Shown here: positions 1-64,000 of the stretch, piece after piece
How positions within the stretch are numbered: position 1 is the stretch's first letter
Layout of the letters: every line of letters starts with the position of its first letter
From: Tragulus kanchil
Taxonomy: Eukaryota > Chordata > Mammalia > Artiodactyla > Tragulidae
Assembly (NCBI GenBank): GCA_022376925.1
Contig: JAIOJX010000005.1
Coordinates: forward strand, 11,188,501 to 11,252,500
Direction: 5' to 3'
DNA length: 64,000 bases
Notes under the pieces: model-generated
Told to the model about the DNA's origin: nothing
The model's database searches: none
The model's input: the letters and a program-made list of their open reading frames with translations, nothing else
Made by a program: the position numbers and the translations under genes

Positions 1-832
1 CCTTCAGAATTCTCTTTCACTCTCCCCTTGGCTGTCAACCTCCAGTTAATGAGTCGTCATATTTACCTTTCCCAGTTCAGGATGCCGTGTGGCTTTTGCC
101 CCCTTGTTGGGCGATGCCCCGTCGCGGGGTTTCTCAGGCTTGGCTCTAGTGACAGGAGAGGCTGCGGCAGCCCTGGCTGTGTGGGGCTTTCCTGTGAATT
201 GTAGGATGTGCAGCAGCATTCTTGGCCCCCACCCACCAGAGGCCAGCAGCACTCTGACAGCTGTTAACAGTGGAAAGTGTTTCCGGACCTCGGGAGACAG
301 CCCACGGGAGGCAGAGTGTCCCCTGAGCCAGAGCCGCCGCCCGGTCTCAAGCCTCGCCTTCTCGTTTTGGCTTGTTCTGCTTCTGTTTTCTTTCTCTCCA
401 CAAGTTTCCCCTTTAGCCGTATAGTTACTATATGCGGATTCTTTGCTACAGACCTTTCTGAGAAGAACGGAACGGCCAAAAGGGCGTGGGTGTGGTTCTG
501 TTCCTTGCTGTCCCTGGAGCAGCTGGAATTCTGACAGGTCACTGCTACGCAATAGGTAGGAATGAATCAATGAATGAATGAATGAGTGAATGAGTGGGTG
601 TGAGGAGACGGGTTTGGAGAAGGCAAGAGGAAAGTGCAAAGCCCTGAAAAGAAAGGATGAGGTGTGAAGAGAGCTGGAGGGAGAAGCCAGAGGCCAGGAG
701 ACCCTGCGGAGGCGGAGGGGTGGCCGGTGAGGTAGCTGGTGGCCCACGGGGCACGTACGTCAGAAAGATGCCCTTTGGGATTTGGTTGAGCTTTGCTGCA
801 GGCAGACATCAGAAGAATCCCGTCACTCTCTT
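1..832. other. Unique non-coding sequence
   Basis: No coding gene, RNA gene or recognisable transposon is visible here. The longest open frame (233 codons on the minus strand) is serine- and histidine-rich with a low-complexity start, runs over an AATG microsatellite, and resembles no family I know. I treat it as chance. Moderately GC-rich in the first 400 bases. Confidence 0.6.
561..600. repeat. (AATG)n microsatellite
   Basis: Tetranucleotide tract with the AATG/TGAA unit and a few interruptions (AATC, GAGTG). It drifts into a GTGG-rich end. Confidence 0.85.
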
Positions 833-996
833 TTTTTGAAAAGTCTTCGTTGATATTGTTACAATATTGCTTCTGTTTTATGGTTTGTACTTTTTTTTTT
901 TTTTGGCATATGGAATCTTAGCTTCCCAACCAGGGTTCGAACCTGCACTTCATTGGAAAGCAGAGTCTTAACCACCAGACCGCCAGGGAAGTTCCC
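833..996 (-). mobile_element. CHR-type SINE (tRNA-Glu-derived, short form)
   Basis: On the minus strand this reads as a tRNA-like head with the gaacttccctgg start and a B-box-like ggttcgaacc. The tail appears as a T-run at 891-904. The stretch at 840-890 before the T-run matches the same body seen at 24193-24280, so both copies belong to one ruminant CHR-like family. Degenerate and therefore old. Confidence 0.8.
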
Positions 997-2382
997 CAGA
1001 GCCCTCGCTTTAGCAGATCTTCTGAAACATGTCCCTCCATATGGTGCGTCGTGAGGGTGTGCTTTCAGGGAACGAAGGCAACTTCTCTGTCCTGCCCACG
1101 GCTGGCACTTGTTGAAGACAGGCCCTCCCGGCAGCACCTGGCCAAATCCAGGCGGCCCAGATACACACGTTGACCCGCCAGGACTGTGAGTCACAGCCGT
1201 GTCGGCGACACCAAGGCCCGTTCTCCAGCTCAGTGTTCTTCAAGGTTCCCCTTCTCCCCGAGGAAGCCTGAGGACCCCAAGAGGCAGGGAGCAGAGGTGT
1301 CGCTAATTACATAGGTGTGAGGCACAGTGCAAAACGCTAATGAACAGAGGCCAGACAGGCTCATTTGACAGTTATTTTGAGAGGAGACTCATTTTGCTTT
1401 TGCTCAGTTTGCCCATGTATTTAAATTAAGTGAGATGGCATGACTGTGTTTGCTAAAGTGCAAGGTTTCGGAAGACTCTGGCGGTGATATGGTTATTGTG
1501 AGAGGACACAGTTATTGTGCTTTCTGTTAACAAAGCTTTGAACGGTAGCACAACGTGCTGGGGAAGATTCTGCACGGTTACTAACGATGGCTTTAAAGGA
1601 AGCCAGGGCCGTCAGCGGGTCCTTCTCCTGTCTTCCAGAGGGGGCGCCACCGAGCCAGGTGCCGCGTCCCTGTGTCTCCGGGATGCGCCCTCTGGTTGAA
1701 CTGCACATTTCCCCTGGGGGTCTGCGGTGGAAGAACCTTCTCTGTCCTGTGACTCGCCCAAAATAGCCTTTGCAAGTGTGGACAGGCAACAGCACAGGGA
1801 GGCTGGGCAGTGAGGAGATGAGACCTGTTGACCGTTTCAGCGCTCTGTGACGTAAACATGTACCTCCTAGCTCATGCACTGGGCACATTTTCCAGTGGCT
1901 TTTGATGAAGTTTTCCTGCTCTGTCCAAGAAATAGAATGTCTTGTGAACAAACACAGATCAAAAAACGGATGCTTTATATTTGGAAAGGAAAAGAATGAA
2001 ATGAAATCCCCTACCATGGCCTAGATTTCCAGTTACTTTTGTGAGCTATGAATTCCACTAATGGGAACGCTGTGTGTATGGGGAAAGAAAGCAGGAGAAA
2101 GAAAACAAATGTTTATCCTTTCTCATTTTCCCCAGATTTCTAAGTCAGTCCATTGCATCATGTCCATGGCTCTGAACTGCAAGTCCAGCTGGATGCATTT
2201 TCTACAGAAGCTATGCATCTCAAAACCATTTTGCCACCAGAATTCCATTCAATAAGAATTAAGGAGGGATTTCAATCTAGGTTATACAGCCTTTTATAGA
2301 CAGCCTGAGATTTCACCCACTTACTAGAATTTTCTGAACCTCCATCATAGTAAAATGAGTACAGGGTCCATGTCATACAGTA
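997..2382. other. Unique non-coding sequence
   Basis: About 1.4 kb in which I recognise no gene or repeat. The open frame on the minus strand at 1493-2017 (174 codons) has no recognisable domain, signal peptide or repeat pattern, and I do not call it as a gene. Confidence 0.55.
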
Positions 2383-2592
2383 GTAAGTGTTCGTCGCTCA
2401 GTCGTGTGTGATTCTTTGCGACCCCGTGGCCTGCAGCCTGCCAGGCTCCTCTGTCCATGGAGATTCCCCAGGCACGAACACTGGAGGGCGTTGCCATCCT
2501 CTCCTCTAGGAGATCTTCCCAATTCAAGGATCAAACCCAGGTCTCCGGCCTTCCAGGCAGATTCTCTACCATCTAAACCAGCAGGGAAGCCT
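2383..2592 (-). mobile_element. Bov-tA SINE
   Basis: Antisense copy. It runs from the 3' end (gttcgtcgctcagtcgtg) through ccaggctcctctgtccatgg to the tRNA-like head, which ends in gcagggaagcc. Near full length, about 210 bp. It lies 48 bp from an oppositely oriented Bov-tA. Confidence 0.92.
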
Positions 2593-2640
2593 GAGGAGGT
2601 GATAAATAGTGTAACATGTGGACCAAGCGCTTAGGCTGAG

Positions 2641-2845
2641 TCCTTCCCGCTCAGCCGGCAAAGAATCTATCTGTAATGCAGAAGCCGCAGGAGGTGCATG
2701 TTCATTCCCTGGATCGGGGAGACCCCTTGGAGAAGGACATGACAACCCACTCCAGTTTCTTGCCTGGTGAATCCCATGGACAGAGGAGCCTAGATGGCTA
2801 CCGCCCATGGGGTCACAAAGAGTTGGACACGACTGAGCAAATAAC
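2641..2845 (+). mobile_element. Bov-tA SINE
   Basis: Sense copy with a degenerate head, the middle segment gacaacccactccagt, and the 3' diagnostic tcacaaagagttggacac. It contains the left edge of duplication D1 at the AGGAGCC motif (2784-2790). Its 3' part recurs at 3900-3961. Confidence 0.92.
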
Positions 2846-5023
2846 GCAGTCCACAGAAGTGTTCAATGAACGATGGTCATTATTAAAGCTATTATATCAT
2901 GCTACAATGATTCGGTGCATCTTTTTTTTTTTCTGTCTTGCACCTGCAGTCAGGTAAGACCAGCAGGCAATATAAATGACTCTGGGAGATGATTGTAGAA
3001 ACCAAACCACTGAGCCGTTACTTCAGTCTCCGGGAAAAGGGCACGTCAGTTAAGAGAGTGTTTATCGGATGCGCACCCCTGCCTTGCAGCAAGCATCTGT
3101 TTCGAGTGTTTCCTGTGTGTGCTGGACCTCTCTGGGGAGAGGCAGATAGAGACGGGACACACTTTCCCAGGTGGTGATTTTATAGCTCCTGGATCTTATT
3201 GAAATCTTGTGGCGGCTGGGACGAGACACATTCTATGAATTCCAGGATATGTTAGCAATGGGCTCACTTTGTAGGTTGGGGATGATAAGGAAACATTTAT
3301 TCTTTCTCGTCTATTCTTTTCTCCAAAGATACAGCCGTTTCTCCTAGTCCCCTTTCTTTCAAAATGACCACTCTGTCAAGACCTCCATTAATGGTGTCCA
3401 AACCACTGACTCCTTCATGAATCATATCCTGGTTAATTGAGGGGGGACTCAAGCAGACATTTTAGATAAAGTCTCTAGGCTGTGAGAAGTAACAGAGGTC
3501 TTATTTCTCTGTGTGTAGCCTATAAACTCCAACCTTAAAAAGATCCTGGAGGAAAAAATAATTTAAACTGGTCTCTGCCTTATTAGGCTGTTCTAGTGAT
3601 TCTGCTCAAGTAAGGAAAGAAAATTCTCAGTGTAGTAGAGGTGTTTCTATGGCCTGTCGTCGACAATTTGACAGTAAGAATCTATTGAGTTTTTCCTGGT
3701 TGGGAGTGATGGGTGGTTTACTCACTTGACGGTGGCTCGTGCTATCTCCGTGTTGCTGAGTGGAACACTTCACTCTGCTCAGCTCACAAAAACATGTCTT
3801 GCACTCAGCTGCCCTCTATTGGCTGGAAAGTGGATTGTTTTCTTCAACAGTGGTTTTCCTGAAAACAGAAGAAAAATTATGTGTTCACAAAAACTCATCA
3901 GGAGCCTAGAGGGCTACCGCCCATGGGGTCACAAAGAGTTGGACATGACTGAGCAAATAACACAGTCCACAGAAGTGTTCAATAAACGATGGTCATTATT
4001 AAAGCTATTATATCATGCTTCCATGATTCGGTGCATCTTTTTTTTTCTGTCTTGCACCTGCAGTCAGGTAAGACCAGCAGGCAGTATAAATGACTCTGGG
4101 AGATGATTGTAGAAGCCAAACCACTGAGCCGTTACTTCAGTCTCCGGGAAAAGGGCACGTCAGTTAAGAGAGTGTTTATCGGATGCGCACCCCTGCCTTG
4201 CAGCAAGCATCTGTTTCGAGTGTTTCCTGTGTGTGCTGGACCTCTCTGGGGAGAGGCAGATAGAGACGGGACACACTTTCCCAGGCGGTGATTTTATAGC
4301 TCCTGGATCTTACTGAAATCTTGTGGCGGCTGGGACGAGACACATTCTATGAATTCCAGGATATGTTAGCAATGGGCTCACTTTGTAGTTTGGGGATGAT
4401 AAGGAAACATCATTTATTCTTTCTCGTCTATTCTTTTCTCCAAAGATACAGCCGTTTCTCCTAGTCCCCTTTCTTTCAAAATGACCACTCTGTCAAGACC
4501 TCCATTAATGGTGTCCAAACCACTGACTCCTTCATGAATCATATCCTGGTTAATTGAGGGGGGACTCAAGCAGACATTTTAGATAAAGTCTCTAGGCTGT
4601 GAGAAGTAACAGAGGTCTTATTTCTCTGTGTGTAGCCTATAAACTCCAACCTTAGAAAGATCCTGGAGGAAAAAATAATTTAAACTGGTCTCTGCCTTAT
4701 TAGGCTGTTCTAGTGATTCTGCTCAAGTAAGGAAAGAAAATTCTCAGTGTAGTAAAGGTGTTTTTATGGCCTGTCGTCGACAGTTTGACAGTAAGAATCT
4801 ATTGAGTTTTTCCTGGTTGGAAGTGATGGGTGGTTTACTCACTTGACGGTGGCTCGTGCTATCTCCGTGTTGCTGAGTGGAACACTTCACTCTGCTCAGC
4901 TCACAAAAACATGTCTTGCACTCAGCTGCCCTCTATTGGCTGGAAAGTGGATTGTTTTCTTCAACAGTGGTTTTCCTGAAAACAGAAGAAAAATTATCTG
5001 TTCACAAAGACTCATCAGGAGCC
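2784..5023. repeat. Tandem duplication D1 (unit about 1.116 kb)
   Basis: Unit 1 is 2784-3899 and unit 2 is 3900-5016. The 7-bp motif AGGAGCC marks all three edges, at 2784, 3900 and 5017. About 20 substitutions and small length changes separate the copies (about 1.7%), the most diverged pair in the window. Most of the unit is unique sequence with only the 3' end of a Bov-tA at its left. Either a real duplication across short homology or two haplotype pieces joined end to end. Confidence 0.95.
3900..3961 (+). mobile_element. Bov-tA SINE 3' fragment (D1 copy 2)
   Basis: Duplicated 3' end of the SINE at 2641-2845. It exists only because of D1 and is not an independent insertion. Confidence 0.85.
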
Positions 5024-5164
5024 TTCTGTCTGTGTGGACCAAGATACAGGTCTATTCTGATTTCAAATTAACATGTTTTTATGAACCTATCCTCTGTTTC
5101 TCATCTCATCTCTTGCCTTGTCTAGTTTCTCTTCTTAATATTTATCTCATTTTATGGATATCCT

Positions 5165-5540
5165 CTTAGTTATTTGCCCTTTGTCTGTCTCCCTGATTGG
5201 AAAGTAAGCTTCATGAAACTTAGGACTTTATTTGCTTCTTTTGTATTCTTGAGCCTCAGAGAATGCCTGGCACTTAGTGGCTGGTCAAAAAATTTGTTGC
5301 TGTTGTTTAGTTGCTAAGTCATGTCCGACTCTGTGATCCCATGGACTGTAGGCCTCCAGGCTCCTCTGTTTGTGGGATTTCCCAGACAAGAACACTGGAG
5401 TGGGGTGCCATTTCCTCCTCCAGGGGATCTTCCTGACCCAGGGATGGAAGCCCCATGTCCTGCTTGGCTGGTAGATTCTTTGCCACTGAGCCACCTGGGA
5501 AGCCCTTGGTCTATAAATAGTAGTTGAATCAATGCATGAG
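5165..5540 (+). repeat. L2 3' end, split by Bov-tA
   Basis: The segment 5165-5298 carries the L2-like order 'gtctccc...gtaagcttcatgaa...atgcctggcac'. The tail resumes after the SINE at about 5508 with a gttgaatcaatg motif. Recognised by pattern only, and the exact subfamily is unknown. Confidence 0.55.
5299..5505 (-). mobile_element. Bov-tA SINE inserted in an L2 remnant
   Basis: Antisense, near full-length copy from tagttgctaagtcatgtcc to cacctgggaagccc. The flanking L2-like sequence continues on both sides, so the SINE is the younger element. Confidence 0.92.
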
Positions 5541-8500
5541 TACCAAGTATATCTTAGAACTGGGTACTGTAATGAAAGGTTAGTAACAGATGGTTCTGGC
5601 CTTGTAGGGCCCACAATCTAGAAGAATTGGACCCAAAAGGATGATGGGTTTAGGAAGAGCTATCAGCACAACGTGTGCTTTGTAATATGGAGGAGACAGG
5701 CTCCAGGGGATTATTCATACTTAACGTTAGTGTTTGAGGAGCTGCCCTGTGGAAGAAAGATTGGACAGTTCAATAGGTTCCAAAGAACGTATCAATATTG
5801 AATTGATAGAAGGCACAGGGAAATAATTTTGACTCCACAAAAATCTCAGAATTGTGTGAAGTCATCTTGGATGACTCTGACCATCCTCAGAGGCACCTAA
5901 TCACGGCCCGCATTCTCACCTGGCCCTGGTGGAGCTGGAGGTTGGCTCCTGTGCTAGCCTAGGCAGGGAGCAGGAAGCTGACTTCACCTTTGACTCTGTT
6001 CCAATTACAGTTTTTACACGTGCACGTGCAAGGAAAAGAGATTCTTATTAAACAGTGAGACAGCTTCTACCGGAAGGTCCGTTGTTCTCCTCCTGCTGCC
6101 CGCTGGCATTGTGGCCAGACTGCTAGGCGTGCAGAAGGATGGAGAAACAGGCAGGGCAGGTGGATGAGGGCAGCCCAAATGAACCCAACAGAGAAAGACT
6201 TGAAGGAGCCGCTGAAGCCAGGCTGGAGATGGCTTTCCTGGGGACCCTCAGGCACAAGGGAGGTCGTAGTGATCTGTCTGTGGGGCATCTGCTAACATGA
6301 GGCCCACGAATCTGATAGACTGCCTGGCATGGAGCATCAAGCTTGGGAACTTGAACTCCTCATTGAGCCCCTTCAGTTCACCTTTGCTTCTGCAGGTGGG
6401 AACTCATCCACTCCCTATAGCAGGAAGGGGGCTCAGCTGCACTTTCGGAGGAGGGGAGGAAAAGCGTCTTTCCTTTTCTACCACAAGATGCGGCCTCTTC
6501 ACCTATATTCCTGGGGGGATTGGCAACCATCTGCAAAGATGACAACGTGTTCTCTTTCCGGTCAACGTCTCTGATCCCTAGAGTCTGGGAGGAAACCAGA
6601 ATGGAGGAAGCGAGCAGTGGGTGCCCTCTCACACAGGACTACACACAAAGAAACACATGGCGGGCAGCAGAAAGAGCCTGTTTTGCTAAAGCAGAATTAC
6701 CGTTTCTAGGCAGCTGCAGTGTTTTCAGGCCAGGGAGAACTCTGTCACACGATTAAGGAGATAGAACCATTTCCAGTTCAGCTAACCTTCCTGCTGTTGC
6801 CGCATCTGTTCAGGGGACCCAGGGGCGTTCTGTCCTTGTGCTCAGGATCTCAGAGCCGATTGGACACTATGCTCATTTTCCCCCCGGCCACTGATTGACT
6901 GGGGTGTGGAAGGCACAGGGAAATAATTTTGACTCCACAAAAATCTCAGAATTGTGTGAAGTCATCTTGGATGACTCTGACCATCCTCAGAGGCACCTAA
7001 TCACGGCCCGCATTCTCACCTGGCCCTGGTGGAGCTGGAGGTTGGCTCCTGTGCTAGCCTAGGCAGGGATCAGGAAGCTGACTTCACCTTTGACTCTGTT
7101 CCAATTACAGCTTTTACACGTGCACATGCAAGGAAAAGAGATTCTTATTAAACGGTGAGACAGCTTCTACCGGAAGGTCCCTTGTTCTCCTCCTGCTGCC
7201 CGCTGGCATTGTGGCCAGACTGCTAGGCGTGCAGAAGGATGGAGAAACAGGCAGGGCAGGTGAATGAGGGCAGCCCGAATGAACCCAACAGAGAAAGACT
7301 TGAAGGAGCCGCTGAAGCCAGGCTGGAGATGGCTTTCCTGGGGACCCTGAGGCACAAGGGAGGTCGCAGTGATCTGTCTGTGGGGCATCTGCTAATATGA
7401 GGCCCACGAATCTGATAGACTGCCTGGCATGGAGCATCAAGCTTGGGAACTTGAACTCCTCATTGAGCCCCTTCAGTTCACCTTTGCTTCTGCAGGTGGG
7501 AACTCATCCACTCCCTATAGCAGGAAGGGGGCTCAGCTGCACTTTCGGAGGAGGGGAGGAAAAGCGTCTTTCCTTTTCTACCACAAGATGCGGCCTCTTC
7601 ACCTATATTCCTGGGGGGATTGGCAACCATCTGCAAAGATGACAACGTGTTCTCTTTCCGGTCAACGTCTCTGATCCCTAGAGTCTGGGAGGAAACCAGA
7701 ATGGAGGAAGCGAGCAGTGGGTGCCCTCTCACACAGGACTACACACAAAGAAACACATGGCGGGCAGCAGAAAGAGCCTGTTTTGCTAAAGCAGAATTAC
7801 CGTTTCTAGGCAGCTGCACTGTTTTCAGGCCAGGGAGAACTCTGTCACACGATTAAGGAGATAGAACCATTTCCAGTTCAGCTAACCTTCCTGCTGTTGC
7901 CGCATCTGTTCAGGGGACCCAGGGGCGTTCTGTCCTTGTGCTCAGGATCTCAGAGCCGATCTATGGACACTATGCTCATTTTCCCCACCTCCGGTCCACA
8001 TACATTTACTTGACATGTGGAGGGATTGGAGAGGGCCATGTGGTTGGACGTGCAGGATGAGCATCAGCTCATCATGCTTGCCAAGAATCAGATGCTCTGC
8101 GAAGATTAATTATGGGCTCAGCCTTTTACATGCTCTGTTGTCCAGGGGACATCTCTGTTGCTCTGAGAAGTTAATACAAGTAATCAAAGCCAACCTGTCC
8201 TCTGCTTGGGGAACACCCCGGCAGGGGTTCTCCTCCCCACTACCCAGACAGACTTCGCTGAATGAGCCCAGGAAACAGCAAAGGGTTGGAGGGAGAATGA
8301 GGTGGGACCAGGGGCAAGGACTTCTCACGGGAAGAGGTGTCGCTCCCCGGGCCAACCGGGGCACAAGCTCCTGCCCCAAACACCAGCAGGACCCTGAATG
8401 TGTTTTTATTAACTGCAATGGTGAGTTCCGTGGGAGGAATAATTCCCACAGATCATGCTGCATGGAATACAAATTGTTTTCTTGCTGCTGTGCTGCTATT

Positions 8501-8552
8501 TAATTAAGTCAATGCAGATTCAAGTGCATAGAGAAGTACATTTTGGAGCAAT
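5541..8552. other. Unique non-coding sequence carrying D2
   Basis: No gene or interspersed repeat recognised. The frames at 6297-6542 and 7397-7642 are identical 81-codon products of the duplication. They have no family resemblance and are not called as genes. A frame at 8015-8503 (162 codons) is likewise unsupported. Confidence 0.5.
5810..7988. repeat. Tandem duplication D2 (period 1100 bp)
   Basis: Unit 1 is 5810-6885 and unit 2 is 6910-7988, with only a handful of base changes and a 3-bp gap near the inner end. About 24 bp lie between them. That spacer looks like a deletion-rich version of the sequence that natively follows unit 2 (7985-8030). The unit holds no recognisable transposon. 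Its short frames on both strands are simply repeated twice. Confidence 0.95.
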
Positions 8553-8560
8553 AGGATTCA

Positions 8561-8901
8561 AACTGGGATTCTCTTGTAGCTCGGCTGGTAAAGAATCCGC
8601 CTGCAATGCAGGAGACCCTGGTTCGATTCCTGGGTTGGGAAGATCCCCTGGAGAAGGGATAGGCTACTCACTCCAGTAACCTTGGGCTTCTCTGGTGACT
8701 CAGATGGTAAACGACCCACTTGCAATGCAGGAGACCTGGGTTTGATCCCTGGGTTAGGAAGATCTGGAGAAGGGAAAGGCTCCCTTCCATAGTTATTCAT
8801 ATTCCAAGAATAACTCCATTATTCTTGCCTGGAGAATTTCATGACTCATCCATGGGTTGTAAAGAGTCAGACATGACTGAGTGACTTCACTTTCACTTTT
8901 C
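8561..8901 (+). mobile_element. Bov-tA SINE with two tRNA-like heads
   Basis: Two tRNA-like units (8563-8684 and 8686-8780) precede one Bov-tA 3' body that ends in gagtgacttcactttcact. The 8-bp target-site duplication AGGATTCA lies at 8553-8560 and 8902-8909. The double head fits the dimeric Bov-tA form. A 25-30-bp AT-rich insertion near 8790-8815 interrupts the body. Confidence 0.9.
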
Positions 8902-8909
8902 AGGATTCA

Positions 8910-9244
8910 GACCACTCAGAACCAACTGTTATCAATGAGCATATTTGTGACTGGCTCATAGGATGGGGTAGAATGTGTTTTTGTGTTTGGTGTGTTTTGT
9001 TTATTTTGTAGAATAGGTAATCTTGTCTACATGGTTTATTTTTTTTAAATGCCACCCAGAACTGTTTAAAATGGTAGGTAGTTTCCTAGACGAGCCCACA
9101 AAAGCTTGTTTAGCCCACAGTATGCTGGGCTGCAGAGCTGGAAACACAGCCCACACCCTGTGTTTTGCACGGACAGCAGCCTCAGCTCCAAGGAGGGTGG
9201 CTCAGTCATTTGTTGACTCTTGCTATTTTTACCATAAAAATCTT
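8910..9244. other. Unique non-coding sequence
   Basis: About 335 bp with no recognised element. It ends at the target-site duplication of the next SINE. Confidence 0.5.
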
Positions 9245-9260
9245 TGTCCCAAGCAGTTTT

Positions 9261-9490
9261 TCTTTTCAATTTTTTTTAACTTCCTGCCATGAGCTTTCTT
9301 AGTCATTTATTATTTTCATCCATCTTTATTCTTTGGCCTGTGTGGGCCTCCCATTGCAGTGGCCTCCCTCGTTGCAGAGCACTGGTCCAGCTGCTCTGCT
9401 GCACATGGGATCTTCCCAGTCCAGGGATTGAACTGGTGCCCCTTGCACTGCAAGACGGTGTCCTTACCCACTGGACCACCAGGGAAGCCC
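9261..9490 (-). mobile_element. CHR-derived SINE, young subfamily
   Basis: Antisense insertion with tail at 9261-9290 and head ending gaccaccagggaagccc. It is flanked by a perfect 16-bp target-site duplication TGTCCCAAGCAGTTTT at 9245-9260 and 9491-9506. It shares the body 'ttctttggcc..gtgggcctccc' with the copies at 13339, 20021, 27038, 29403, 36518, 44342 and 53728, but carries an internal deletion. Confidence 0.92.
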
Positions 9491-11549
9491 TGTCCCAAGC
9501 AGTTTTGCTGCACAATTAATTGTGGGCCATTAAGACAACTTTGCCATAAAGGAATAATAATAGTAGAATAAAAGGACCTTAAAAGGGACACAATGAACTA
9601 TAAAAAATTAATAACAAATCTTCACAGAGGTTATATGGTGAAAAATGAAAGTACAAAAAATATTTTCATATAGTCAAAATGTATGTAGATTCATAATGGT
9701 AGTTTTTTTTTCTTATTTTCTTTTATTCTGCACTGCATCCAAAGATTATGTTTTACTTTGATCATGATCTCCACATTATTCTACCTGCTAAGTAAAGCCT
9801 ATTTCTTAAATAGGAATACTCCATATCTAATGAAGATGGCATTTTTTAGAGCTCTTTGATACGACACCCCAAGAAGCATATACTGCATAGAGGTGGCCAG
9901 TATTCTAAAGCTAGATTTTCTTGTAGGGGTAGTTTTATTCCTATATATCATGGAGAAAACTATACTTGCTTTCTCAAAGGCAGTCGTGAAGGATTCAGGG
10001 TCTAATGTCAGATCGAAATCTTCTATGATACAAAAAAATCTGCCGAGTCTCCTCAGATGTCCCTGAAAGTAAAACGAACAGACAAAGAATGCGGCTATTT
10101 CTTATCAATATACATACCTTCTCTAATGGGGAGCACATGGCTGGACTCCATTGAAATGTGACAGGGCACCCCAGTCCTTGTATTTCACCCGGTCATCTGA
10201 GCCAGATTCTGGGCCAGATTCCATGGTTCTGCCTCCATTGTGTTCTCCACCTTCAAATAGCAAAAAGAAGTCACTATTTTCAAGAAACTTCTATTCTTCA
10301 GGAGAAACTTGATCTATCTTTTGACTTCAGCTTCTAGTATTGTGCGATACATTTGGTAAATTTGACATGATAGAGCAAGCTGTTTTACCGAGAATTCGCT
10401 GAAGAATCAACCCCTGAGGCCCCTCGTCAGTTACTGCCTTTCTGTTTTATATTTGCCATAGCCTTTTTGCCGATGTGCTGCTCTGCTGCACATGGGATCT
10501 TCCCAGTCCAGGGATTGAACTGGTGCCCCTTGCACTGCAAGACGGTGTCCTTACCCACTGGACCACCAGGGAAGCCCTGTCCCAAGCAGTTTTGCTGCAC
10601 AATTAATTGTGGGCCATTAAGACAACTTTGCCATAAAGGAATAATAATAGTAGAATAAAAGGACCTTAAAAGGGACACAATGAACTATAAAAAATTAATA
10701 ACAAATCTTCACAGAGGTTATATGGTGAAAAATGAAAGTACAAAAAATATTTTCATATAGTCAAAATGTATGTAGATTCATAATGGTAGTTTTTTTTTCT
10801 TATTTTCTTTTATTCTGCACTGCATCCAAAGATTATGTTTTACTTTGATCATGATCTCCACATTATTCTACCTGCTAAGTAAAGCCTATTTCTTAAATAG
10901 GAATACTCCATATCTAATGAAGATGGCATTTTTTAGAGCTCTTTGATACGACACCCCAAGAAGCATATACTGCATAGAGGTGGCCAGTATTCTAAAGCTA
11001 GATTTTCTTGTAGGGGTAGTTTTATTCCTATATATCATGGAGAAAACTATACTTGCTTTCTCAAAGGCAGTCGTGAAGGATTCAGGGTCTAATGTCAGAT
11101 CGAAATCTTCTATGATACAAAAAAATCTGCCGAGTCTCCTCAGATGTCCCTGAAAGTAAAACGAACAGACAAAGAATGCGGCTATTTCTTATCAATATAC
11201 ATACCTTCTCTAATGGGGAGCACATGGCTGGACTCCATTGAAATGTGACAGGGCACCCCAGTCCTTGTATTTCACCCGGTCATCTGAGCCAGATTCTGGG
11301 CCAGATTCCATGGTTCTGCCTCCATTGTGTTCTCCACCTTCAAATAGCAAAAAGAAGTCACTATTTTCAAGAAACTTCTATTCTTCAGGAGAAACTTGAT
11401 CTATCTTTTGCCTTCAGCTTCTAGTATTGTGCGATACATTTGGTAAATTTGACATGATAGAGCAAGCTGTTTTACCGAGAATTCGCTGAAGAATCAACCC
11501 CTGAGGCCCCTCGTCAGTTACTGCCTTTCTGTTTTATATTTGCCATAGC
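9391..11549. repeat. Tandem duplication D3 (period 1087 bp)
   Basis: Unit 1 is 9391-10462 and unit 2 is 10478-11549. The left edge lies inside the SINE at 9261-9490, so unit 2 begins with a truncated SINE. The roughly 15-bp spacer resembles a shortened version of the native sequence after 11549. Copies are virtually identical. Overlaps D4, so 11166-11549 exists three times. Confidence 0.95.
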
Positions 11550-13338
11550 TGGATAAACTTTTGGTGTTGGCCGGTGGGAGGGATAACTTGTGTTCCCTGG
11601 GGGATTTGCAAGCACTATGCAATCATTTTCCAGTAGAGAATGCAGTCTGGCTTTATACTGTCTTATCTCACACTTCCGGTACATTTTCTTAGCACTTTAT
11701 TTTCCATCAACTTGACATTTGTGGTTGTTATCCTTGGGCTAGCCCAGAGTTCACAAATGATTGTAAAATCCACAATACTCTTTATTGTAAATTCCACACA
11801 GCTGATTGATATTTGTACAATGCTTTTATTGATTTCCCTGGTCTCTTGCATCCACTGTCAACCTACGGTTGGGATCAGACCATGAACTGACAACATCAGA
11901 CTACCAATAAATGGTTCCTTCCTATCCAGTTCAGCAAAGCCATTCAAGGCATGGAGAAATGAGTATAGTGGGTGCTTCAACTTCCTTTGAATAACATGAA
12001 AGAGAAAAAAATGAAGACATGAAGACACTCCATTCATTTACCAGTATGTGTCTTCTTCCCTTAGTCAACCATAGTTTTTGAGTACTAGCAGAATGTTTCC
12101 TCGTTTGGGGGATATTTACCATCTGGTTGCCACAGATATGACATAGTGTGATGTGTAATCTGCATCATTAACATTTTCTCCATCATCTTCTTAACTCTGG
12201 ACAAGCAACAAAAAAATAAACAAACCCGTGGTTTGTAGTGACTGCCGTTTTTTGTCAGACAAAGAATGCGGCTATTTCTTATCAATATACATACCTGCTC
12301 TAATGGGGAGCACATGGCTGGACTCCATTGAAATGTGACAGGGCACCCCAGTCCTTGTATTTCACCCGGTCATCTGAGCCAGATTCTGGGCCAGATTCCA
12401 TGGTTCTGCCTCCATTGTGTTCTCCACCTTCAAATAGCAAAAAGAAGTCACTATTTTCAAGAAACTTCTATTCTTCAGGAGAAACTTGATCTATCTTTTG
12501 CCTTCAGCTTCTAGTATTGTGCGATACATTTGGTAAATTTGACATGATAGAGCAAGCTGTTTTACCGAGAATTCGCTGAAGAATCAACCCCTGAGGCCCC
12601 TCGTCAGTTACTGCCTTTCTGTTTTATATTTGCCATAGCTGGATAAACTTTTGGTGTTGGCCGATGGGAAGGATAACTTGTGTTCCCTGGGGGATTTGCA
12701 AGCACTATGCAATCATTTTCCAGTAGAGAATGCAGTCTGGCTTTATACTGTCTTATCTCACACTTCCGGTACATTTTCTTAGCACTTTATTTTCCATCAA
12801 CTTGACATTTGTGGTTGTTATCCTTGGGCTAGCCCAGAGTTCACAAATGATTGTAAAATCCACAATACTCTTTATTGTAAATTCCACACAGCTGATTGAT
12901 ATTTGTACAATGCTTTTATTGTTTTCCCCTGGTCTCTTGCATCCACTGTCAACCTACGGTTGGGATCAGACCATGAACTGACAACATCAGACTACCAATA
13001 AATGGTTCCTTCCTATCCAGTTCAGCAAAGCCATTCAAGGCATGGAGAAATGAGTATAGTGGGTGCTTCAACTTCCTTTGAATAACACGAAAGAGAAAAT
13101 AATGAAGACATGAAGACACTCCATTCATTTACCAGTATGTGTCTTCTTCCCTTAGTCAATCATGGTTTTTGAGTACTAGCAGAATGTTTCCTCGTTTGGG
13201 GGATATTTACCATCTGGTTGCCACAGATATGACATAGTGTGATGTGTAATCTGCATCATTAACATTTTCTCCATCATCTTCTTAACTCTGGACAAGCAAC
13301 AAAAAAATAAACAAACCCGTGGTTTGTAGTGACTGCCG
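9507..13338. other. Unique AT-rich non-coding sequence carrying D3 and D4
   Basis: Apart from the duplications I see no recognisable repeat or gene. The repeated frame of about 81 codons at 11640 and 12730 begins with a hydrophobic stretch. It differs between copies only by an indel that changes its end, and it has no recognised homologue. Confidence 0.5.
10478..10577 (-). mobile_element. Truncated CHR-derived SINE (D3 copy 2)
   Basis: Head half only, identical to 9391-9490. It is a product of D3, not a separate insertion. The right-hand target-site copy follows, but the left one is missing. Confidence 0.88.
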
Positions 13339-13345
13339 TTTTTTT
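11166..13345. repeat. Tandem duplication D4 (period 1090 bp)
   Basis: Unit 1 is 11166-12255 and unit 2 is 12256-13345, abutting directly. The junction falls where the T-tract of the SINE at 13339 begins. In unit 1 that tract is short and runs straight into CAGACAAAG. A few single-base and homopolymer differences separate the copies. Confidence 0.95.
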
Positions 13346-13598
13346 TTTGTGGCCACTTCTATTGGTCTTCCATTTAGTTATCTTTGTTCTTTGGCCTGTG
13401 TGGGCCTCCCATTGCAGTGGCCTCTCTCATTGCAGAGCATCGGCTCTGGGTGCATGCGCTCCAGAGCTCTGGCTCGGCAGTTGGACATATTGGTCCAGCC
13501 GCTCCACAGCACGTGGAATCCTCCCAGGCCGGGGATCAAACCGGTGTCCCCTGCACTGCAAGGTGGTGTCCTTACCCTCTAGACCACCAGGGAAGCCC
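13339..13598 (-). mobile_element. CHR-derived SINE, young subfamily
   Basis: Antisense copy from the T-tract and ggccacttctattggtc body to the head ending gaccaccagggaagcccc. Contains the gcatgcgctccagagc motif typical of this subfamily. I could not find a convincing target-site duplication. Confidence 0.88.
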
Positions 13599-15816
13599 CT
13601 GTCTGTCAATTTGTGGGGTGTAAATATTCCTTCCATGATGTCACGTACTAACTTGGGAAGTGCAGTATCATATCCTCATGTAATATTTCCACGACACAAG
13701 TGTAACAGTGGAAAACAACCTTGAGCGCATAGGTAATAGGAAAATGTAGTAAAGTAATTAGGAAGGGGTCTAAATATTGAGTATTTATTATATTTATTTT
13801 TAAATATAATTTAAGTGTAGGTTTATACATTTTACATTTAAATCATAATTGAATGTAACTGGCTTCCTAAAATCCTGACAAACCCACCTGAGCATACCAC
13901 TGCCCCGCGAAGGCGGGAAAGATGAATTCTCATCACCAGTGCTGACTCTTGGCCGCTGCGGGGTGACATACAGACAGGGGCTCAGCACATGAATGTTGCA
14001 TGAATCAAGAAGATTTCCGGTGGGCTATCTGCGTGATCATCACAGCACACTCTTGTGTTTTATCCGCTCTTGCAACCAGAGGCAGAGTAACTGTATAGAA
14101 ACCATACAGTATTAGCAAATACCATACAGATGGCCATCGGTCTGTTTTCTCAGCCGCAGCGTGATTTTCTACTCTTCCTCTAAAGGCACAGCTTCGACTT
14201 TGAAACTAGACCCCTACAATTTCTCTCCCTTGTTCACTTGGGAAGAATAACCCATAACAAAACTAACGTAGAAATACCAGCATGTTCCTCAGGCCCCAGA
14301 ATATAAGATCTTCTCAGCGGAGCAGCTGGTAATTGACTCGCAGGGGTCTGTTCTTCAGGGATTGGTCTCAACAGCTGCCCACAGGTTGTTTACTTGGGAG
14401 ACACTCGCCTTTATTCCTGCAATTGACTAGAGGCGGGGCCTCCGAGTTTTGATTCACGAAAGCCAGTGTCCCTTGTGGCCACACCCCTCTGTGATGTTAC
14501 TCTCCTGAGACTGATCTGTTGCTGGATTCACAGAGCAGCCTCGAGCTCTACTGAATTCACTTTTTTTTCAGGCACAAAGAGCGGCATCGTCCGTCAGACG
14601 GTCAGGAAATGAGCAGGGGCACACTGTGTGAGAGCATGTCTTTGGCCTTCATTCGTCTTCATTTATTCTCACTCCTTCACCCTTCTCATGAATTAACAAA
14701 TACCAGGTGCCTCCTTGGAATCTGAGCTGTGTGAATTTTCAACCATTTAAGAATCTTCCCGGATTATTTTCTTACCAAAGCCATGCATATTTATTGTAGA
14801 TCATGTTAAAATACAAATAAGTGAGAACAAAAGAAAAGCAGTCATATTCATCCTAAGATATGTATTTCTTATCTTCCAGGCTTTTTTGTGCATATGTAGG
14901 AAGGGCCTCTCTAACAGGGTGATCTCTGACCAGGGACCTGACTGAAGTGATAGAGAAACCGCCTATCTGGAAGGGGAGCATTCCAGGCGGAGGGAACAGA
15001 ATCAGAAAAGGTGTTTAAGAACTAGCCAGGAGGCCAATAAGGTCGCTACAGAGGGATGGAATGAGGAGGTGGCAGGTGATGTGGCAAAGTAATGAAGACC
15101 AAGTCAAGGCCCTGGTGAGGACTTTGGCTTTTGCCAGAATCTGTGGTGTGCTCTGTGCTCGGGACCCTCTAGAGGGCTCGCTCTGCAGAGGGGTGCAGGG
15201 CCCCATGCATGTGCCACAGGGATCCCCCTGGCGGCTGCGTGGGAAGCACATTATGGAGCAGCAAGGTTGGGAGCAGGGAGCCCAGTTGGGAGACGATGGG
15301 ATCGTTCAGGCTCTGATAGACCCTGAGCTGCAGAGATGTCTGGGAAAGCTTGGCAGAGCCGCCGACTGGCCGGCAGGCGCGGAGCACGGAGGAGGACCAG
15401 CCCCAGCGGCAGCGAAGCCGCCCGCCTGCCCCACCCGCCTGCCCGTCCTCCCCTGGAGGCCTGCCAGATGTGTGCGGAGCAGGAGCCGCTGGCCAAGCGG
15501 CAGCTCTGATCCTGACTTGCCAGGAAAGTTGAGAAGCCAGCTGGGTTGCCTTCTTAATCTAATTTTTCTATTATTTGGCACAAGTGCTGAAGTGTCCTCT
15601 TAAATTAATTACCGTAAAACCAAAGATAGGCTCAGAGAGAAATAGTGTAGCAGTCAGATCTTGTCTCCGTTCCTGGGGCTGCCTGACAACCACAGCACCG
15701 CTGTCTTGTGCAGACGCCCCCGGGTCAGCGGATCCTGGGCTTTTGTCTGGTCTCAACTAACAGAGGAGTCTGTGCGTTGGCCCATGAAGCTGGACCTACA
15801 AGGACCTTATATATGT
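13599..15816. other. Unique non-coding sequence with a GC-rich block
   Basis: No recognised gene or repeat. The block at about 15330-15510 is GC-rich with several CpG sites. The longest plus-strand frame here (15061-15603, 180 codons) is proline-, alanine- and arginine-rich over that block. I see no domain, so I do not call a gene. The rest is ordinary AT-rich DNA. Confidence 0.5.
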
Positions 15817-16021
15817 GTGCGTGCTAAGTTTCTTCCGTTCTATTCAACTCTTTGTGACCCCATGGACTGTAGCCCTCCAGGCTCCTCTGTCCATGGAATT
15901 CTCCAGGCAGGAATACTGCAGTGGGTTGCGATTCCTTCACCAGCAGATCTTCCCGACCCAGGGATCAAACCCAAGCCTCTTAGTTCTCCTGCACTGGCAG
16001 GAGGATTCTTTTCACTAGGAC
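15817..16021 (-). mobile_element. Bov-tA SINE
   Basis: Antisense copy with gtgctaagtttcttccgtt, ccaggctcctctgtccatgg and a tRNA-like head that stops at ttcactaggac, so the extreme 5' end is missing or diverged. Confidence 0.9.
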
Positions 16022-16234
16022 TTTGGTGAGGAGTGATTCTCATCTCCTCTTTTACTGGACTCACCAAATGAATGACAATTTACAGCTTGATCAGTTTTGT
16101 TTTGCTCCAAGTTTGCTCTCAGTGGTCATACAGCCCCAGTGTTCTCTCATTGGGACCTGAATTTAAGTCCAAGGGGTGGCATTCAGCTCTTGGAATCCCC
16201 AGTGACCTCAAGGAGATACTTAAAATTTCAAGTC

Positions 16235-16556
16235 TATTTTTAAAATATTTATCTTACTTATTATTTAGTTATGGCTGTGCTGGGTCTTCTCTGCCGAGTG
16301 CAGGCTTTCTCTAGTTCCAGCAAGAAGGAGCTACGCTCTCACTGCAGTGCTCGGTCTTCTCACTGCGGCGGCTTCTCCCGTTTCGGTGGGTGGGCTCCAT
16401 AGTTGTGACTCGTGGGCTCTGGAGCACAGGCTCAGAAGTTGTGGCCCATGGACTTAGTTACCCTGCAGCGTGTGGAATCTTCCTGGACCAGGCATCGAAG
16501 CCATGTCCCCTGCACTGGCAGGCAAAGTCTTAACCACTGGACCACCAGGGAAGTCC
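16235..16556 (-). mobile_element. CHR SINE (long form)
   Basis: Antisense, near full-length copy. It has a tail at 16235-16275, then ctgggtcttctctgcc, repeated gcttctc/ctcactgc motifs, and a head ending accaccagggaagtcc. The left edge of D5 lies inside it at 16314. Confidence 0.9.
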
Positions 16557-16613
16557 ATGCCTCTTTTGTTTGCACCATGATGTCTGAATCCATTGTGTGA
16601 TTCTTTTCAAACA

Positions 16614-16765
16614 AGGTTCAAACCCTGGGTCGAGAAGATCCCCTGGGGAAGGGAATGACAACCCACTCTAGTATTCTCGCCTGGGAAAGCCCATGGACAG
16701 ACGAGCCTGTTGGGCTGCGGTCCATGGGGTCGCAAAGAATCAGATGTGACTGAGCGAATGCCACC
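16614..16765 (+). mobile_element. Bov-tA SINE, 5'-truncated
   Basis: Sense copy from the B-box-like ggttcaaaccc through gaagatcccctgg and gacaacccactctagt to gtgactgagcgaatgcc. The tRNA-like head is missing. Confidence 0.9.
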
Positions 16766-17435
16766 TAGATGTACCTGTGGTATTAGAATACACATTTTAA
16801 AATCCTAGGACAGGCTCCTGCTTGAAGATCAACAGTAACAGCATTTCTCTCCTACCTTTAATCCACGCTTATCTATTTTAACGTGCATTTCAAATTGTGA
16901 TCTTAAGCCTCTTGAGACAGTTAATCCCCAGTGTACGAAGCAGCAACCCCCGCCATCAGAGGATGATTAGCCCTAGGAAGGAGACATAGCCAGTGACCTT
17001 GGTAATGAGGCAGCTAGTTAGAGTTAGTGATTTCCAGGTCAGGCCACAGGATGATGCATGGCCAGACAGAGCTCTCCCCGCTAATTTTTCTTGGCTGGAT
17101 CATGACTGAACTAATTCTCATTCAGCCCATATGCCAGCACTTAAATTCACTATGTAGAGTGGTTTAGTTTCAAATTTTCTTTGAAGCGACTTATGCCATT
17201 CAACAGGTAAGATAAAAATATGATCTCTTCCCTTAATAACTTTTAGGATCATGATTCTGGGGCCAATAAAGCATTTAATTCTAAAAACTGCAATAAAAGT
17301 AATTAAACCTTAAAATAAAAACACTTGCGATGAATCTGACCTTTCAAATAATGTACAAAACACATTAGGCATGCTGCCCTGCTTTGATCTGTTCAAGTCC
17401 CAGGATCCTTTTCAAAATCATCTGCATCTGACCAT

Positions 17436-17677
17436 GTTCCAGCAAGAAGGAGCTACTCTCTCACTGCAGTGCTCGGCCTTCTCACTGCGGCAGCTTCTCC
17501 CGTTTCGGTGGGTGGGCTCCATAGTTGTGACTCGTAGGCTCTGGAGCACAGGCTCAGAAGTTGTGGCCCATGGACTTAGTTACCCTGCAGCGTGTGGAAT
17601 CTTCTTGGACCGGGCATCGAGCCATGTCCCCTGCACTGGCAGGCAAAGTCTTAACCACTGGACCACCAGGGAAGTCC
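17436..17677 (-). mobile_element. CHR SINE, truncated (D5 copy 2)
   Basis: Duplicate of 16314-16556, lacking the tail. Carries several single-base differences and two small deletions relative to the first copy. Confidence 0.88.
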
Positions 17678-17734
17678 ATGCCTCTTTTGTTTGCACCATG
17701 ATGTCTGAATCCATTGTGTGATTCTTTTCAAACA

Positions 17735-17886
17735 AGGTTCAAACCCTGGGTCGAGAAGATCCCCTGGGGAAGGGAATGACAACCCACTCTAGTATTCTCG
17801 CCTGGGAAAGCCCATAGACAGACGAGCCTGTTGGGCTGCGGTCCATGGGGTCGCAAAGAATCAGATGTGACTGAGCGAATGCCACC
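17735..17886 (+). mobile_element. Bov-tA SINE, 5'-truncated (D5 copy 2)
   Basis: Duplicate of 16614-16765 with one substitution (cccatagaca for cccatggaca). Confidence 0.88.
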
Positions 17887-18688
17887 TAGATGTACCTGTG
17901 GTATTAGAATACACATTTTAAAATCCTAGGACAGGCTCCTGCTTGAAGATCAACAGTAACAGCATTTCTCTCCTACCTTTAATCCACGCTTATCTATTTT
18001 AATGTGCATTTCAAATTGTGATCTTAAGCCTCTTGAGACAGTTAATCCCCAGTGTACGAAGCAGCAACCCCCGCCATCAGAGGATGATTAGCCCTAGGAA
18101 GGAGACATAGCCAGTGACCTTGGTAATGAGGCAGCTAGTTAGAGTTAGTGATTTCCAGGTCAGGCCACAGGATGATGCATGGCCAGACAGAGCTCTCCCC
18201 GCTAATTTTTCTTGGCTGGATCATGACTGAACTAATTCTCATTCAGCCCATATGCCAGCACTTAAATTCACTATGTAGAGTGGTTTAGTTTCAAATTTTC
18301 TTTGAAGCGACTTATGCCATTCAACAGGTAAGATAAAAATATGATCTCTTCCCTTAATAACTTTTAGGATCATGATTCTGGGGCCAATAAAGCATTTAAT
18401 TCTAAAAACTGCAATAAAAGTAATTAAACCTTAAAATAAAAACACTTGCGATGAATCTGACCTTTCAAATAATGTACAAAACACATTAGGCATGCTGCCC
18501 TGCTTTGATCTGTTCAAGTCCCAGGATCCTTTTCAAAATCATCTGCATTTCCCATGACCATGGCTTATCTTTTTTGTCTTATTTCCTGGCAGCCATGTGT
18601 AGGGCTATGTGTTCTTATCCGTGGGTCTACTGTATGCTATGGGCTGTATAGTGTTCCCCTTTGGAATTTGAATTCATGTATTGACATT

Positions 18689-18800
18689 CTTGGAGAAGAA
18701 AATGGCAACCCAGTCCAGTATTCTTGCCTGGAGAATGCCATGGACAGAGAAGCCTGGTGGGCTACAGTCCACGGGGGTCAAAAGAGTTAAACAGGATTGA
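18689..18800 (+). mobile_element. Bov-tA SINE 3' half inserted in an LTR
   Basis: Begins with ttggagaagaaaatggcaac and ends near gagttaaacaggattgaac. It is followed by a CA microsatellite that may be its tail. LTR sequence resumes at about 18860. Confidence 0.85.
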
Positions 18801-18810
18801 ACTACTCATA

Positions 18811-18841
18811 TACACACGTACACACACACACACACACACAC
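18811..18841. repeat. (CA)n microsatellite
   Basis: About 12 CA units with one GT interruption, directly after the Bov-tA fragment. Confidence 0.9.
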
Positions 18842-19195
18842 CCATAATTGACCTTCTAACTCTTCTTTTTCTCAGACTGTAACTGTGTTTGGAGACAGGG
18901 TCTTTAAGGAGCTTATTAAATTAACATGAAGTCATGAGGGTGGGCTCTAATCCAAAGAACTGATGCCTTTATAAGAAGAGGAAATTTGGACACAGACATG
19001 CATGGAGGGATGGGCATGTGAGGACATGGCGAGAAGGTGGCCATCTGTTAACACAAGCCAAGGAGAGGGGCCTCAGAATGGGCTCAATCCTGCGGACGCT
19101 TGACCTCAGACCTCTGGCCTCCAGAACTCTGAAGGAATACATTGCTGTCGTTTGAGGTGCTTTATCAAGGCAGCCTTGGCAAACTAGCACAGATC

Positions 19196-19675
19196 TTGGT
19201 ATTGGGAGTGGGGTGCCACTATGACAAATACCAAGGGAGAATGTGGAAGTGGCTTTGAAGCCGAGCGGTGAGGAGGGGCTGGGAGTTCTCAGGCAGCGGC
19301 GAGGAGAGCCTAGGCTGCCCCTGGAGAGGCTGCTGGTGGAGACGCGGATGCCACGGGCAGCCGTGGGGGAAGGACAGGAGCGAGGCCGTGTTCTGAGCAC
19401 CGGAAAGTGGCCTTCGCTGCGAAGAGGCCGAGCTGTGTCCTACATTCCGTGGAAGGTGGAACGTGTAAGTAAGAAACCTGGAATTTAGCTGAGGAGATTT
19501 CTAAACAAAGGTTGAAAGTGAAGTCTTGTTTCTTTAGACCGTTTATAATAAAATGTGAGAGGAGAGACAGGAACTGAAGAAAGATGTGTTCAGCAAAAAG
19601 GAACCCAAGTTGAAGTTTTGGAAGCCTCTCATTCTCTTCATACTGCAACACACTCAAGTGCACTGCCTTTTAAAA
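19196..19675. other. Unique non-coding sequence
   Basis: GC-moderate DNA with no recognised element. D6 begins at 19503. Confidence 0.45.
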
Positions 19676-19915
19676 AATAATTATTATTTTATCGAGGTAT
19701 AATTGGTATGCAATGTTGTGTTAATTCCTCTGGTACAGCAAAGTGATTTAGTTTTACACACACACACGTACATTAGATAGATAGATACATATATATACAT
19801 ACACACAGCCTTTTTCATATTCTTTTCCATATGGTTTGTCTCAGAATATTGAATATAGTTCCCTGTACTATGTAGTGGGACCTTGTTGATACTCATCCTG
19901 TATGTGCTAGTTTGA
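19676..19915 (-). mobile_element. L1 3' end fragment (artiodactyl type)
   Basis: Antisense of the artiodactyl L1 3' region. Cues are 'tttatcgaggtataattgg', 'tacagcaaagtgatttag', 'catattcttttccatatgg' and 'gaatatagttccctgta'. Contains short (AC)n and (TAGA)n runs. Non-coding remnant. Confidence 0.82.
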
Positions 19916-20020
19916 CAAATGTACTGCCTTTTGCCTTATAGGCTGGCTATGAGAACCAAATGCAGGAAGTGCTTATAAATCATAACCTCCTATAGAAAGA
20001 TGAAATGCTGTAATGTTATT

Positions 20021-20269
20021 GTTGCCACTTCTATTGGTCTTTCATTTCCGTCTTTGCTCTTTGGCCTGTGTGGGCCTCCCATCGCAGTGGCCTCTCTTGC
20101 TGCAGAGCACTGGCTCCTGGCACATGCACTCCAGAGCTCCGGCTCAATAGTTGGACACATCAGTCAAGCCTCTCCGCGGCACGTGGGATCCTCCCAGGCC
20201 AGGGATCGAACCAGTGCCCCTTGCACTGCAAGGCTGTGTCCTTACCCACTGGGCCACCAGGGAAGCCCC
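20021..20269 (-). mobile_element. CHR-derived SINE, young subfamily
   Basis: Antisense copy from gccacttctattggtc to ccaccagggaagcccc, about 250 bp. No clear target-site duplication was found. Confidence 0.88.
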
Positions 20270-20718
20270 TGCCTTATGTATTTTTAAAGCTTCCTCATGG
20301 GCTTGAGGGAGAAAAAACTGTCAGTGTTGTTCATGATTTCATGGGGGATATTTGATGAAGAAATTTACACAATAATGTCATAATGTCACAGACCCTTCAT
20401 CAGGCTTGAATGTTTAATGTCTCAGGCCAGTGCTCTTTCTAATGTTCTCTCCTACTAAACCCCTCTAGACTTTCAGCAAATCATAACAACAGGCACTCAG
20501 TTATGCACACTGACCAGCACGGTGCTAGGACCAATAAGGAAAAAAAAACAAAGGTTGAAAGTGAAGTCTTGTTTCTTTAGACCGTTTATAATAAAATGTG
20601 AGAGGAGAGACAGGAACTGAAGAAAGATGTGTTCAGCAAAAAGGAACCCAAGTTGAAGTTTTGGAAGCCTCTCATTCTCTTCATACTGCAACACACTCAA
20701 GTGCACTGCCTTTTAAAA

Positions 20719-20958
20719 AATAATTATTATTTTATCGAGGTATAATTGGTATGCAATGTTGTGTTAATTCCTCTGGTACAGCAAAGTGATTTAGTTTTAC
20801 ACACACACACGTACATTAGATAGATAGATACATATATATACATACACACAGCCTTTTTCATATTCTTTTCCATATGGTTTGTCTCAGAATATTGAATATA
20901 GTTCCCTGTACTATGTAGTGGGACCTTGTTGATACTCATCCTGTATGTGCTAGTTTGA
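20719..20958 (-). mobile_element. L1 3' end fragment (D6 copy 2)
   Basis: Duplicate of 19676-19915, effectively identical. Confidence 0.8.
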
Positions 20959-21063
20959 CAAATGTACTGCCTTTTGCCTTATAGGCTGGCTATGAGAACC
21001 AAATGCAGGAAGTGCTTATAAATCATAACCTCCTATAGAAAGATGAAATGCTGTAATGTTATT

Positions 21064-21312
21064 GTTGCCACTTCTATTGGTCTTTCATTTCCGTCTTTGC
21101 TCTTTGGCCTGTGTGGGCCTCCCATCGCAGTGGCCTCTCTTGCTGCAGAGCACTGGCTCCTGGCACATGCACTCCAGAGCTCCGGCTCAATAGTTGGACA
21201 CATCAGTCAAGCCTCTCCGCGGCACGTGGGATCCTCCCAGGCCAGGGATCGAACCGGCGCCCCTTGCACTGCAAGGCAGTGTCCTTACCCACTGGGCCAC
21301 CAGGGAAGCCCC
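21064..21312 (-). mobile_element. CHR-derived SINE (D6 copy 2)
   Basis: Duplicate of 20021-20269 with a few substitutions in the head (ccggcgcc for ccagtgcc, and gcagtg for gctgtg). Confidence 0.86.
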
Positions 21313-21974
21313 TGCCTTATGTATTTTTAAAGCTTCCTCATGGGCTTGAGGGAGAAAAAACTGTCAGTGTTGTTCATGATTTCATGGGGGATATTTGATG
21401 AAGAAATTTACACAATAATGTCATAATGTCACAGACCGTTCATCAGGCTTGAATGTTTAATGTCTCAGGCCAGTGCTCTTTCTAATGTTCTCTCCTACTA
21501 AACCCCTCTAGACTTTCAGCAAATCATAACAACAGGCACTCAGTTATGCACACTGACCAGCACGGTGCTAGGACCAATAAGGAATAAAAACTAAGCAGGA
21601 GGCATAGTTTTGGTACCATGTTATCCAAAAAGCAAAAAATGAACATGTGTCTAAGCTAACAAATGACGTAGCAATTTGGGGGTCATACATTTCTAGCTTT
21701 CCACATTAATTACTTGGTTAACTTCTAAAGGCAGCTTGGGGATCCCCATAACATTTTTTTCTTCCTTAGAAAAATAGTAAATGCAAATCAGAGCTTTAAA
21801 AACTTTTATTCTTTTTGGTGAGTTTGGCAGATAACCACTTGTTTCTTGTAACTTTTATGTCTTGAAAGGCAAAGGTTTCCAAATTGGAGGCTCGTGTCCT
21901 CAGCTCCTGCAAAGCGTAAAAGAGGCTTATTTGTGAATTTGGTCACTGACATTTTTTTAAAGAAATGAGACCGA
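21313..21974. other. Unique non-coding sequence
   Basis: AT-rich. The right edge of D6 lies at 21588. No repeat or gene recognised. Confidence 0.45.
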
Positions 21975-22156
21975 ATTTTTAATTAATTAGTTGATTGGCA
22001 GGGTTGGGTCTCTGCTGTGCGGGCTTTTCTCTAGTTATGGAGAGGGGCTTCTTTCTGGCTGTGGTGCATGAGCTTAGTCACTCCTCGATATGTGGGATAT
22101 TCCTGGACCAAGGGTCAAGCCCATGGATGCTTTACCACTGAGCCCTCAAGGAGGCC
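21975..22156 (-). mobile_element. CHR SINE with internal deletion
   Basis: Antisense. It has an A/T-rich tail, then cagggttgggtctctgctg, tttctctagttatgg and a head ending gagccctcaaggaggcc. Shorter than full-length CHR copies and diverged, so old. Confidence 0.75.
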
Positions 22157-22199
22157 ATTGGTCCCTGATTTAATTAGGAGTGGTTCTGGGCATTAAAAT

Positions 22200-22388
22200 A
22201 TTCCTGACTCTTTGCAACCTCATGATCTGTAAGCCCGCCAGGCTCCTCTGTCCATGGGATTTTCCAGGCAAGAGTACTGGAGTGGGCTGCCATTTCCTCC
22301 TCCAGGGGATCTTCCCAACCTAGGGATGGAACCCTGGTCTGCTGTGTGGCAGGCCGATTCTTTACTGTCTGAGCCACCAGGAAAGCCC
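22200..22388 (-). mobile_element. Bov-tA SINE, 3'-truncated
   Basis: Antisense copy from ttcctgactctttgcaacc through ccaggctcctctgtccatgg to gccaccaggaaagccc. It lies 44 bp from the preceding CHR SINE. Confidence 0.9.
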
Positions 22389-23359
22389 AGAATATTCCCA
22401 GGAAGAGAAAAAGTACCGTTTTGCAGATCTTGTGTGTGAAGTTGTGATGCAATCTGAGTGCCTGAGTTGTGGCCTCTGGGAAGCTCAGTGTGGGAGTTTC
22501 CTGTGAAGGAAGGGCCTTTCCCTTTCAAACCCACATTGAACCCCACAGCCACTTTCGTATCATGTCTTCTGGAATATTAGGTGTTAAAAATTCTGTCTTC
22601 CCCTTTCACACTGAGGTTTAATGATAACGATAGTGATATTACTATTGGATTAATGTAACATAGAAAGCTTTTTGCTTTCTAAAGAATCTGCTTTAAAGAT
22701 CTTCAGATAAGATGACCCCATACTACGGTTCTGGGAAGTGGAATGGAAATGTAATCACGGTCCCATCAATGACTTAAGGGAATCCAATGGTGAATTGTTT
22801 TGTAAACTATAGAATTGTTTTCCCCTAATTGAAGAATGTACCCACTTGTTTGTATTTCCATGGCTTTGTCTCATAACAGGACACATAAGTCAACATAGGA
22901 CCGAAAAGCTATGAACCTTCTGAACAAGGCTTTCAGAAAGAGTGAATCGACTCTGATCCCACACAGCCGGGCTCCATCAGGATGCCCTGTGGACAGGGCT
23001 GTGCCTCGGGTCCTGTAAAGAAAGGCCACTGGGAAGGCGTTTGGCTCTGCTGTCGTGCCACCTTGCACACACATTGTAGGGACTCAGATACTGGATAAAG
23101 AAAAGCTAATTCCTAAAAAAATAAGGTTGTTCACACAATCCCCCCATGAATCTTCTCTTCTCTTTCAGTCTAAAAAATGTTCACCGCCTATCTGTTCCCA
23201 AGGCCAATTGGCCAAGACCTTACCACAACTCCTTCAGGCTTTCGTTTTTCCCTTTTGTGAATTCTTTTAGACACTCTTACTGACCTGGTTTCACAGGTGT
23301 GTCCATTTCATAGAGGCTGTGCACGTGCGGCTCTGTACCCCTGTGTGTTAGGCGACTCA

Positions 23360-23445
23360 TTCTCTTGTACAGATTAACTAATTAAATCCTCATAACCACC
23401 TTTGAAATTGGAACTATCAGCCCCATGTTACACATGAGAACAGTA
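23360..23445 (-). repeat. Probable MIR fragment
   Basis: The pattern 'ttaaatcctcataaccacc' followed by 'ccccatgttacacatgaga' matches the antisense MIR core. Diverged. Confidence 0.6.
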
Positions 23446-23532
23446 ACACATCATCTCTTGTAAATAAATACAAGGGAATGATTTAATACACGATTCCTCA
23501 AATGCACGCTCTCCCAAGGCTCACCTGCTTCA

Positions 23533-23551
23533 GTGTGTGTGTGTGTGTGTG
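23533..23551. repeat. (GT)n microsatellite
   Basis: Nine to ten GT units. Confidence 0.9.
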
Positions 23552-24192
23552 GAGGGAGACTAAATATAGAAGACAGTTTGGACAACCCCCATCAAGTCAT
23601 CTTATGCCATTGCATCCTTCATGTGAGGCTGTGGCGCTTTCCCCCTCCCTCCTCCAACCCAGTCAACAAGAAACAATGGTGGTGACCGACCATTAGGTAG
23701 CCTTGGCATCTGGTAACGGCATAAAAATTTCTTTGAAACGCTCCTCAGCCTTGACTTAAAATTGCTGGCTGTGAAGGCGTGAACCACCAATCTCCGTGGT
23801 CTGTTCCTGCCACCTTGAGGTCACATGTGGAAACACAGGTTCGAGACACAGGAGAACAGAGCAAAACAAAGCGAAAAGGAACCCCCAGTCCTGTCCTGAA
23901 GCCAGTTGTTTTTGTTGTTGTTCAGCTGCCGAGGGAATTGATTTGGAATTTTAAGAAGTGATCATAGCAATTCCTTGTGAGAAGGGAAATTCTCAGTGTG
24001 ACTCAGACACCTCTGCTCACTTCCCTCGTGCTGTTACCAAAAGAGGGCCAAGCACTTGGGCCATGCTCAGTGAACAAAGTGGATGTGGGCTCAGGCTTCC
24101 CAGTACTTGACTCATGTGAGCAGATAAACCACAGAATTCTCCAAAAGAACAGGGCAGCCTGATGGAAAGCCTTCTGGTTTTTCCTTTTTTAA

Positions 24193-24403
24193 GGATTTTT
24201 TTTTTTTGATATGTATGATTTTTAAAGTCGTTATTGAATTTGTTACTATACTGCTTCTGTTTTATGTGCTTGTTTGTTTGGTTTTTTTTTTTTTTTTTTG
24301 ACCATGAGGCATGCAGGATCTCAGCTCCCTGAGCTAGGGATTGAACCCACACCTCCTACATTGGAAGGTGAAGTCTTAATCCCTGGACCCCCAGGGAAGT
24401 CCC
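24193..24403 (-). mobile_element. CHR-type SINE (short form)
   Basis: Antisense. The body 'ttattgaatttgttactat..ctgcttctgttttatg' is followed by an interrupted T-run (24281-24299). The head ends with ggaccc-cagggaagtccc. Same family as 833-996. Confidence 0.85.
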
Positions 24404-24703
24404 ACCCTCTTGGTTTTCAAGAGTCTTTGTTTTTTGAGATGATAGACAGTAAAATGCTTTGGACTGTATAAAGGAAGACTAGATTAGAGGATGTCAAACT
24501 TTCTTTTATAAATAGTTCATTTGGGTAAATATCCTTTTCGTATTTTTTGCTTACATCAATGTTTTTGTGCAAATCTAACATAACACACATTTTTATATGT
24601 GTTGTTTAAATATTACATTATGTCTATTTTCTCATCATAACCTGTCGTCTTTGTAATTAGCAGCTGGCTGGATACATGACAATGTGTGTGTGAGTATGTG
24701 TGT

Positions 24704-24832
24704 GAATCCCTCAGCTGTGACCACCTCTTTGAGATCCTGTGGATTGTAGTCTGCCAGACTCCTCTGTCTGTGTAAGATTTTCCAGGCGAGAACGCCGGCG
24801 TGGGTTGCCGTTTCCTCCTCCAGAGGATGTGT
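24704..24832 (-). mobile_element. Bov-tA SINE fragment
   Basis: Antisense 3' portion: gaatccctcagctgtgacc, ccagactcctctgtctgtg and cgtttcctcctccagagga. The head is absent. A short GT-rich run precedes it. Confidence 0.82.
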
Positions 24833-25800
24833 GGCAATGCCAGTCTCCCAATTCATCCTACCTCTATTGTTCTGGTCTCCTTGACGTTTTTTTTAGCTCA
24901 GCTTCAACTTTAAGCCCTGAGCTCAGATGCAAACATCCAGGGTGGAGGGCCAGAAAGGAAAAGGAGGGGAATTGTGGCTCTCTCGGAGCACGCTATAAGA
25001 TAAACATTTTAAGGTAGGAAACTGTCACGATGTTTGTCTAAACTACAGCAAAACGTCCTGAGAAGAAACAAGGAGAAAATAAAGGTGGGAGGCATTTAGA
25101 GAAGGTTGACCAGGAGAGCTGTGTTTGACCCCAGGTTTGATTCCATTGCCTGAAAAATCCAGGCGGGACCAACCCATCGAATCAGAAAGCAGGCTGGTTG
25201 GCAGGACTGAGAGTCTGTGGGGAGGGGTGGGGGTGAGTGACTGTTATTTCTAGGCATCGGTTTCTTTTTAAGTGGACAGCAGTGGTCTGGAAGGAGACAG
25301 CGGGGATGATTGCACAACTCTGTGAATATTCTAAAAACCCCTGGATTTTACTGGGTAGATTTTATCACCTGGGAACTGTATCTAAAAAACAATGGATGCT
25401 GTCCTTTAAGATGAGTTTAGTAACAGTGTCCTAACCGAAGGCGCAGGCCCCGGCCCGGCCCCAGGCTCTCTGGGCCACATGAGCGGGGCGCTCTCTCTCC
25501 ATCGCGAGCCTCATGTGGCCAGGAGCCCGACACCCACGTGCCCAGAGTAGTTCATTTGGACTGTATAAAGGAAGACTAGATTAGAGGATGTCAAACTTTC
25601 TTTTATAAATAGTTCATTTGGGTAAATATCCTTTTCGTATTTTTTGCTTACATCAATGTTTTTGTGCAAATCTAACATAACACACATTTTTATATGTGTT
25701 GTTTAAATATTACATTATGTCTATTTTCTCATCATAACCTGTCGTCTTTGTAATTAGCAGCTGGCTGGATACATGACAATGTGTGTGTGAGTATGTGTGT
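24833..25800. other. Unique non-coding sequence, D7 unit 1 end
   Basis: No gene or other repeat recognised. A GC-rich CpG-containing stretch lies at 25435-25545 and is repeated at 26532-26642 and 27638-27748. Confidence 0.45.
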
Positions 25801-25929
25801 GAATCCCTCAGCTGTGACCACCTCTTTGAGATCCTGTGGATTGTAGTCTGCCAGACTCCTCTGTCTGTGTAAGATTTTCCAGGCGAGAACGCCGGCGTGG
25901 GTTGCCGTTTCCTCCTCCAGAGGATGTGT
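25801..25929 (-). mobile_element. Bov-tA SINE fragment (D7 copy 2)
   Basis: Identical duplicate of 24704-24832. Confidence 0.8.
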
Positions 25930-26663
25930 GGCAATGCCAGTCTCCCAATTCATCCTACCTCTATTGTTCTGGTCTCCTTGACGTTTTTTTTAGCTCAGCT
26001 TCAACTTTAAGCCCTGAGCTCAGATGCAAACATCCAGGGTGGAGGGCCAGAAAGGAAAAGGAGGGGAATTGTGGCTCTCTCGGAGCACGCTATAAGATAA
26101 ACATTTTAAGGTAGGAAACTGTCACGATGTTTGTCTAAACTACAGCAAAACGTCCTGAGAAGAAACAAGGAGAAAATAAAGGTGGGAGGCATTTAGAGAA
26201 GGTTGACCAGGAGAGCTGTGTTTGACCCCAGGTTTGATTCCATTGCCTGAAAAATCCAGGCGGGACCAACCCATCGAATCAGAAAGCAGGCTGGTTGGCA
26301 GGACTGAGAGTCTGTGGGGAGGGGTGGGGGTGAGTGACTGTTATTTCTAGGCATCGGTTTCTTTTTAAGTGGACAGCAGTGGTCTGGAAGGAGACAGCGG
26401 GGATGATTGCACAACTCTGTGAATATTCTAAAAACCCCTGGATTTTACTGGGTAGATTTTATCACCTGGGAACTGTATCTAAAAAACAATGGATGCTGTC
26501 CTTTAAGATGAGTTTAGTAACAGTGTCCTAACCGAAGGCGCAGGCCCCGGCCCGGCCCCAGGCTCTCTGGGCCACATGAGCGGGGCGCTCTCTCTCCATC
26601 GCGAGCCTCATGTGGCCAGGAGCCCGACACCCACGTGCCCAGCAGGGAAAAAACACGGACAGG

Positions 26664-26800
26664 ATTTGAATTGTGGTGCTCTCAGTTTCTAGATGAACAA
26701 TCGCGGGCAAGCTACTGAACCCCGCGGAGCCTCGGCGTCCTCGTAAGTCGTAGAAGAATGAGGATGTTGGTTGCTTGACAGGTTCTTGAGGGGATTCGTG
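26664..26800 (+). repeat. Probable MIR
   Basis: Sense MIR-like order: 'ctcagtttctag', 'gggcaagctactgaacc', 'gcctcggcgtcctcgtaa', 'gaggatg' and 'cttgaggggattcg'. Confidence 0.7.
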
Positions 26801-27037
26801 TGCTCATGACAGTTGCAGGTGGGGAACGGAGGCGGTCCAGGTGTTAGCAACCGTTCCCATCTGTTCACTCAGCAACCAGAAACCGCTGCGTCCGGCCCTC
26901 TGCCCCCTGGTCTGCAGGCAGGCTGGATCGCTGGCAGCTGCCCACGCCCCCTCCCCAGCCCCGCGGCAGGAGCGTCCCCCGCAGCCCCACGAGGGTGTTT
27001 CCCAGGTGCAGCCACAGGCGGCCCTTTGGCATTTTAA

Positions 27038-27356
27038 GATTTATTTATTTATTTATTTTGGGCGGGGGTCGGGTTGGGGAGTGAGGGGAGCGAGCGGGCC
27101 ACTTCTATTGGTCTTTCATTTCTCTGTTTTCATCCGTCTTTTTATTCTTTGGCTCCTGCGGGCCTCCCATCGCGGTGGCGTCTGTTGATGCAGAGCGCCG
27201 GCTCTGGGCGCATGCGCTCCAGAGCTCCGGCTCGGTGATTGGACACATCAGTCCAGCCGCTCCGCGGCACGTGGGATCTTCCCAGGCCAGGGCTCGGACC
27301 GGCGCCCCTTGCAGTGCAAGGCGGTGTCCCCATCCACTGGACCACCAGGGGAAGCC
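27038..27356 (-). mobile_element. CHR-derived SINE, young subfamily, full length
   Basis: Antisense, about 319 bp, from the tail (agatttatttatttatttat) through a G-rich segment, ccacttctattggtctttc and gcgcatgcgctccagagc to the head ending accaccaggggaag. A 16-bp target-site duplication CCCTTTGGCATTTTAA lies at 27022-27037 and 27357-27372. CpG content is high, which fits a young copy. Confidence 0.94.
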
Positions 27357-27769
27357 CCCTTTGGCATTTTAAAGCCAGGAAGGCCCTGTGTTGGCTCCTG
27401 GAGCGTCTCTCTCGGCACTTTTTCCTGCCGAGTCCTCTTTCAAGGACTGAAGTCCTCTGCCTCCATCAAGTCTAGCTTTGCGTGTTTGACCGCCGTCTCT
27501 AGGTCTTGAGTGTGTGGGGTTACAGCCAAGTAAAGTCTTGCGATGCTTATCACGTCCATCTTTCTCCTGCAGTTTTAGGAAGATGATGAACGAATCCGTT
27601 TGCGTGTTTTAAGATGAGTTTAGTAACAGTGTCCTAACCGAAGGCGCAGGCCCCGGCCCGGCCCCAGGCTCTCTGGGCCACATGAGCGGGGCGCTCTCTC
27701 TCCATCGCGAGCCTCATGTGGCCAGGAGCCCGACACCCACGTGCCCAGCAGGGAAAAAACACGGACAGG

Positions 27770-27906
27770 ATTTGAATCGTGGTGCTCTCAGTTTCTAGAT
27801 GAACAATCGCGGGCAAGCTACTGAACCCCGCGGAGCCTCGGCGTCCTCGTAAGTCGTAGAAGAATGAGGATGTTGGTTGCTTGACAGGTTCTTGAGGGGA
27901 TTCGTG
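27770..27906 (+). repeat. Probable MIR (D8 copy 2)
   Basis: Duplicate of 26664-26800 apart from the first few bases. Confidence 0.65.
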
Positions 27907-28143
27907 TGCTCATGACAGTTGCAGGTGGGGAACGGAGGCGGTCCAGGTGTTAGCAACCGTTCCCATCTGTTCACTCAGCAACCAGAAACCGCTGCGTCCG
28001 GCCCTCTGCCCCCTGGTCTGCAGGCAGGCTGGATCGCTGGCAGCTGCCCACGCCCCCTCCCCAGCCCCGCGGCAGGAGCGTCCCCCGCAGCCCCACGAGG
28101 GTGTTTCCCAGGTGCAGCCACAGGCGGCCCTTTGGCATTTTAA

Positions 28144-28462
28144 GATTTATTTATTTATTTATTTTGGGCGGGGGTCGGGTTGGGGAGTGAGGGGAGCGAG
28201 CGGGCCACTTCTATTGGTCTTTCATTTCTCTGTTTTCATCCGTCTTTTTATTCTTTGGCTCCTGCGGGCCTCCCATCGCGGTGGCGTCTGTTGATGCAGA
28301 GCGCCGGCTCTGGGCGCATGCGCTCCAGAGCTCCGGCTCGGTGATTGGACACATCAGTCCAGCCGCTCCGCGGCACGTGGGATCTTCCCAGGCCAGGGCT
28401 CGGACCGGCGCCCCTTGCAGTGCAAGGCGGTGTCCCCATCCACTGGACCACCAGGGGAAGCC
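28144..28462 (-). mobile_element. CHR-derived SINE, full length (D8 copy 2)
   Basis: Duplicate of 27038-27356 with the same flanking target sites. Not an independent insertion. Confidence 0.92.
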
Positions 28463-29386
28463 CCCTTTGGCATTTTAAAGCCAGGAAGGCCCTGTGTTGG
28501 CTCCTGGAGCGTCTCTCTCGGCACTTTTTCCTGCCGAGTCCTCTTTCAAGGACTGAAGTCCTCTGCCTCCATCAAGTCTAGCTTTGCGTGTTTGACCGCC
28601 GTCTCTAGGTCTTGAGTGTGTGGGGTTACAGCCAAGTAAAGTCTTGCGATGCTTATCACGTCCATCTTTCTCCTGCAGTTTTTAGGAAGATGATGAACGA
28701 AATCCGTTCTTAGCGCTGCTTAAACATTTAAATCACCTGGGCAGGCACCAGGAACACGCTGGTGCCGGTGCCTCCCCACAGAGTCTGGTTTAATTTTAAA
28801 TGTGCCTTGAGGTGCAGCCTGAGGGTCAGGTTTAAACTGCCTCTCCCCTGGGACTCGGCGCAGTGTTGGGAAGCACCGGGCTGAAGGACGTGTTCTGAGG
28901 AGACCAGCAGGAAACACGCAGGTGCACACATACACATACGTGCACAGTACACATACCCACACAGACATACACCCCTCCACACATGCCCCCCGACATGCCC
29001 CCATCCGCACACGCACACGCGCACACGCACACACACGCACACACATGCAGCAGATGCTTTACGAGCCGAGCTTCCAGGGAAGCCCTCCTCCCCCCACACT
29101 CTGGATTCAGTGTCTTGACATCTTGAAATGTGTCCGTTCAAAGATACCCGTGTATCATTTCATCTCCCAGTGTATAAAAGGTAACAGGGAGACATTTGCT
29201 TCAAAGGAAAACGACTTCCGAATCGTGGGAATGATCCATTTACAGGGAGCGGCGAAAGTAAGCGTCCAGGTCTAATTTGTAAGTGAGGTTTCTGCTCCTC
29301 CTTCTCCACCCATTCGTCTTGCCTTTTAAATCACACAACAGACTGTCACAGACGGGATCACATTTTCCTCCAGGGTCCTGCTCACA
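28463..29386. other. Unique sequence with a CA-rich tract
   Basis: No gene recognised. The microsatellite at 28919-29048 is annotated separately. Confidence 0.45.
28919..29048. repeat. Compound (CA)n/(CACACG)n tract
   Basis: Alternating purine-pyrimidine DNA built from CACA, CACG and TACA units, with C-rich interruptions (28971-29003) and a dense CACACGCACACG run at 29008-29044. Confidence 0.88.
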
Positions 29387-29402
29387 CTGTCGGCTAATTC
29401 TT

Positions 29403-29723
29403 TTTTTTTTTTTAAAGATTTATTTATTTATTTATTTTGGGTTGGAGAGGGAGGGGAGCGGGCGGGCCACTTCTATTGGTCTTTCATTTCTCTATGTTCA
29501 TCCGTCTTTGTTCTTTGGCTCCTGTGGGCCTCCCATCGCGGTGGCGTCTGTCGTCGCAGAGCACCGGCTGTGGGCGCATGCGCTCCAGAGCTCCGGCTCT
29601 GTGATTGGACACATCGGTCCAGCCACTCCGCGGCACGTGGGATCTTCCCAGGCCAGGGCTCGAACCGGCGCCCCTTGCACTGCAAGGCGGTGTCCTTAAC
29701 CACTGGACCACCAGGGGAAGCCT
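29403..29723 (-). mobile_element. CHR-derived SINE, young subfamily, full length
   Basis: Antisense, about 321 bp, with a T-rich tail at 29403-29440 and the head ending ccaccaggggaagcc. A 16-bp target-site duplication with one mismatch (CTGTCGGCTAATTCTT and CTGTCGGCGAATTCTT) lies at 29387-29402 and 29724-29739. Contains the left edge of D9. Confidence 0.93.
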
Positions 29724-29829
29724 CTGTCGGCGAATTCTTGATTAAGGATCATGCATCCTGTAAATTAATCAGAGAAGTGGTGTACCAGAAAAGCAGCGAT
29801 TCATGGGTTAAAACATCCTTATGACAGAC

Positions 29830-29971
29830 AGTGAGGTGGTTGGATGGCATCGCCGACTCCGTGGGCATGGGTCTGAGCAAGCTCCGGGAGATGGTGAAGG
29901 ACCAGGAAGCCTGGCGCGCTGCGGCTCACGGGGTCGCGGAGTCAGACAGGACTGAGCGACTGAACAACAAC
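29830..29971 (+). mobile_element. BovB/Bov-A 3' end fragment
   Basis: Sense: ggtggttggatggcatcgcc, gagcaagctccgggagatgg, gaagcctggcgcgctgcgg and gactgagcgactgaac, with an ACA-rich tail. This module is shared by BovB 3' ends and Bov-A SINEs, and the fragment is too short to tell them apart. Confidence 0.88.
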
Positions 29972-30590
29972 ACTTTTACATAATATTCAGTACAACCGCT
30001 GATCAAATCCGGTACATGAACGTCATCTGTTGTACACATGGAGTACATTTCTGTTCAACGAAGATACGATATGTAAACATGCACCCCCACTGTGTTATAA
30101 ATTCAGCCTGAACTAAATAATGCCAACTGTGATGATTACCTCAAAAGATTGTCCTGCAGGTTAAGCTAGGAGGATGTCTGTGAGAGAGCTTCTTGAAGAT
30201 CATGGTTATCACCACTTCAGTTTAAGAGCTGACTATCTGCTGGTCTCTAGATCTAGGCACCAAGCAGGCCTTATGACATGTCCTTTTCCCATGAATCCTG
30301 TGATGAGGAACTAACTAACTCACCCCTTGTTGCCACTGCTAAGAAGAGGGGACACCGGAGTGAACTCCATCGTGGCCTCACCCGAAGCTCCTGCCCGTAA
30401 ACCTTGCCAGGCTTAAGAGCCACACAACCGGATGGCGTTGTTAACAGATAAGGTCTTCTGAGAATTTAGAAAGTTACTCCCAGAATTATTGGGAGACACA
30501 AATAGCTTTAACAAATTGCTTAAGGAAGTATGAGCTGATGGTTCCTTTTTCACTTTTGAAGACTTTTGATACCATAGGGACATTCCATCT

Positions 30591-30788
30591 TTGTGGGCCT
30601 CCCATCGCGTGGCGTCTGTCGCCAGAGCACCGGCTGTGGGCGCATGCGCTCAGAGCTCCGGCTCTGTGATTGGACACATCGGTCCAGCCACTCCGCGGCA
30701 CGTGGGATCTTCCCAGGCCAGGGCTCGAACCGGCGCCCCTTGCACTGCAAGGCGGTGTCCTTAACCACTGGACCACCAGGGGAAGCCT
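30591..30788 (-). mobile_element. CHR-derived SINE, truncated (D9 copy 2)
   Basis: Head two-thirds only, duplicated from 29522-29723, with single-base deletions such as gcgctcagagc for gcgctccagagc. Confidence 0.88.
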
Positions 30789-30894
30789 CTGTCGGCGAAT
30801 TCTTGATTAAGGATCATGCATCCTGTAAATTAATCAGAGAAGTGGTGTACCAGAAAAGCAGCGATTCATGGGTTAAAACATCCTTATGACAGAC

Positions 30895-31036
30895 AGTGAG
30901 GTGGTTGGATGGCATCGCCGACTCCGTGGGCATGGGTCTGAGCAAGCTCCGGGAGATGGTGAAGGACCAGGAAGCCTGGCGCGCTGCGGCTCACGGGGTC
31001 GCGGAGTCAGACAGGACTGAGCGACTGAACAACAAC
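30895..31036 (+). mobile_element. BovB/Bov-A 3' end fragment (D9 copy 2)
   Basis: Duplicate of 29830-29971. Confidence 0.85.
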
Positions 31037-32514
31037 ACTTTTACATAATATTCAGTACAACCGCTGATCAAATCCGGTACATGAACGTCATCTGTTGTAC
31101 ACATGGAGTACATTTCTGTTCAACGAAGATACGATATGTAAACATGCACCCCCACTGTGTTATAAATTCAGCCTGAACTAAATAATGCCAACTGTGATGA
31201 TTACCTCAAAAGATTGTCCTGCAGGTTAAGCTAGGAGGATGTCTGTGAGAGAGCTTCTTGAAGATCATGGTTATCACCACTTCAGTTTAAGAGCTGACTA
31301 TCTGCTGGTCTCTAGATCTAGGCACCAAGCAGGCCTTATGACATGTCCTTTTCCCATGAATCCTGTGATGAGGAACTAACTAACTCACCCCTTGTTGCCA
31401 CTGCTAAGAAGAGGGGACACCGGAGTGAACTCCATCGTGGCCTCACCCGAAGCTCCTGCCCGTAAACCTTGCCAGGCTTAAGAGCCACACAACCGGATGG
31501 CGTTGTTAACAGATAAGGTCTTCTGAGAATTTAGAAAGTTACTCCCAGAATTATTTGGGAGACACATTCACTTTTGAAGACTTTTGATACCATAGGGACA
31601 TTCCATCTTTGTGGGCCTTGGAGCTGTTACGATAGGAAAATGTTTTTGTGTTGGATGATGTAAGACTGTTATTTAAAGTAAGACCACTAATTTCAACTCT
31701 CGCTACAGAGTGGTCTCTAGGGTATATTAAGTGAAAAAAAGTGAGCTTTTAGAACAGATAAAATGCTAAACTATATATAAGGTTAGGGCTCAGAGCAGGC
31801 TGCTCCCCAAATGCCAGAATGGCATATTGATTAGTTTGAGTTAAAGTTACTTAAGAAAGAGCCAGTGTAAGAAAAAACACTGACCACGCTCCCCTTTCTT
31901 TGTGAAACTGCGAAATAAATCTCCCATGTGGGGGTGCCCTCCATATTTCAGGAGGGTAGAAAGCATCCTCATCACCAGGGTTAAGGAATTCACGGCTGAG
32001 AGAGAATTACAAACAAATTTTGTCACTTTCTCACTAGTCCAATAGCCCAAGCACAGCCCCCTTTGTTTTTTTAAATCTTCACAAATAACTGTGTGTGTGT
32101 GTGTGGGTGGAGGGGGGTGTGTTTGTTTAAAAATGATATAGAAACACCTTCTTTGGTCACTTCAGGGATCGTATTTCCATGCTCTCTCTGTACATACATA
32201 TTTGGGTTTTTTTTTTTTTCTCTCCTGTATCCTGTCTTGTATCAATTTAACTATTAGGCCAGCTAAAAGAACCAAGTAGGTTTGGCGGCAAATTGTCCCT
32301 CTCCCCAACAGTAAGAAAGAGGGGAAGCATAAACACAGAACGTCTTGTATGCTGAATTTGTTGCGTAGTAAGATAAAGTGAAAACTGACGACGCTGGTTC
32401 CTTGTGAGGAGAGCGGATAGGTTGGAAGGGCAGGAAAGGAAGCCAGCCACTAAATTTACCTTGTTTTCTTGACTTCTATGGACTTAATGTTTTATATAAT
32501 TTCGCAAGGAAATT
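31037..32514. other. Unique non-coding sequence
   Basis: No gene or named repeat recognised. D9 ends at 31618. A short GT run lies at 32089-32105 and a T-run at 32207-32219. Confidence 0.5.
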
Positions 32515-33056
32515 CAGGTGGCCCTAATCCAGGATGACTGGTGTGGTGTCCTTATAAAAAGGGAACATTTGAAGTCAGACCTGCACATGGGGGTGCTTCC
32601 CTGGTGGCTCAGTGGTGAAGAATCTGCCTGTGATGCAGGAGAGCCAGGCTCGATCCCTGGGAAGGGAGGACCCCCTAGAGAACACATGCCACCCACCCCG
32701 GTGTTCCTGCCTGGGTGACCCCATGGCAGAGGAACCTGGAGGGCTACAGTCCATGGGTCACAAGAGTGAGTGGCTAAACCAGCACCACTGCGCACACAGG
32801 AAGCTGAGATGGGGGTGTCGGGGCGAGTAGGGGCGACGATAGTGCCTCTACAAACCAAGCGAGACCAAGCGTTGCCCCAGACCGCAGGAAGGGGAGAGGC
32901 GTGAAACAGACTCCCTCCCAGGGCTCAGAACAGACCAACCCCGCCCCACCTTGATCTTGCATTTCCAGCCCCAGGATGTGAGACATTAATTCTCTGTTAT
33001 TTACATCGTCCCCTTTGAGGCATTTTGTTATCACAGCCCCAGCAAACTGAACTAGA
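32515..33056 (+). repeat. MaLR-like LTR remnant, split by Bov-tA
   Basis: The cues 'ccctaatccaggatgactgg', 'gtccttataaaaaggga', 'ccttgatcttgcatttccag', 'ggcattttgttatcacag' and 'cccagcaaactgaac' match the same old LTR type as 18632-19195. Non-coding relic with subfamily uncertain. Confidence 0.6.
32592..32790 (+). mobile_element. Bov-tA SINE inserted in an LTR
   Basis: Sense copy from gcttccctggtggctcagtgg through the B-box-like ggctcgatccc to the 3' end tacagtccatgggtcacaag. The 3' tail is diverged. Confidence 0.92.
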
Positions 33057-33227
33057 GCCCGATGGACTCACAGAGACTCAAGAGATAGGTGGGAAAAAGG
33101 TCCTGCGCAACTCTTGTTTGGATCCTGATCCAAACAAAAGATACAAAACCAAAATCATAGGGTCTTTTAGGTGTACCCATGGTATTTTGGATATGTTTGA
33201 AAAGAGTCTTCGTGTAAAGATACATAT

Positions 33228-33346
33228 CGGTGACTCACTAGACAAGAGTTTGAGCACACTCAGGGAGACAGTGAAGGGCAGGGAAGCCTGGCGTGCTGCA
33301 GTCCATGGGGTTGCAGAGTCGGACACACCTTAGTGACTGAGCAGTA
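33228..33346 (+). mobile_element. BovB/Bov-A 3' end fragment
   Basis: Sense: ggtgactcactagacaagag, gagcacactcagggagac and gaagcctggcgtgctgcag, then ggttgcagagtcggacac. Head missing. Confidence 0.85.
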
Positions 33347-33565
33347 ATTTAAGTATCTTTGGCTGAAATGACGAAGTGTCTGGTATTTGCATCCAAGTAA
33401 GCCTTCAGGGACAAGAAAAACCAGTGAGTGCAGGTGTAGGTAGAACAAGACGGCCAGCAGGTGATCATCCTGGAAGGCAGAGGATAGAGTCAGGCAATGA
33501 TGCGCTGGTAAACCGGAAGGCTTAATCGGAAGCATTTGCCAATGTCGGTGATATTCCCATCATGA

Positions 33566-33839
33566 CCTATTTTATTTATTTTATTTTTGGCTCTGCTGGG
33601 TCTTTGTTGCTGTGCATGGGTTTTCTCTAGTTTTGGCGAGCAGGGCCACTCTCTAGTTGAAGTTCTTGGACTTCTCACTGCAGCAGCTTCTCTTGTTGCT
33701 CCCAGGTTCAAGGTACACGGGCTTCTGTAGTTGTGATGTGTGACTTAGTTGCTCCCTGGCATCTCCCAGACCAGGGATGGAGCCTGTGTTCCCTGCATTG
33801 GTCGACAAATTCTTAACCACCAGACCATCAGGGAAGTCC
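33566..33839 (-). mobile_element. CHR SINE (long form)
   Basis: Antisense: tail ttttatttattttatttttgg, then gctgggtctttgttgctg, ttctctagttttggcgagc and head accaccagaccatcagggaa. About 274 bp. Confidence 0.9.
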
Positions 33840-34094
33840 ACCATCATCATTAAATAATACTTGTTTTAATCTACCAAGGGCTTAACAGGCAGCTTGCATA
33901 ATTCCTAAGTATTTAATACTCAGGTCTTTGGAGCTGGTAGTAGGCACTGGCTCCGGCACACCTCTGTTCCATCCTCTCTATTTTTATAATTGCAATTGTC
34001 CCGAATTTAAGAAAAAATAGAAGCACAACCTGGGTAACATTCCTCCTCTTCATTTTATTCTGCATTGCGGTGCTGGAAAAGAAAACTTGCCTGG

Positions 34095-34240
34095 AAATCC
34101 CAGCTGAGTCTCAGTTCTACAATTTATTAGCAGTGTGACCTTAGGTAGGTTACTTAATTTTCCTGAGCGCGGTTCCTCGGAGAAAAATACTATCTTGTCA
34201 AGTTTCTGTGAGGATTACTCGAAGTAACATAAATGGTTTT
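34095..34240 (+). repeat. MIR
   Basis: Sense core: 'gcagtgtgaccttaggtagg', 'ttacttaattttcctgagc', and 'gtttctgtgaggattactcg'. Confidence 0.75.
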
Positions 34241-34365
34241 AAAAATGTCAAGTGTTGTTATCCTGATCCAAACAAAAGATACAAAACCAAAATCATAGGG
34301 TCTTTTAGGTGTACCCATGGTATTTTGGATATGTTTGAAAAGAGTCTTCGTGTAAAGATACATAT

Positions 34366-34484
34366 CGGTGACTCAGTAGACAAGAGTTTGAGCACACTCA
34401 GGGAGACAGTGAAGGGCAGGGAAGCCTGGCGTGCTGCAGTCCATGGGGTTGCAGAGTCGGACACACCTTAGTGACTGAGCAGTA
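34366..34484 (+). mobile_element. BovB/Bov-A 3' end fragment (D10 copy 2)
   Basis: Duplicate of 33228-33346. Confidence 0.82.
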
Positions 34485-34703
34485 ATTTAAGTATCTTTGG
34501 CTGAAATGACGAAGTGTCTGGTATTTGCATCCAAGTAAGCCTTCAGGGACAAGAAAAACCAGTGAGTGCAGGTGTAGGTAGAACAAGACGGCCAGCAGGT
34601 GATCATCCTGGAAGGCAGAGGATAGAGTCAGGCAATGATGCGCTGGTAAACCGGAAGGCTTAATCGGAAGCATTTGCCAATGTCGGTGATATTCCCATCA
34701 TGA

Positions 34704-34977
34704 CCTATTTTATTTATTTTATTTTTGGCTCTGCTGGGTCTTTGTTGCTGTGCATGGGTTTTCTCTAGTTTTGGCGAGCAGGGCCACTCTCTAGTTGAAG
34801 TTCTTGGACTTCTCACTGCAGCAGCTTCTCTTGTTGCTCCCAGGTTCAAGGTACACGGGCTTCTGTAGTTGTGATGTGTGACTTAGTTGCTCCCTGGCAT
34901 CTCCCAGACCAGGGATGGAGCCTGTGTTCCCTGCATTGGTCGACAAATTCTTAACCACCAGACCATCAGGGAAGTCC
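34704..34977 (-). mobile_element. CHR SINE (D10 copy 2)
   Basis: Duplicate of 33566-33839. Confidence 0.88.
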
Positions 34978-35232
34978 ACCATCATCATTAAATAATACTT
35001 GTTTTAATCTACCAAGGGCTTAACAGGCAGCTTGCATAATTCCTAAGTATTTAATACTCAGGTCTTTGGAGCTGGTAGTAGGCACTGGCTCCGGCACACC
35101 TCTGTTCCATCCTCTCTATTTTTATAATTGCAATTGTCCCGAATTTAAGAAAAAATAGAAGCACAACCTGGGTAACATTCCTCCTCTTCATTTTATTCTG
35201 CATTGCGGTGCTGGAAAAGAAAACTTGCCTGG

Positions 35233-35378
35233 AAATCCCAGCTGAGTCTCAGTTCTACAATTTATTAGCAGTGTGACCTTAGGTAGGTTACTTAATTTTC
35301 CTGAGCGCGGTTCCTCGGAGAAAAATACTATCTTGTCAAGTTTCTGTGAGGATTACTCGAAGTAACATAAATGGTTTT
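35233..35378 (+). repeat. MIR (D10 copy 2)
   Basis: Duplicate of 34095-34240. This copy continues into unique sequence at 35399, so it marks the native right context. Confidence 0.72.
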
Positions 35379-35398
35379 AAAAATGTCAAGTGTTGTTA

Positions 35399-35734
35399 TC
35401 GTAGTAATTATCGTTGTTGATTGTTAGACTGAACACTCAAAGGAAGTAAATGAGATTAAGACCTGACAGTAGACAGCGATTAGCACTTTCTATAATCCTT
35501 CAAAAACCATTAAACCATTCCTGAGTCATTAGCCAGAAGTTTTTTAAGGGGCTGTTTTGTGAAATCCCTAATAAAGGCATTGGTGGCAGGCAAGGACATT
35601 GAAGGGACCCTGAGGCCCGTGACAGGGGCAGCGGGAATGCTGTCCACTAGCACGTCTTGATAGAGAGGAAAAGAGCAAGAGGTGGGACGACCTGGATTGA
35701 AAATGACTGTCCAGGCCCACGGGGTACGTGAAGC
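35399..35734. other. Unique non-coding sequence
   Basis: About 335 bp with nothing recognised. Confidence 0.45.
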
Positions 35735-35938
35735 AAGTGTTAGTCGCTCAGTCGTGCCCGACTGTTTGTGACCCCGCAGACTGTAGCCCTCCAGGCTCCT
35801 CTGTCTTTGGAATTCACCAGGCAAGAATACTGCAGTGGGTTCTCATTCCTTTCTCCAGGGGATCTTCCGACCCAGGGATCAAACCTGTGTCTCCTGCCCT
35901 GCGGGCAGATTCTTTATCCTCTGAGCTACCAGGGAAGC
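35735..35938 (-). mobile_element. Bov-tA SINE
   Basis: Antisense, near full length, from aagtgttagtcgctcagtcg to gagctaccagggaagc. The word AAGCAAG at both borders may be a short target-site duplication. Confidence 0.92.
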
Positions 35939-36123
35939 AAGAGAGGAGTTTAAAGGGTGAATCCTTTGTGCGATGCAACTGGGCTGCACGCGCAGGTTCC
36001 CGTGCACTTGGACCTTGGTGTGTGCCGGTGAGGGGTTGAGTGGAGGCTGGAGGAAGGAGGTGGGAACAGCAAGCCATGCCTTCGCTGATTGCTGGTTGTC
36101 TTTGTATCAGAGTCCTTCTCTCT

Positions 36124-36240
36124 GACTTCCCGGGTGGTGCAGTGTTTAGGACTCCGCATTTCTGCTGCAGAGGGTGCAGGTTCGATCCCTGGTCAAGGAA
36201 TTAAGATCCCACATGCTGTGGGAGCAGCCGAAAAGAAAAG
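36124..36240 (+). mobile_element. CHR-type SINE (short form)
   Basis: Sense: gacttcccgggtggtgcagtg (A box), aggttcgatccctgg (B box), agatcccacatgctgtggg and an A-rich end. Confidence 0.9.
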
Positions 36241-36517
36241 GCCCTTTCTCTCTTTTCTCGGGTCGGAAATCCATCCCCTCTGATGAGCACTTCCACTCCC
36301 CAGCCTTCCAGATGGCCCTAACTAGCCCTCCGCATCAGCAGGGGTCTGCTCGCCTGATGGCAAAGGCAGAGGACCTGGAAGTTGTGTGACAATACTGGGA
36401 AAGGTTTGGAAGTGAGAGTCCTCTGATGGGGGCCCCTCACCCTAAGAAGTACTGTTCACCCTAAGTCAAAACACGACTCCCAAGTTTCCAAAGTGGGTGC
36501 TGGACAGAGAACTTTCT

Positions 36518-36851
36518 TTTTCTTTTTTTTTTAGATTTATTTATTTATTTATTTTGGGCGGGGGTTGGGTTGGGGAGGGAGGGGAGCGGGCGGGCCACTT
36601 CTATTGGTCTTTCATTTCTCTGTTTTCATCCATCTTTGTTCTTTGGCTCCTGTGGGCCTCCCATCACGGTGGCGTCTGTCGCTGCAGAGCGCTGGCTCTG
36701 GGCGCATGCGCTCCAGAGCTCTGGCTCGGTGATTGGACACATGGGTCCAGCCGCTCCGCGGCACGTGGGATCTTCCCAGGCCAGGGCTCGAACCGGTGCC
36801 CCTTGCACTGCAAGGCGGTGTCCTTACCCACTGGGCCACCAGGGGAAGCCC
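36518..36851 (-). mobile_element. CHR-derived SINE, young subfamily, full length
   Basis: Antisense, about 334 bp. A perfect 15-bp target-site duplication GACAGAGAACTTTCT lies at 36503-36517 and 36852-36866. Head ends gccaccaggggaagccc. The tail reads attta repeated. Confidence 0.95.
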
Positions 36852-36866
36852 GACAGAGAACTTTCT

Positions 36867-37219
36867 AGCGTCTCCACCCTGAAAGTAAAGAGACCCTGAG
36901 GCCTGACCTCTACGTCATATTCTCCATCTCTGCCCAGAACAGCGGGCAGGAAGGGTGAGCTCTCCAGACAGGCCCGGCTGCCACCCCCACACTCACCACA
37001 GGCGGTGCTGTGGCCCTCTAACACCGCAGTGCATGATGGGGTGGGATGGGAGCAAGTCAATGAGCCTTCCTTAGCACTGCCACCCCCCTACCTTCATTTT
37101 AATAAGTGGGTCCTCAAAGCCCCCAGGGCAAGCATAAACCCTCGATACAACAGCACAATGATAACTGGGCTATGTCTTGGCTGATTGCTGGTTGTCTTTG
37201 TATCAGAGTCCTTCTCTCT
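36867..37219. other. Unique non-coding sequence
   Basis: Nothing recognised. Repeated at 37963-38259 through D11. Confidence 0.4.
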
Positions 37220-37336
37220 GACTTCCCGGGTGGTGCAGTGTTTAGGACTCCGCATTTCTGCTGCAGGGGGTGCAGGTTCGATCCCTGGTCAAGGAATTAA
37301 GATCCCACATGCTGTGGGAGCAGCCGAAAAGAAAAG
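37220..37336 (+). mobile_element. CHR-type SINE (D11 copy 2)
   Basis: Duplicate of 36124-36240 with one substitution. Confidence 0.88.
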
Positions 37337-37613
37337 GCCCTTTCTCTCTTTTCTCGGGTCGGAAATCCATCCCCTCTGGTGAGCACTTCCACTCCCCAGC
37401 CTTCCAGATGGCCCTAACTAGCCCTCCGCATCAGCAGGGGTCTGCTCGCCTGATGGCAAAGGCAGAGGACCTGGAAGTTGTGTGACAATACTGGGAAAGG
37501 TTTGGAAGTGAGAGTCCTCTGATGGGGGCCCCTCACCCTAAGAAGTACTGTTCACCCTAAGTCAAAACACGACTCCCAAGTTTCCAAAGTGGGTGCTGGA
37601 CAGAGAACTTTCT

Positions 37614-37947
37614 TTTTCTTTTTTTTTTAGATTTATTTATTTATTTATTTTGGGCGGGGGTTGGGTTGGGGAGGGAGGGGAGCGGGCGGGCCACTTCTAT
37701 TGGTCTTTCATTTCTCTGTTTTCATCCATCTTTGTTCTTTGGCTCCTGTGGGCCTCCCATCACGGTGGCGTCTGTCGCTGCAGAGCGCTGGCTCTGGGCG
37801 CATGCGCTCCAGAGCTCTGGCTCGGTGATTGGACACATGGGTCCAGCCGCTCCGCGGCACGTGGGATCTTCCCAGGCCAGGGCTCGAACCGGTGCCCCTT
37901 GCACTGCAAGGCGGTGTCCTTACCCACTGGGCCACCAGGGGAAGCCC
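37614..37947 (-). mobile_element. CHR-derived SINE, full length (D11 copy 2)
   Basis: Duplicate of 36518-36851 together with its target-site duplications. Confidence 0.93.
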
Positions 37948-38297
37948 GACAGAGAACTTTCTAGCGTCTCCACCCTGAAAGTAAAGAGACCCTGAGGCCT
38001 GACCTCTACGTCATATTCTCCATCTCTGCCCAGAACAGCGGGCAGGAAGGGTGAGCTCTCCAGACAGGCCCGGCTGCCACCCCCACACTCACCACAGGCG
38101 GTGCTGTGGCCCTCTAACACCGCAGTGCATGATGGGGTGGGATGGGAGCAAGTCATTGAGCCTTCCTTAGCACTGCCACCCCCCTACCTTCATTTTAATA
38201 AGTGGGTCCTCAAAGCCCCCAGGGCAAGCATAAACCCTCGATACAACAGCACAATGATAGGAGCTGGACGCTGATGTCTTGGGTCCAGGGCTCTGTT

Positions 38298-38524
38298 GTG
38301 TTAGTTGCTCAGTCGTGTCCAACGCTTTGTGACCCCCTGAACTGTAGCCCGCCAGACTCCTCTCTTCATAGAATTCTCCAGGCAAGAATACTGGAGTGGG
38401 GCTTCTCCAGGGGCTCTTGCCAACCCATGGATCAAACTTGAGTCTCCTGCGATCCCAGGGATCGAAGCCAGGTCTCTTGCATTGCAGGCAGATTCTTTAC
38501 TGTCGGAGCCATCAGGGAAGGCCC
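38298..38524 (-). mobile_element. Bov-tA SINE with internal repeat
   Basis: Antisense from gtgttagttgctcagtcgtg to gccatcagggaaggccc. The B-box region appears twice (gagtctcctgcgatccc and ggatcgaagccaggtctc), giving a copy about 20 bp longer than usual. Confidence 0.9.
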
Positions 38525-38734
38525 TATTGCCAGCCCATCACTTAAATCGCAGTCTGTGTGAGGCTGCTAAGGGCCACCCAGAGGCTGCAGATCTCTTAAC
38601 ACATGAGGTTCTGTTCATTCATTCTTTCATCTAAATGAGAACTTGGCACACGCCTCTGTGTGTGAACTCCAACACAGACACTGGGGATGCCCGGATAAGA
38701 CGAATATGGGGCCAAGTCCGAGAGACGGTGCATC

Positions 38735-39040
38735 ACAATGGTTAAACCCGTGAGCCCTAGATCCAGGCTGCTGTGTGACCTTGGCCATGTATTGAGGTGG
38801 CCAGAAAGTTTGGTTTTATGTTACGATGTTATGCAAACACCTGAACTAATCTTCTGGCCAGCCTAATAACTTGACATATCTGTGCATTGATTTTCTTAAC
38901 TGATCAAGTAAGAAATTTAATAGAATCTCTGGCCCAGAGATGTTGTGAAGAACAAATGAAGACATAAAATGGAAAAACGCTTAGAACAAATTACCAGTCA
39001 CCTAACATGCACTCAGTAAATGTTTATGCTATGATGGTGA
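38735..39040 (+). repeat. MIR, split by a mariner element
   Basis: The left part carries 'gctgctgtgtgaccttggcc'. The right part carries 'gatgttgtgaagaacaaatg', 'aaacgcttagaacaa' and 'cactcagtaaatgtttatgc'. The order is that of a sense MIR with a 75-bp insertion after 38791. Confidence 0.72.
38792..38866. mobile_element. Short mariner-type element inserted in MIR
   Basis: A 75-bp imperfect palindrome. The ends TTGAGGTGGCCAGAAAG and CTTCTGGCCAGCCTAA are inverted complements, and a TA dinucleotide is duplicated at 38790-38791 and 38867-38868. This matches the small non-autonomous mariner copies common in ruminants. It has no transposase. Confidence 0.82.
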
Positions 39041-39636
39041 CGATGATGCTTCTAGGCTTCTGGGTATCAGAGGAAATTTTAAAAAAGAAAAAAACTCCAG
39101 CCCTGCAGGTAGTTCTTTCAGAAATCCACATACTGCCCCCTTGTGGGTCTCGGCGTATGAGCCCGTATGAGACGCTAGGAGCTGCCTCGCCTGCAGCTGG
39201 GAGATGACCTGGTTCCAGGCTGGGCGTTTTCTGTTCAAATCGCTCCCTTTCCCAGCCAGCACGCTCCTCTCCCCTCTGTTACGCTTCCACCGACACACAG
39301 AAACCGTCGGCTGTGCCGCTAGGTCAATTTCAGGCGTAGCACGACCCAGGAGCCCCGGCTTATCTCTCAGCTCAGCACAGGACACACGTGTGTCCTCACA
39401 CTCCAGCGACTGTGCCGTTGTCCTGCTTTCCTGACAACGAGATAGAGCAGCGCGGCCTCTTATCTCCTATTCACAACACCGACGATTTTCTGTGCATCCT
39501 TGTTCCAAGAAATCCCTAAAGCTCCTACCGGTGAGGATTTCGGTTGACGGGGAGGCATCCCAGACATTAATCATTCACCAGCCCAAGCTCTGTGCCGAGG
39601 TGGGTACCAAGTTTGCACCAAGAAAACCTCACTGAT
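39041..39636. other. Unique non-coding sequence
   Basis: Nothing recognised. Open frames up to 118 codons here lack family resemblance. Confidence 0.45.
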
Positions 39637-39648
39637 CCTGTTTCCCAT

Positions 39649-39991
39649 GTCTTTTATTTATTTATTTTGATGGCGCTGGGTCTTCCTTACTGTGCAAGCT
39701 TTTCTCTAGTTATGGGGGCTGGGGGTTACTCTCTAGTTGTTGTGCATGGGCTGCGCATTGCAGTGGCTTCTCTTGTTGTGGAGCATGGGCTCTAGGGAGC
39801 TTGGGCTTCTATAGTTTCAGCCCATGTTCTCAGTAGTTGAAGTTCCCAGGCTTTAGAGCACAGGCTCAATTGTTGTGGCACATGGGCTTAGCTGCTCTGT
39901 GGCGTGTGGAGTGTTCCTGGACCAGGGATCAAACCTGTGTCTCTTGCATTGGCAGGCAGATTCTTTATTACTGAGCTACCTAGGAAGCACC
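39649..39991 (-). mobile_element. CHR SINE (long form), full length
   Basis: Antisense, about 343 bp. A perfect 12-bp target-site duplication CCTGTTTCCCAT lies at 39637-39648 and 39992-40003. Internal motifs are ttctctagttatgg, gcagtggcttctcttg, ttgtggcacatgggc and head gctacctaggaagc. Confidence 0.94.
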
Positions 39992-40440
39992 CCTGTTTCC
40001 CATTTCCTGAGAGCTCTGGAAGGTGAAAATTGGATGGTATCACTGCCTATTGACTTTAGGAAGATCCCACCTCGTTGCCTCTGGCTTGAGATTCTTGAGA
40101 GGCCAGCCCTTCCTTCCTCTCTGCCTCCCCTTCTCTCTCCTCTTGCACATTTTATCTGAGTCAACCATCATAAACCAGTTCCTAGACATGCACCTCCTCA
40201 TTGCTTCCGCAAGCTTCCTTGGCCTGGGCCGGGCTTGGTTGAGCACCTCCAGAGTACCTTTCAGCTAATCCTGCAGTAGCTCTTCCGTGCTTTAGCATTT
40301 GCTCCTCTCCCTAACCCCCTGCAAGATCTTCCAGGACTGGGTCTATACCGTCTCACCCCCTCAGAGGAAGAGTGTTAGCAGGAGTTCGCAGTCAAGGGTA
40401 GATCACTGGCCAGGTTTTATGTTTCCTTCAAACAACACTT

Positions 40441-40541
40441 TGGGGTGAATTCTGTTATCATCCTTATTTCACAGAGGATGGTAAAATGATGGGTCCAAAG
40501 GTCTCACTGGCAAAAGAAGAGTAGAGCCAGATTTTAAATCC
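40441..40541 (-). repeat. Probable MIR fragment
   Basis: Antisense MIR-like order: 'ttatcatccttatttcacag', 'aggatggtaaaatga' and 'gtctcactggcaaaag'. Confidence 0.65.
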
Positions 40542-40542
40542 A

Positions 40543-40829
40543 GGGCAGGACTTCCCTGGTGATCCAGTGGTTAAGAATCTGCCTCCTAATGCAGGAGAAC
40601 ATAGTTCAATCCCTGGTCCAGGAAGATTTTACAGGCTGCAAGGCAACTAAGCCTGTGAGCATCAATTAGTGAGTCTACTCACTAGAGCCTGTGCTCTGCA
40701 ATAAGAGAAGCCACTTCAATGAGAAGCTGGTGCACTGTAACTGAAGAGTAGCCCCTGCTCACCCCAACTAGAGACAGTCTGTGTACAGCAACGAAGACCC
40801 AGCACAGCCAAGAAAAAATAAATCCATCA
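40543..40829 (+). mobile_element. CHR SINE (long form)
   Basis: Sense: gacttccctggtgatccagtgg, agttcaatccctggtcc, ctactcactagagcctgtgc, gagaagccacttcaatgag and tail aagaaaaaataaatcc. AAATCCA at 40536-40542 and 40820-40826 may be target-site copies. Confidence 0.9.
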
Positions 40830-41536
40830 GTGAAGGGCACCCTAATCTCAGACACTCGCTCTGGACCACTACTCCGTGCTGCCTCTATACAAACATACGA
40901 GGGAATTGGAAAGGATGGGGTGGTAAAAGCAGTGAGCCACTCAGTACCTTTCCAGCTTAGCATGTGTGCAGGAAGGGAGGGGGCTGGGCCAGGAAAGGGG
41001 GCCTGAAGTGTGCTTGGCCAGATGGAAACGGTGGATGTCAGCGGGGGAAGCTGGCCTGTGCTCACAGGTGCACCTTGGAACGATCAGAGAGCCGTTGATT
41101 CAGAGCTGCCTCTGGAGGGAGGGCAGGATGAAGCTGTTACAGAGAAAGTCCCCTTGAGGCAGATCTGGTGTCTGAAGGGTGTGGAGCACAGATTCTGGAA
41201 GGTTCTAGGGCAGATTTTAACATTTACACCTTGGCTAGCTTTGGCTTTAATTGTAAGTTTGGAAACACAGCCCCAAGAGAGAAAAGCTGTTTCTTGAAGC
41301 CCACACGTTAAGAAACACAGATGTAATATGGATCCTCAGAATCACTCAAGGAGTAATCCACTGCAGGTTCCCCGGTTACACAATCTTTAGCATTGCTCCT
41401 CTCCTTTTAACCCTTTGCAAGATCTTCCAGGACTGGGTCTATACCGTCTCACCCCTCAGAGGAAGAGTGTTAGCAGGAGTTCGCAGTCAAGGGTAGATCA
41501 CTGGCCAGGTTTTATGTTTCCTTCAAACAACACTTT

Positions 41537-41636
41537 GGGGTGAATTCTGTTATCATCCTTATTTCACAGAGGATGGTAAAATGATGGGTCCAAAGGTCTC
41601 ACTGGCAAAAGAAGAGTAGAGCCAGATTTTAAATCC
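41537..41636 (-). repeat. Probable MIR fragment (D12 copy 2)
   Basis: Duplicate of 40441-40541. Confidence 0.62.
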
Positions 41637-41637
41637 A

Positions 41638-41924
41638 GGGCAGGACTTCCCTGGTGATCCAGTGGTTAAGAATCTGCCTCCTAATGCAGGAGAACATAGT
41701 TCAATCCCTGGTCCAGGAAGATTTTACAGGCTGCAAGGCAACTAAGCCTGTGAGCATCAATTAGTGAGTCTACTCACTAGAGCCTGTGCTCTGCAATAAG
41801 AGAAGCCACTTCAATGAGAAGCTGGTGCACTGTAACTGAAGAGTAGCCCCTGCTCACCCCAACTAGAGACAGTCTGTGTACAGCAACGAAGACCCAGCAC
41901 AGCCAAGAAAAAATAAATCCATCA
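41638..41924 (+). mobile_element. CHR SINE (D12 copy 2)
   Basis: Duplicate of 40543-40829. Confidence 0.88.
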
Positions 41925-43147
41925 GTGAAGGGCACCCTAATCTCAGACACTCGCTCTGGACCACTACTCCGTGCTGCCTCTATACAAACATACGAGGGAA
42001 TTGGAAAGGATGGGGTGGTAAAAGCAGTGAGCCACTCAGTACCTTTCCAGCTTAGCATGTGTGCAGGAAGGGAGGGGGCTGGGCCAGGAAAGGGGGCCTG
42101 AAGTGTGCTTGGCCAGATGGAAACGGTGGATGTCAGCGGGGGAAGCTGGCCTGTGCTCACAGGTGCACCTTGGAACGATCAGAGAGCCGTTGATTCAGAG
42201 CTGCCTCTGGAGGGAGGGCAGGATGAAGCTGTTACAGAGAAAGTCCCCTTGAGGCAGATCTGGTGTCTGAAGGGTGTGGAGCACAGATTCTGGAAGGTTC
42301 TAGGGCAGATTTTAACATTTACACCTTGGCTAGCTTTGGCTTTAATTGTAAGTTTGGAAACACAGCCCCAAGAGAGAAAAGCTGTTTCTTGAAGCCCACA
42401 CGTTAAGAAACACAGATGTAATATGGATCCTCAGAATCACTCAAGGAGTAATCCACTGCAGGTTCCCCCCGGTCACATACTGGGCAGGTCTAGAGATTTG
42501 CAAAATGGATTTCATTCGATTCATATTTTGGTTCTTAATCTCCCTGTATGCCAAATTCTTCCCATTTCCATTTGGTATTTCAGAACCTATTTAAATAAAT
42601 TATGAGACCTTAATGGAAAAATCAAAATGAAATTAAATAAATGGGTTAACTGTTCAGTTGCTAGGTTTTCCTCCAGCCATTACAGGGTTAGGAAAAACCA
42701 CAGAGCCATTTATAACAAACCCGTCTGCTCAGGGAGACCTCTATACCAACCATTCCCTCCTGGGTGTACTTAACCCATCTCAAATGACACATAGAGAAAA
42801 CATCTGTTCTTTTACAAATACCTACAGGAGAACAATTCAAATGGCAAACCCAAATCAATGGCAAGCGTACACCCTACTGCCTTTTAAACAGATATAAGAG
42901 CTCCAGTAGAAGTCACTGCAAGTCATGAAAGGTTATTTACCAGGCTTAATGCTCAGAGGGAGTTAAATTTCATAAGATGGAGAGAATTGTAGGAGGAGAG
43001 AATCTGATGGTGAAGAGATGTGTTTCTTGAACTCATCCTTCTCTTTGGGGTCTGGAAGACTCTCAGACATTTTTAGAACTCTTTCTCTCCTACCCTACCC
43101 TCTGCCTTGCTGGCAATGCTGCTGGTCTACCTCAAACTACTGTTGCT
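41925..43147. other. Unique non-coding sequence
   Basis: No gene or interspersed repeat recognised. Repeated in whole or part by D12 and D13. Confidence 0.45.
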
Positions 43148-44536
43148 AGGGCTTCCCTGGTGGTCCAGTGGGCAAGGACACCGCCTTGCAGTGCAAGGGG
43201 TGCCGGTTTGAGCCCTGGCCTGGGAAGATCCCACGTGCCGTGGAGCGGCTGGACTGATGTGTCCAATTACTGAGCCAGAGCTCTGGGGCGCATGTGCCCA
43301 GAGCCGCGCTCTGACAACAGAGGCCACCATGATGGGAGGCCACCTTGGCTCACAGGTGCACCTTGGAACGATCAGAGAGCCGTTGATTCAGAGCTGCCTC
43401 TGGAGGGAGGGCAGGATGAAGCTGTTACAGAGAAAGTCCCTTGAGGCAGATCTGGTGTCTGAAGGGTGTGGAGCACAGATTCTGGAAGGTTCTAGGGCAG
43501 ATTTTAACATTTACACCTTGGCTAGCTTTGGCTTTAATTGTAAGTTTGGAAACACAGCCCCAAGAGAGAAAAGCTGTTTCTTGAAGCCCACACGTTAAGA
43601 AACACAGATGTAATATGGATCCTCAGAATCACTCAAGGAGTAATCCACTGCAGGTTCCCCCCGGTCACATACTGGGCAGGTCTAGAGATTTGCAAAATGG
43701 ATTTCATTCGATTCATATTTTGGTTCTTAATCTCCCTGTATGCCAAATTCTTCCCATTTCCATTTGGTATTTCAGAACCTATTTAAATAAATTATGAGAC
43801 CTTAATGGAAAAATCAAAATGAAATTAAATAAATGGGTTAACTGTTCAGTTGCTAGGTTTTCCTCCAGCCATTACAGGGTTAGGAAAAACCACAGAGCCA
43901 TTTATAACAAACCCGTCTGCTCAGGGAGAGACCTCTATACCAACCATTCCCTCCTGGGTGTACTTAACCCATCTCAAATGACACATAGAGAAAACATCTG
44001 TTCTTTTACAAATACCTACAGGAGAACAATTCAAATGGCAAACCCAAATCAATGGCAAGCGTACACCCTACTGCCTTTTAAACAGATATAAGAGCTCCAG
44101 TAGAAGTCACTGCAAGTCATGAAAGGTTATTTACCAGGCTTAATGCTCAGAGGGAGTTAAATTTCATAAGATGGAGAGAATTGTAGGAGGAGAGAATCTG
44201 ATGGTGAAGAGATGTGTTTCTTGAACTCATCCTTCTCTTTGGGGTCTGGAAGACTCTCAGACATTTTTAGAACTCTTTCTCTCCTACCCTACCCTCTGCC
44301 TTGCTGGCAATGCTGCTGGTCTACCTCAAACTACTGTTGCTAGGGCTTCCCTGGTGGTCCAGTGGGCAAGGACACCGCCTTGCAGTGCAAGGGGTGCCGG
44401 TTCGAGCCCTGGCCTGGGAAGATCCCACGTGCCGTGGAGCGGCTGGACTGATGTGTCCAATTACTGAGCCAGAGCTCTGGGGCGCATGTGCCCAGAGCCG
44501 GCGCTCTGCGACAACAGAGGCCACCATGATGGGAGG
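42156..44536. repeat. Tandem duplication D13 (period 1193 bp)
   Basis: Unit 1 is 42156-43342 and unit 2 is 43349-44536. The longest period in the set. The right edge lies inside the young SINE. The truncated SINE at the end of unit 1 has lost several single bases relative to the full copy (gagccgcgctctgac against gagccggcgctctgcgac). Confidence 0.95.
43148..43340 (+). mobile_element. CHR-derived SINE, 3'-truncated (D13 copy 1)
   Basis: Head portion of the SINE at 44342-44674, cut at the D13 junction. Not an independent insertion. Confidence 0.88.
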
Positions 44537-44674
44537 CCCACAGGAGCCAAAGAACAAAGACGGATGAAAATAGAGAAATGAAAGACCAATAGCAGTGGCC
44601 CGCTGTCCCCCTCCCTCCCCTCCCCACCCCCCAAAAGATAAATAAATAAAAAAATAAATGTTTAAAAAAAACAA
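44342..44674 (+). mobile_element. CHR-derived SINE, young subfamily, full length
   Basis: The only sense-oriented full copy. A box TGGTCCAGTGG is at 44355-44365 and B box GGTTCGAGCCC at 44399-44409. The A-rich tail is at 44634-44674. A perfect 14-bp target-site duplication AAACTACTGTTGCT lies at 44328-44341 and 44675-44688. Best template for defining the subfamily. Confidence 0.95.
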
Positions 44675-44805
44675 AAACTACTGTTGCTTGACAGGATTCC
44701 TAAGAGTGTAATTCTGCTTCATTTCGGGAGGGTGTTTTTCCTGCCCTTGCTTCACCTCCCATCTTTCCTCTCTTTACTTTGAAGCGCTGAAGCGTCGTTT
44801 TCATT

Positions 44806-45200
44806 GCTGGGGTATTAGATTTTTCTGCAGTAACAGCCTCCAGTCTTAATGGCTTATGAAAGTAAGCACTGATTTCCCTGTCATGGGACTCTAGGCCCGC
44901 GGAGGCTCAGCTGTGTGTCTCGCCCGAACTTGCAGGACTCCGCTGGACTTGGCTAGGCTTGGCTTCAGGCTTGAGGGCAGGTTCAAGTCTGCTCCCTGTG
45001 TCGGTCATTTGGAGAGCCGGGCTGGGAGGAGCGAAGGCGGCCTGGGACATCATCTTCTCATGGAGGAAGACAATAAGAGAAAAGACATAACGCTTCTCAG
45101 AGCCTCTCAGTAAGGATGTGCTCCCACCTTCGCCACATTCTATTGGTCAGAGCACGTCACATGGCCAAGCCCAGAGTCAAGGCGATGGGGAGGAGTATCC
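44806..45200 (+). repeat. Possible old interspersed repeat, unclassified
   Basis: The order 'gcagtaacagcctccagtc', 'cttaatggcttatgaaag', 'ccacattctattggtcagag' and 'tcacatggccaagcccagag' resembles an old mammal-wide element that I cannot name with certainty. A related order occurs at 49455-49770. Confidence 0.4.
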
Positions 45201-45823
45201 CATGGTGAGGTGTGGACAAGGAGCGTGAGTGCTGACTGAAGAATAATATCGTCTACTCTAGTGGGAGAGAATGGGATGCAGGACTCTCTCAATTGTCTTT
45301 TCTCTAGAGAAAATCAAATCATTCTCCAGTGTTTATGCTCTGCCCTCAGTGCTCTGCTTTCAGGGCTCAAGGCTAGCGCCTCCACTTCTCTGGCAGGCTA
45401 AAATATAACTAGTCGATAGTAATCATGGAAACACTTGGAATGTATTGGGTAACTACCATGTACACAGGCCCTTTATGTGGTATTCGTATATTGAGTACTC
45501 ATTTCAGGCTTTGCAAGCAATACAGCTTCTCATGACTGTATGGAGTTCCTCCTTCAGTTTCTGTTTAGTGCTCCCATTCCAAAGAGGTGCAGCAACTCTT
45601 TGGGGCTGAGTCGCTCTGGGACTGGGGCCAGGGAAGTAGGGTGTGGTGGGTTATCACCTGTCAGCGTGGGATGCTCCCATGGGCCCTCGTTTGCACCTGG
45701 CCTCTAGACAGGGCTATGTATATGGCACTGTCTCCCCTACTTCATTCAGGTGAGGCTCCTTGGGTCTGGCTCCTTCCCCTTCCCAGCCACTTCCTTTGCC
45801 TTTCTCTGGAGCGCAGAACATTT
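45201..45823. other. Unique non-coding sequence
   Basis: Nothing firmly recognised. The 138-codon frame starting at 45587 runs into the Bov-A fragment and is not supported. Confidence 0.45.
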
Positions 45824-45998
45824 TGTTGCTGTTATTATCATTGTGGTTCAGTCGCTCAGTCATGGCCAACGCTTTGCGACCCCGTGGACTGCAGCACAGC
45901 AGGCTCCTCTGTCCTGTACTGTCTCCTGGAGTTTGCTCAAATTCATGCCCATTGTGCCGGTAATGCTATCTATCTCATCCTTTGCTGCCCCTTCTCAT
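45824..45998 (-). mobile_element. BovB/Bov-A 3' end fragment
   Basis: Antisense: ttcagtcgctcagtcatgg, tttgcgaccccgtggactgc and gtctcctggagtttgctc, then attcatgcccattgtg and ctgccccttctc. About 175 bp. Confidence 0.88.
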
Positions 45999-46997
45999 TT
46001 TGAAAGAAGTTGGAAGTTAGAACACTCTCTGAAGTCTTATTGTCTCCTTTATTTAGTTTCCTTAAACCTCATGAAAATAATGTTAGAAATATTGACTAGG
46101 AAACAAAGTGGGTGGAGGTCCAAGCTGCATGTATGGCATATCCTATTTGTGTGAAAATACATACCTAAAAAACTTGCTGGGGGAAAACATACCAGTGTGC
46201 TGCTCATGGTTGTCTCTGGGTTGTAAGATTATGGGAAAATTTGAATTTCTTCTCTGTTACTCAGCTTGACTGCTCTTCTTTTTCTTGAAACTTGCTTCCA
46301 AATGACTTTTCCTGTTTCCAAAATTACATTCATTCTCAAAGACAGAGATTTGCTGCTTCTTAGAACATTTTACAAATGTACAGCAAGCTTTGAAAGAAAT
46401 CACACACAAAACAGATTCTTAGCACAGTTTTAAGCACTGGCAATTCTTCGAATTGTGTGAGGGGACTGATTTTAAAATCCTTAAGGAACAGCATTTATTT
46501 TGTCATTTAATTTCGGGTGACATCAGACATGATGCTTTGATAGCTTTTTTTTTTTTTTGAAAGTTTTTGATGATGACCATAGATGGGAACAAAAGATAGT
46601 TTTTTTCTATTGTTCAATGAAAAAAAAAAAAAACAAAAAACCTCCAGATCAATGTACCATGAGAATGTAGTGATTTAACCAGTCACCTGGAAAATTCCTG
46701 TATATGAAAAGTAAAAAAAAAAAAAAAGCCCAGTTCACTGAGTTCTTGAATATAAAGCAAATCTTTCTGCTTATATAAATAAAAAGAGGAACTACCTTGT
46801 GTTGGAAACTAAAGTATGAAAAAAAAATGTGATTCTGAAGAATTGTCTCTGCTCTCAAATATAGAATATGAAAAATCAAAGGTTATTAGCCCTCATACAC
46901 GAAATATGTTTTATTAAGAAAACTGAGACATTTAGAACTGTACCATTCAGAGTGACTATGAACTTTTCACAGTAAACTTTTCACTATAAACTTTTAC
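45999..46997. other. AT-rich unique sequence with homopolymers
   Basis: No gene or named repeat. Long T- and A-runs at 46546-46559, 46620-46633 and 46713-46728 may be tails of decayed elements. Confidence 0.45.
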
Positions 46998-47242
46998 TTT
47001 ATAGATTTTAACTAGGTAACTTGTCTAGCCACTTGTATTTTTGCTAATACGTTTGGTATGAGAAAAGGAAATTTTTACTTTCAATATCCTGTGGAACTGA
47101 TCATTGAAGATTATCAAAAGAAGACATAACATATGAAACTGAATATTAATAACTCGGCAATATTTACCTGATGACAAAAACTCCATCACATTTGCCTTTC
47201 CCATGAATATTTCATAAATATTTGAAGGCTTTTTGTGGCTGA

Positions 47243-47460
47243 GGGCTTCCTTGTGACTCAGACGGTAAAGAGTCTGCCTTCAATACAGCAGAGTTGGATT
47301 CAGTCCCTGGGTGGGGAAGATCCCCTGGAGAAGGGAATGGCTACCCACTCCAGTATTCTTGCCCGGACATTTCCACACACAGAGCAGCACAGTGGGCTAT
47401 TGTCCATGGGGTTGCAAAGAGTCAGACACAACTGAGTGACTAACACTTTCACTTTTTCAC
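47243..47460 (+). mobile_element. Bov-tA SINE, full length
   Basis: Sense: ggcttccttgtgactcagacgg (A box region), ggattcagtccctggg, gaagatcccctggagaaggg and a tail gtgactaacactttcacttt. Confidence 0.93.
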
Positions 47461-47847
47461 TCTTATGGCCACTGTGTGTAAAGTCTTTTGCTGGCCTTTG
47501 TGTAGAGGATAACAGTGTGTCTCTCACTAAATACTGGAAGACTTATCCTGACAAGCATGGGGGATGGCGCTACAGAATGTATGTAATTAGGTCTTATTGC
47601 CTGTACGATATTCATACGGTCCTCTTCTCAATGATTTCATAGTCTTATGGAAAAGATTTCAAATGAGCAGTTATTAAATAATACATCAGATGGAGTTCTA
47701 AAAAGTGTCATATTGAATAGAAACAGGTGCGAAAATATAGGAAGGGTTTTGAGTGGTCATGTTGTAGACGGTCTGAAGTAGCCAGGGAAGTTTTCATGAG
47801 AGAGGTGGTCTGTTTTTCCCTTTTCTTTAGGATTCTACTTTCTGATG

Positions 47848-48082
47848 ACCATTTTTTTAAATTGTCTATTTTTAATTGAAGAATAATTGCTATACGACGT
47901 TATGTGGTTTCTGCCCTGTATCAGCATGAACCAGTCATAGGTATACACCCTTCCTCTGGAACCCCTCCCGCCCTCTAGGCTGTCACAGCGTGGTGGACAC
48001 AGCTCCTGCATCACACAACCGATTCCCACTGGCTGGCTGTTTCACACCTGGTAACATATATGTTCCAGTCCTACTCTCTCAG
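47848..48082 (-). mobile_element. L1 3' region fragment (D14 copy 1)
   Basis: Antisense ruminant L1 3' UTR-like sequence (tttttaattgaagaataattgc, gaaccagtcataggtatac), cut off at the D14 junction. Its continuation is seen only in copy 2. Confidence 0.75.
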
Positions 48083-48333
48083 TTTATAGATTTTAACTAG
48101 GTAACTTGTCTAGCCACTTGTATTTTTGCTAATACGTTTGGTATGAGAAAGGGAAATTTTTACTTTCAATATCCTGTGGAACTGATCATTGAAGATTATC
48201 TTTATCAAAAGAAGACATAACATATGAAACTGAATATTAATAACTCGGCAATATTTACCTGATGACAAAAACTCCATCACATTTGCCTTTCCCATGAATA
48301 TTTCATAAATATTTGAAGGCTTTTTGTGGCTGA

Positions 48334-48551
48334 GGGCTTCCTTGTGACTCAGACGGTAAAGAGTCTGCCTTCAATACAGCAGAGTTGGATTCAGTCCCTG
48401 GGTGGGGAAGATCCCCTGGAGAAGGGAATGGCTACCCACTCCAGTATTCTTGCCCGGACATTTCCACACACAGAGCAGCACAGTGGGCTATTGTCCATGG
48501 GGTTGCAAAGAGTCAGACACAACTGAGTGACTAACACTTTCACTTTTTCAC
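48334..48551 (+). mobile_element. Bov-tA SINE (D14 copy 2)
   Basis: Duplicate of 47243-47460. Confidence 0.9.
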
Positions 48552-48939
48552 TCTTATGGCCACTGTGTGTAAAGTCTTTTGCTGGCCTTTGTGTAGAGGA
48601 TAACAGTGTGTCTCTCACTAAATACTGGAAGACTTATCCTGACAAGCATGGGGGATGGCGCTACAGAATGTATGTAATTAGGTCTTATTGCCTGTACGAT
48701 ATTCATACGGTCCTCTTCTCAATGATTTCATAGTCTTATGGAAAAGATTTCAAATGAGCAGTTATTAAATAATACATCAGATGGAGTTCTAAAAAGTGTC
48801 ATATTGAATAGAAACAGGTGCGAAAATATAGGAAGGGTTTTGAGTGGTCATGTTGTAGACGGTCTGAAGTAGCCAGGGAAGTTTTCATGAGAGAGGTGGT
48901 CTGTTTTTCCCTTTTCTTTAGGATTCTACTTTCTGATGA

Positions 48940-49372
48940 CCATTTTTTTAAATTGTCTATTTTTAATTGAAGAATAATTGCTATACGACGTTATGTGGTT
49001 TCTGCCCTGTATCAGCATGAACCAGTCATAGGTATACACCCTTCCTCTGGAACCCCTCCCGCCCTCTAGGCTGTCACAGCGTGGTGGACACAGCTCCCTG
49101 CATCACACAACCGATTCCCACTGGCTGGCTGTTTCACACCTGGTAACATATATGTTCCAGTCCTACTCTCTCAGTTCATCCCTCTCTCCCCTTCCCCTGC
49201 TGTGTCCGTAGATCCGTTCTCTATGTCTAAGTCTCTATTCCTGCCCTGCAAATAGGTTCATCAGTAACATTTTCTAGATTCCATATAGATGTGTTAATAT
49301 GTGATGTTTGTTTCTCTCTTTCTGACTTACTTCACTCTGTACAACAGGCTCTAGGTTCATCCAGAAAGAAGT
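48940..49372 (-). mobile_element. L1 3' region fragment (ruminant type)
   Basis: Antisense: aattgaagaataattgctat, gaaccagtcataggtatac, 'gccctgcaaataggttcatc', 'ttctagattccatatagatg', 'tttctgacttacttcactctg' and ending 'ctctaggttcatcc'. This is the native continuation after D14. Non-coding. Confidence 0.82.
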
Positions 49373-49454
49373 GGTCTTGAAAGCTATACCTTGCAAGGAT
49401 CAGGTTACTACCTGATCAGGTTACTACATCTGGCTATCATTTGAATTAGACTTT

Positions 49455-49770
49455 ACCACTTAGATACTGTTGAATAACAAATAACCCCCCAATCTCAGTG
49501 GCTTACCTCACGTGGCATTTATTTGTCTCGCTCGTAGATCTGCCGGCTGGCTGAGGTGCCGCTGATCTTAGTTGAACTTGGTTGGTGATGGCTCCACTTT
49601 GGGCCTCCTTTCTCTCTTTCTGGGACTGGGCCTTCTGGAGCATGGTCTTCTTGTGGTTATGGCGGAAATACAAGAGACCAACTCTGATCAGGCAAGCACA
49701 TCTGAAGCCTCTGTTACATTATTTTCCCTAAAATTCTGTTGTTCAAGTCATGTGACTAAGACAAATATCC
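49455..49770 (+). repeat. Possible old interspersed repeat, unclassified
   Basis: The cues 'aacaaataacccccc..atctcagtggctta', 'ggcatttatttgtctcgc' and 'gttcaagtcatgtgactaag' resemble the same old element type as 44806-45200. Its right part is duplicated at 50758-50857. Confidence 0.4.
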
Positions 49771-49771
49771 A

Positions 49772-50042
49772 TGGGGTGACTCAGTGATAAAGAATTCACC
49801 TGCCAATGCAGGAGACATGCCTTCCATCCCCTGGGCCAGAAAGATCCCGCATGCCTTGGGGCCACTAAGCCCATGTACCACAACTACAGAGCCTGCATGC
49901 CCTAGAGCCTATGGTCAGCAACAAGAGAAGCCACTGCAATGAGAAGCCTGCACACTGCAACTAGAGTACCCTTTGCTCTTTGCAGCTAGGAAAAAGCACT
50001 TTGAGCAACAAAGAACCCCCACAGCCAAACATAAATCCACAA
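49772..50042 (+). mobile_element. CHR SINE (long form)
   Basis: Sense with a diverged head: gtgactcagtgataaagaa, catgtaccacaactacagag, caacaagagaagccactgc and end cacagccaaacataaatcc. Confidence 0.85.
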
Positions 50043-50858
50043 ATACAAGTACCTTTTAAAAAATGGGGTGAGGAAATATTCTTCATTGGTGCTCATGAGA
50101 GATACTGAAGTCACATGCTGAAGATCATGAATATGTAACTCTATATAAGCGGGAAAGAATGAAGAATGGGAAGCAGTCATTCAATCTGCCACAGCCACAT
50201 ATTGGAAAAAACAATGGAAAAATTTCAAGCAGCATAGAAAAACACCCCTGGTGAAGAACACAGGTGTAGATCATTAGTTGACTTGAAAAGACTGATAATC
50301 ACATTATCTTTAAGATTTTGGAGGTTTGTAATAGGGCTTATGCTGACTAGTTCATCTTTCTGGATTAAAAAAAATCAACAAAAATTACAGTTAAATAACA
50401 ACGTGAGTTGAGTGAAAATCTTCTCTATTTGGGAGCTAGACTGTTGGCAGAAATTACTGGAAGAGGTGCAGTATCCGTTTCTGGCTCTTCCGGGAGAGAG
50501 CTGTGTCTTAGGTCACAGAGGTGCCGGGACAAGGTGAGCCCTACAAGCTTTTCTTGGCGTTATGTTCCTGTGATGTCAGCGTTACTTCCCCTCCCAAAAC
50601 CCCAGCTGCGGCCGAGTGTCAGAATGCCGCATGACAGGACCCATGACGGCCTTTGTGAGTTCTTCTTTTGGTTTCTCTCGCAGGAAGTGATGAAGGCGGA
50701 GTGGAAGGCTGCAGGTCCGCCTTGGGGTCCTGGTCCTGGGGTGGCCGATTTTTTACAAAGAGACCAACTCTGATCAGGCAAGCACATCTGAAGCCTCTGT
50801 TACATTATTTTCCCTAAAATTCTGTTGTTCAAGTCATGTGACTAAGACAAATATCCAT
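50043..50858. other. Unique sequence with splice-like motifs
   Basis: No gene called. GACAAGGTGAGCC at 50528-50540 resembles a donor site, and a pyrimidine-rich TTTCTCTCGCAGGAAGTG around 50680-50697 resembles an acceptor. They could be chance. Repeated at 51616 and 51768 in D15 copy 2. Confidence 0.4.
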
Positions 50859-51131
50859 GGGGTGACTCAGTGATAAAGAATCCACCTGCCAATGCAGGAG
50901 ACATGCCTTCCATCCCCTGGGCCAGAAAGATCCCGCATGCCTTGGGGCCACTAAGCCCATGTACCACAACTACAGAGCCTGCATGCCCTAGAGCCTATGG
51001 TCAGCAACAAGAGAAGCCACTGCAATGAGAAGCCTGCACACTGCAACTAGAGAGTACCCTTTGCTCTTTGCAGCTAGGAAAAAGCACTTTGAGCAACAAA
51101 GAACCCCCACAGCCAAACATAAATCCACAAA
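50859..51131 (+). mobile_element. CHR SINE (D15 copy 2)
   Basis: Duplicate of 49772-50042, 2 bp longer in the actagagagtacc region. Confidence 0.84.
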
Positions 51132-52034
51132 TACAAGTACCTTTTAAAAAATGGGGTGAGGAAATATTCTTCATTGGTGCTCATGAGAGATACTGAAGTC
51201 ACATGCTGAAGATCATGAATATGTAACTCTATATAAGCGGGAAAGAATGAAGAATGGGAAGCAGTCATTCAATCTGCCACAGCCACATATTGGAAAAAAC
51301 AATGGAAAAATTTCAAGCAGCATAGAAAAACACCCCTGGTGAAGAACACAGGTGTAGATCATTAGTTGACTTGAAAAGACTGATAATCACATTATCTTTA
51401 AGATTTTGGAGGTTTGTAATAGGGCTTATGCTGACTAGTTCATCTTTCTGGATTAAAAAAAATCAACAAAAATTACAGTTAAATAACAACGTGAGTTGAG
51501 TGAAAATCTTCTCTATTTGGGAGCTAGACTGTTGGCAGAAATTACTGGAAGAGGTGCAGTATCCGTTTCTGGCTCTTCCGGGAGAGAGCTGTGTCTTAGG
51601 TCACAGAGGTGCCGGGACAAGGTGAGCCCTACAAGCTTTTCTTGGCGTTATGTTCCTGTGATGTCAGCGTTACTTCCCCTCCCAAAACCCCCAGCTGCGG
51701 CCGAGTGTCAGAATGCCGCATGACAGGACCCATGACGGCCTTTGTGAGTTCTTCTTTTGGTTTCTCTCGCAGGAAGTGATGAAGGCGGAGTGGAAGGCTG
51801 CAGGTCCGCCTTGGGGTCCTGGTCCTGGGGTGGCCAAATGATGCCAAGACACACCCCCAGGAAGCCTGGTCGCCAAGCCCGGACTGCATCCCTGTGCTGG
51901 AGACGGCTGTGGGCGGGCAGGAACAAGAGACACCTGATGGGTGTGGACAGGGCTTCAGACAGAAGCCAGAGTCTACTTGCAAATTTTTCATACAGAACTT
52001 AGGACCCTCAGAAGTAATCTAGGTGGAACTAAAT
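51132..52034. other. Unique non-coding sequence, D15 copy 2 end and beyond
   Basis: Nothing further recognised. Native context resumes at 51836. Confidence 0.4.
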
Positions 52035-52165
52035 GTTATTGAACCTCAATGCACAAGTGGGGATGGTACCAGCAATCTCCCAGGGCTGCAATGCAGATTA
52101 AATAGAAGCTGTATGTAGAGATTCCAGCACCGTGCCCAGCGTATACAAGGTATTAAGCAATTGAT
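52035..52165 (+). repeat. Probable MIR fragment
   Basis: The order 'gtggggatggtaccagcaa', 'gcagattaaatagaagc', 'attccagcaccgtgcccag' and 'caaggtattaagcaattg' fits the 3' half of MIR. Confidence 0.6.
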
Positions 52166-52174
52166 AGGTTTTTT

Positions 52175-52345
52175 TTTTCTAAAAAACACTTTTTATTTTG
52201 TGTTGGGATACAGCAGATTAACAATGTAGAGACAATTTCAGATGAACGGTTGCTTTTTTTTTTTTTAATTTTAATACAGCACCAAAAGCATCCCACTATT
52301 TGCAGACAGAAGCAGTCAGATGGTTTTTCTTTTTTTATTTTTAAA
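52175..52345 (-). mobile_element. L1 3' region fragment
   Basis: Antisense: 'ttttattttgtgttgggata', 'cagcagattaacaatgtag', 'gacaatttcagatgaacgg' and A/T-rich runs. Matches the ruminant L1 3' UTR pattern. Confidence 0.7.
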
Positions 52346-53714
52346 ATTCAGTTTGATGGTATGTGGGTGCTGCTAACCTCAGACAGAATTGCCAGTGGCA
52401 GGTCCAGGGTTCTGGTGAAAAATTCCTGAGAGGCTAAAAGAAGTCTGGTTAAGAAACTCTTACAAAGAAATGCTTATGGAGAGGCAACATCGTCTGGCCT
52501 TGGGCCCCCTGCAGACACCCAGAGCAGGTAATCTGCACAGGCTTCTCCAACCCTTACTGGTTTCCAGCCACCAGACACACACTTGACTGACTGGCTTATA
52601 ATTACTCCAGGCTGAAGGCAGGGTCTCACCCACCCTTGTGGGCTCTGTTTTGTTAAGCATAATGGAGTGTACTCTCTAGCTGCTCAGTTAATGAGTATTT
52701 ACTAAATGATTAAAAATACCCAGAATCACCCTATATCCTCAGTATATCTATATCAGCTCAGGGCTGCACTGATTTTCAAATCATGGGCTAAAAATGAACA
52801 TAAAGTATATGATTATACCTTGGGTGTGGGAGGCGTTCTGTCTTCTAAGACCTTCGCATTAGCTGAGGCTGAGAACCGGGATTCTGCGTTGAATGAGCTC
52901 CAGAAGAAACCACAGTGGTGGCTCTTCGGCCGGGGGTCCTGGTTGGCGGGACTTACTGAGAATGTTTATTTCTTCTGCCAAATCATAAAACTAGATTCAG
53001 GGGAACTTCCCTGGCCTCTTGTGCGTTCCACATGAGAACCCACCAGAATGTCAGCAGCCTTTGTAAATTCCGCCTGGTTTCCTGTCTCCCCGCCTGCTGT
53101 ACCTGATCACACCCCCAGGAGATGAGGCCCTGACCTGGGTTTAGGACAAGGGCACTGCCAGCTCCCCTGAAGGTGCCCAGAGGCTGGATTTCTTGCCTCT
53201 GAACTTGTTCCCTCCGTCCTTGACCCTGCTCCCACAACAATACCCCCTGCCCCAAGCTCACCACCACCTGCCGAGCCACACTATCTGGGACGATATCTTA
53301 GATTTTGTATCTCAACACACAGAACTTGAACTTGAGTCCTAATACCCCTTCCTTTTCTTTAATCCGAGAGCCTTACATAGCCACTTGTATGTATTCATAC
53401 AGTGGTGCTTGTGAACTCCGGCCTGTCAGCACCCAGCAGGCGGGGTCAGGAGTGGAGCTGGGGCGCAGCCGCGGGAGAGGATGGGCGTGACGCAGGCCTC
53501 TCTGCTGACTCTGTCCTTCGTGGCTTTGGGGGACACATGGTACAGAGCAGCAGTTCTCTGCCTCAGGGACAGATAGCAGCGTGAGACCCCGAGTGGCCGC
53601 CGGCACCCACCCTCAGTTCAGCTCCAGCAGGGGTGGGTGGGTGACGGGGAAGGAAAGGGTGGGTTAGCCTCTCATGACTGGACAAAGGGGCAAGCGCCTC
53701 ATCCTTCTGGCCAG
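52346..53714. other. Unique non-coding sequence
   Basis: No gene or repeat recognised. Frames of about 100 codons on both strands lack family resemblance. Confidence 0.45.
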
Positions 53715-53727
53715 TGTTCCCAAATCT

Positions 53728-54000
53728 CATTTTTTTATTTTTTGGCCACTTCTATTGATCTTTCATTCACTTGTCTTTGTTTTTGTTGTTCTTTGGCCTG
53801 TGTGGGCCTCCCCTTGCAGTCACCTCTCTCGCTGCAGGGCACCGGCTCTGGGCGCATGCGCTCCAGAGCTGCGACTCGATAGTTGGACACATTGGTCCAG
53901 CTACTCTGCAGCACGTGGGATCTTCCCCAGATAGGGATCAAACTGGCGCCCCTTGCACTGCAAGGTTGTGTCCTTACCCACTGGACCACCAGGGAAGCCC
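53728..54000 (-). mobile_element. CHR-derived SINE, young subfamily
   Basis: Antisense, about 273 bp, with a short T-rich tail. The head ends ggaccaccagggaagccc. A 13-bp target-site duplication TGTTCCCAAATCT lies at 53715-53727 and 54001-54013. Lacks the G-rich segment of the longer copies. Confidence 0.93.
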
Positions 54001-54013
54001 TGTTCCCAAATCT

Positions 54014-55479
54014 TGCTCCTTTTTTTTTTTTTTTTCAAGAGAATGCAAACCTCTGGATTTTTAAAAAATGAAATACCCTAATTTTCAACACTGGCCCGCT
54101 TATTTTTAAAAATCCCTGTGCCGGCTCATGAAAACCGCCCCTGGGGCTGGGAGCTGTGGGCTGTGGGCAGGCAGTTCCTCGGTTCCTTGAGGCATCATTC
54201 TTATCTGCTCTTCCCATACGGAAGGCCCCCGGTGAGTGGGAGAGCCCGCTCCGTTCCACTCCAAGACTGTGGGTCTGGCCGCCACGGTGAGTGTCCTCCC
54301 CAGTGGCTGAGTGTCCTCCACACACACCCAGACGGGCTAGGGCTGGCACACAGAGCCTTCATTCAGCAACTGCTAACACCATGTCCACCACATCCCAGCG
54401 GTCTGCCTGAGCTGACCGGTCTTAACGCTCTGCCATGAGGCTCCTTCCAGCACGCGGGAGCCTCAGGGCCTCAGAGCAGGTCCCGCCTTCCGGTCGGTGT
54501 GTGACGGGCCGCCCTCGCTGCTGAAGGCCGCCTGGGGCACCTCAGGGAAGCAAGCCGGGCTCTCCTCCCGCCATCCCCGCCCCCTTGGACATAGCCTTCT
54601 GTCCGCTTTCTCCCTCAGGGGAGAAAGGTGGGGTGAAGGCCACCCACCACGCCGACTCTAGTCTGAACTCGGACCCAGATGGTCTGAGTCACCTTTGCAC
54701 TTGTGTCCCTGTGTGATCTGGGGCCCGGTCTTCACCTAGAGCCCACATTCTGCCAAACGAGAGCCTGCAACCAGCGTGCTGTCGAGTCTGAATGCATGTG
54801 ACAGAAAACCCGGCGCAAGCCCGCAAAGGCAAAGACTTGATTCCTGACGTCATTGAGTAAAACCAGTAGGCGTTCAAACACGATTTCCGTAAATTGGTCT
54901 CTCAGGTCTCAGCTCTGCTGTCTTCCGTTTTGACTTGCTTTCGGGTTGGCTGCCGGTCACTCCAGGTATACAGCTTCCTGGACTCAAGCATGGTGAAGAA
55001 GAGGAAGGCAGCTTCTCTCCAAGCAGCCACAGCTAAAGGCGTATGGTGGGCCACTGGCTCGCTTTGTGTTGGGCGCCCGACCCCGGGCCAGTCCCTGTGG
55101 GCAGAGACATGCAACATGCAGAATTGTGGTGTGTGGGCTGGGCAACGGGGAAGAAAGTCGGGGTGTGGCCAGAGGGGCAAAGGGGTCCTGAGTATTCAAC
55201 GTCATTGTTGGTCTCATTTTATTTTTTGATAAGTAGAACACCGAAATGCTACCCAAAGTCAAATCGGTATAGAAAGGAAGGCTCAGAGAAGCACCCTTCC
55301 GTGTTGTAATTAACCCCACCCCGACCTTCTCCCACCCCAGTGCACCTTGGAAACCAGCGACATTGTTTGTTGGATTGTTCTTCCTGTGCTTCTTTTCATA
55401 AAGAGAAACGATATATACCAATCTGATTATTTCCCTTATTTCTTAAACGGAAGAAAGGAGCTGATATACGCTCTTTTGT
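54014..55479. other. Unique non-coding sequence, partly GC-rich
   Basis: No gene called. 54100-54720 is GC-rich with scattered CpG, but no promoter or coding signal can be argued. Minus-strand frame 54984-55421 (145 codons) has no recognised domain. Confidence 0.45.
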
Positions 55480-56780
55480 GCTTTGCCTTCTCACTTCATA
55501 GCATCTCCTGGAAATCATTCAGTTTCTGCTTATAGAGCTTTTGCTCACATTCTGTGATATCTCAGTACCTCGTTGTGTGTGTATCATATTTTATTCAACC
55601 ATTCTCCTGTGCTTGGGTATTTAGGGAGTTCCCAATATTTTGCGATTATACATAACGCTGCGTAACCTTGGGTATCTGTAGTTTCTTTTTATTGAAGCAT
55701 AATTGATTTGCAATATTATGTTAGTTTCAGGTGTACAGTAGAGTGATACATAAATATATATATCTATATATTCGCACACACACATATATATTCTTTTCAG
55801 AATCTTTTCCTTTGTAGGTTATTGCACAATGCTGAATATAGTCCCCTGTGCTATACAGGGGTTCTGGGTATCTGTGTTTTTATATTGCTAGAGGTGTATA
55901 TTTGGAGTAAATTTCTAGAAAAGGAATCGCTTGTGGAAGGGTAATGAATAGGTCTATGTTAGGCACTGCCACGTCTCCCTCCCCAGAGGTGGTCCCACAT
56001 CACATTTCCGCCAGCAGTATGCCTACTGCATGTTTATTTCATCTCACCGACAAATAAGATTGTTAAGCATTTGAATTTTTTTGTTTACCAACATGATGGG
56101 TGAAAATGTTATTCAATGTAGATACACATTTTTATTGAGTGAAATTGATTATACTTTCACACTTGAGTTTTATATTTCATTTAATGGATTGTCTGTGTCT
56201 TTTGCCCAATTTTCTTTTCGTTTTTTTCCTTTTGCCCAATTTTCTGCTGGATTTTTGGCCTTCCTTAATTTTTAAAATATTAGATATTGGTTCTTTATGA
56301 TCTATGCTACAAATATTTTCATTTGTATTTTGATTATGCTAAGGCTTTCTTCATAGTCAAATTTGTAAGTTTCTCCTTCATAGCATGTAGATTTTTAGTT
56401 AAATTAAAAAATATTTTCCTACCCAGGTTATATAAAAGTTCATCCATATTTTCTTCTATTATCTGTGAAATTTTATTTTGCATCTACATCTTTGGTTAAT
56501 TTGGTAACTATTCTTGTATATAGTACAAGAAATAGATCTAAATTTATCTTTTAAATGACTATCCAGTTAGCCCACACCAGCCAGCCCTAGTGATTCTGGG
56601 CTATCTCCTGTGTCATAATCTAGATTTCTTCAAGTATTTGGGCTTATTTCTTGACTTCTCATTTTGTTCCATTGACCTGCCTGTCTTTTTAAGTGTTACT
56701 ACCACATTGTTTTGATTATAGAGGCTTTGTAGTGTGTATTCATATCCTGTAGGACCACTCCTCTTTCACAGAAGATTGTT
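55480..56780 (-). mobile_element. Old L1 (L1M-like) 3' portion, split by a younger L1
   Basis: Antisense features: 'tcaaccattctcctgtgctt..gggtatttagggagttcccaat', 'gattatacataacgctgcg', 'tgtcttttgcccaattttc', 'tgtaggaccactcctcttt'. These follow the order of the L1 3' region in reverse. Strongly diverged, with no intact frame. Interrupted at 55680-55865. Confidence 0.75.
55680..55865 (-). mobile_element. L1 3' end inserted in old L1
   Basis: Antisense: 'tttctttttattgaagcata', 'caggtgtacagtagagtgat', 'gaatatagtcccctgtgcta'. A perfect 10-bp target-site duplication GGGTATCTGT lies at 55670-55679 and 55866-55875, so this is a complete 5'-truncated insertion of 186 bp. Confidence 0.88.
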
Positions 56781-57519
56781 TTTAAAAGACAGAATTTATT
56801 ATAGAATAGTGTAGGCTGAGGGAAATGACCAAGAGAGATGAGTCAGGAGAGGGGAAAATGGTGATGTCCTTGAATGAGCCCAAGCAGAGAATTCTGGAAG
56901 GAGCCAGAGGATACAGATTCAGAAGTGGGTAGATTTGTTGGGGAGAAGAATTCTCTTCTGATTTTGTTTCTCTGTGTAATAGGACCAAAGTCACCAGCTG
57001 AGGGGAGAAAAAGGGTATCACTCAGACTATGCCGAGGACCCACGAGGAAAGCAAGACCCGTGTGCAGAGTTACGTGTTTTCTCTAGCCTCACACGACGGC
57101 TTGAGTTTGGGGACTGGACAGGCAGGGAGTTGAATTTAAACCCAGCTGGGATTTACCCAAATGAGCATGACCAATGGAAAGAGGGATGAAGCAGGGAAGG
57201 CAGCATGGACGCTCGTGAGCAGAAGGATGGGCCAGGAGCCCAGGCCAGGAGAGGAGGGAAGTAAGGACAGTGGGCGAGGGGTGGACGTGAAGACGCCAGT
57301 GGTGACGATAGGTTAAACATCCTGAAAGCATTCAAGAGACGTTGGGCCAGCTCACTATAATTCAGATCCCGTTGCGATGTCGGCTTCTGCTCCCCAGGCA
57401 CCTTGCCTCTCTTCATCCTGGTTGGCGGACCCTGTTCATGTTACAGACAGACTTTCTGGACTCACGTCCCCACATAAGCCTGCTTTTGGAATAGTGGACA
57501 GTGGACGGAGCCATCTCAT
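56781..57519. other. Unique non-coding sequence
   Basis: Nothing recognised. The left edge of D16 is at 57253. Confidence 0.45.
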
Positions 57520-57802
57520 ATATTTTTTTTATTTTTTGGTCAGGGTGAGTCTTTGTTGCTACACACGGGCTTTCCTCTAACTGGGGCAAGTGGAGGCTAA
57601 TCTCTAGCTGCAGTGCGTGGGCTTCTCACTGCAGTGGCTTCTCTCAATGCAGAGCACAGGCTGTAGGCATTAGGGCTCCAGTAATTGTGCCACACAGGCC
57701 TAGTTGCTCCAAGGCCTGTGGGATGTTCCCAGACCAGGGATCGAACCAGTGTCCCCTGCACTGCAAGGCGGATTCTTAGCCACTGGACTGCCAGGGAAGC
57801 CC
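57520..57802 (-). mobile_element. CHR SINE (long form)
   Basis: Antisense: tail tatattttttttattttttgg, gtgagtctttgttgctaca, ctcactgcagtggcttctc, ccagaccagggatcgaacc and head gactgccagggaagccc. Confidence 0.91.
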
Positions 57803-58513
57803 TGTGCCCACATGTTTAAACCTTTAGGTAAGAAGGTTCTTCTTCAGAGAGGGAGACATGTGAGAGTCAGCCTTTAACTCAGTGATGTCACAGTATTTTC
57901 TTCTCGTGTAAGCTGCTGTGTATGTGTTTTTAAGGAACTTCCTTCGGCTTGCTTGCTTTTCTATTACGTAGGCAACCACGAGCGAATTTGAATTCTCTCT
58001 TCCCTTTTGGCTTGATGCTCACTCGTGTGACCCCAAGGGCACAAGCTCATGGGCCCCTGACCTCCTGGCAACGCAGCAGAACGGGCCCAGGTTCTGAAGC
58101 CCGGTCAGGGATTGTGGAGCAGAGTCCTCGAAGTCTGGGAAGTCAAAGACACATGATCCATTAACACTGGTCTCCAGTGCGAGTTCAGTGCAGGAAGCAG
58201 GGCACCCAAAGCTGGTGCTCTGTGACAGCCTAGAGAGATAAAGTGGGGAGGGAAGTAAGGACAGTGGGCGAGGGGTGGACGTGAAGACGCCAGTGGTGAC
58301 GATAGGTTAAACATCCTGAAAGCATTCAAGAGACGTTGGGCCAGCTCACTATAATTCAGATCCCGTTGCGATGTCGGCTTCTGCTCCCCAGGCACCTTGC
58401 CTCTCTTCATCCTGGTTGGCGGACCCTGTTCATGTTACAGACAGACTTTCTGGACTCACGTCCCCACATAAGCCTGCTTTTGGAATAGTGGACAGTGGAC
58501 GGAGCCATCTCAT

Positions 58514-58796
58514 ATATTTTTTTTATTTTTTGGTCAGGGTGAGTCTTTGTTGCTACACACGGGCTTTCCTCTAACTGGGGCAAGTGGAGGCTAATCTCTA
58601 GCTGCAGTGCGTGGGCTTCTCACTGCAGTGGCTTCTCTCAATGCAGAGCACAGGCTGTAGGCATTAGGGCTCCAGTAATTGTGCCACACAGGCCTAGTTG
58701 CTCCAAGGCCTGTGGGATGTTCCCAGACCAGGGATCGAACCAGTGTCCCCTGCACTGCAAGGCGGATTCTTAGCCACTGGACTGCCAGGGAAGCCC
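58514..58796 (-). mobile_element. CHR SINE (D16 copy 2)
   Basis: Duplicate of 57520-57802. Confidence 0.9.
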
Positions 58797-59237
58797 TGTG
58801 CCCACATGTTTAAACCTTTAGGTAAGAAGGTTCTTCTTCAGAGAGGGAGACATGTGAGAGTCAGCCTTTAACTCAGTGATGTCACAGTATTTTCTTCTCG
58901 TGTAAGCTGCTGTGTATGTGTTTTTAAGGAACTTCCTTCGGCTTGCTTGCTTTTCTATTACGTAGGCAACCACGAGCGAATTTGAATTCTCTCTTCCCTT
59001 TTGGCTTGATGCTCACTCGTGTGACCCCAAGGGCACAAGCTCATGGGCCCCTGACCTCCTGGCAACGCAGCAGAACGGGCCCAGGTTCTGAAGCCCGGTC
59101 AGGGATTGTGGAGCAGAGTCCTCGAAGTCTGGGAAGTCAAAGACACATGATCCATTAACACTGGTCTCCAGTGCGAGTTCAGTGCAGGAAGCAGGGCACC
59201 CAAAGCCAGTGCTCTGTGACAGCCTAGAGAGATAAAG

Positions 59238-59397
59238 TGGGGAGGGAGGTGGAAGTGGGGTTCAGGACAGGGGGGGACACGTGTATACCTATGGCCAGTT
59301 CATGTTGGTGTATGGTGAAAACCATCACAATGTTGTAAAGTAATTACTGTCCAATTAAAATTAAGCAATACATTTTTAAAAATTAAAAAAAAAAAAC
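59238..59397 (+). mobile_element. L1 3' terminus with poly(A)
   Basis: Sense ruminant L1 3' end: 'ggggagggaggtggaagtgg', 'cacgtgtatacctatggc', 'caatgttgtaaagtaattac' and poly(A) at 59383-59397. Only the last 160 bp are present. Confidence 0.85.
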
Positions 59398-60336
59398 CCA
59401 AACACTGGTATCCTGGGTCAAGCCTCTCTGGTCATCAATTCCCTTAGGTAGAGAAATCAACATTTGAATATCAGCCATCAGAAATATTGTTAGGTCTAAG
59501 CAGTGTGATGTGTGTGGAGTGATAACTGCTCATTAGATATTACCTTTGTTTCTCTTTCTCATCCTATTGGATGTGCTTCCTATGGCAGCATCTGTATCTG
59601 TTCTAGCAAATGAAACCCTTTAAAGAAGCTCAGATGTTTTTGTGTGTGAAACACCCTTACAATTAGAGATGGACGCTCTGCCATCTCAGCTCCTCCTCAG
59701 GCAGCTGCACACAGATCTGTTTTGGGTTGGGAGGCGGGGCCCTTTTCCTGGTCTTCCTCAAAACCCTCATTTGTGCAGCATCCCCAGGGCTCGCGAACAG
59801 CAAGGAAATGAGGGAAGGCAAGCAACATCTGGTGTTAAACAAATACCATCATCTTACAAATGACTCGTCTCTAGGATAGTAATCATTGCATATTGCAGAG
59901 TCTAGGGATGTCAACACCACGACCTAATGCTAGACAAGAAGCACCTGAAAGGCAGTCACAGGCCATCTCTACTGTGTCTCCAGCAAAATTCCATTTTTGG
60001 AGAAAAGAGAAGGTGCTGATGTTCACAGCTTTTTAATCACACCAGACAGAAAGCCCACCTCCTGCTCTCTGTTCTGATGAGATGAATCCTACAAACATAC
60101 GTCGAGACCATGGGTCAGCGTCTGGGGTGATCCTCAGCGGAGGGTGAGCTAACGTGGACCCTGCGAGCATTGTCTGTCTTGTCCCCTTGCCCTCAGCCAA
60201 TACCATTCCTGTGTGCTGCTGCTGCTGGGGCCACTGGGAGATGCTGAGGCGTTCTCAAGCCTCCTCCAGAGGGTTCTGCATGTAAATGGCCAAGACAGAT
60301 GTTTTACCTCTTGCTTCCCCAAAGAAGACGAATGTT
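59398..60336. other. Unique non-coding sequence
   Basis: No gene or repeat recognised apart from a short CTG run near 60217-60230. Repeated at 60501-61445. Confidence 0.45.
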
Positions 60337-60340
60337 AAAG

Positions 60341-60500
60341 TGGGGAGGGAGGTGGAAGTGGGGTTCAGGATAGGGGGGGACACGTGTATACCTATGGCCA
60401 GTTCATGTTGGTGTATGGTGAAAACCATCACAATGTTGTAAAGTAATTACTGTCCAATTAAAATTAAGCAATACATTTTTAAAAATTAAAAAAAAAAAAC
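60341..60500 (+). mobile_element. L1 3' terminus (D17 copy 2)
   Basis: Duplicate of 59238-59397. The left context here is artificial or rearranged, because the sequence before it belongs to the end of unit 1. Confidence 0.83.
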
Positions 60501-61776
60501 CCAAACACTGGTATCCTGGGTCAAGCCTCTCTGGTCATCAATTCCCTTAGGTAGAGAAATCAACATTTGAATATCAGCCATCAGAAATATTGTTAGGTCT
60601 AAGCAGTGTGATGTGTGTGGAGTGATAACTGCTCATTAGATATTACCTTTGTTTCTCTTTCTCATCCTATTGGATGTGCTTCCTATGGCAGCATCTGTAT
60701 CTGTTCTAGCAAATGAAACCCTTTAAAGAAGCTCAGATGTTTTTGTGTGTGAAACACCCTTACAATTAGAGATGGACGCTCTGCCATCTCAGCTCCTCCT
60801 CAGGCAGCTGCACACAGATCTGTTTTGGGTTGGGAGGGGGGCGGGGCCCTTTTCCTGGTCTTCCTCAAAACCCTCATTTGTGCAGCATCCCCAGGGCTCG
60901 CGAACAGCAAGGAAATGAGGGAAGGCAAGCAACATCTGGTGTTAAACAAATACCATCATCTTACAAATGACTCGTCTCTAGGATAGTAATCATTGCATAT
61001 TGCAGAGTCTAGGGATGTCAACACCACGACCTAATGCTAGACAAGAAGCACCTGAAAGGCAGTCACAGGCCATCTCTACTGTGTCTCCAGCAAAATTCCA
61101 TTTTTGGAGAAAAGAGAAGGTGCTGATGTTCACAGCTTTTTAATCACACCAGACAGAAAGCCCACCTCCTGCTCTCTGTTCTGATGAGATGAATCCTACA
61201 AACATACGTCGAGACCATGGGTCAGCGTCTGGGGTGATCCTCAGCGGAGGGTGAGCTAACGTGGACCCTGCGAGCATTGTCTGTCTTGTCCCCTTGCCCT
61301 CAGCCAATACCATTCCTGTGTGCTGCTGCTGCTGGGGCCACTGGGAGATGCTGAGGCGTTCTCAAGCCTCCTCCAGAGGGTTCTGCATGTAAATGGCCAA
61401 GACAGATGTTTTACCTCTTGCTTCCCCAAAGAAGACGAATGTTAATGAATCATTTTTTAAACGCTTAACTCCTGTTAGGCTGCGACGGGAACGGCATTGC
61501 GCCATCCTTGTCCTTGACATCCGCTTGGTCAATCTTCTCGCCTCTTAACACGATTTTTTCCTCTCTGTCAACTGAAATCCATCACCTAGTTTCAGGTGAG
61601 GCAATCGGTCACCTCCCCCTGGCTCAGGCCACCAAGGATCCTCTCTGTAAGGTCTCAGACAAGCCCTCCACCACCCAGTGGTGTATCCTAGGACACGCGA
61701 TGTCATATACCAGCTGTGGATGTGTTTGTTTTGTCTTGCAGAGTGTTTTGAACAGAAACCAATGGTTTATTTACAA
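60501..61776. other. Unique non-coding sequence, D17 copy 2 and beyond
   Basis: Nothing recognised. A 100-codon plus-strand frame at 61508 runs into the hAT element and is duplicated by D18. No family resemblance. Confidence 0.45.
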
Positions 61777-61963
61777 CAGGGGCCCCCAACCTCTGGGATC
61801 TAATGCCTGATGATCTGAGGTGGAGCTGATGTAATCATACTAGAAAGAAAGTGCACAGTAAGTGTAATGCACTTGAACATCCTGAAAACATCCCTACCCC
61901 ATCCTTGGAAAAAATTTCTTCTAAGAAACTGGTCCCTGGTGCCAACAAGGTTGGGAACCACTG
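61777..61963. mobile_element. MER1-type hAT-Charlie element (non-autonomous)
   Basis: 187 bp with terminal inverted repeats CAGGGGCCCCCAACC at the left and GGTTGGGAACCACTG at the right. An 8-bp target-site duplication with one mismatch (ATTTACAA and GTTTACAA) lies at 61769-61776 and 61964-61971. The internal phrase 'taatgcctgatgatctgagg' is characteristic. No transposase. Confidence 0.85.
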
Positions 61964-62225
61964 GTTTACAACATTTAAGACATTTCATATAAACATCTAA
62001 ATTCTCAGTTTCTCTGGGCAAAAAAAATCCCCAAAGATTTGGCAATGCTGGGTTAACGTTTTCACATTAGCAACAGTGGGCTGCTCCTTCTAGATGCGCC
62101 GTTGCTATTCAGTTTGCCGTGGACCCCACTACTCTCTAATGCCGCCCTTTGGACTTAGGTCAAAGTTAGTGTCAGGCAACTGGCTCACCCTCCATGGTTT
62201 CAAACTATATTAAAAGGTATGGTAA

Positions 62226-62446
62226 GGGCTTCCCTGGTAGTCCAGTGGTTGAGAACCTGCCTGCCGATGCAACATATATCAGTTCGATCCCTGCCCCAGG
62301 AAGATCCTACATGCTATGGAACAGTTAAGCCCATGCACCACAACAAGTAAGTCCACTCATCCCAACTTCTGCTGAAGCCCGGACCCCACAGAACCCATGC
62401 TCCACAACTAGAGAAACCACTGAAGTGAGAAGCTTGCACACCACAA
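62226..62446 (+). mobile_element. CHR SINE, 3'-truncated (D18 copy 1)
   Basis: Sense: gggcttccctggtagtccag (A box), cagttcgatccctgcccc (B box), catgcaccacaacaagtaag. It is cut at the D18 junction. The complete element is at 63312-63622. Confidence 0.9.
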
Positions 62447-62861
62447 GATGCCTTCCTCCAGAGGGTTCTGCATGTAAATGGCCAAGACAGATGTTTTACC
62501 TCTTGCTTCCCCAAAGAAGACGAATGTTAATGAATCATTTTTTAAACGCTTAACTCCTGTTAGGCTGCGATGGGAACGGCATTGCGCCATCCTTGTCCTT
62601 GACATCCGCTTGGTCAATCTTCTCGCCTCTTAACACGATTTTTTCCTCTCTGTCAACTGAAATCCATCACCTAGTTTCAGGTGAGGCAATCGGTCACCTC
62701 CCCCTGGCTCAGGCCACCAAGGATCCTCTCTGTAAGGTCTCAGACAAGCCCTCCACCACCCAGTGGTGTATCCTAGGACACGCGATGTCATATACCAGCT
62801 GTGGATGTGTTTGTTTTGTCTTGCAGAGTGTTTTGAACAGAAACCAATGGTTTATTTACAA

Positions 62862-63049
62862 CGGGGGCCCCCCAACCTCTGGGATCTAATGCCTGATGAT
62901 CTGAGGTGGAGCTGATGTAATCATACTAGAAAGAAAGTGCACAGTAAGTGTAATGCACTTGAACATCCTGAAAACATCCCTACCCCATCCTTGGAAAAAA
63001 TTTCTTCTAAGAAACTGGTCCCTGGTGCCAACAAGGTTGGGAACCACTG
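62862..63049. mobile_element. MER1-type hAT element (D18 copy 2)
   Basis: Duplicate of 61777-61963. The left terminus reads CGGGGGCCCCCC, one substitution and one extra C compared with copy 1. Confidence 0.83.
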
Positions 63050-63311
63050 GTTTACAACATTTAAGACATTTCATATAAACATCTAAATTCTCAGTTTCTC
63101 TGGGCAAAAAACCTCCCCAAAGATTTGGCAATGCTGGGTTAACGTTTTCACATTAGCAACAGTGGGCTGCTCCTTCTAGATGCGCCGTTGCTATTCAGTT
63201 TGCCGTGGACCCCACTACTCTCTAATGCCGCCCTTTGGACTTAGGTCAAAGTTAGTGTCAGGCAACTGGCTCACCCTCCATGGTTTCAAACTATATTAAA
63301 AGGTATGGTAA

Positions 63312-63622
63312 GGGCTTCCCTGGTAGTCCAGTGGTTGAGAACCTGCCTGCCGATGCAACATATATCAGTTCGATCCCTGCCCCAGGAAGATCCTACATGC
63401 TATGGAACAGTTAAGCCCATGCACCACAACAAGTAAGTCCACTCATCCCAACTTCTGCTGAAGCCCGGACCCCACAGAACCCATGCTCCACAACTAGAGA
63501 AACCACTGAAGTGAGAAGCTTGCACACCACAACTAGAGAGTAGCCCTCCTCTCTGAAAGCAGAGAGAGCCCTTATGCAGGCTTTCAAAGACCCAGCACAG
63601 CCAAAAGTAAGTAAGCAAACAC
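63312..63622 (+). mobile_element. CHR SINE (long form), full length
   Basis: Sense copy continuing past the D18 edge: gaagcttgcacaccacaact, agagtagccctcctctctg, aaagacccagcacagcc and a short A-rich tail. Confidence 0.92.
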
Positions 63623-63649
63623 ATCCTTACAAAAAAACAACTGTGTAAT

Positions 63650-64000
63650 CCAAACTGTAAAGGATTGGTATAAAAACATATGCAGCAGATTTGAGACCTC
63701 AGAAATACATGATCAATTGATTTATGACAAAGGAGTCAAAAATATACAGTGAAGAAGGACAGTCTCTTCAATCAGTGGTGCCGGGAAAACTGGACAGCCA
63801 CATGCGAACGTTGGCAGGCTACAGTCCATGGGGTCACAGGAGTTGGACACGACTTAGTGCCTAAACCACCACCACCACCACATGCAAAAGAATGGAACTG
63901 GACCCCTTCCTACACCATACACAAAAGTCAATTCAAAATGGACTAAAGACTTGAATGTAAGAACTAAGACCATAAAAAATCCTGGAAGAAAACATAGATG
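63650..64000 (+). pseudogene. Degenerate L1 ORF2 fragment (reverse transcriptase protein, C-terminal part)
   Basis: The sequence follows the L1 ORF2 region that encodes the C-terminal third of the LINE-1 endonuclease/reverse transcriptase. Phrases such as 'tatgacaaaggagtcaaaaa', 'gacagtctcttcaatcagtg', 'ggaaaactggacagccacat' and 'caaaatggactaaagacttg' occur in the expected order. A stop codon (tga after atacag, near 63750) and a frame change follow, and a 72-bp SINE fragment interrupts it at 63806-63877. Not functional. It runs off the window edge. Confidence 0.8.
63806..63877 (+). mobile_element. Bov-tA SINE 3' fragment inserted in L1 ORF2
   Basis: A 72-bp 5'-truncated copy (ggctacagtccatggggtc, gttggacacgacttagtgc) with an (ACC)n-like tail. 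A perfect 8-bp target-site duplication CCACATGC lies at 63798-63805 and 63878-63885. The L1 sequence resumes immediately. Confidence 0.88.

What the first reader, a model, noticed from the sequence alone, without database searches (positions are those of the whole stretch)
2784..63532. Eighteen two-copy tandem duplications with near-constant period
Direct comparison shows 18 separate head-to-tail duplications (D1-D18) of unrelated DNA. The periods are about 1116, 1100, 1087, 1090, 1121, 1043, 1097, 1106, 1069, 1138, 1096, 1095, 1193, 1086, 1087, 994, 1104 and 1085 bp. Sixteen of the 18 lie between 1.04 and 1.14 kb. All are direct, all have exactly two copies, and they recur every 1.8-7.5 kb. 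No known genomic process makes dozens of independent duplications of one size per 64 kb. The likely explanation is sequence pieces that overlap by about 1.1 kb and were abutted instead of merged. If real, it would be an unknown size-determined duplication process. Either way, about 19.7 kb of this window is redundant.
Basis: partly seen in the sequence, partly recalled or inferred. Interest (0 to 1): 0.9.

Follow-up and report, generated by a model that had tools for sequence, protein, structure and literature searches.

The report
Genome-assembly overlaps mistaken for duplications
Nearly a third of this stretch of a ruminant-like genome repeats the DNA just before it, almost certainly because the assembly software laid overlapping pieces end to end instead of merging them, so it is a data error and not biology.

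Summary
In detail: 18 direct, abutting duplications (period 994-1193 bp, median 1095.5; 97.96-100% identical) make 19,703 of 64,000 bases redundant. The window lies in a held 3.17-Gb, 32-contig genome. 20 of 20 further 10-kb stretches from 12 other large contigs carry 2-5 such junctions: 57 in 197 kb, 30.3% redundant. Of 5 stretches near contig starts, 4 carry 1-2 (some of other size) and 1 none. No process known to me duplicates a genome so densely at one size. Internal signs also point to abutted, independently called consensus units. Differences between copies pile up in the outer 50 bp of the overlaps (window 34 of 107 against 9.8 expected; sample 85 of 183 against 16.7). Inserts at junctions resemble corrupted flank. 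Interlocking neighbours give three copies. The overlap length is not a fixed k-mer. The best specific source, not proven, is a fuzzy-Bruijn-graph long-read assembler of the wtdbg type, which works with 1024-bp read segments (PMC10989838). I put the abutted-overlap artefact at about 0.97 and the wtdbg-type origin at about 0.6.

The parts
2784..5024 (.). D1: copies 2784-3907 / 3900-5024, period 1116, 97.96% id, 8-bp shared word at junction; 18 substitutions
5809..7986 (.). D2: copies 5809-6883 / 6909-7986, period 1100, 98.70% id; 25-nt insert at junction resembling corrupted continuation of the upstream unit (p 0.017)
9390..11549 (.). D3: copies 9390-10462 / 10477-11549, period 1087, 99.91% id
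11166..13344 (.). D4: copies 11166-12253 / 12256-13344, period 1090, 99.17% id; interlocks with D3 (384-bp three-copy zone)
16314..18548 (.). D5: copies 16314-17427 / 17436-18548, period 1122, 99.19% id
19503..21590 (.). D6: copies 19503-20547 / 20546-21590, period 1043, 99.52% id
24458..26642 (.). D7: copies 24458-25545 / 25555-26642, period 1097, 100% id
26502..28708 (.). D8: copies 26502-27600 / 27608-28708, period 1106, 99.73% id; interlocks with D7 (141 bp)
29523..31618 (.). D9: copies 29523-30600 / 30592-31618, period 1069, 99.49% id over the main segment; upstream copy has 48 extra bp near its end
33122..35400 (.). D10: copies 33122-34262 / 34260-35400, period 1138, 99.91% id
36073..38282 (.). 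D11: copies 36073-37180 / 37169-38282, period 1096, 98.92% id; 7 of 10 differences within 20 bp of one or the other end
40290..42468 (.). D12: copies 40290-41373 / 41385-42468, period 1095, 99.36% id; all 6 differences in the first 67 bp
42155..44538 (.). D13: copies 42155-43341 / 43348-44538, period 1193, 99.41% id; interlocks with D12 (314 bp)
46998..49176 (.). D14: copies 46998-48084 / 48083-49176, period 1085, 99.27% id
49669..51835 (.). D15: copies 49669-50746 / 50754-51835, period 1085, 99.54% id
57253..59259 (.). D16: copies 57253-58268 / 58247-59259, period 994, 99.41% id; copies overlap by 22 bp at the junction
59233..61445 (.). D17: copies 59233-60338 / 60336-61445, period 1103, 99.55% id; interlocks with D16 (27 bp)
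61366..63532 (.). D18: copies 61366-62446 / 62450-63532, period 1084, 99.45% id; interlocks with D17 (80 bp)

Best explanation
The duplications are false. The assembly was built as a chain of independently called consensus units that share about 1.1 kb with each neighbour, and at these junctions the step that should merge neighbours at their shared end did not, so the units were laid end to end. Shown here: the pairs are in the file; the same thing occurs in 20 of 20 fetched stretches of large contigs; differences between copies pile up near the ends of the overlap; junction inserts resemble corrupted flank; about a quarter of junctions sit on a short shared word. Inferred: that the units are neighbours in a wtdbg-type fuzzy Bruijn graph sharing one vertex made from 1024-bp read segments (the observed median, 1099, is 7% larger), and that the joiner took short spurious end matches or simply abutted the ends. 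How many other joints were merged correctly cannot be seen. The figure below is for the abutted-overlap artefact; the wtdbg-type origin I hold at about 0.6.
For: Recurrence: 57 junctions in 197 kb, 20 of 20 stretches, 30.3% redundant, against 18 junctions and 30.8% in the window. With the D1 region as probe, 21 of the 43 listed repeat matches fall in 10 groups 0.95-1.22 kb apart on 7 contigs; only 40 of 1,236 candidates were scored. Differences in the outer 50 bp: 34 of 107 in the window (rotation null 9.8, p 2e-4, the floor of that test) and 85 of 183 in 46 sampled pairs (null 16.7, p 3e-4, likewise the floor). 35 junction inserts of 4 or more bases, D9 left out, resemble the continuation of the upstream unit (p 0.005) and the lead-in of the downstream unit (p 0.034). 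Exact shared words of 3 or more bases at 15 of 64 junctions against 2.1% expected, binomial 4e-12. Interlocking units with three-copy zones. The period is not constant in raw or homopolymer-compressed length: coefficient of variation 3.6% and 3.3% over all 18, and 2.0% raw for the 16 central ones. Wtdbg2 chops reads into 1024-bp segments that become vertices (PMC10989838, passage).
Against: No reads, no layout file and no second assembly could be examined, so read depth and spanning reads are untested. The assembler is not named anywhere I could see. The median period of 64 pairs (1099) is 7% above 1024, with a right tail to 1218 and one unit of 1765. Start-to-start spacings show no 256-bp grid (coherence 0.15 at 256; best 0.49 at 304 among 250 values tried, so not meaningful). 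Short shared words at junctions also occur in real microhomology-mediated duplication, and a comparison made to see whether the joiner trimmed ends at such words gave no support. D1 and D2 hold 29 of the 73 window substitutions, more like two haplotypes than consensus noise. Stretches near contig starts are less regular: C20 has no junction, C29 has units of 1581 and 1739 bp, and pairs on C1 and C25 differ mainly by substitutions.
Confidence: 0.97

Rival explanations
1. Real tandem duplications made by an unknown process that copies about 1.1 kb head to tail all over the genome, for example template switching with microhomology joining.
For: The pairs are in the sequence; 15 of 64 junctions have an exact shared word of 3 or more bases, as microhomology joining would give.
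Against: 57 junctions per 197 kb in 20 of 20 stretches means about 0.9 million in the genome if typical, while the full-length pairs measured there and in the window are 97.7-100% identical. Differences cluster at the overlap ends, which mutation after duplication would not do. Inserts look like corrupted flank. The real processes with a preferred size named in PMC10169359 (passage read) give averages of 11 kb, 231 kb and 1.7 Mb, in tumours.
Confidence: 0.005
2. Same kind of artefact, but the overlapping units come from another program (a scaffolder, a gap closer or another graph assembler) and not from a wtdbg-type one. This rival competes only with the wtdbg part of the best explanation.
For: No assembler name was seen; the median period is not 1024; no 256-bp grid in spacings.
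Against: A fixed-k graph would give a constant overlap in raw or homopolymer-compressed bases; it is not constant. Fixed polishing chunks would give regular spacing; collapsed spacings range from 689 to 6499. Scaffolders normally leave runs of N (general knowledge), and the window has none.
Confidence: 0.37
3. Unmerged haplotypes (heterotype duplication): the two copies are the two alleles, placed one after the other.
For: D1 (18 substitutions) and D2 (11) differ like alleles; transitions exceed transversions 51 to 22 in the window.
Against: 16 of 18 window pairs differ at 10 or fewer places; D7 is identical, D3 and D10 differ once each; 2 of 46 sampled pairs are identical. Length is near constant and differences favour the ends. 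In the sample indels (102) outnumber substitutions (81) and ts:tv falls to 45:36. Allele differences probably add to, but do not cause, the pattern.
Confidence: 0.03

Closest known systems
False homotype duplication, 'overlapping sequences at contig boundaries' (Vertebrate Genomes Project, PMC8081667; passages read)
   Same: One locus written twice, head to tail, because sequences that overlap at a boundary were not merged.
   Different: [quoted passage not shown] Here it is 1.1 kb, without N at the window's junctions, inside contiguous sequence and about three times per 10 kb.
Duplicated overlapping contigs, DOCs (Kelley and Salzberg 2010, PMC2864568; passages read)
   Same: Neighbouring pieces whose ends align to each other and should be joined there.
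   Different: DOCs are separate contigs, kept apart by haplotype difference; [quoted passage not shown] Here the cases are within contigs and mostly near-identical.
wtdbg-type fuzzy Bruijn graph units (PMC10989838, PMC12037172; passages read)
   Same: Vertices of 1024-bp read segments and a separate consensus program make neighbouring units that share about 1 kb plausible.
   Different: The observed overlap is about 1.1 kb and scattered, and such programs are meant to merge. That units share a vertex and are merged by aligning their ends is from recall; the method paper is not held.
Tandem duplicator phenotype in tumours (PMC10169359, passage read)
   Same: Many tandem duplications with a preferred size.
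   Different: Averages of 11 kb, 231 kb or 1.7 Mb, in tumour cells; not 1.1 kb about three times per 10 kb.

Membership tests
False homotype duplication (VGP) | Same locus present twice in tandem in the assembly | tested here: inconclusive
   Tandem copies are present: 18 pairs in the window, 57 junctions in 20 stretches. That both are one locus is inferred, not shown, as no reads were available
False homotype duplication (VGP) | Located at contig or unit boundaries | tested here: inconclusive
   Unit layout not available; end-of-overlap errors and corrupted inserts imply boundaries
False homotype duplication (VGP) | Gap between the copies after scaffolding | tested here: not met
   No N in the window; copies abut within -22 to +91 bp. 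So this is a within-contig relative of the VGP type, not that exact type
False homotype duplication (VGP) | Size about one corrected read | tested here: inconclusive
   1.1 kb is short for a long read, but the reads were not seen
False homotype duplication (VGP) | Read-depth and k-mer copy anomalies, consensus quality differing with read coverage | not testable with these tools
   No reads available; only the sequence trace (85 of 183 differences in the outer 50 bp) was measured
Duplicated overlapping contigs (DOC) | Ends of two neighbouring pieces align to each other | tested here: inconclusive
   18 of 18 window pairs align over about 1.1 kb, but the piece boundaries themselves are inferred
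Duplicated overlapping contigs (DOC) | The pieces are separate contigs | tested here: not met
   The window is one stretch of contig C6 without N
Duplicated overlapping contigs (DOC) | Mate pairs fit better when the pieces are joined | not testable with these tools
   No mate pairs
wtdbg-type unit overlap | Overlap near 1024 read bases, scattered by read noise | tested here: inconclusive
   Median 1099, IQR 1089-1133, range 994-1218 for 64 pairs; 7% above 1024
wtdbg-type unit overlap | Unit boundaries on a 256-bp grid (recalled) | tested here: inconclusive
   No coherence at 256 among 17 spacings; the grid need not survive consensus
Real tandem duplication | Differences spread evenly along the copies | tested here: not met

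The most novel reading that the evidence does not exclude
A real, genome-wide process in this animal duplicates about 1.1 kb in tandem roughly three times per 10 kb, joining on short shared words.
Probability: 0.004. Interest if true: 1.

Novelty: not a real feature. Interest (0 to 1): 0.12.

Why it matters
As biology it is nothing, but as data it matters. If the 20 stretches are typical, about 30% of a 3.17-Gb genome record (about 0.96 Gb, extrapolated) is redundant. Exons, SINEs and tRNA-like sequences would be counted double, reading frames broken, and gene-family, copy-number and repeat analyses that use this record misled; none of these effects was measured here beyond one doubled tRNA-like call and doubled SINE hits. 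The signature (period mostly 1.09-1.13 kb, direct, abutting, differences at overlap ends) is easy to screen for in other assemblies.

Tried and rejected
Fixed-k overlap: rejected, since raw and homopolymer-compressed lengths both vary with a coefficient above 3% over the 18 pairs. Regular polishing chunks: rejected, since spacing is irregular. 256-bp grid in unit spacing: none seen. Trimming by a joiner: 24 junctions where the copies overlap were compared with 40 where they do not. The period does not differ (p 0.79); mean head differences are 1.04 against 1.15 and tail differences 1.21 against 0.5 per pair (these two not tested statistically), which gives no support for trimming on spurious matches. 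Protein-coding genes in the window: 10 of 186 open frames of 80 or more residues were given to Pfam, no match at E 0.001; the other 176 were not tried. Rfam: no match at gathering scores. Viral contigs: no exact match to a SINE word. A planned test on a long single-exon essential gene (RAG1, Pfam PF12940, recalled) in this genome could not be run: 13 tries were answered 'busy', and RAG2 once. Papers: in the listings, several of them capped (20 of 519, 20 of 26, 10 of 26), I saw no title or abstract beginning that describes this 1.1-kb within-contig artefact; only the passages named were read, and those of PMC9240058 did not bear on it. So I make no claim that it is unreported.
Full report
What is there. 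The E-value is 0.0 for the 17 pairs whose row is visible; the row of D6 was cut there, but one search shows it. Periods have mean 1094.6, sd 39.7 and median 1095.5 bp; 16 of 18 lie in 1.04-1.14 kb. Redundant bases are 19,703 of 64,000.

What kind of genome. The dispersed repeats of the window give two consensuses that I recognise, from recall, as Bov-tA/Bov-A2 and CHR SINEs. A giraffe paper describes Bov-tA, Bov-A2 and CHR SINEs in ruminants (PMC8620236, passages read). The window is G000:C6:11188501-11252500 of a genome of 3,167,203,957 bases in 32 contigs. The contigs whose length I saw include 12 of 73-297 Mb and C1 of 126 Mb. I do not name the species.

The same pattern elsewhere. In the first whole-genome look, with the D1 region as probe, 21 of 43 listed repeat matches fall in 10 groups spaced 0.95-1.22 kb apart on 7 contigs; only 40 of 1,236 candidates were scored, so this is a part. 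I then fetched 20 stretches of 10 kb from 12 other large contigs, at round-number positions chosen without looking. All 20 carry 2-5 junctions: 57 in 197 kb free of N, 2.9 per 10 kb, 30.3% redundant (junctions cut by a stretch end and one unit of period 1765 are included), against 18 in 64 kb and 30.8% in the window. Over 64 complete pairs (18 window, 46 sample; pairs cut by a stretch end or outside period 900-1300 were left out) the period has median 1099, IQR 1089-1133 and range 994-1218. Of 5 stretches near the starts of other contigs, C1 and C10 have one junction each (1016 and 1105 bp), C25 two (1260 and 1128), C29 two of another size (1581 and 1739), and C20 none. So the pattern is dense on the large contigs but not literally universal.

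Signs of independent consensus. In the window 34 of 107 differences lie in the outer 50 bp of the overlaps, against 9.8 when positions are rotated (p 2e-4); without D1 and D2 it is 29 of 75 against 6.9. In 46 sampled pairs it is 85 of 183 against 16.7 (p 3e-4), and indels (102) exceed substitutions (81). These p-values are the floors of the tests. On the small contig C29 single-base indels are the commonest difference in each of three pairs about 97% alike, as unpolished long-read consensus would show (inference), but pairs on C1 and C25 differ mainly by substitutions. Mutation after a real duplication has no reason to favour the ends.

Signs at the junctions. 36 junction inserts of 4 or more bases were tested. 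They resemble the true continuation of the upstream unit (p 0.0025) and the lead-in of the downstream unit (p 0.05); without D9, which has a 48-bp length difference, p is 0.005 and 0.034 for 35 inserts. In the window alone the evidence was weak (p 0.033 and 0.37, 9 inserts). At 15 of 64 junctions the ends share an exact word of 3 or more bases against 2.1% expected, and at 8 of 64 a word of 5 or more against 0.2% (binomial 4e-12 and 5e-13). I read these as chance end matches that a joining program took, but the comparison made to look for trimming at such words gave no support for that detail.

Interlocking. In 5 of 17 neighbouring window pairs the shared ends overlap, and for 4 of them one search shows the common zone three times. 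That is what follows if a unit is shorter than two overlaps. The number of overlapping neighbours is as expected for random placement (5 against 6.3, p 0.31), but none starts closer than 689 bp (p 0.004), as if units had a least length.

Mechanism. Neighbouring consensus units sharing about 1.1 kb were laid end to end. The overlap is neither an exact k-mer (coefficient of variation 3.6% raw, 3.3% homopolymer-compressed over 18; 2.0% raw for the 16 central ones) nor tied to a regular chunk, and it scatters as an interval counted on noisy reads would (inference). Wtdbg2 cuts reads into 1024-bp segments, merges them into vertices and connects vertices (PMC10989838, passage read), and a separate program makes the consensus (PMC12037172, passages read). 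That neighbouring units share one vertex and are merged by aligning their ends is from recall; the method paper is not held. The 7% excess over 1024 would fit reads that lose bases on balance, which I could not test. How many joints were merged correctly is invisible here. I hold the wtdbg-type origin at about 0.6.

Compared with what is known. The closest known kind is the false homotype duplication at contig boundaries (PMC8081667, passages; also PMC9516828, passages) and the duplicated overlapping contigs of 2010 (PMC2864568, passages). The gap between copies that the first describes is not met here, and the second deals with separate contigs, also not met. It works like both, but sits inside contigs. 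The real tandem-duplication processes with a preferred size named in PMC10169359 (passage) average 11 kb or more.

Verdict. Not a biological feature. What remains open is which program did it and whether read depth confirms it.

Noticed in passing
window 36127-36200 and 37223-37296: A tRNA-Arg(TCT)-like gene called by ARAGORN appears twice because it lies in D11; Rfam has no match there at gathering score.
   Followed up: partly
window 2784-5024 and 5809-7986: D1 and D2 hold 29 of the window's 73 substitutions, spread along the copies, as if the two units came from different haplotypes.
   Followed up: partly
window 30501-30548: 48 bp present near the end of the upstream copy of D9 and absent from the downstream copy; could be an allele or a consensus error.
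   Followed up: no
L030 (C1), 6095-8130: A pair with 32 substitutions and 2 indels, 32 of these 34 packed in a quarter of the copy; looks like a switch of haplotype or paralogue inside one unit.
   Followed up: no
L017 (C4), 6382-9873: One overlap unit of period 1765, far above the rest; 790 bp of the preceding pair match it as well, so a zone is present three times.
   Followed up: no
L032 (C20, 20001-30000): No near-identical tandem pair in this 10-kb stretch of a 251-kb contig, unlike the large contigs.
   Followed up: no
G000, whole genome: 13 contigs of 73-297 Mb were seen, so chromosomes look few and large for a ruminant-like genome; species not determined.
   Followed up: no
L001 (QGGY01000030.1): A 3840-bp contig titled UNVERIFIED_CONTAM in a Murimonas intestini genome contains an exact 25-base word of the window's SINE consensus.
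   Followed up: no
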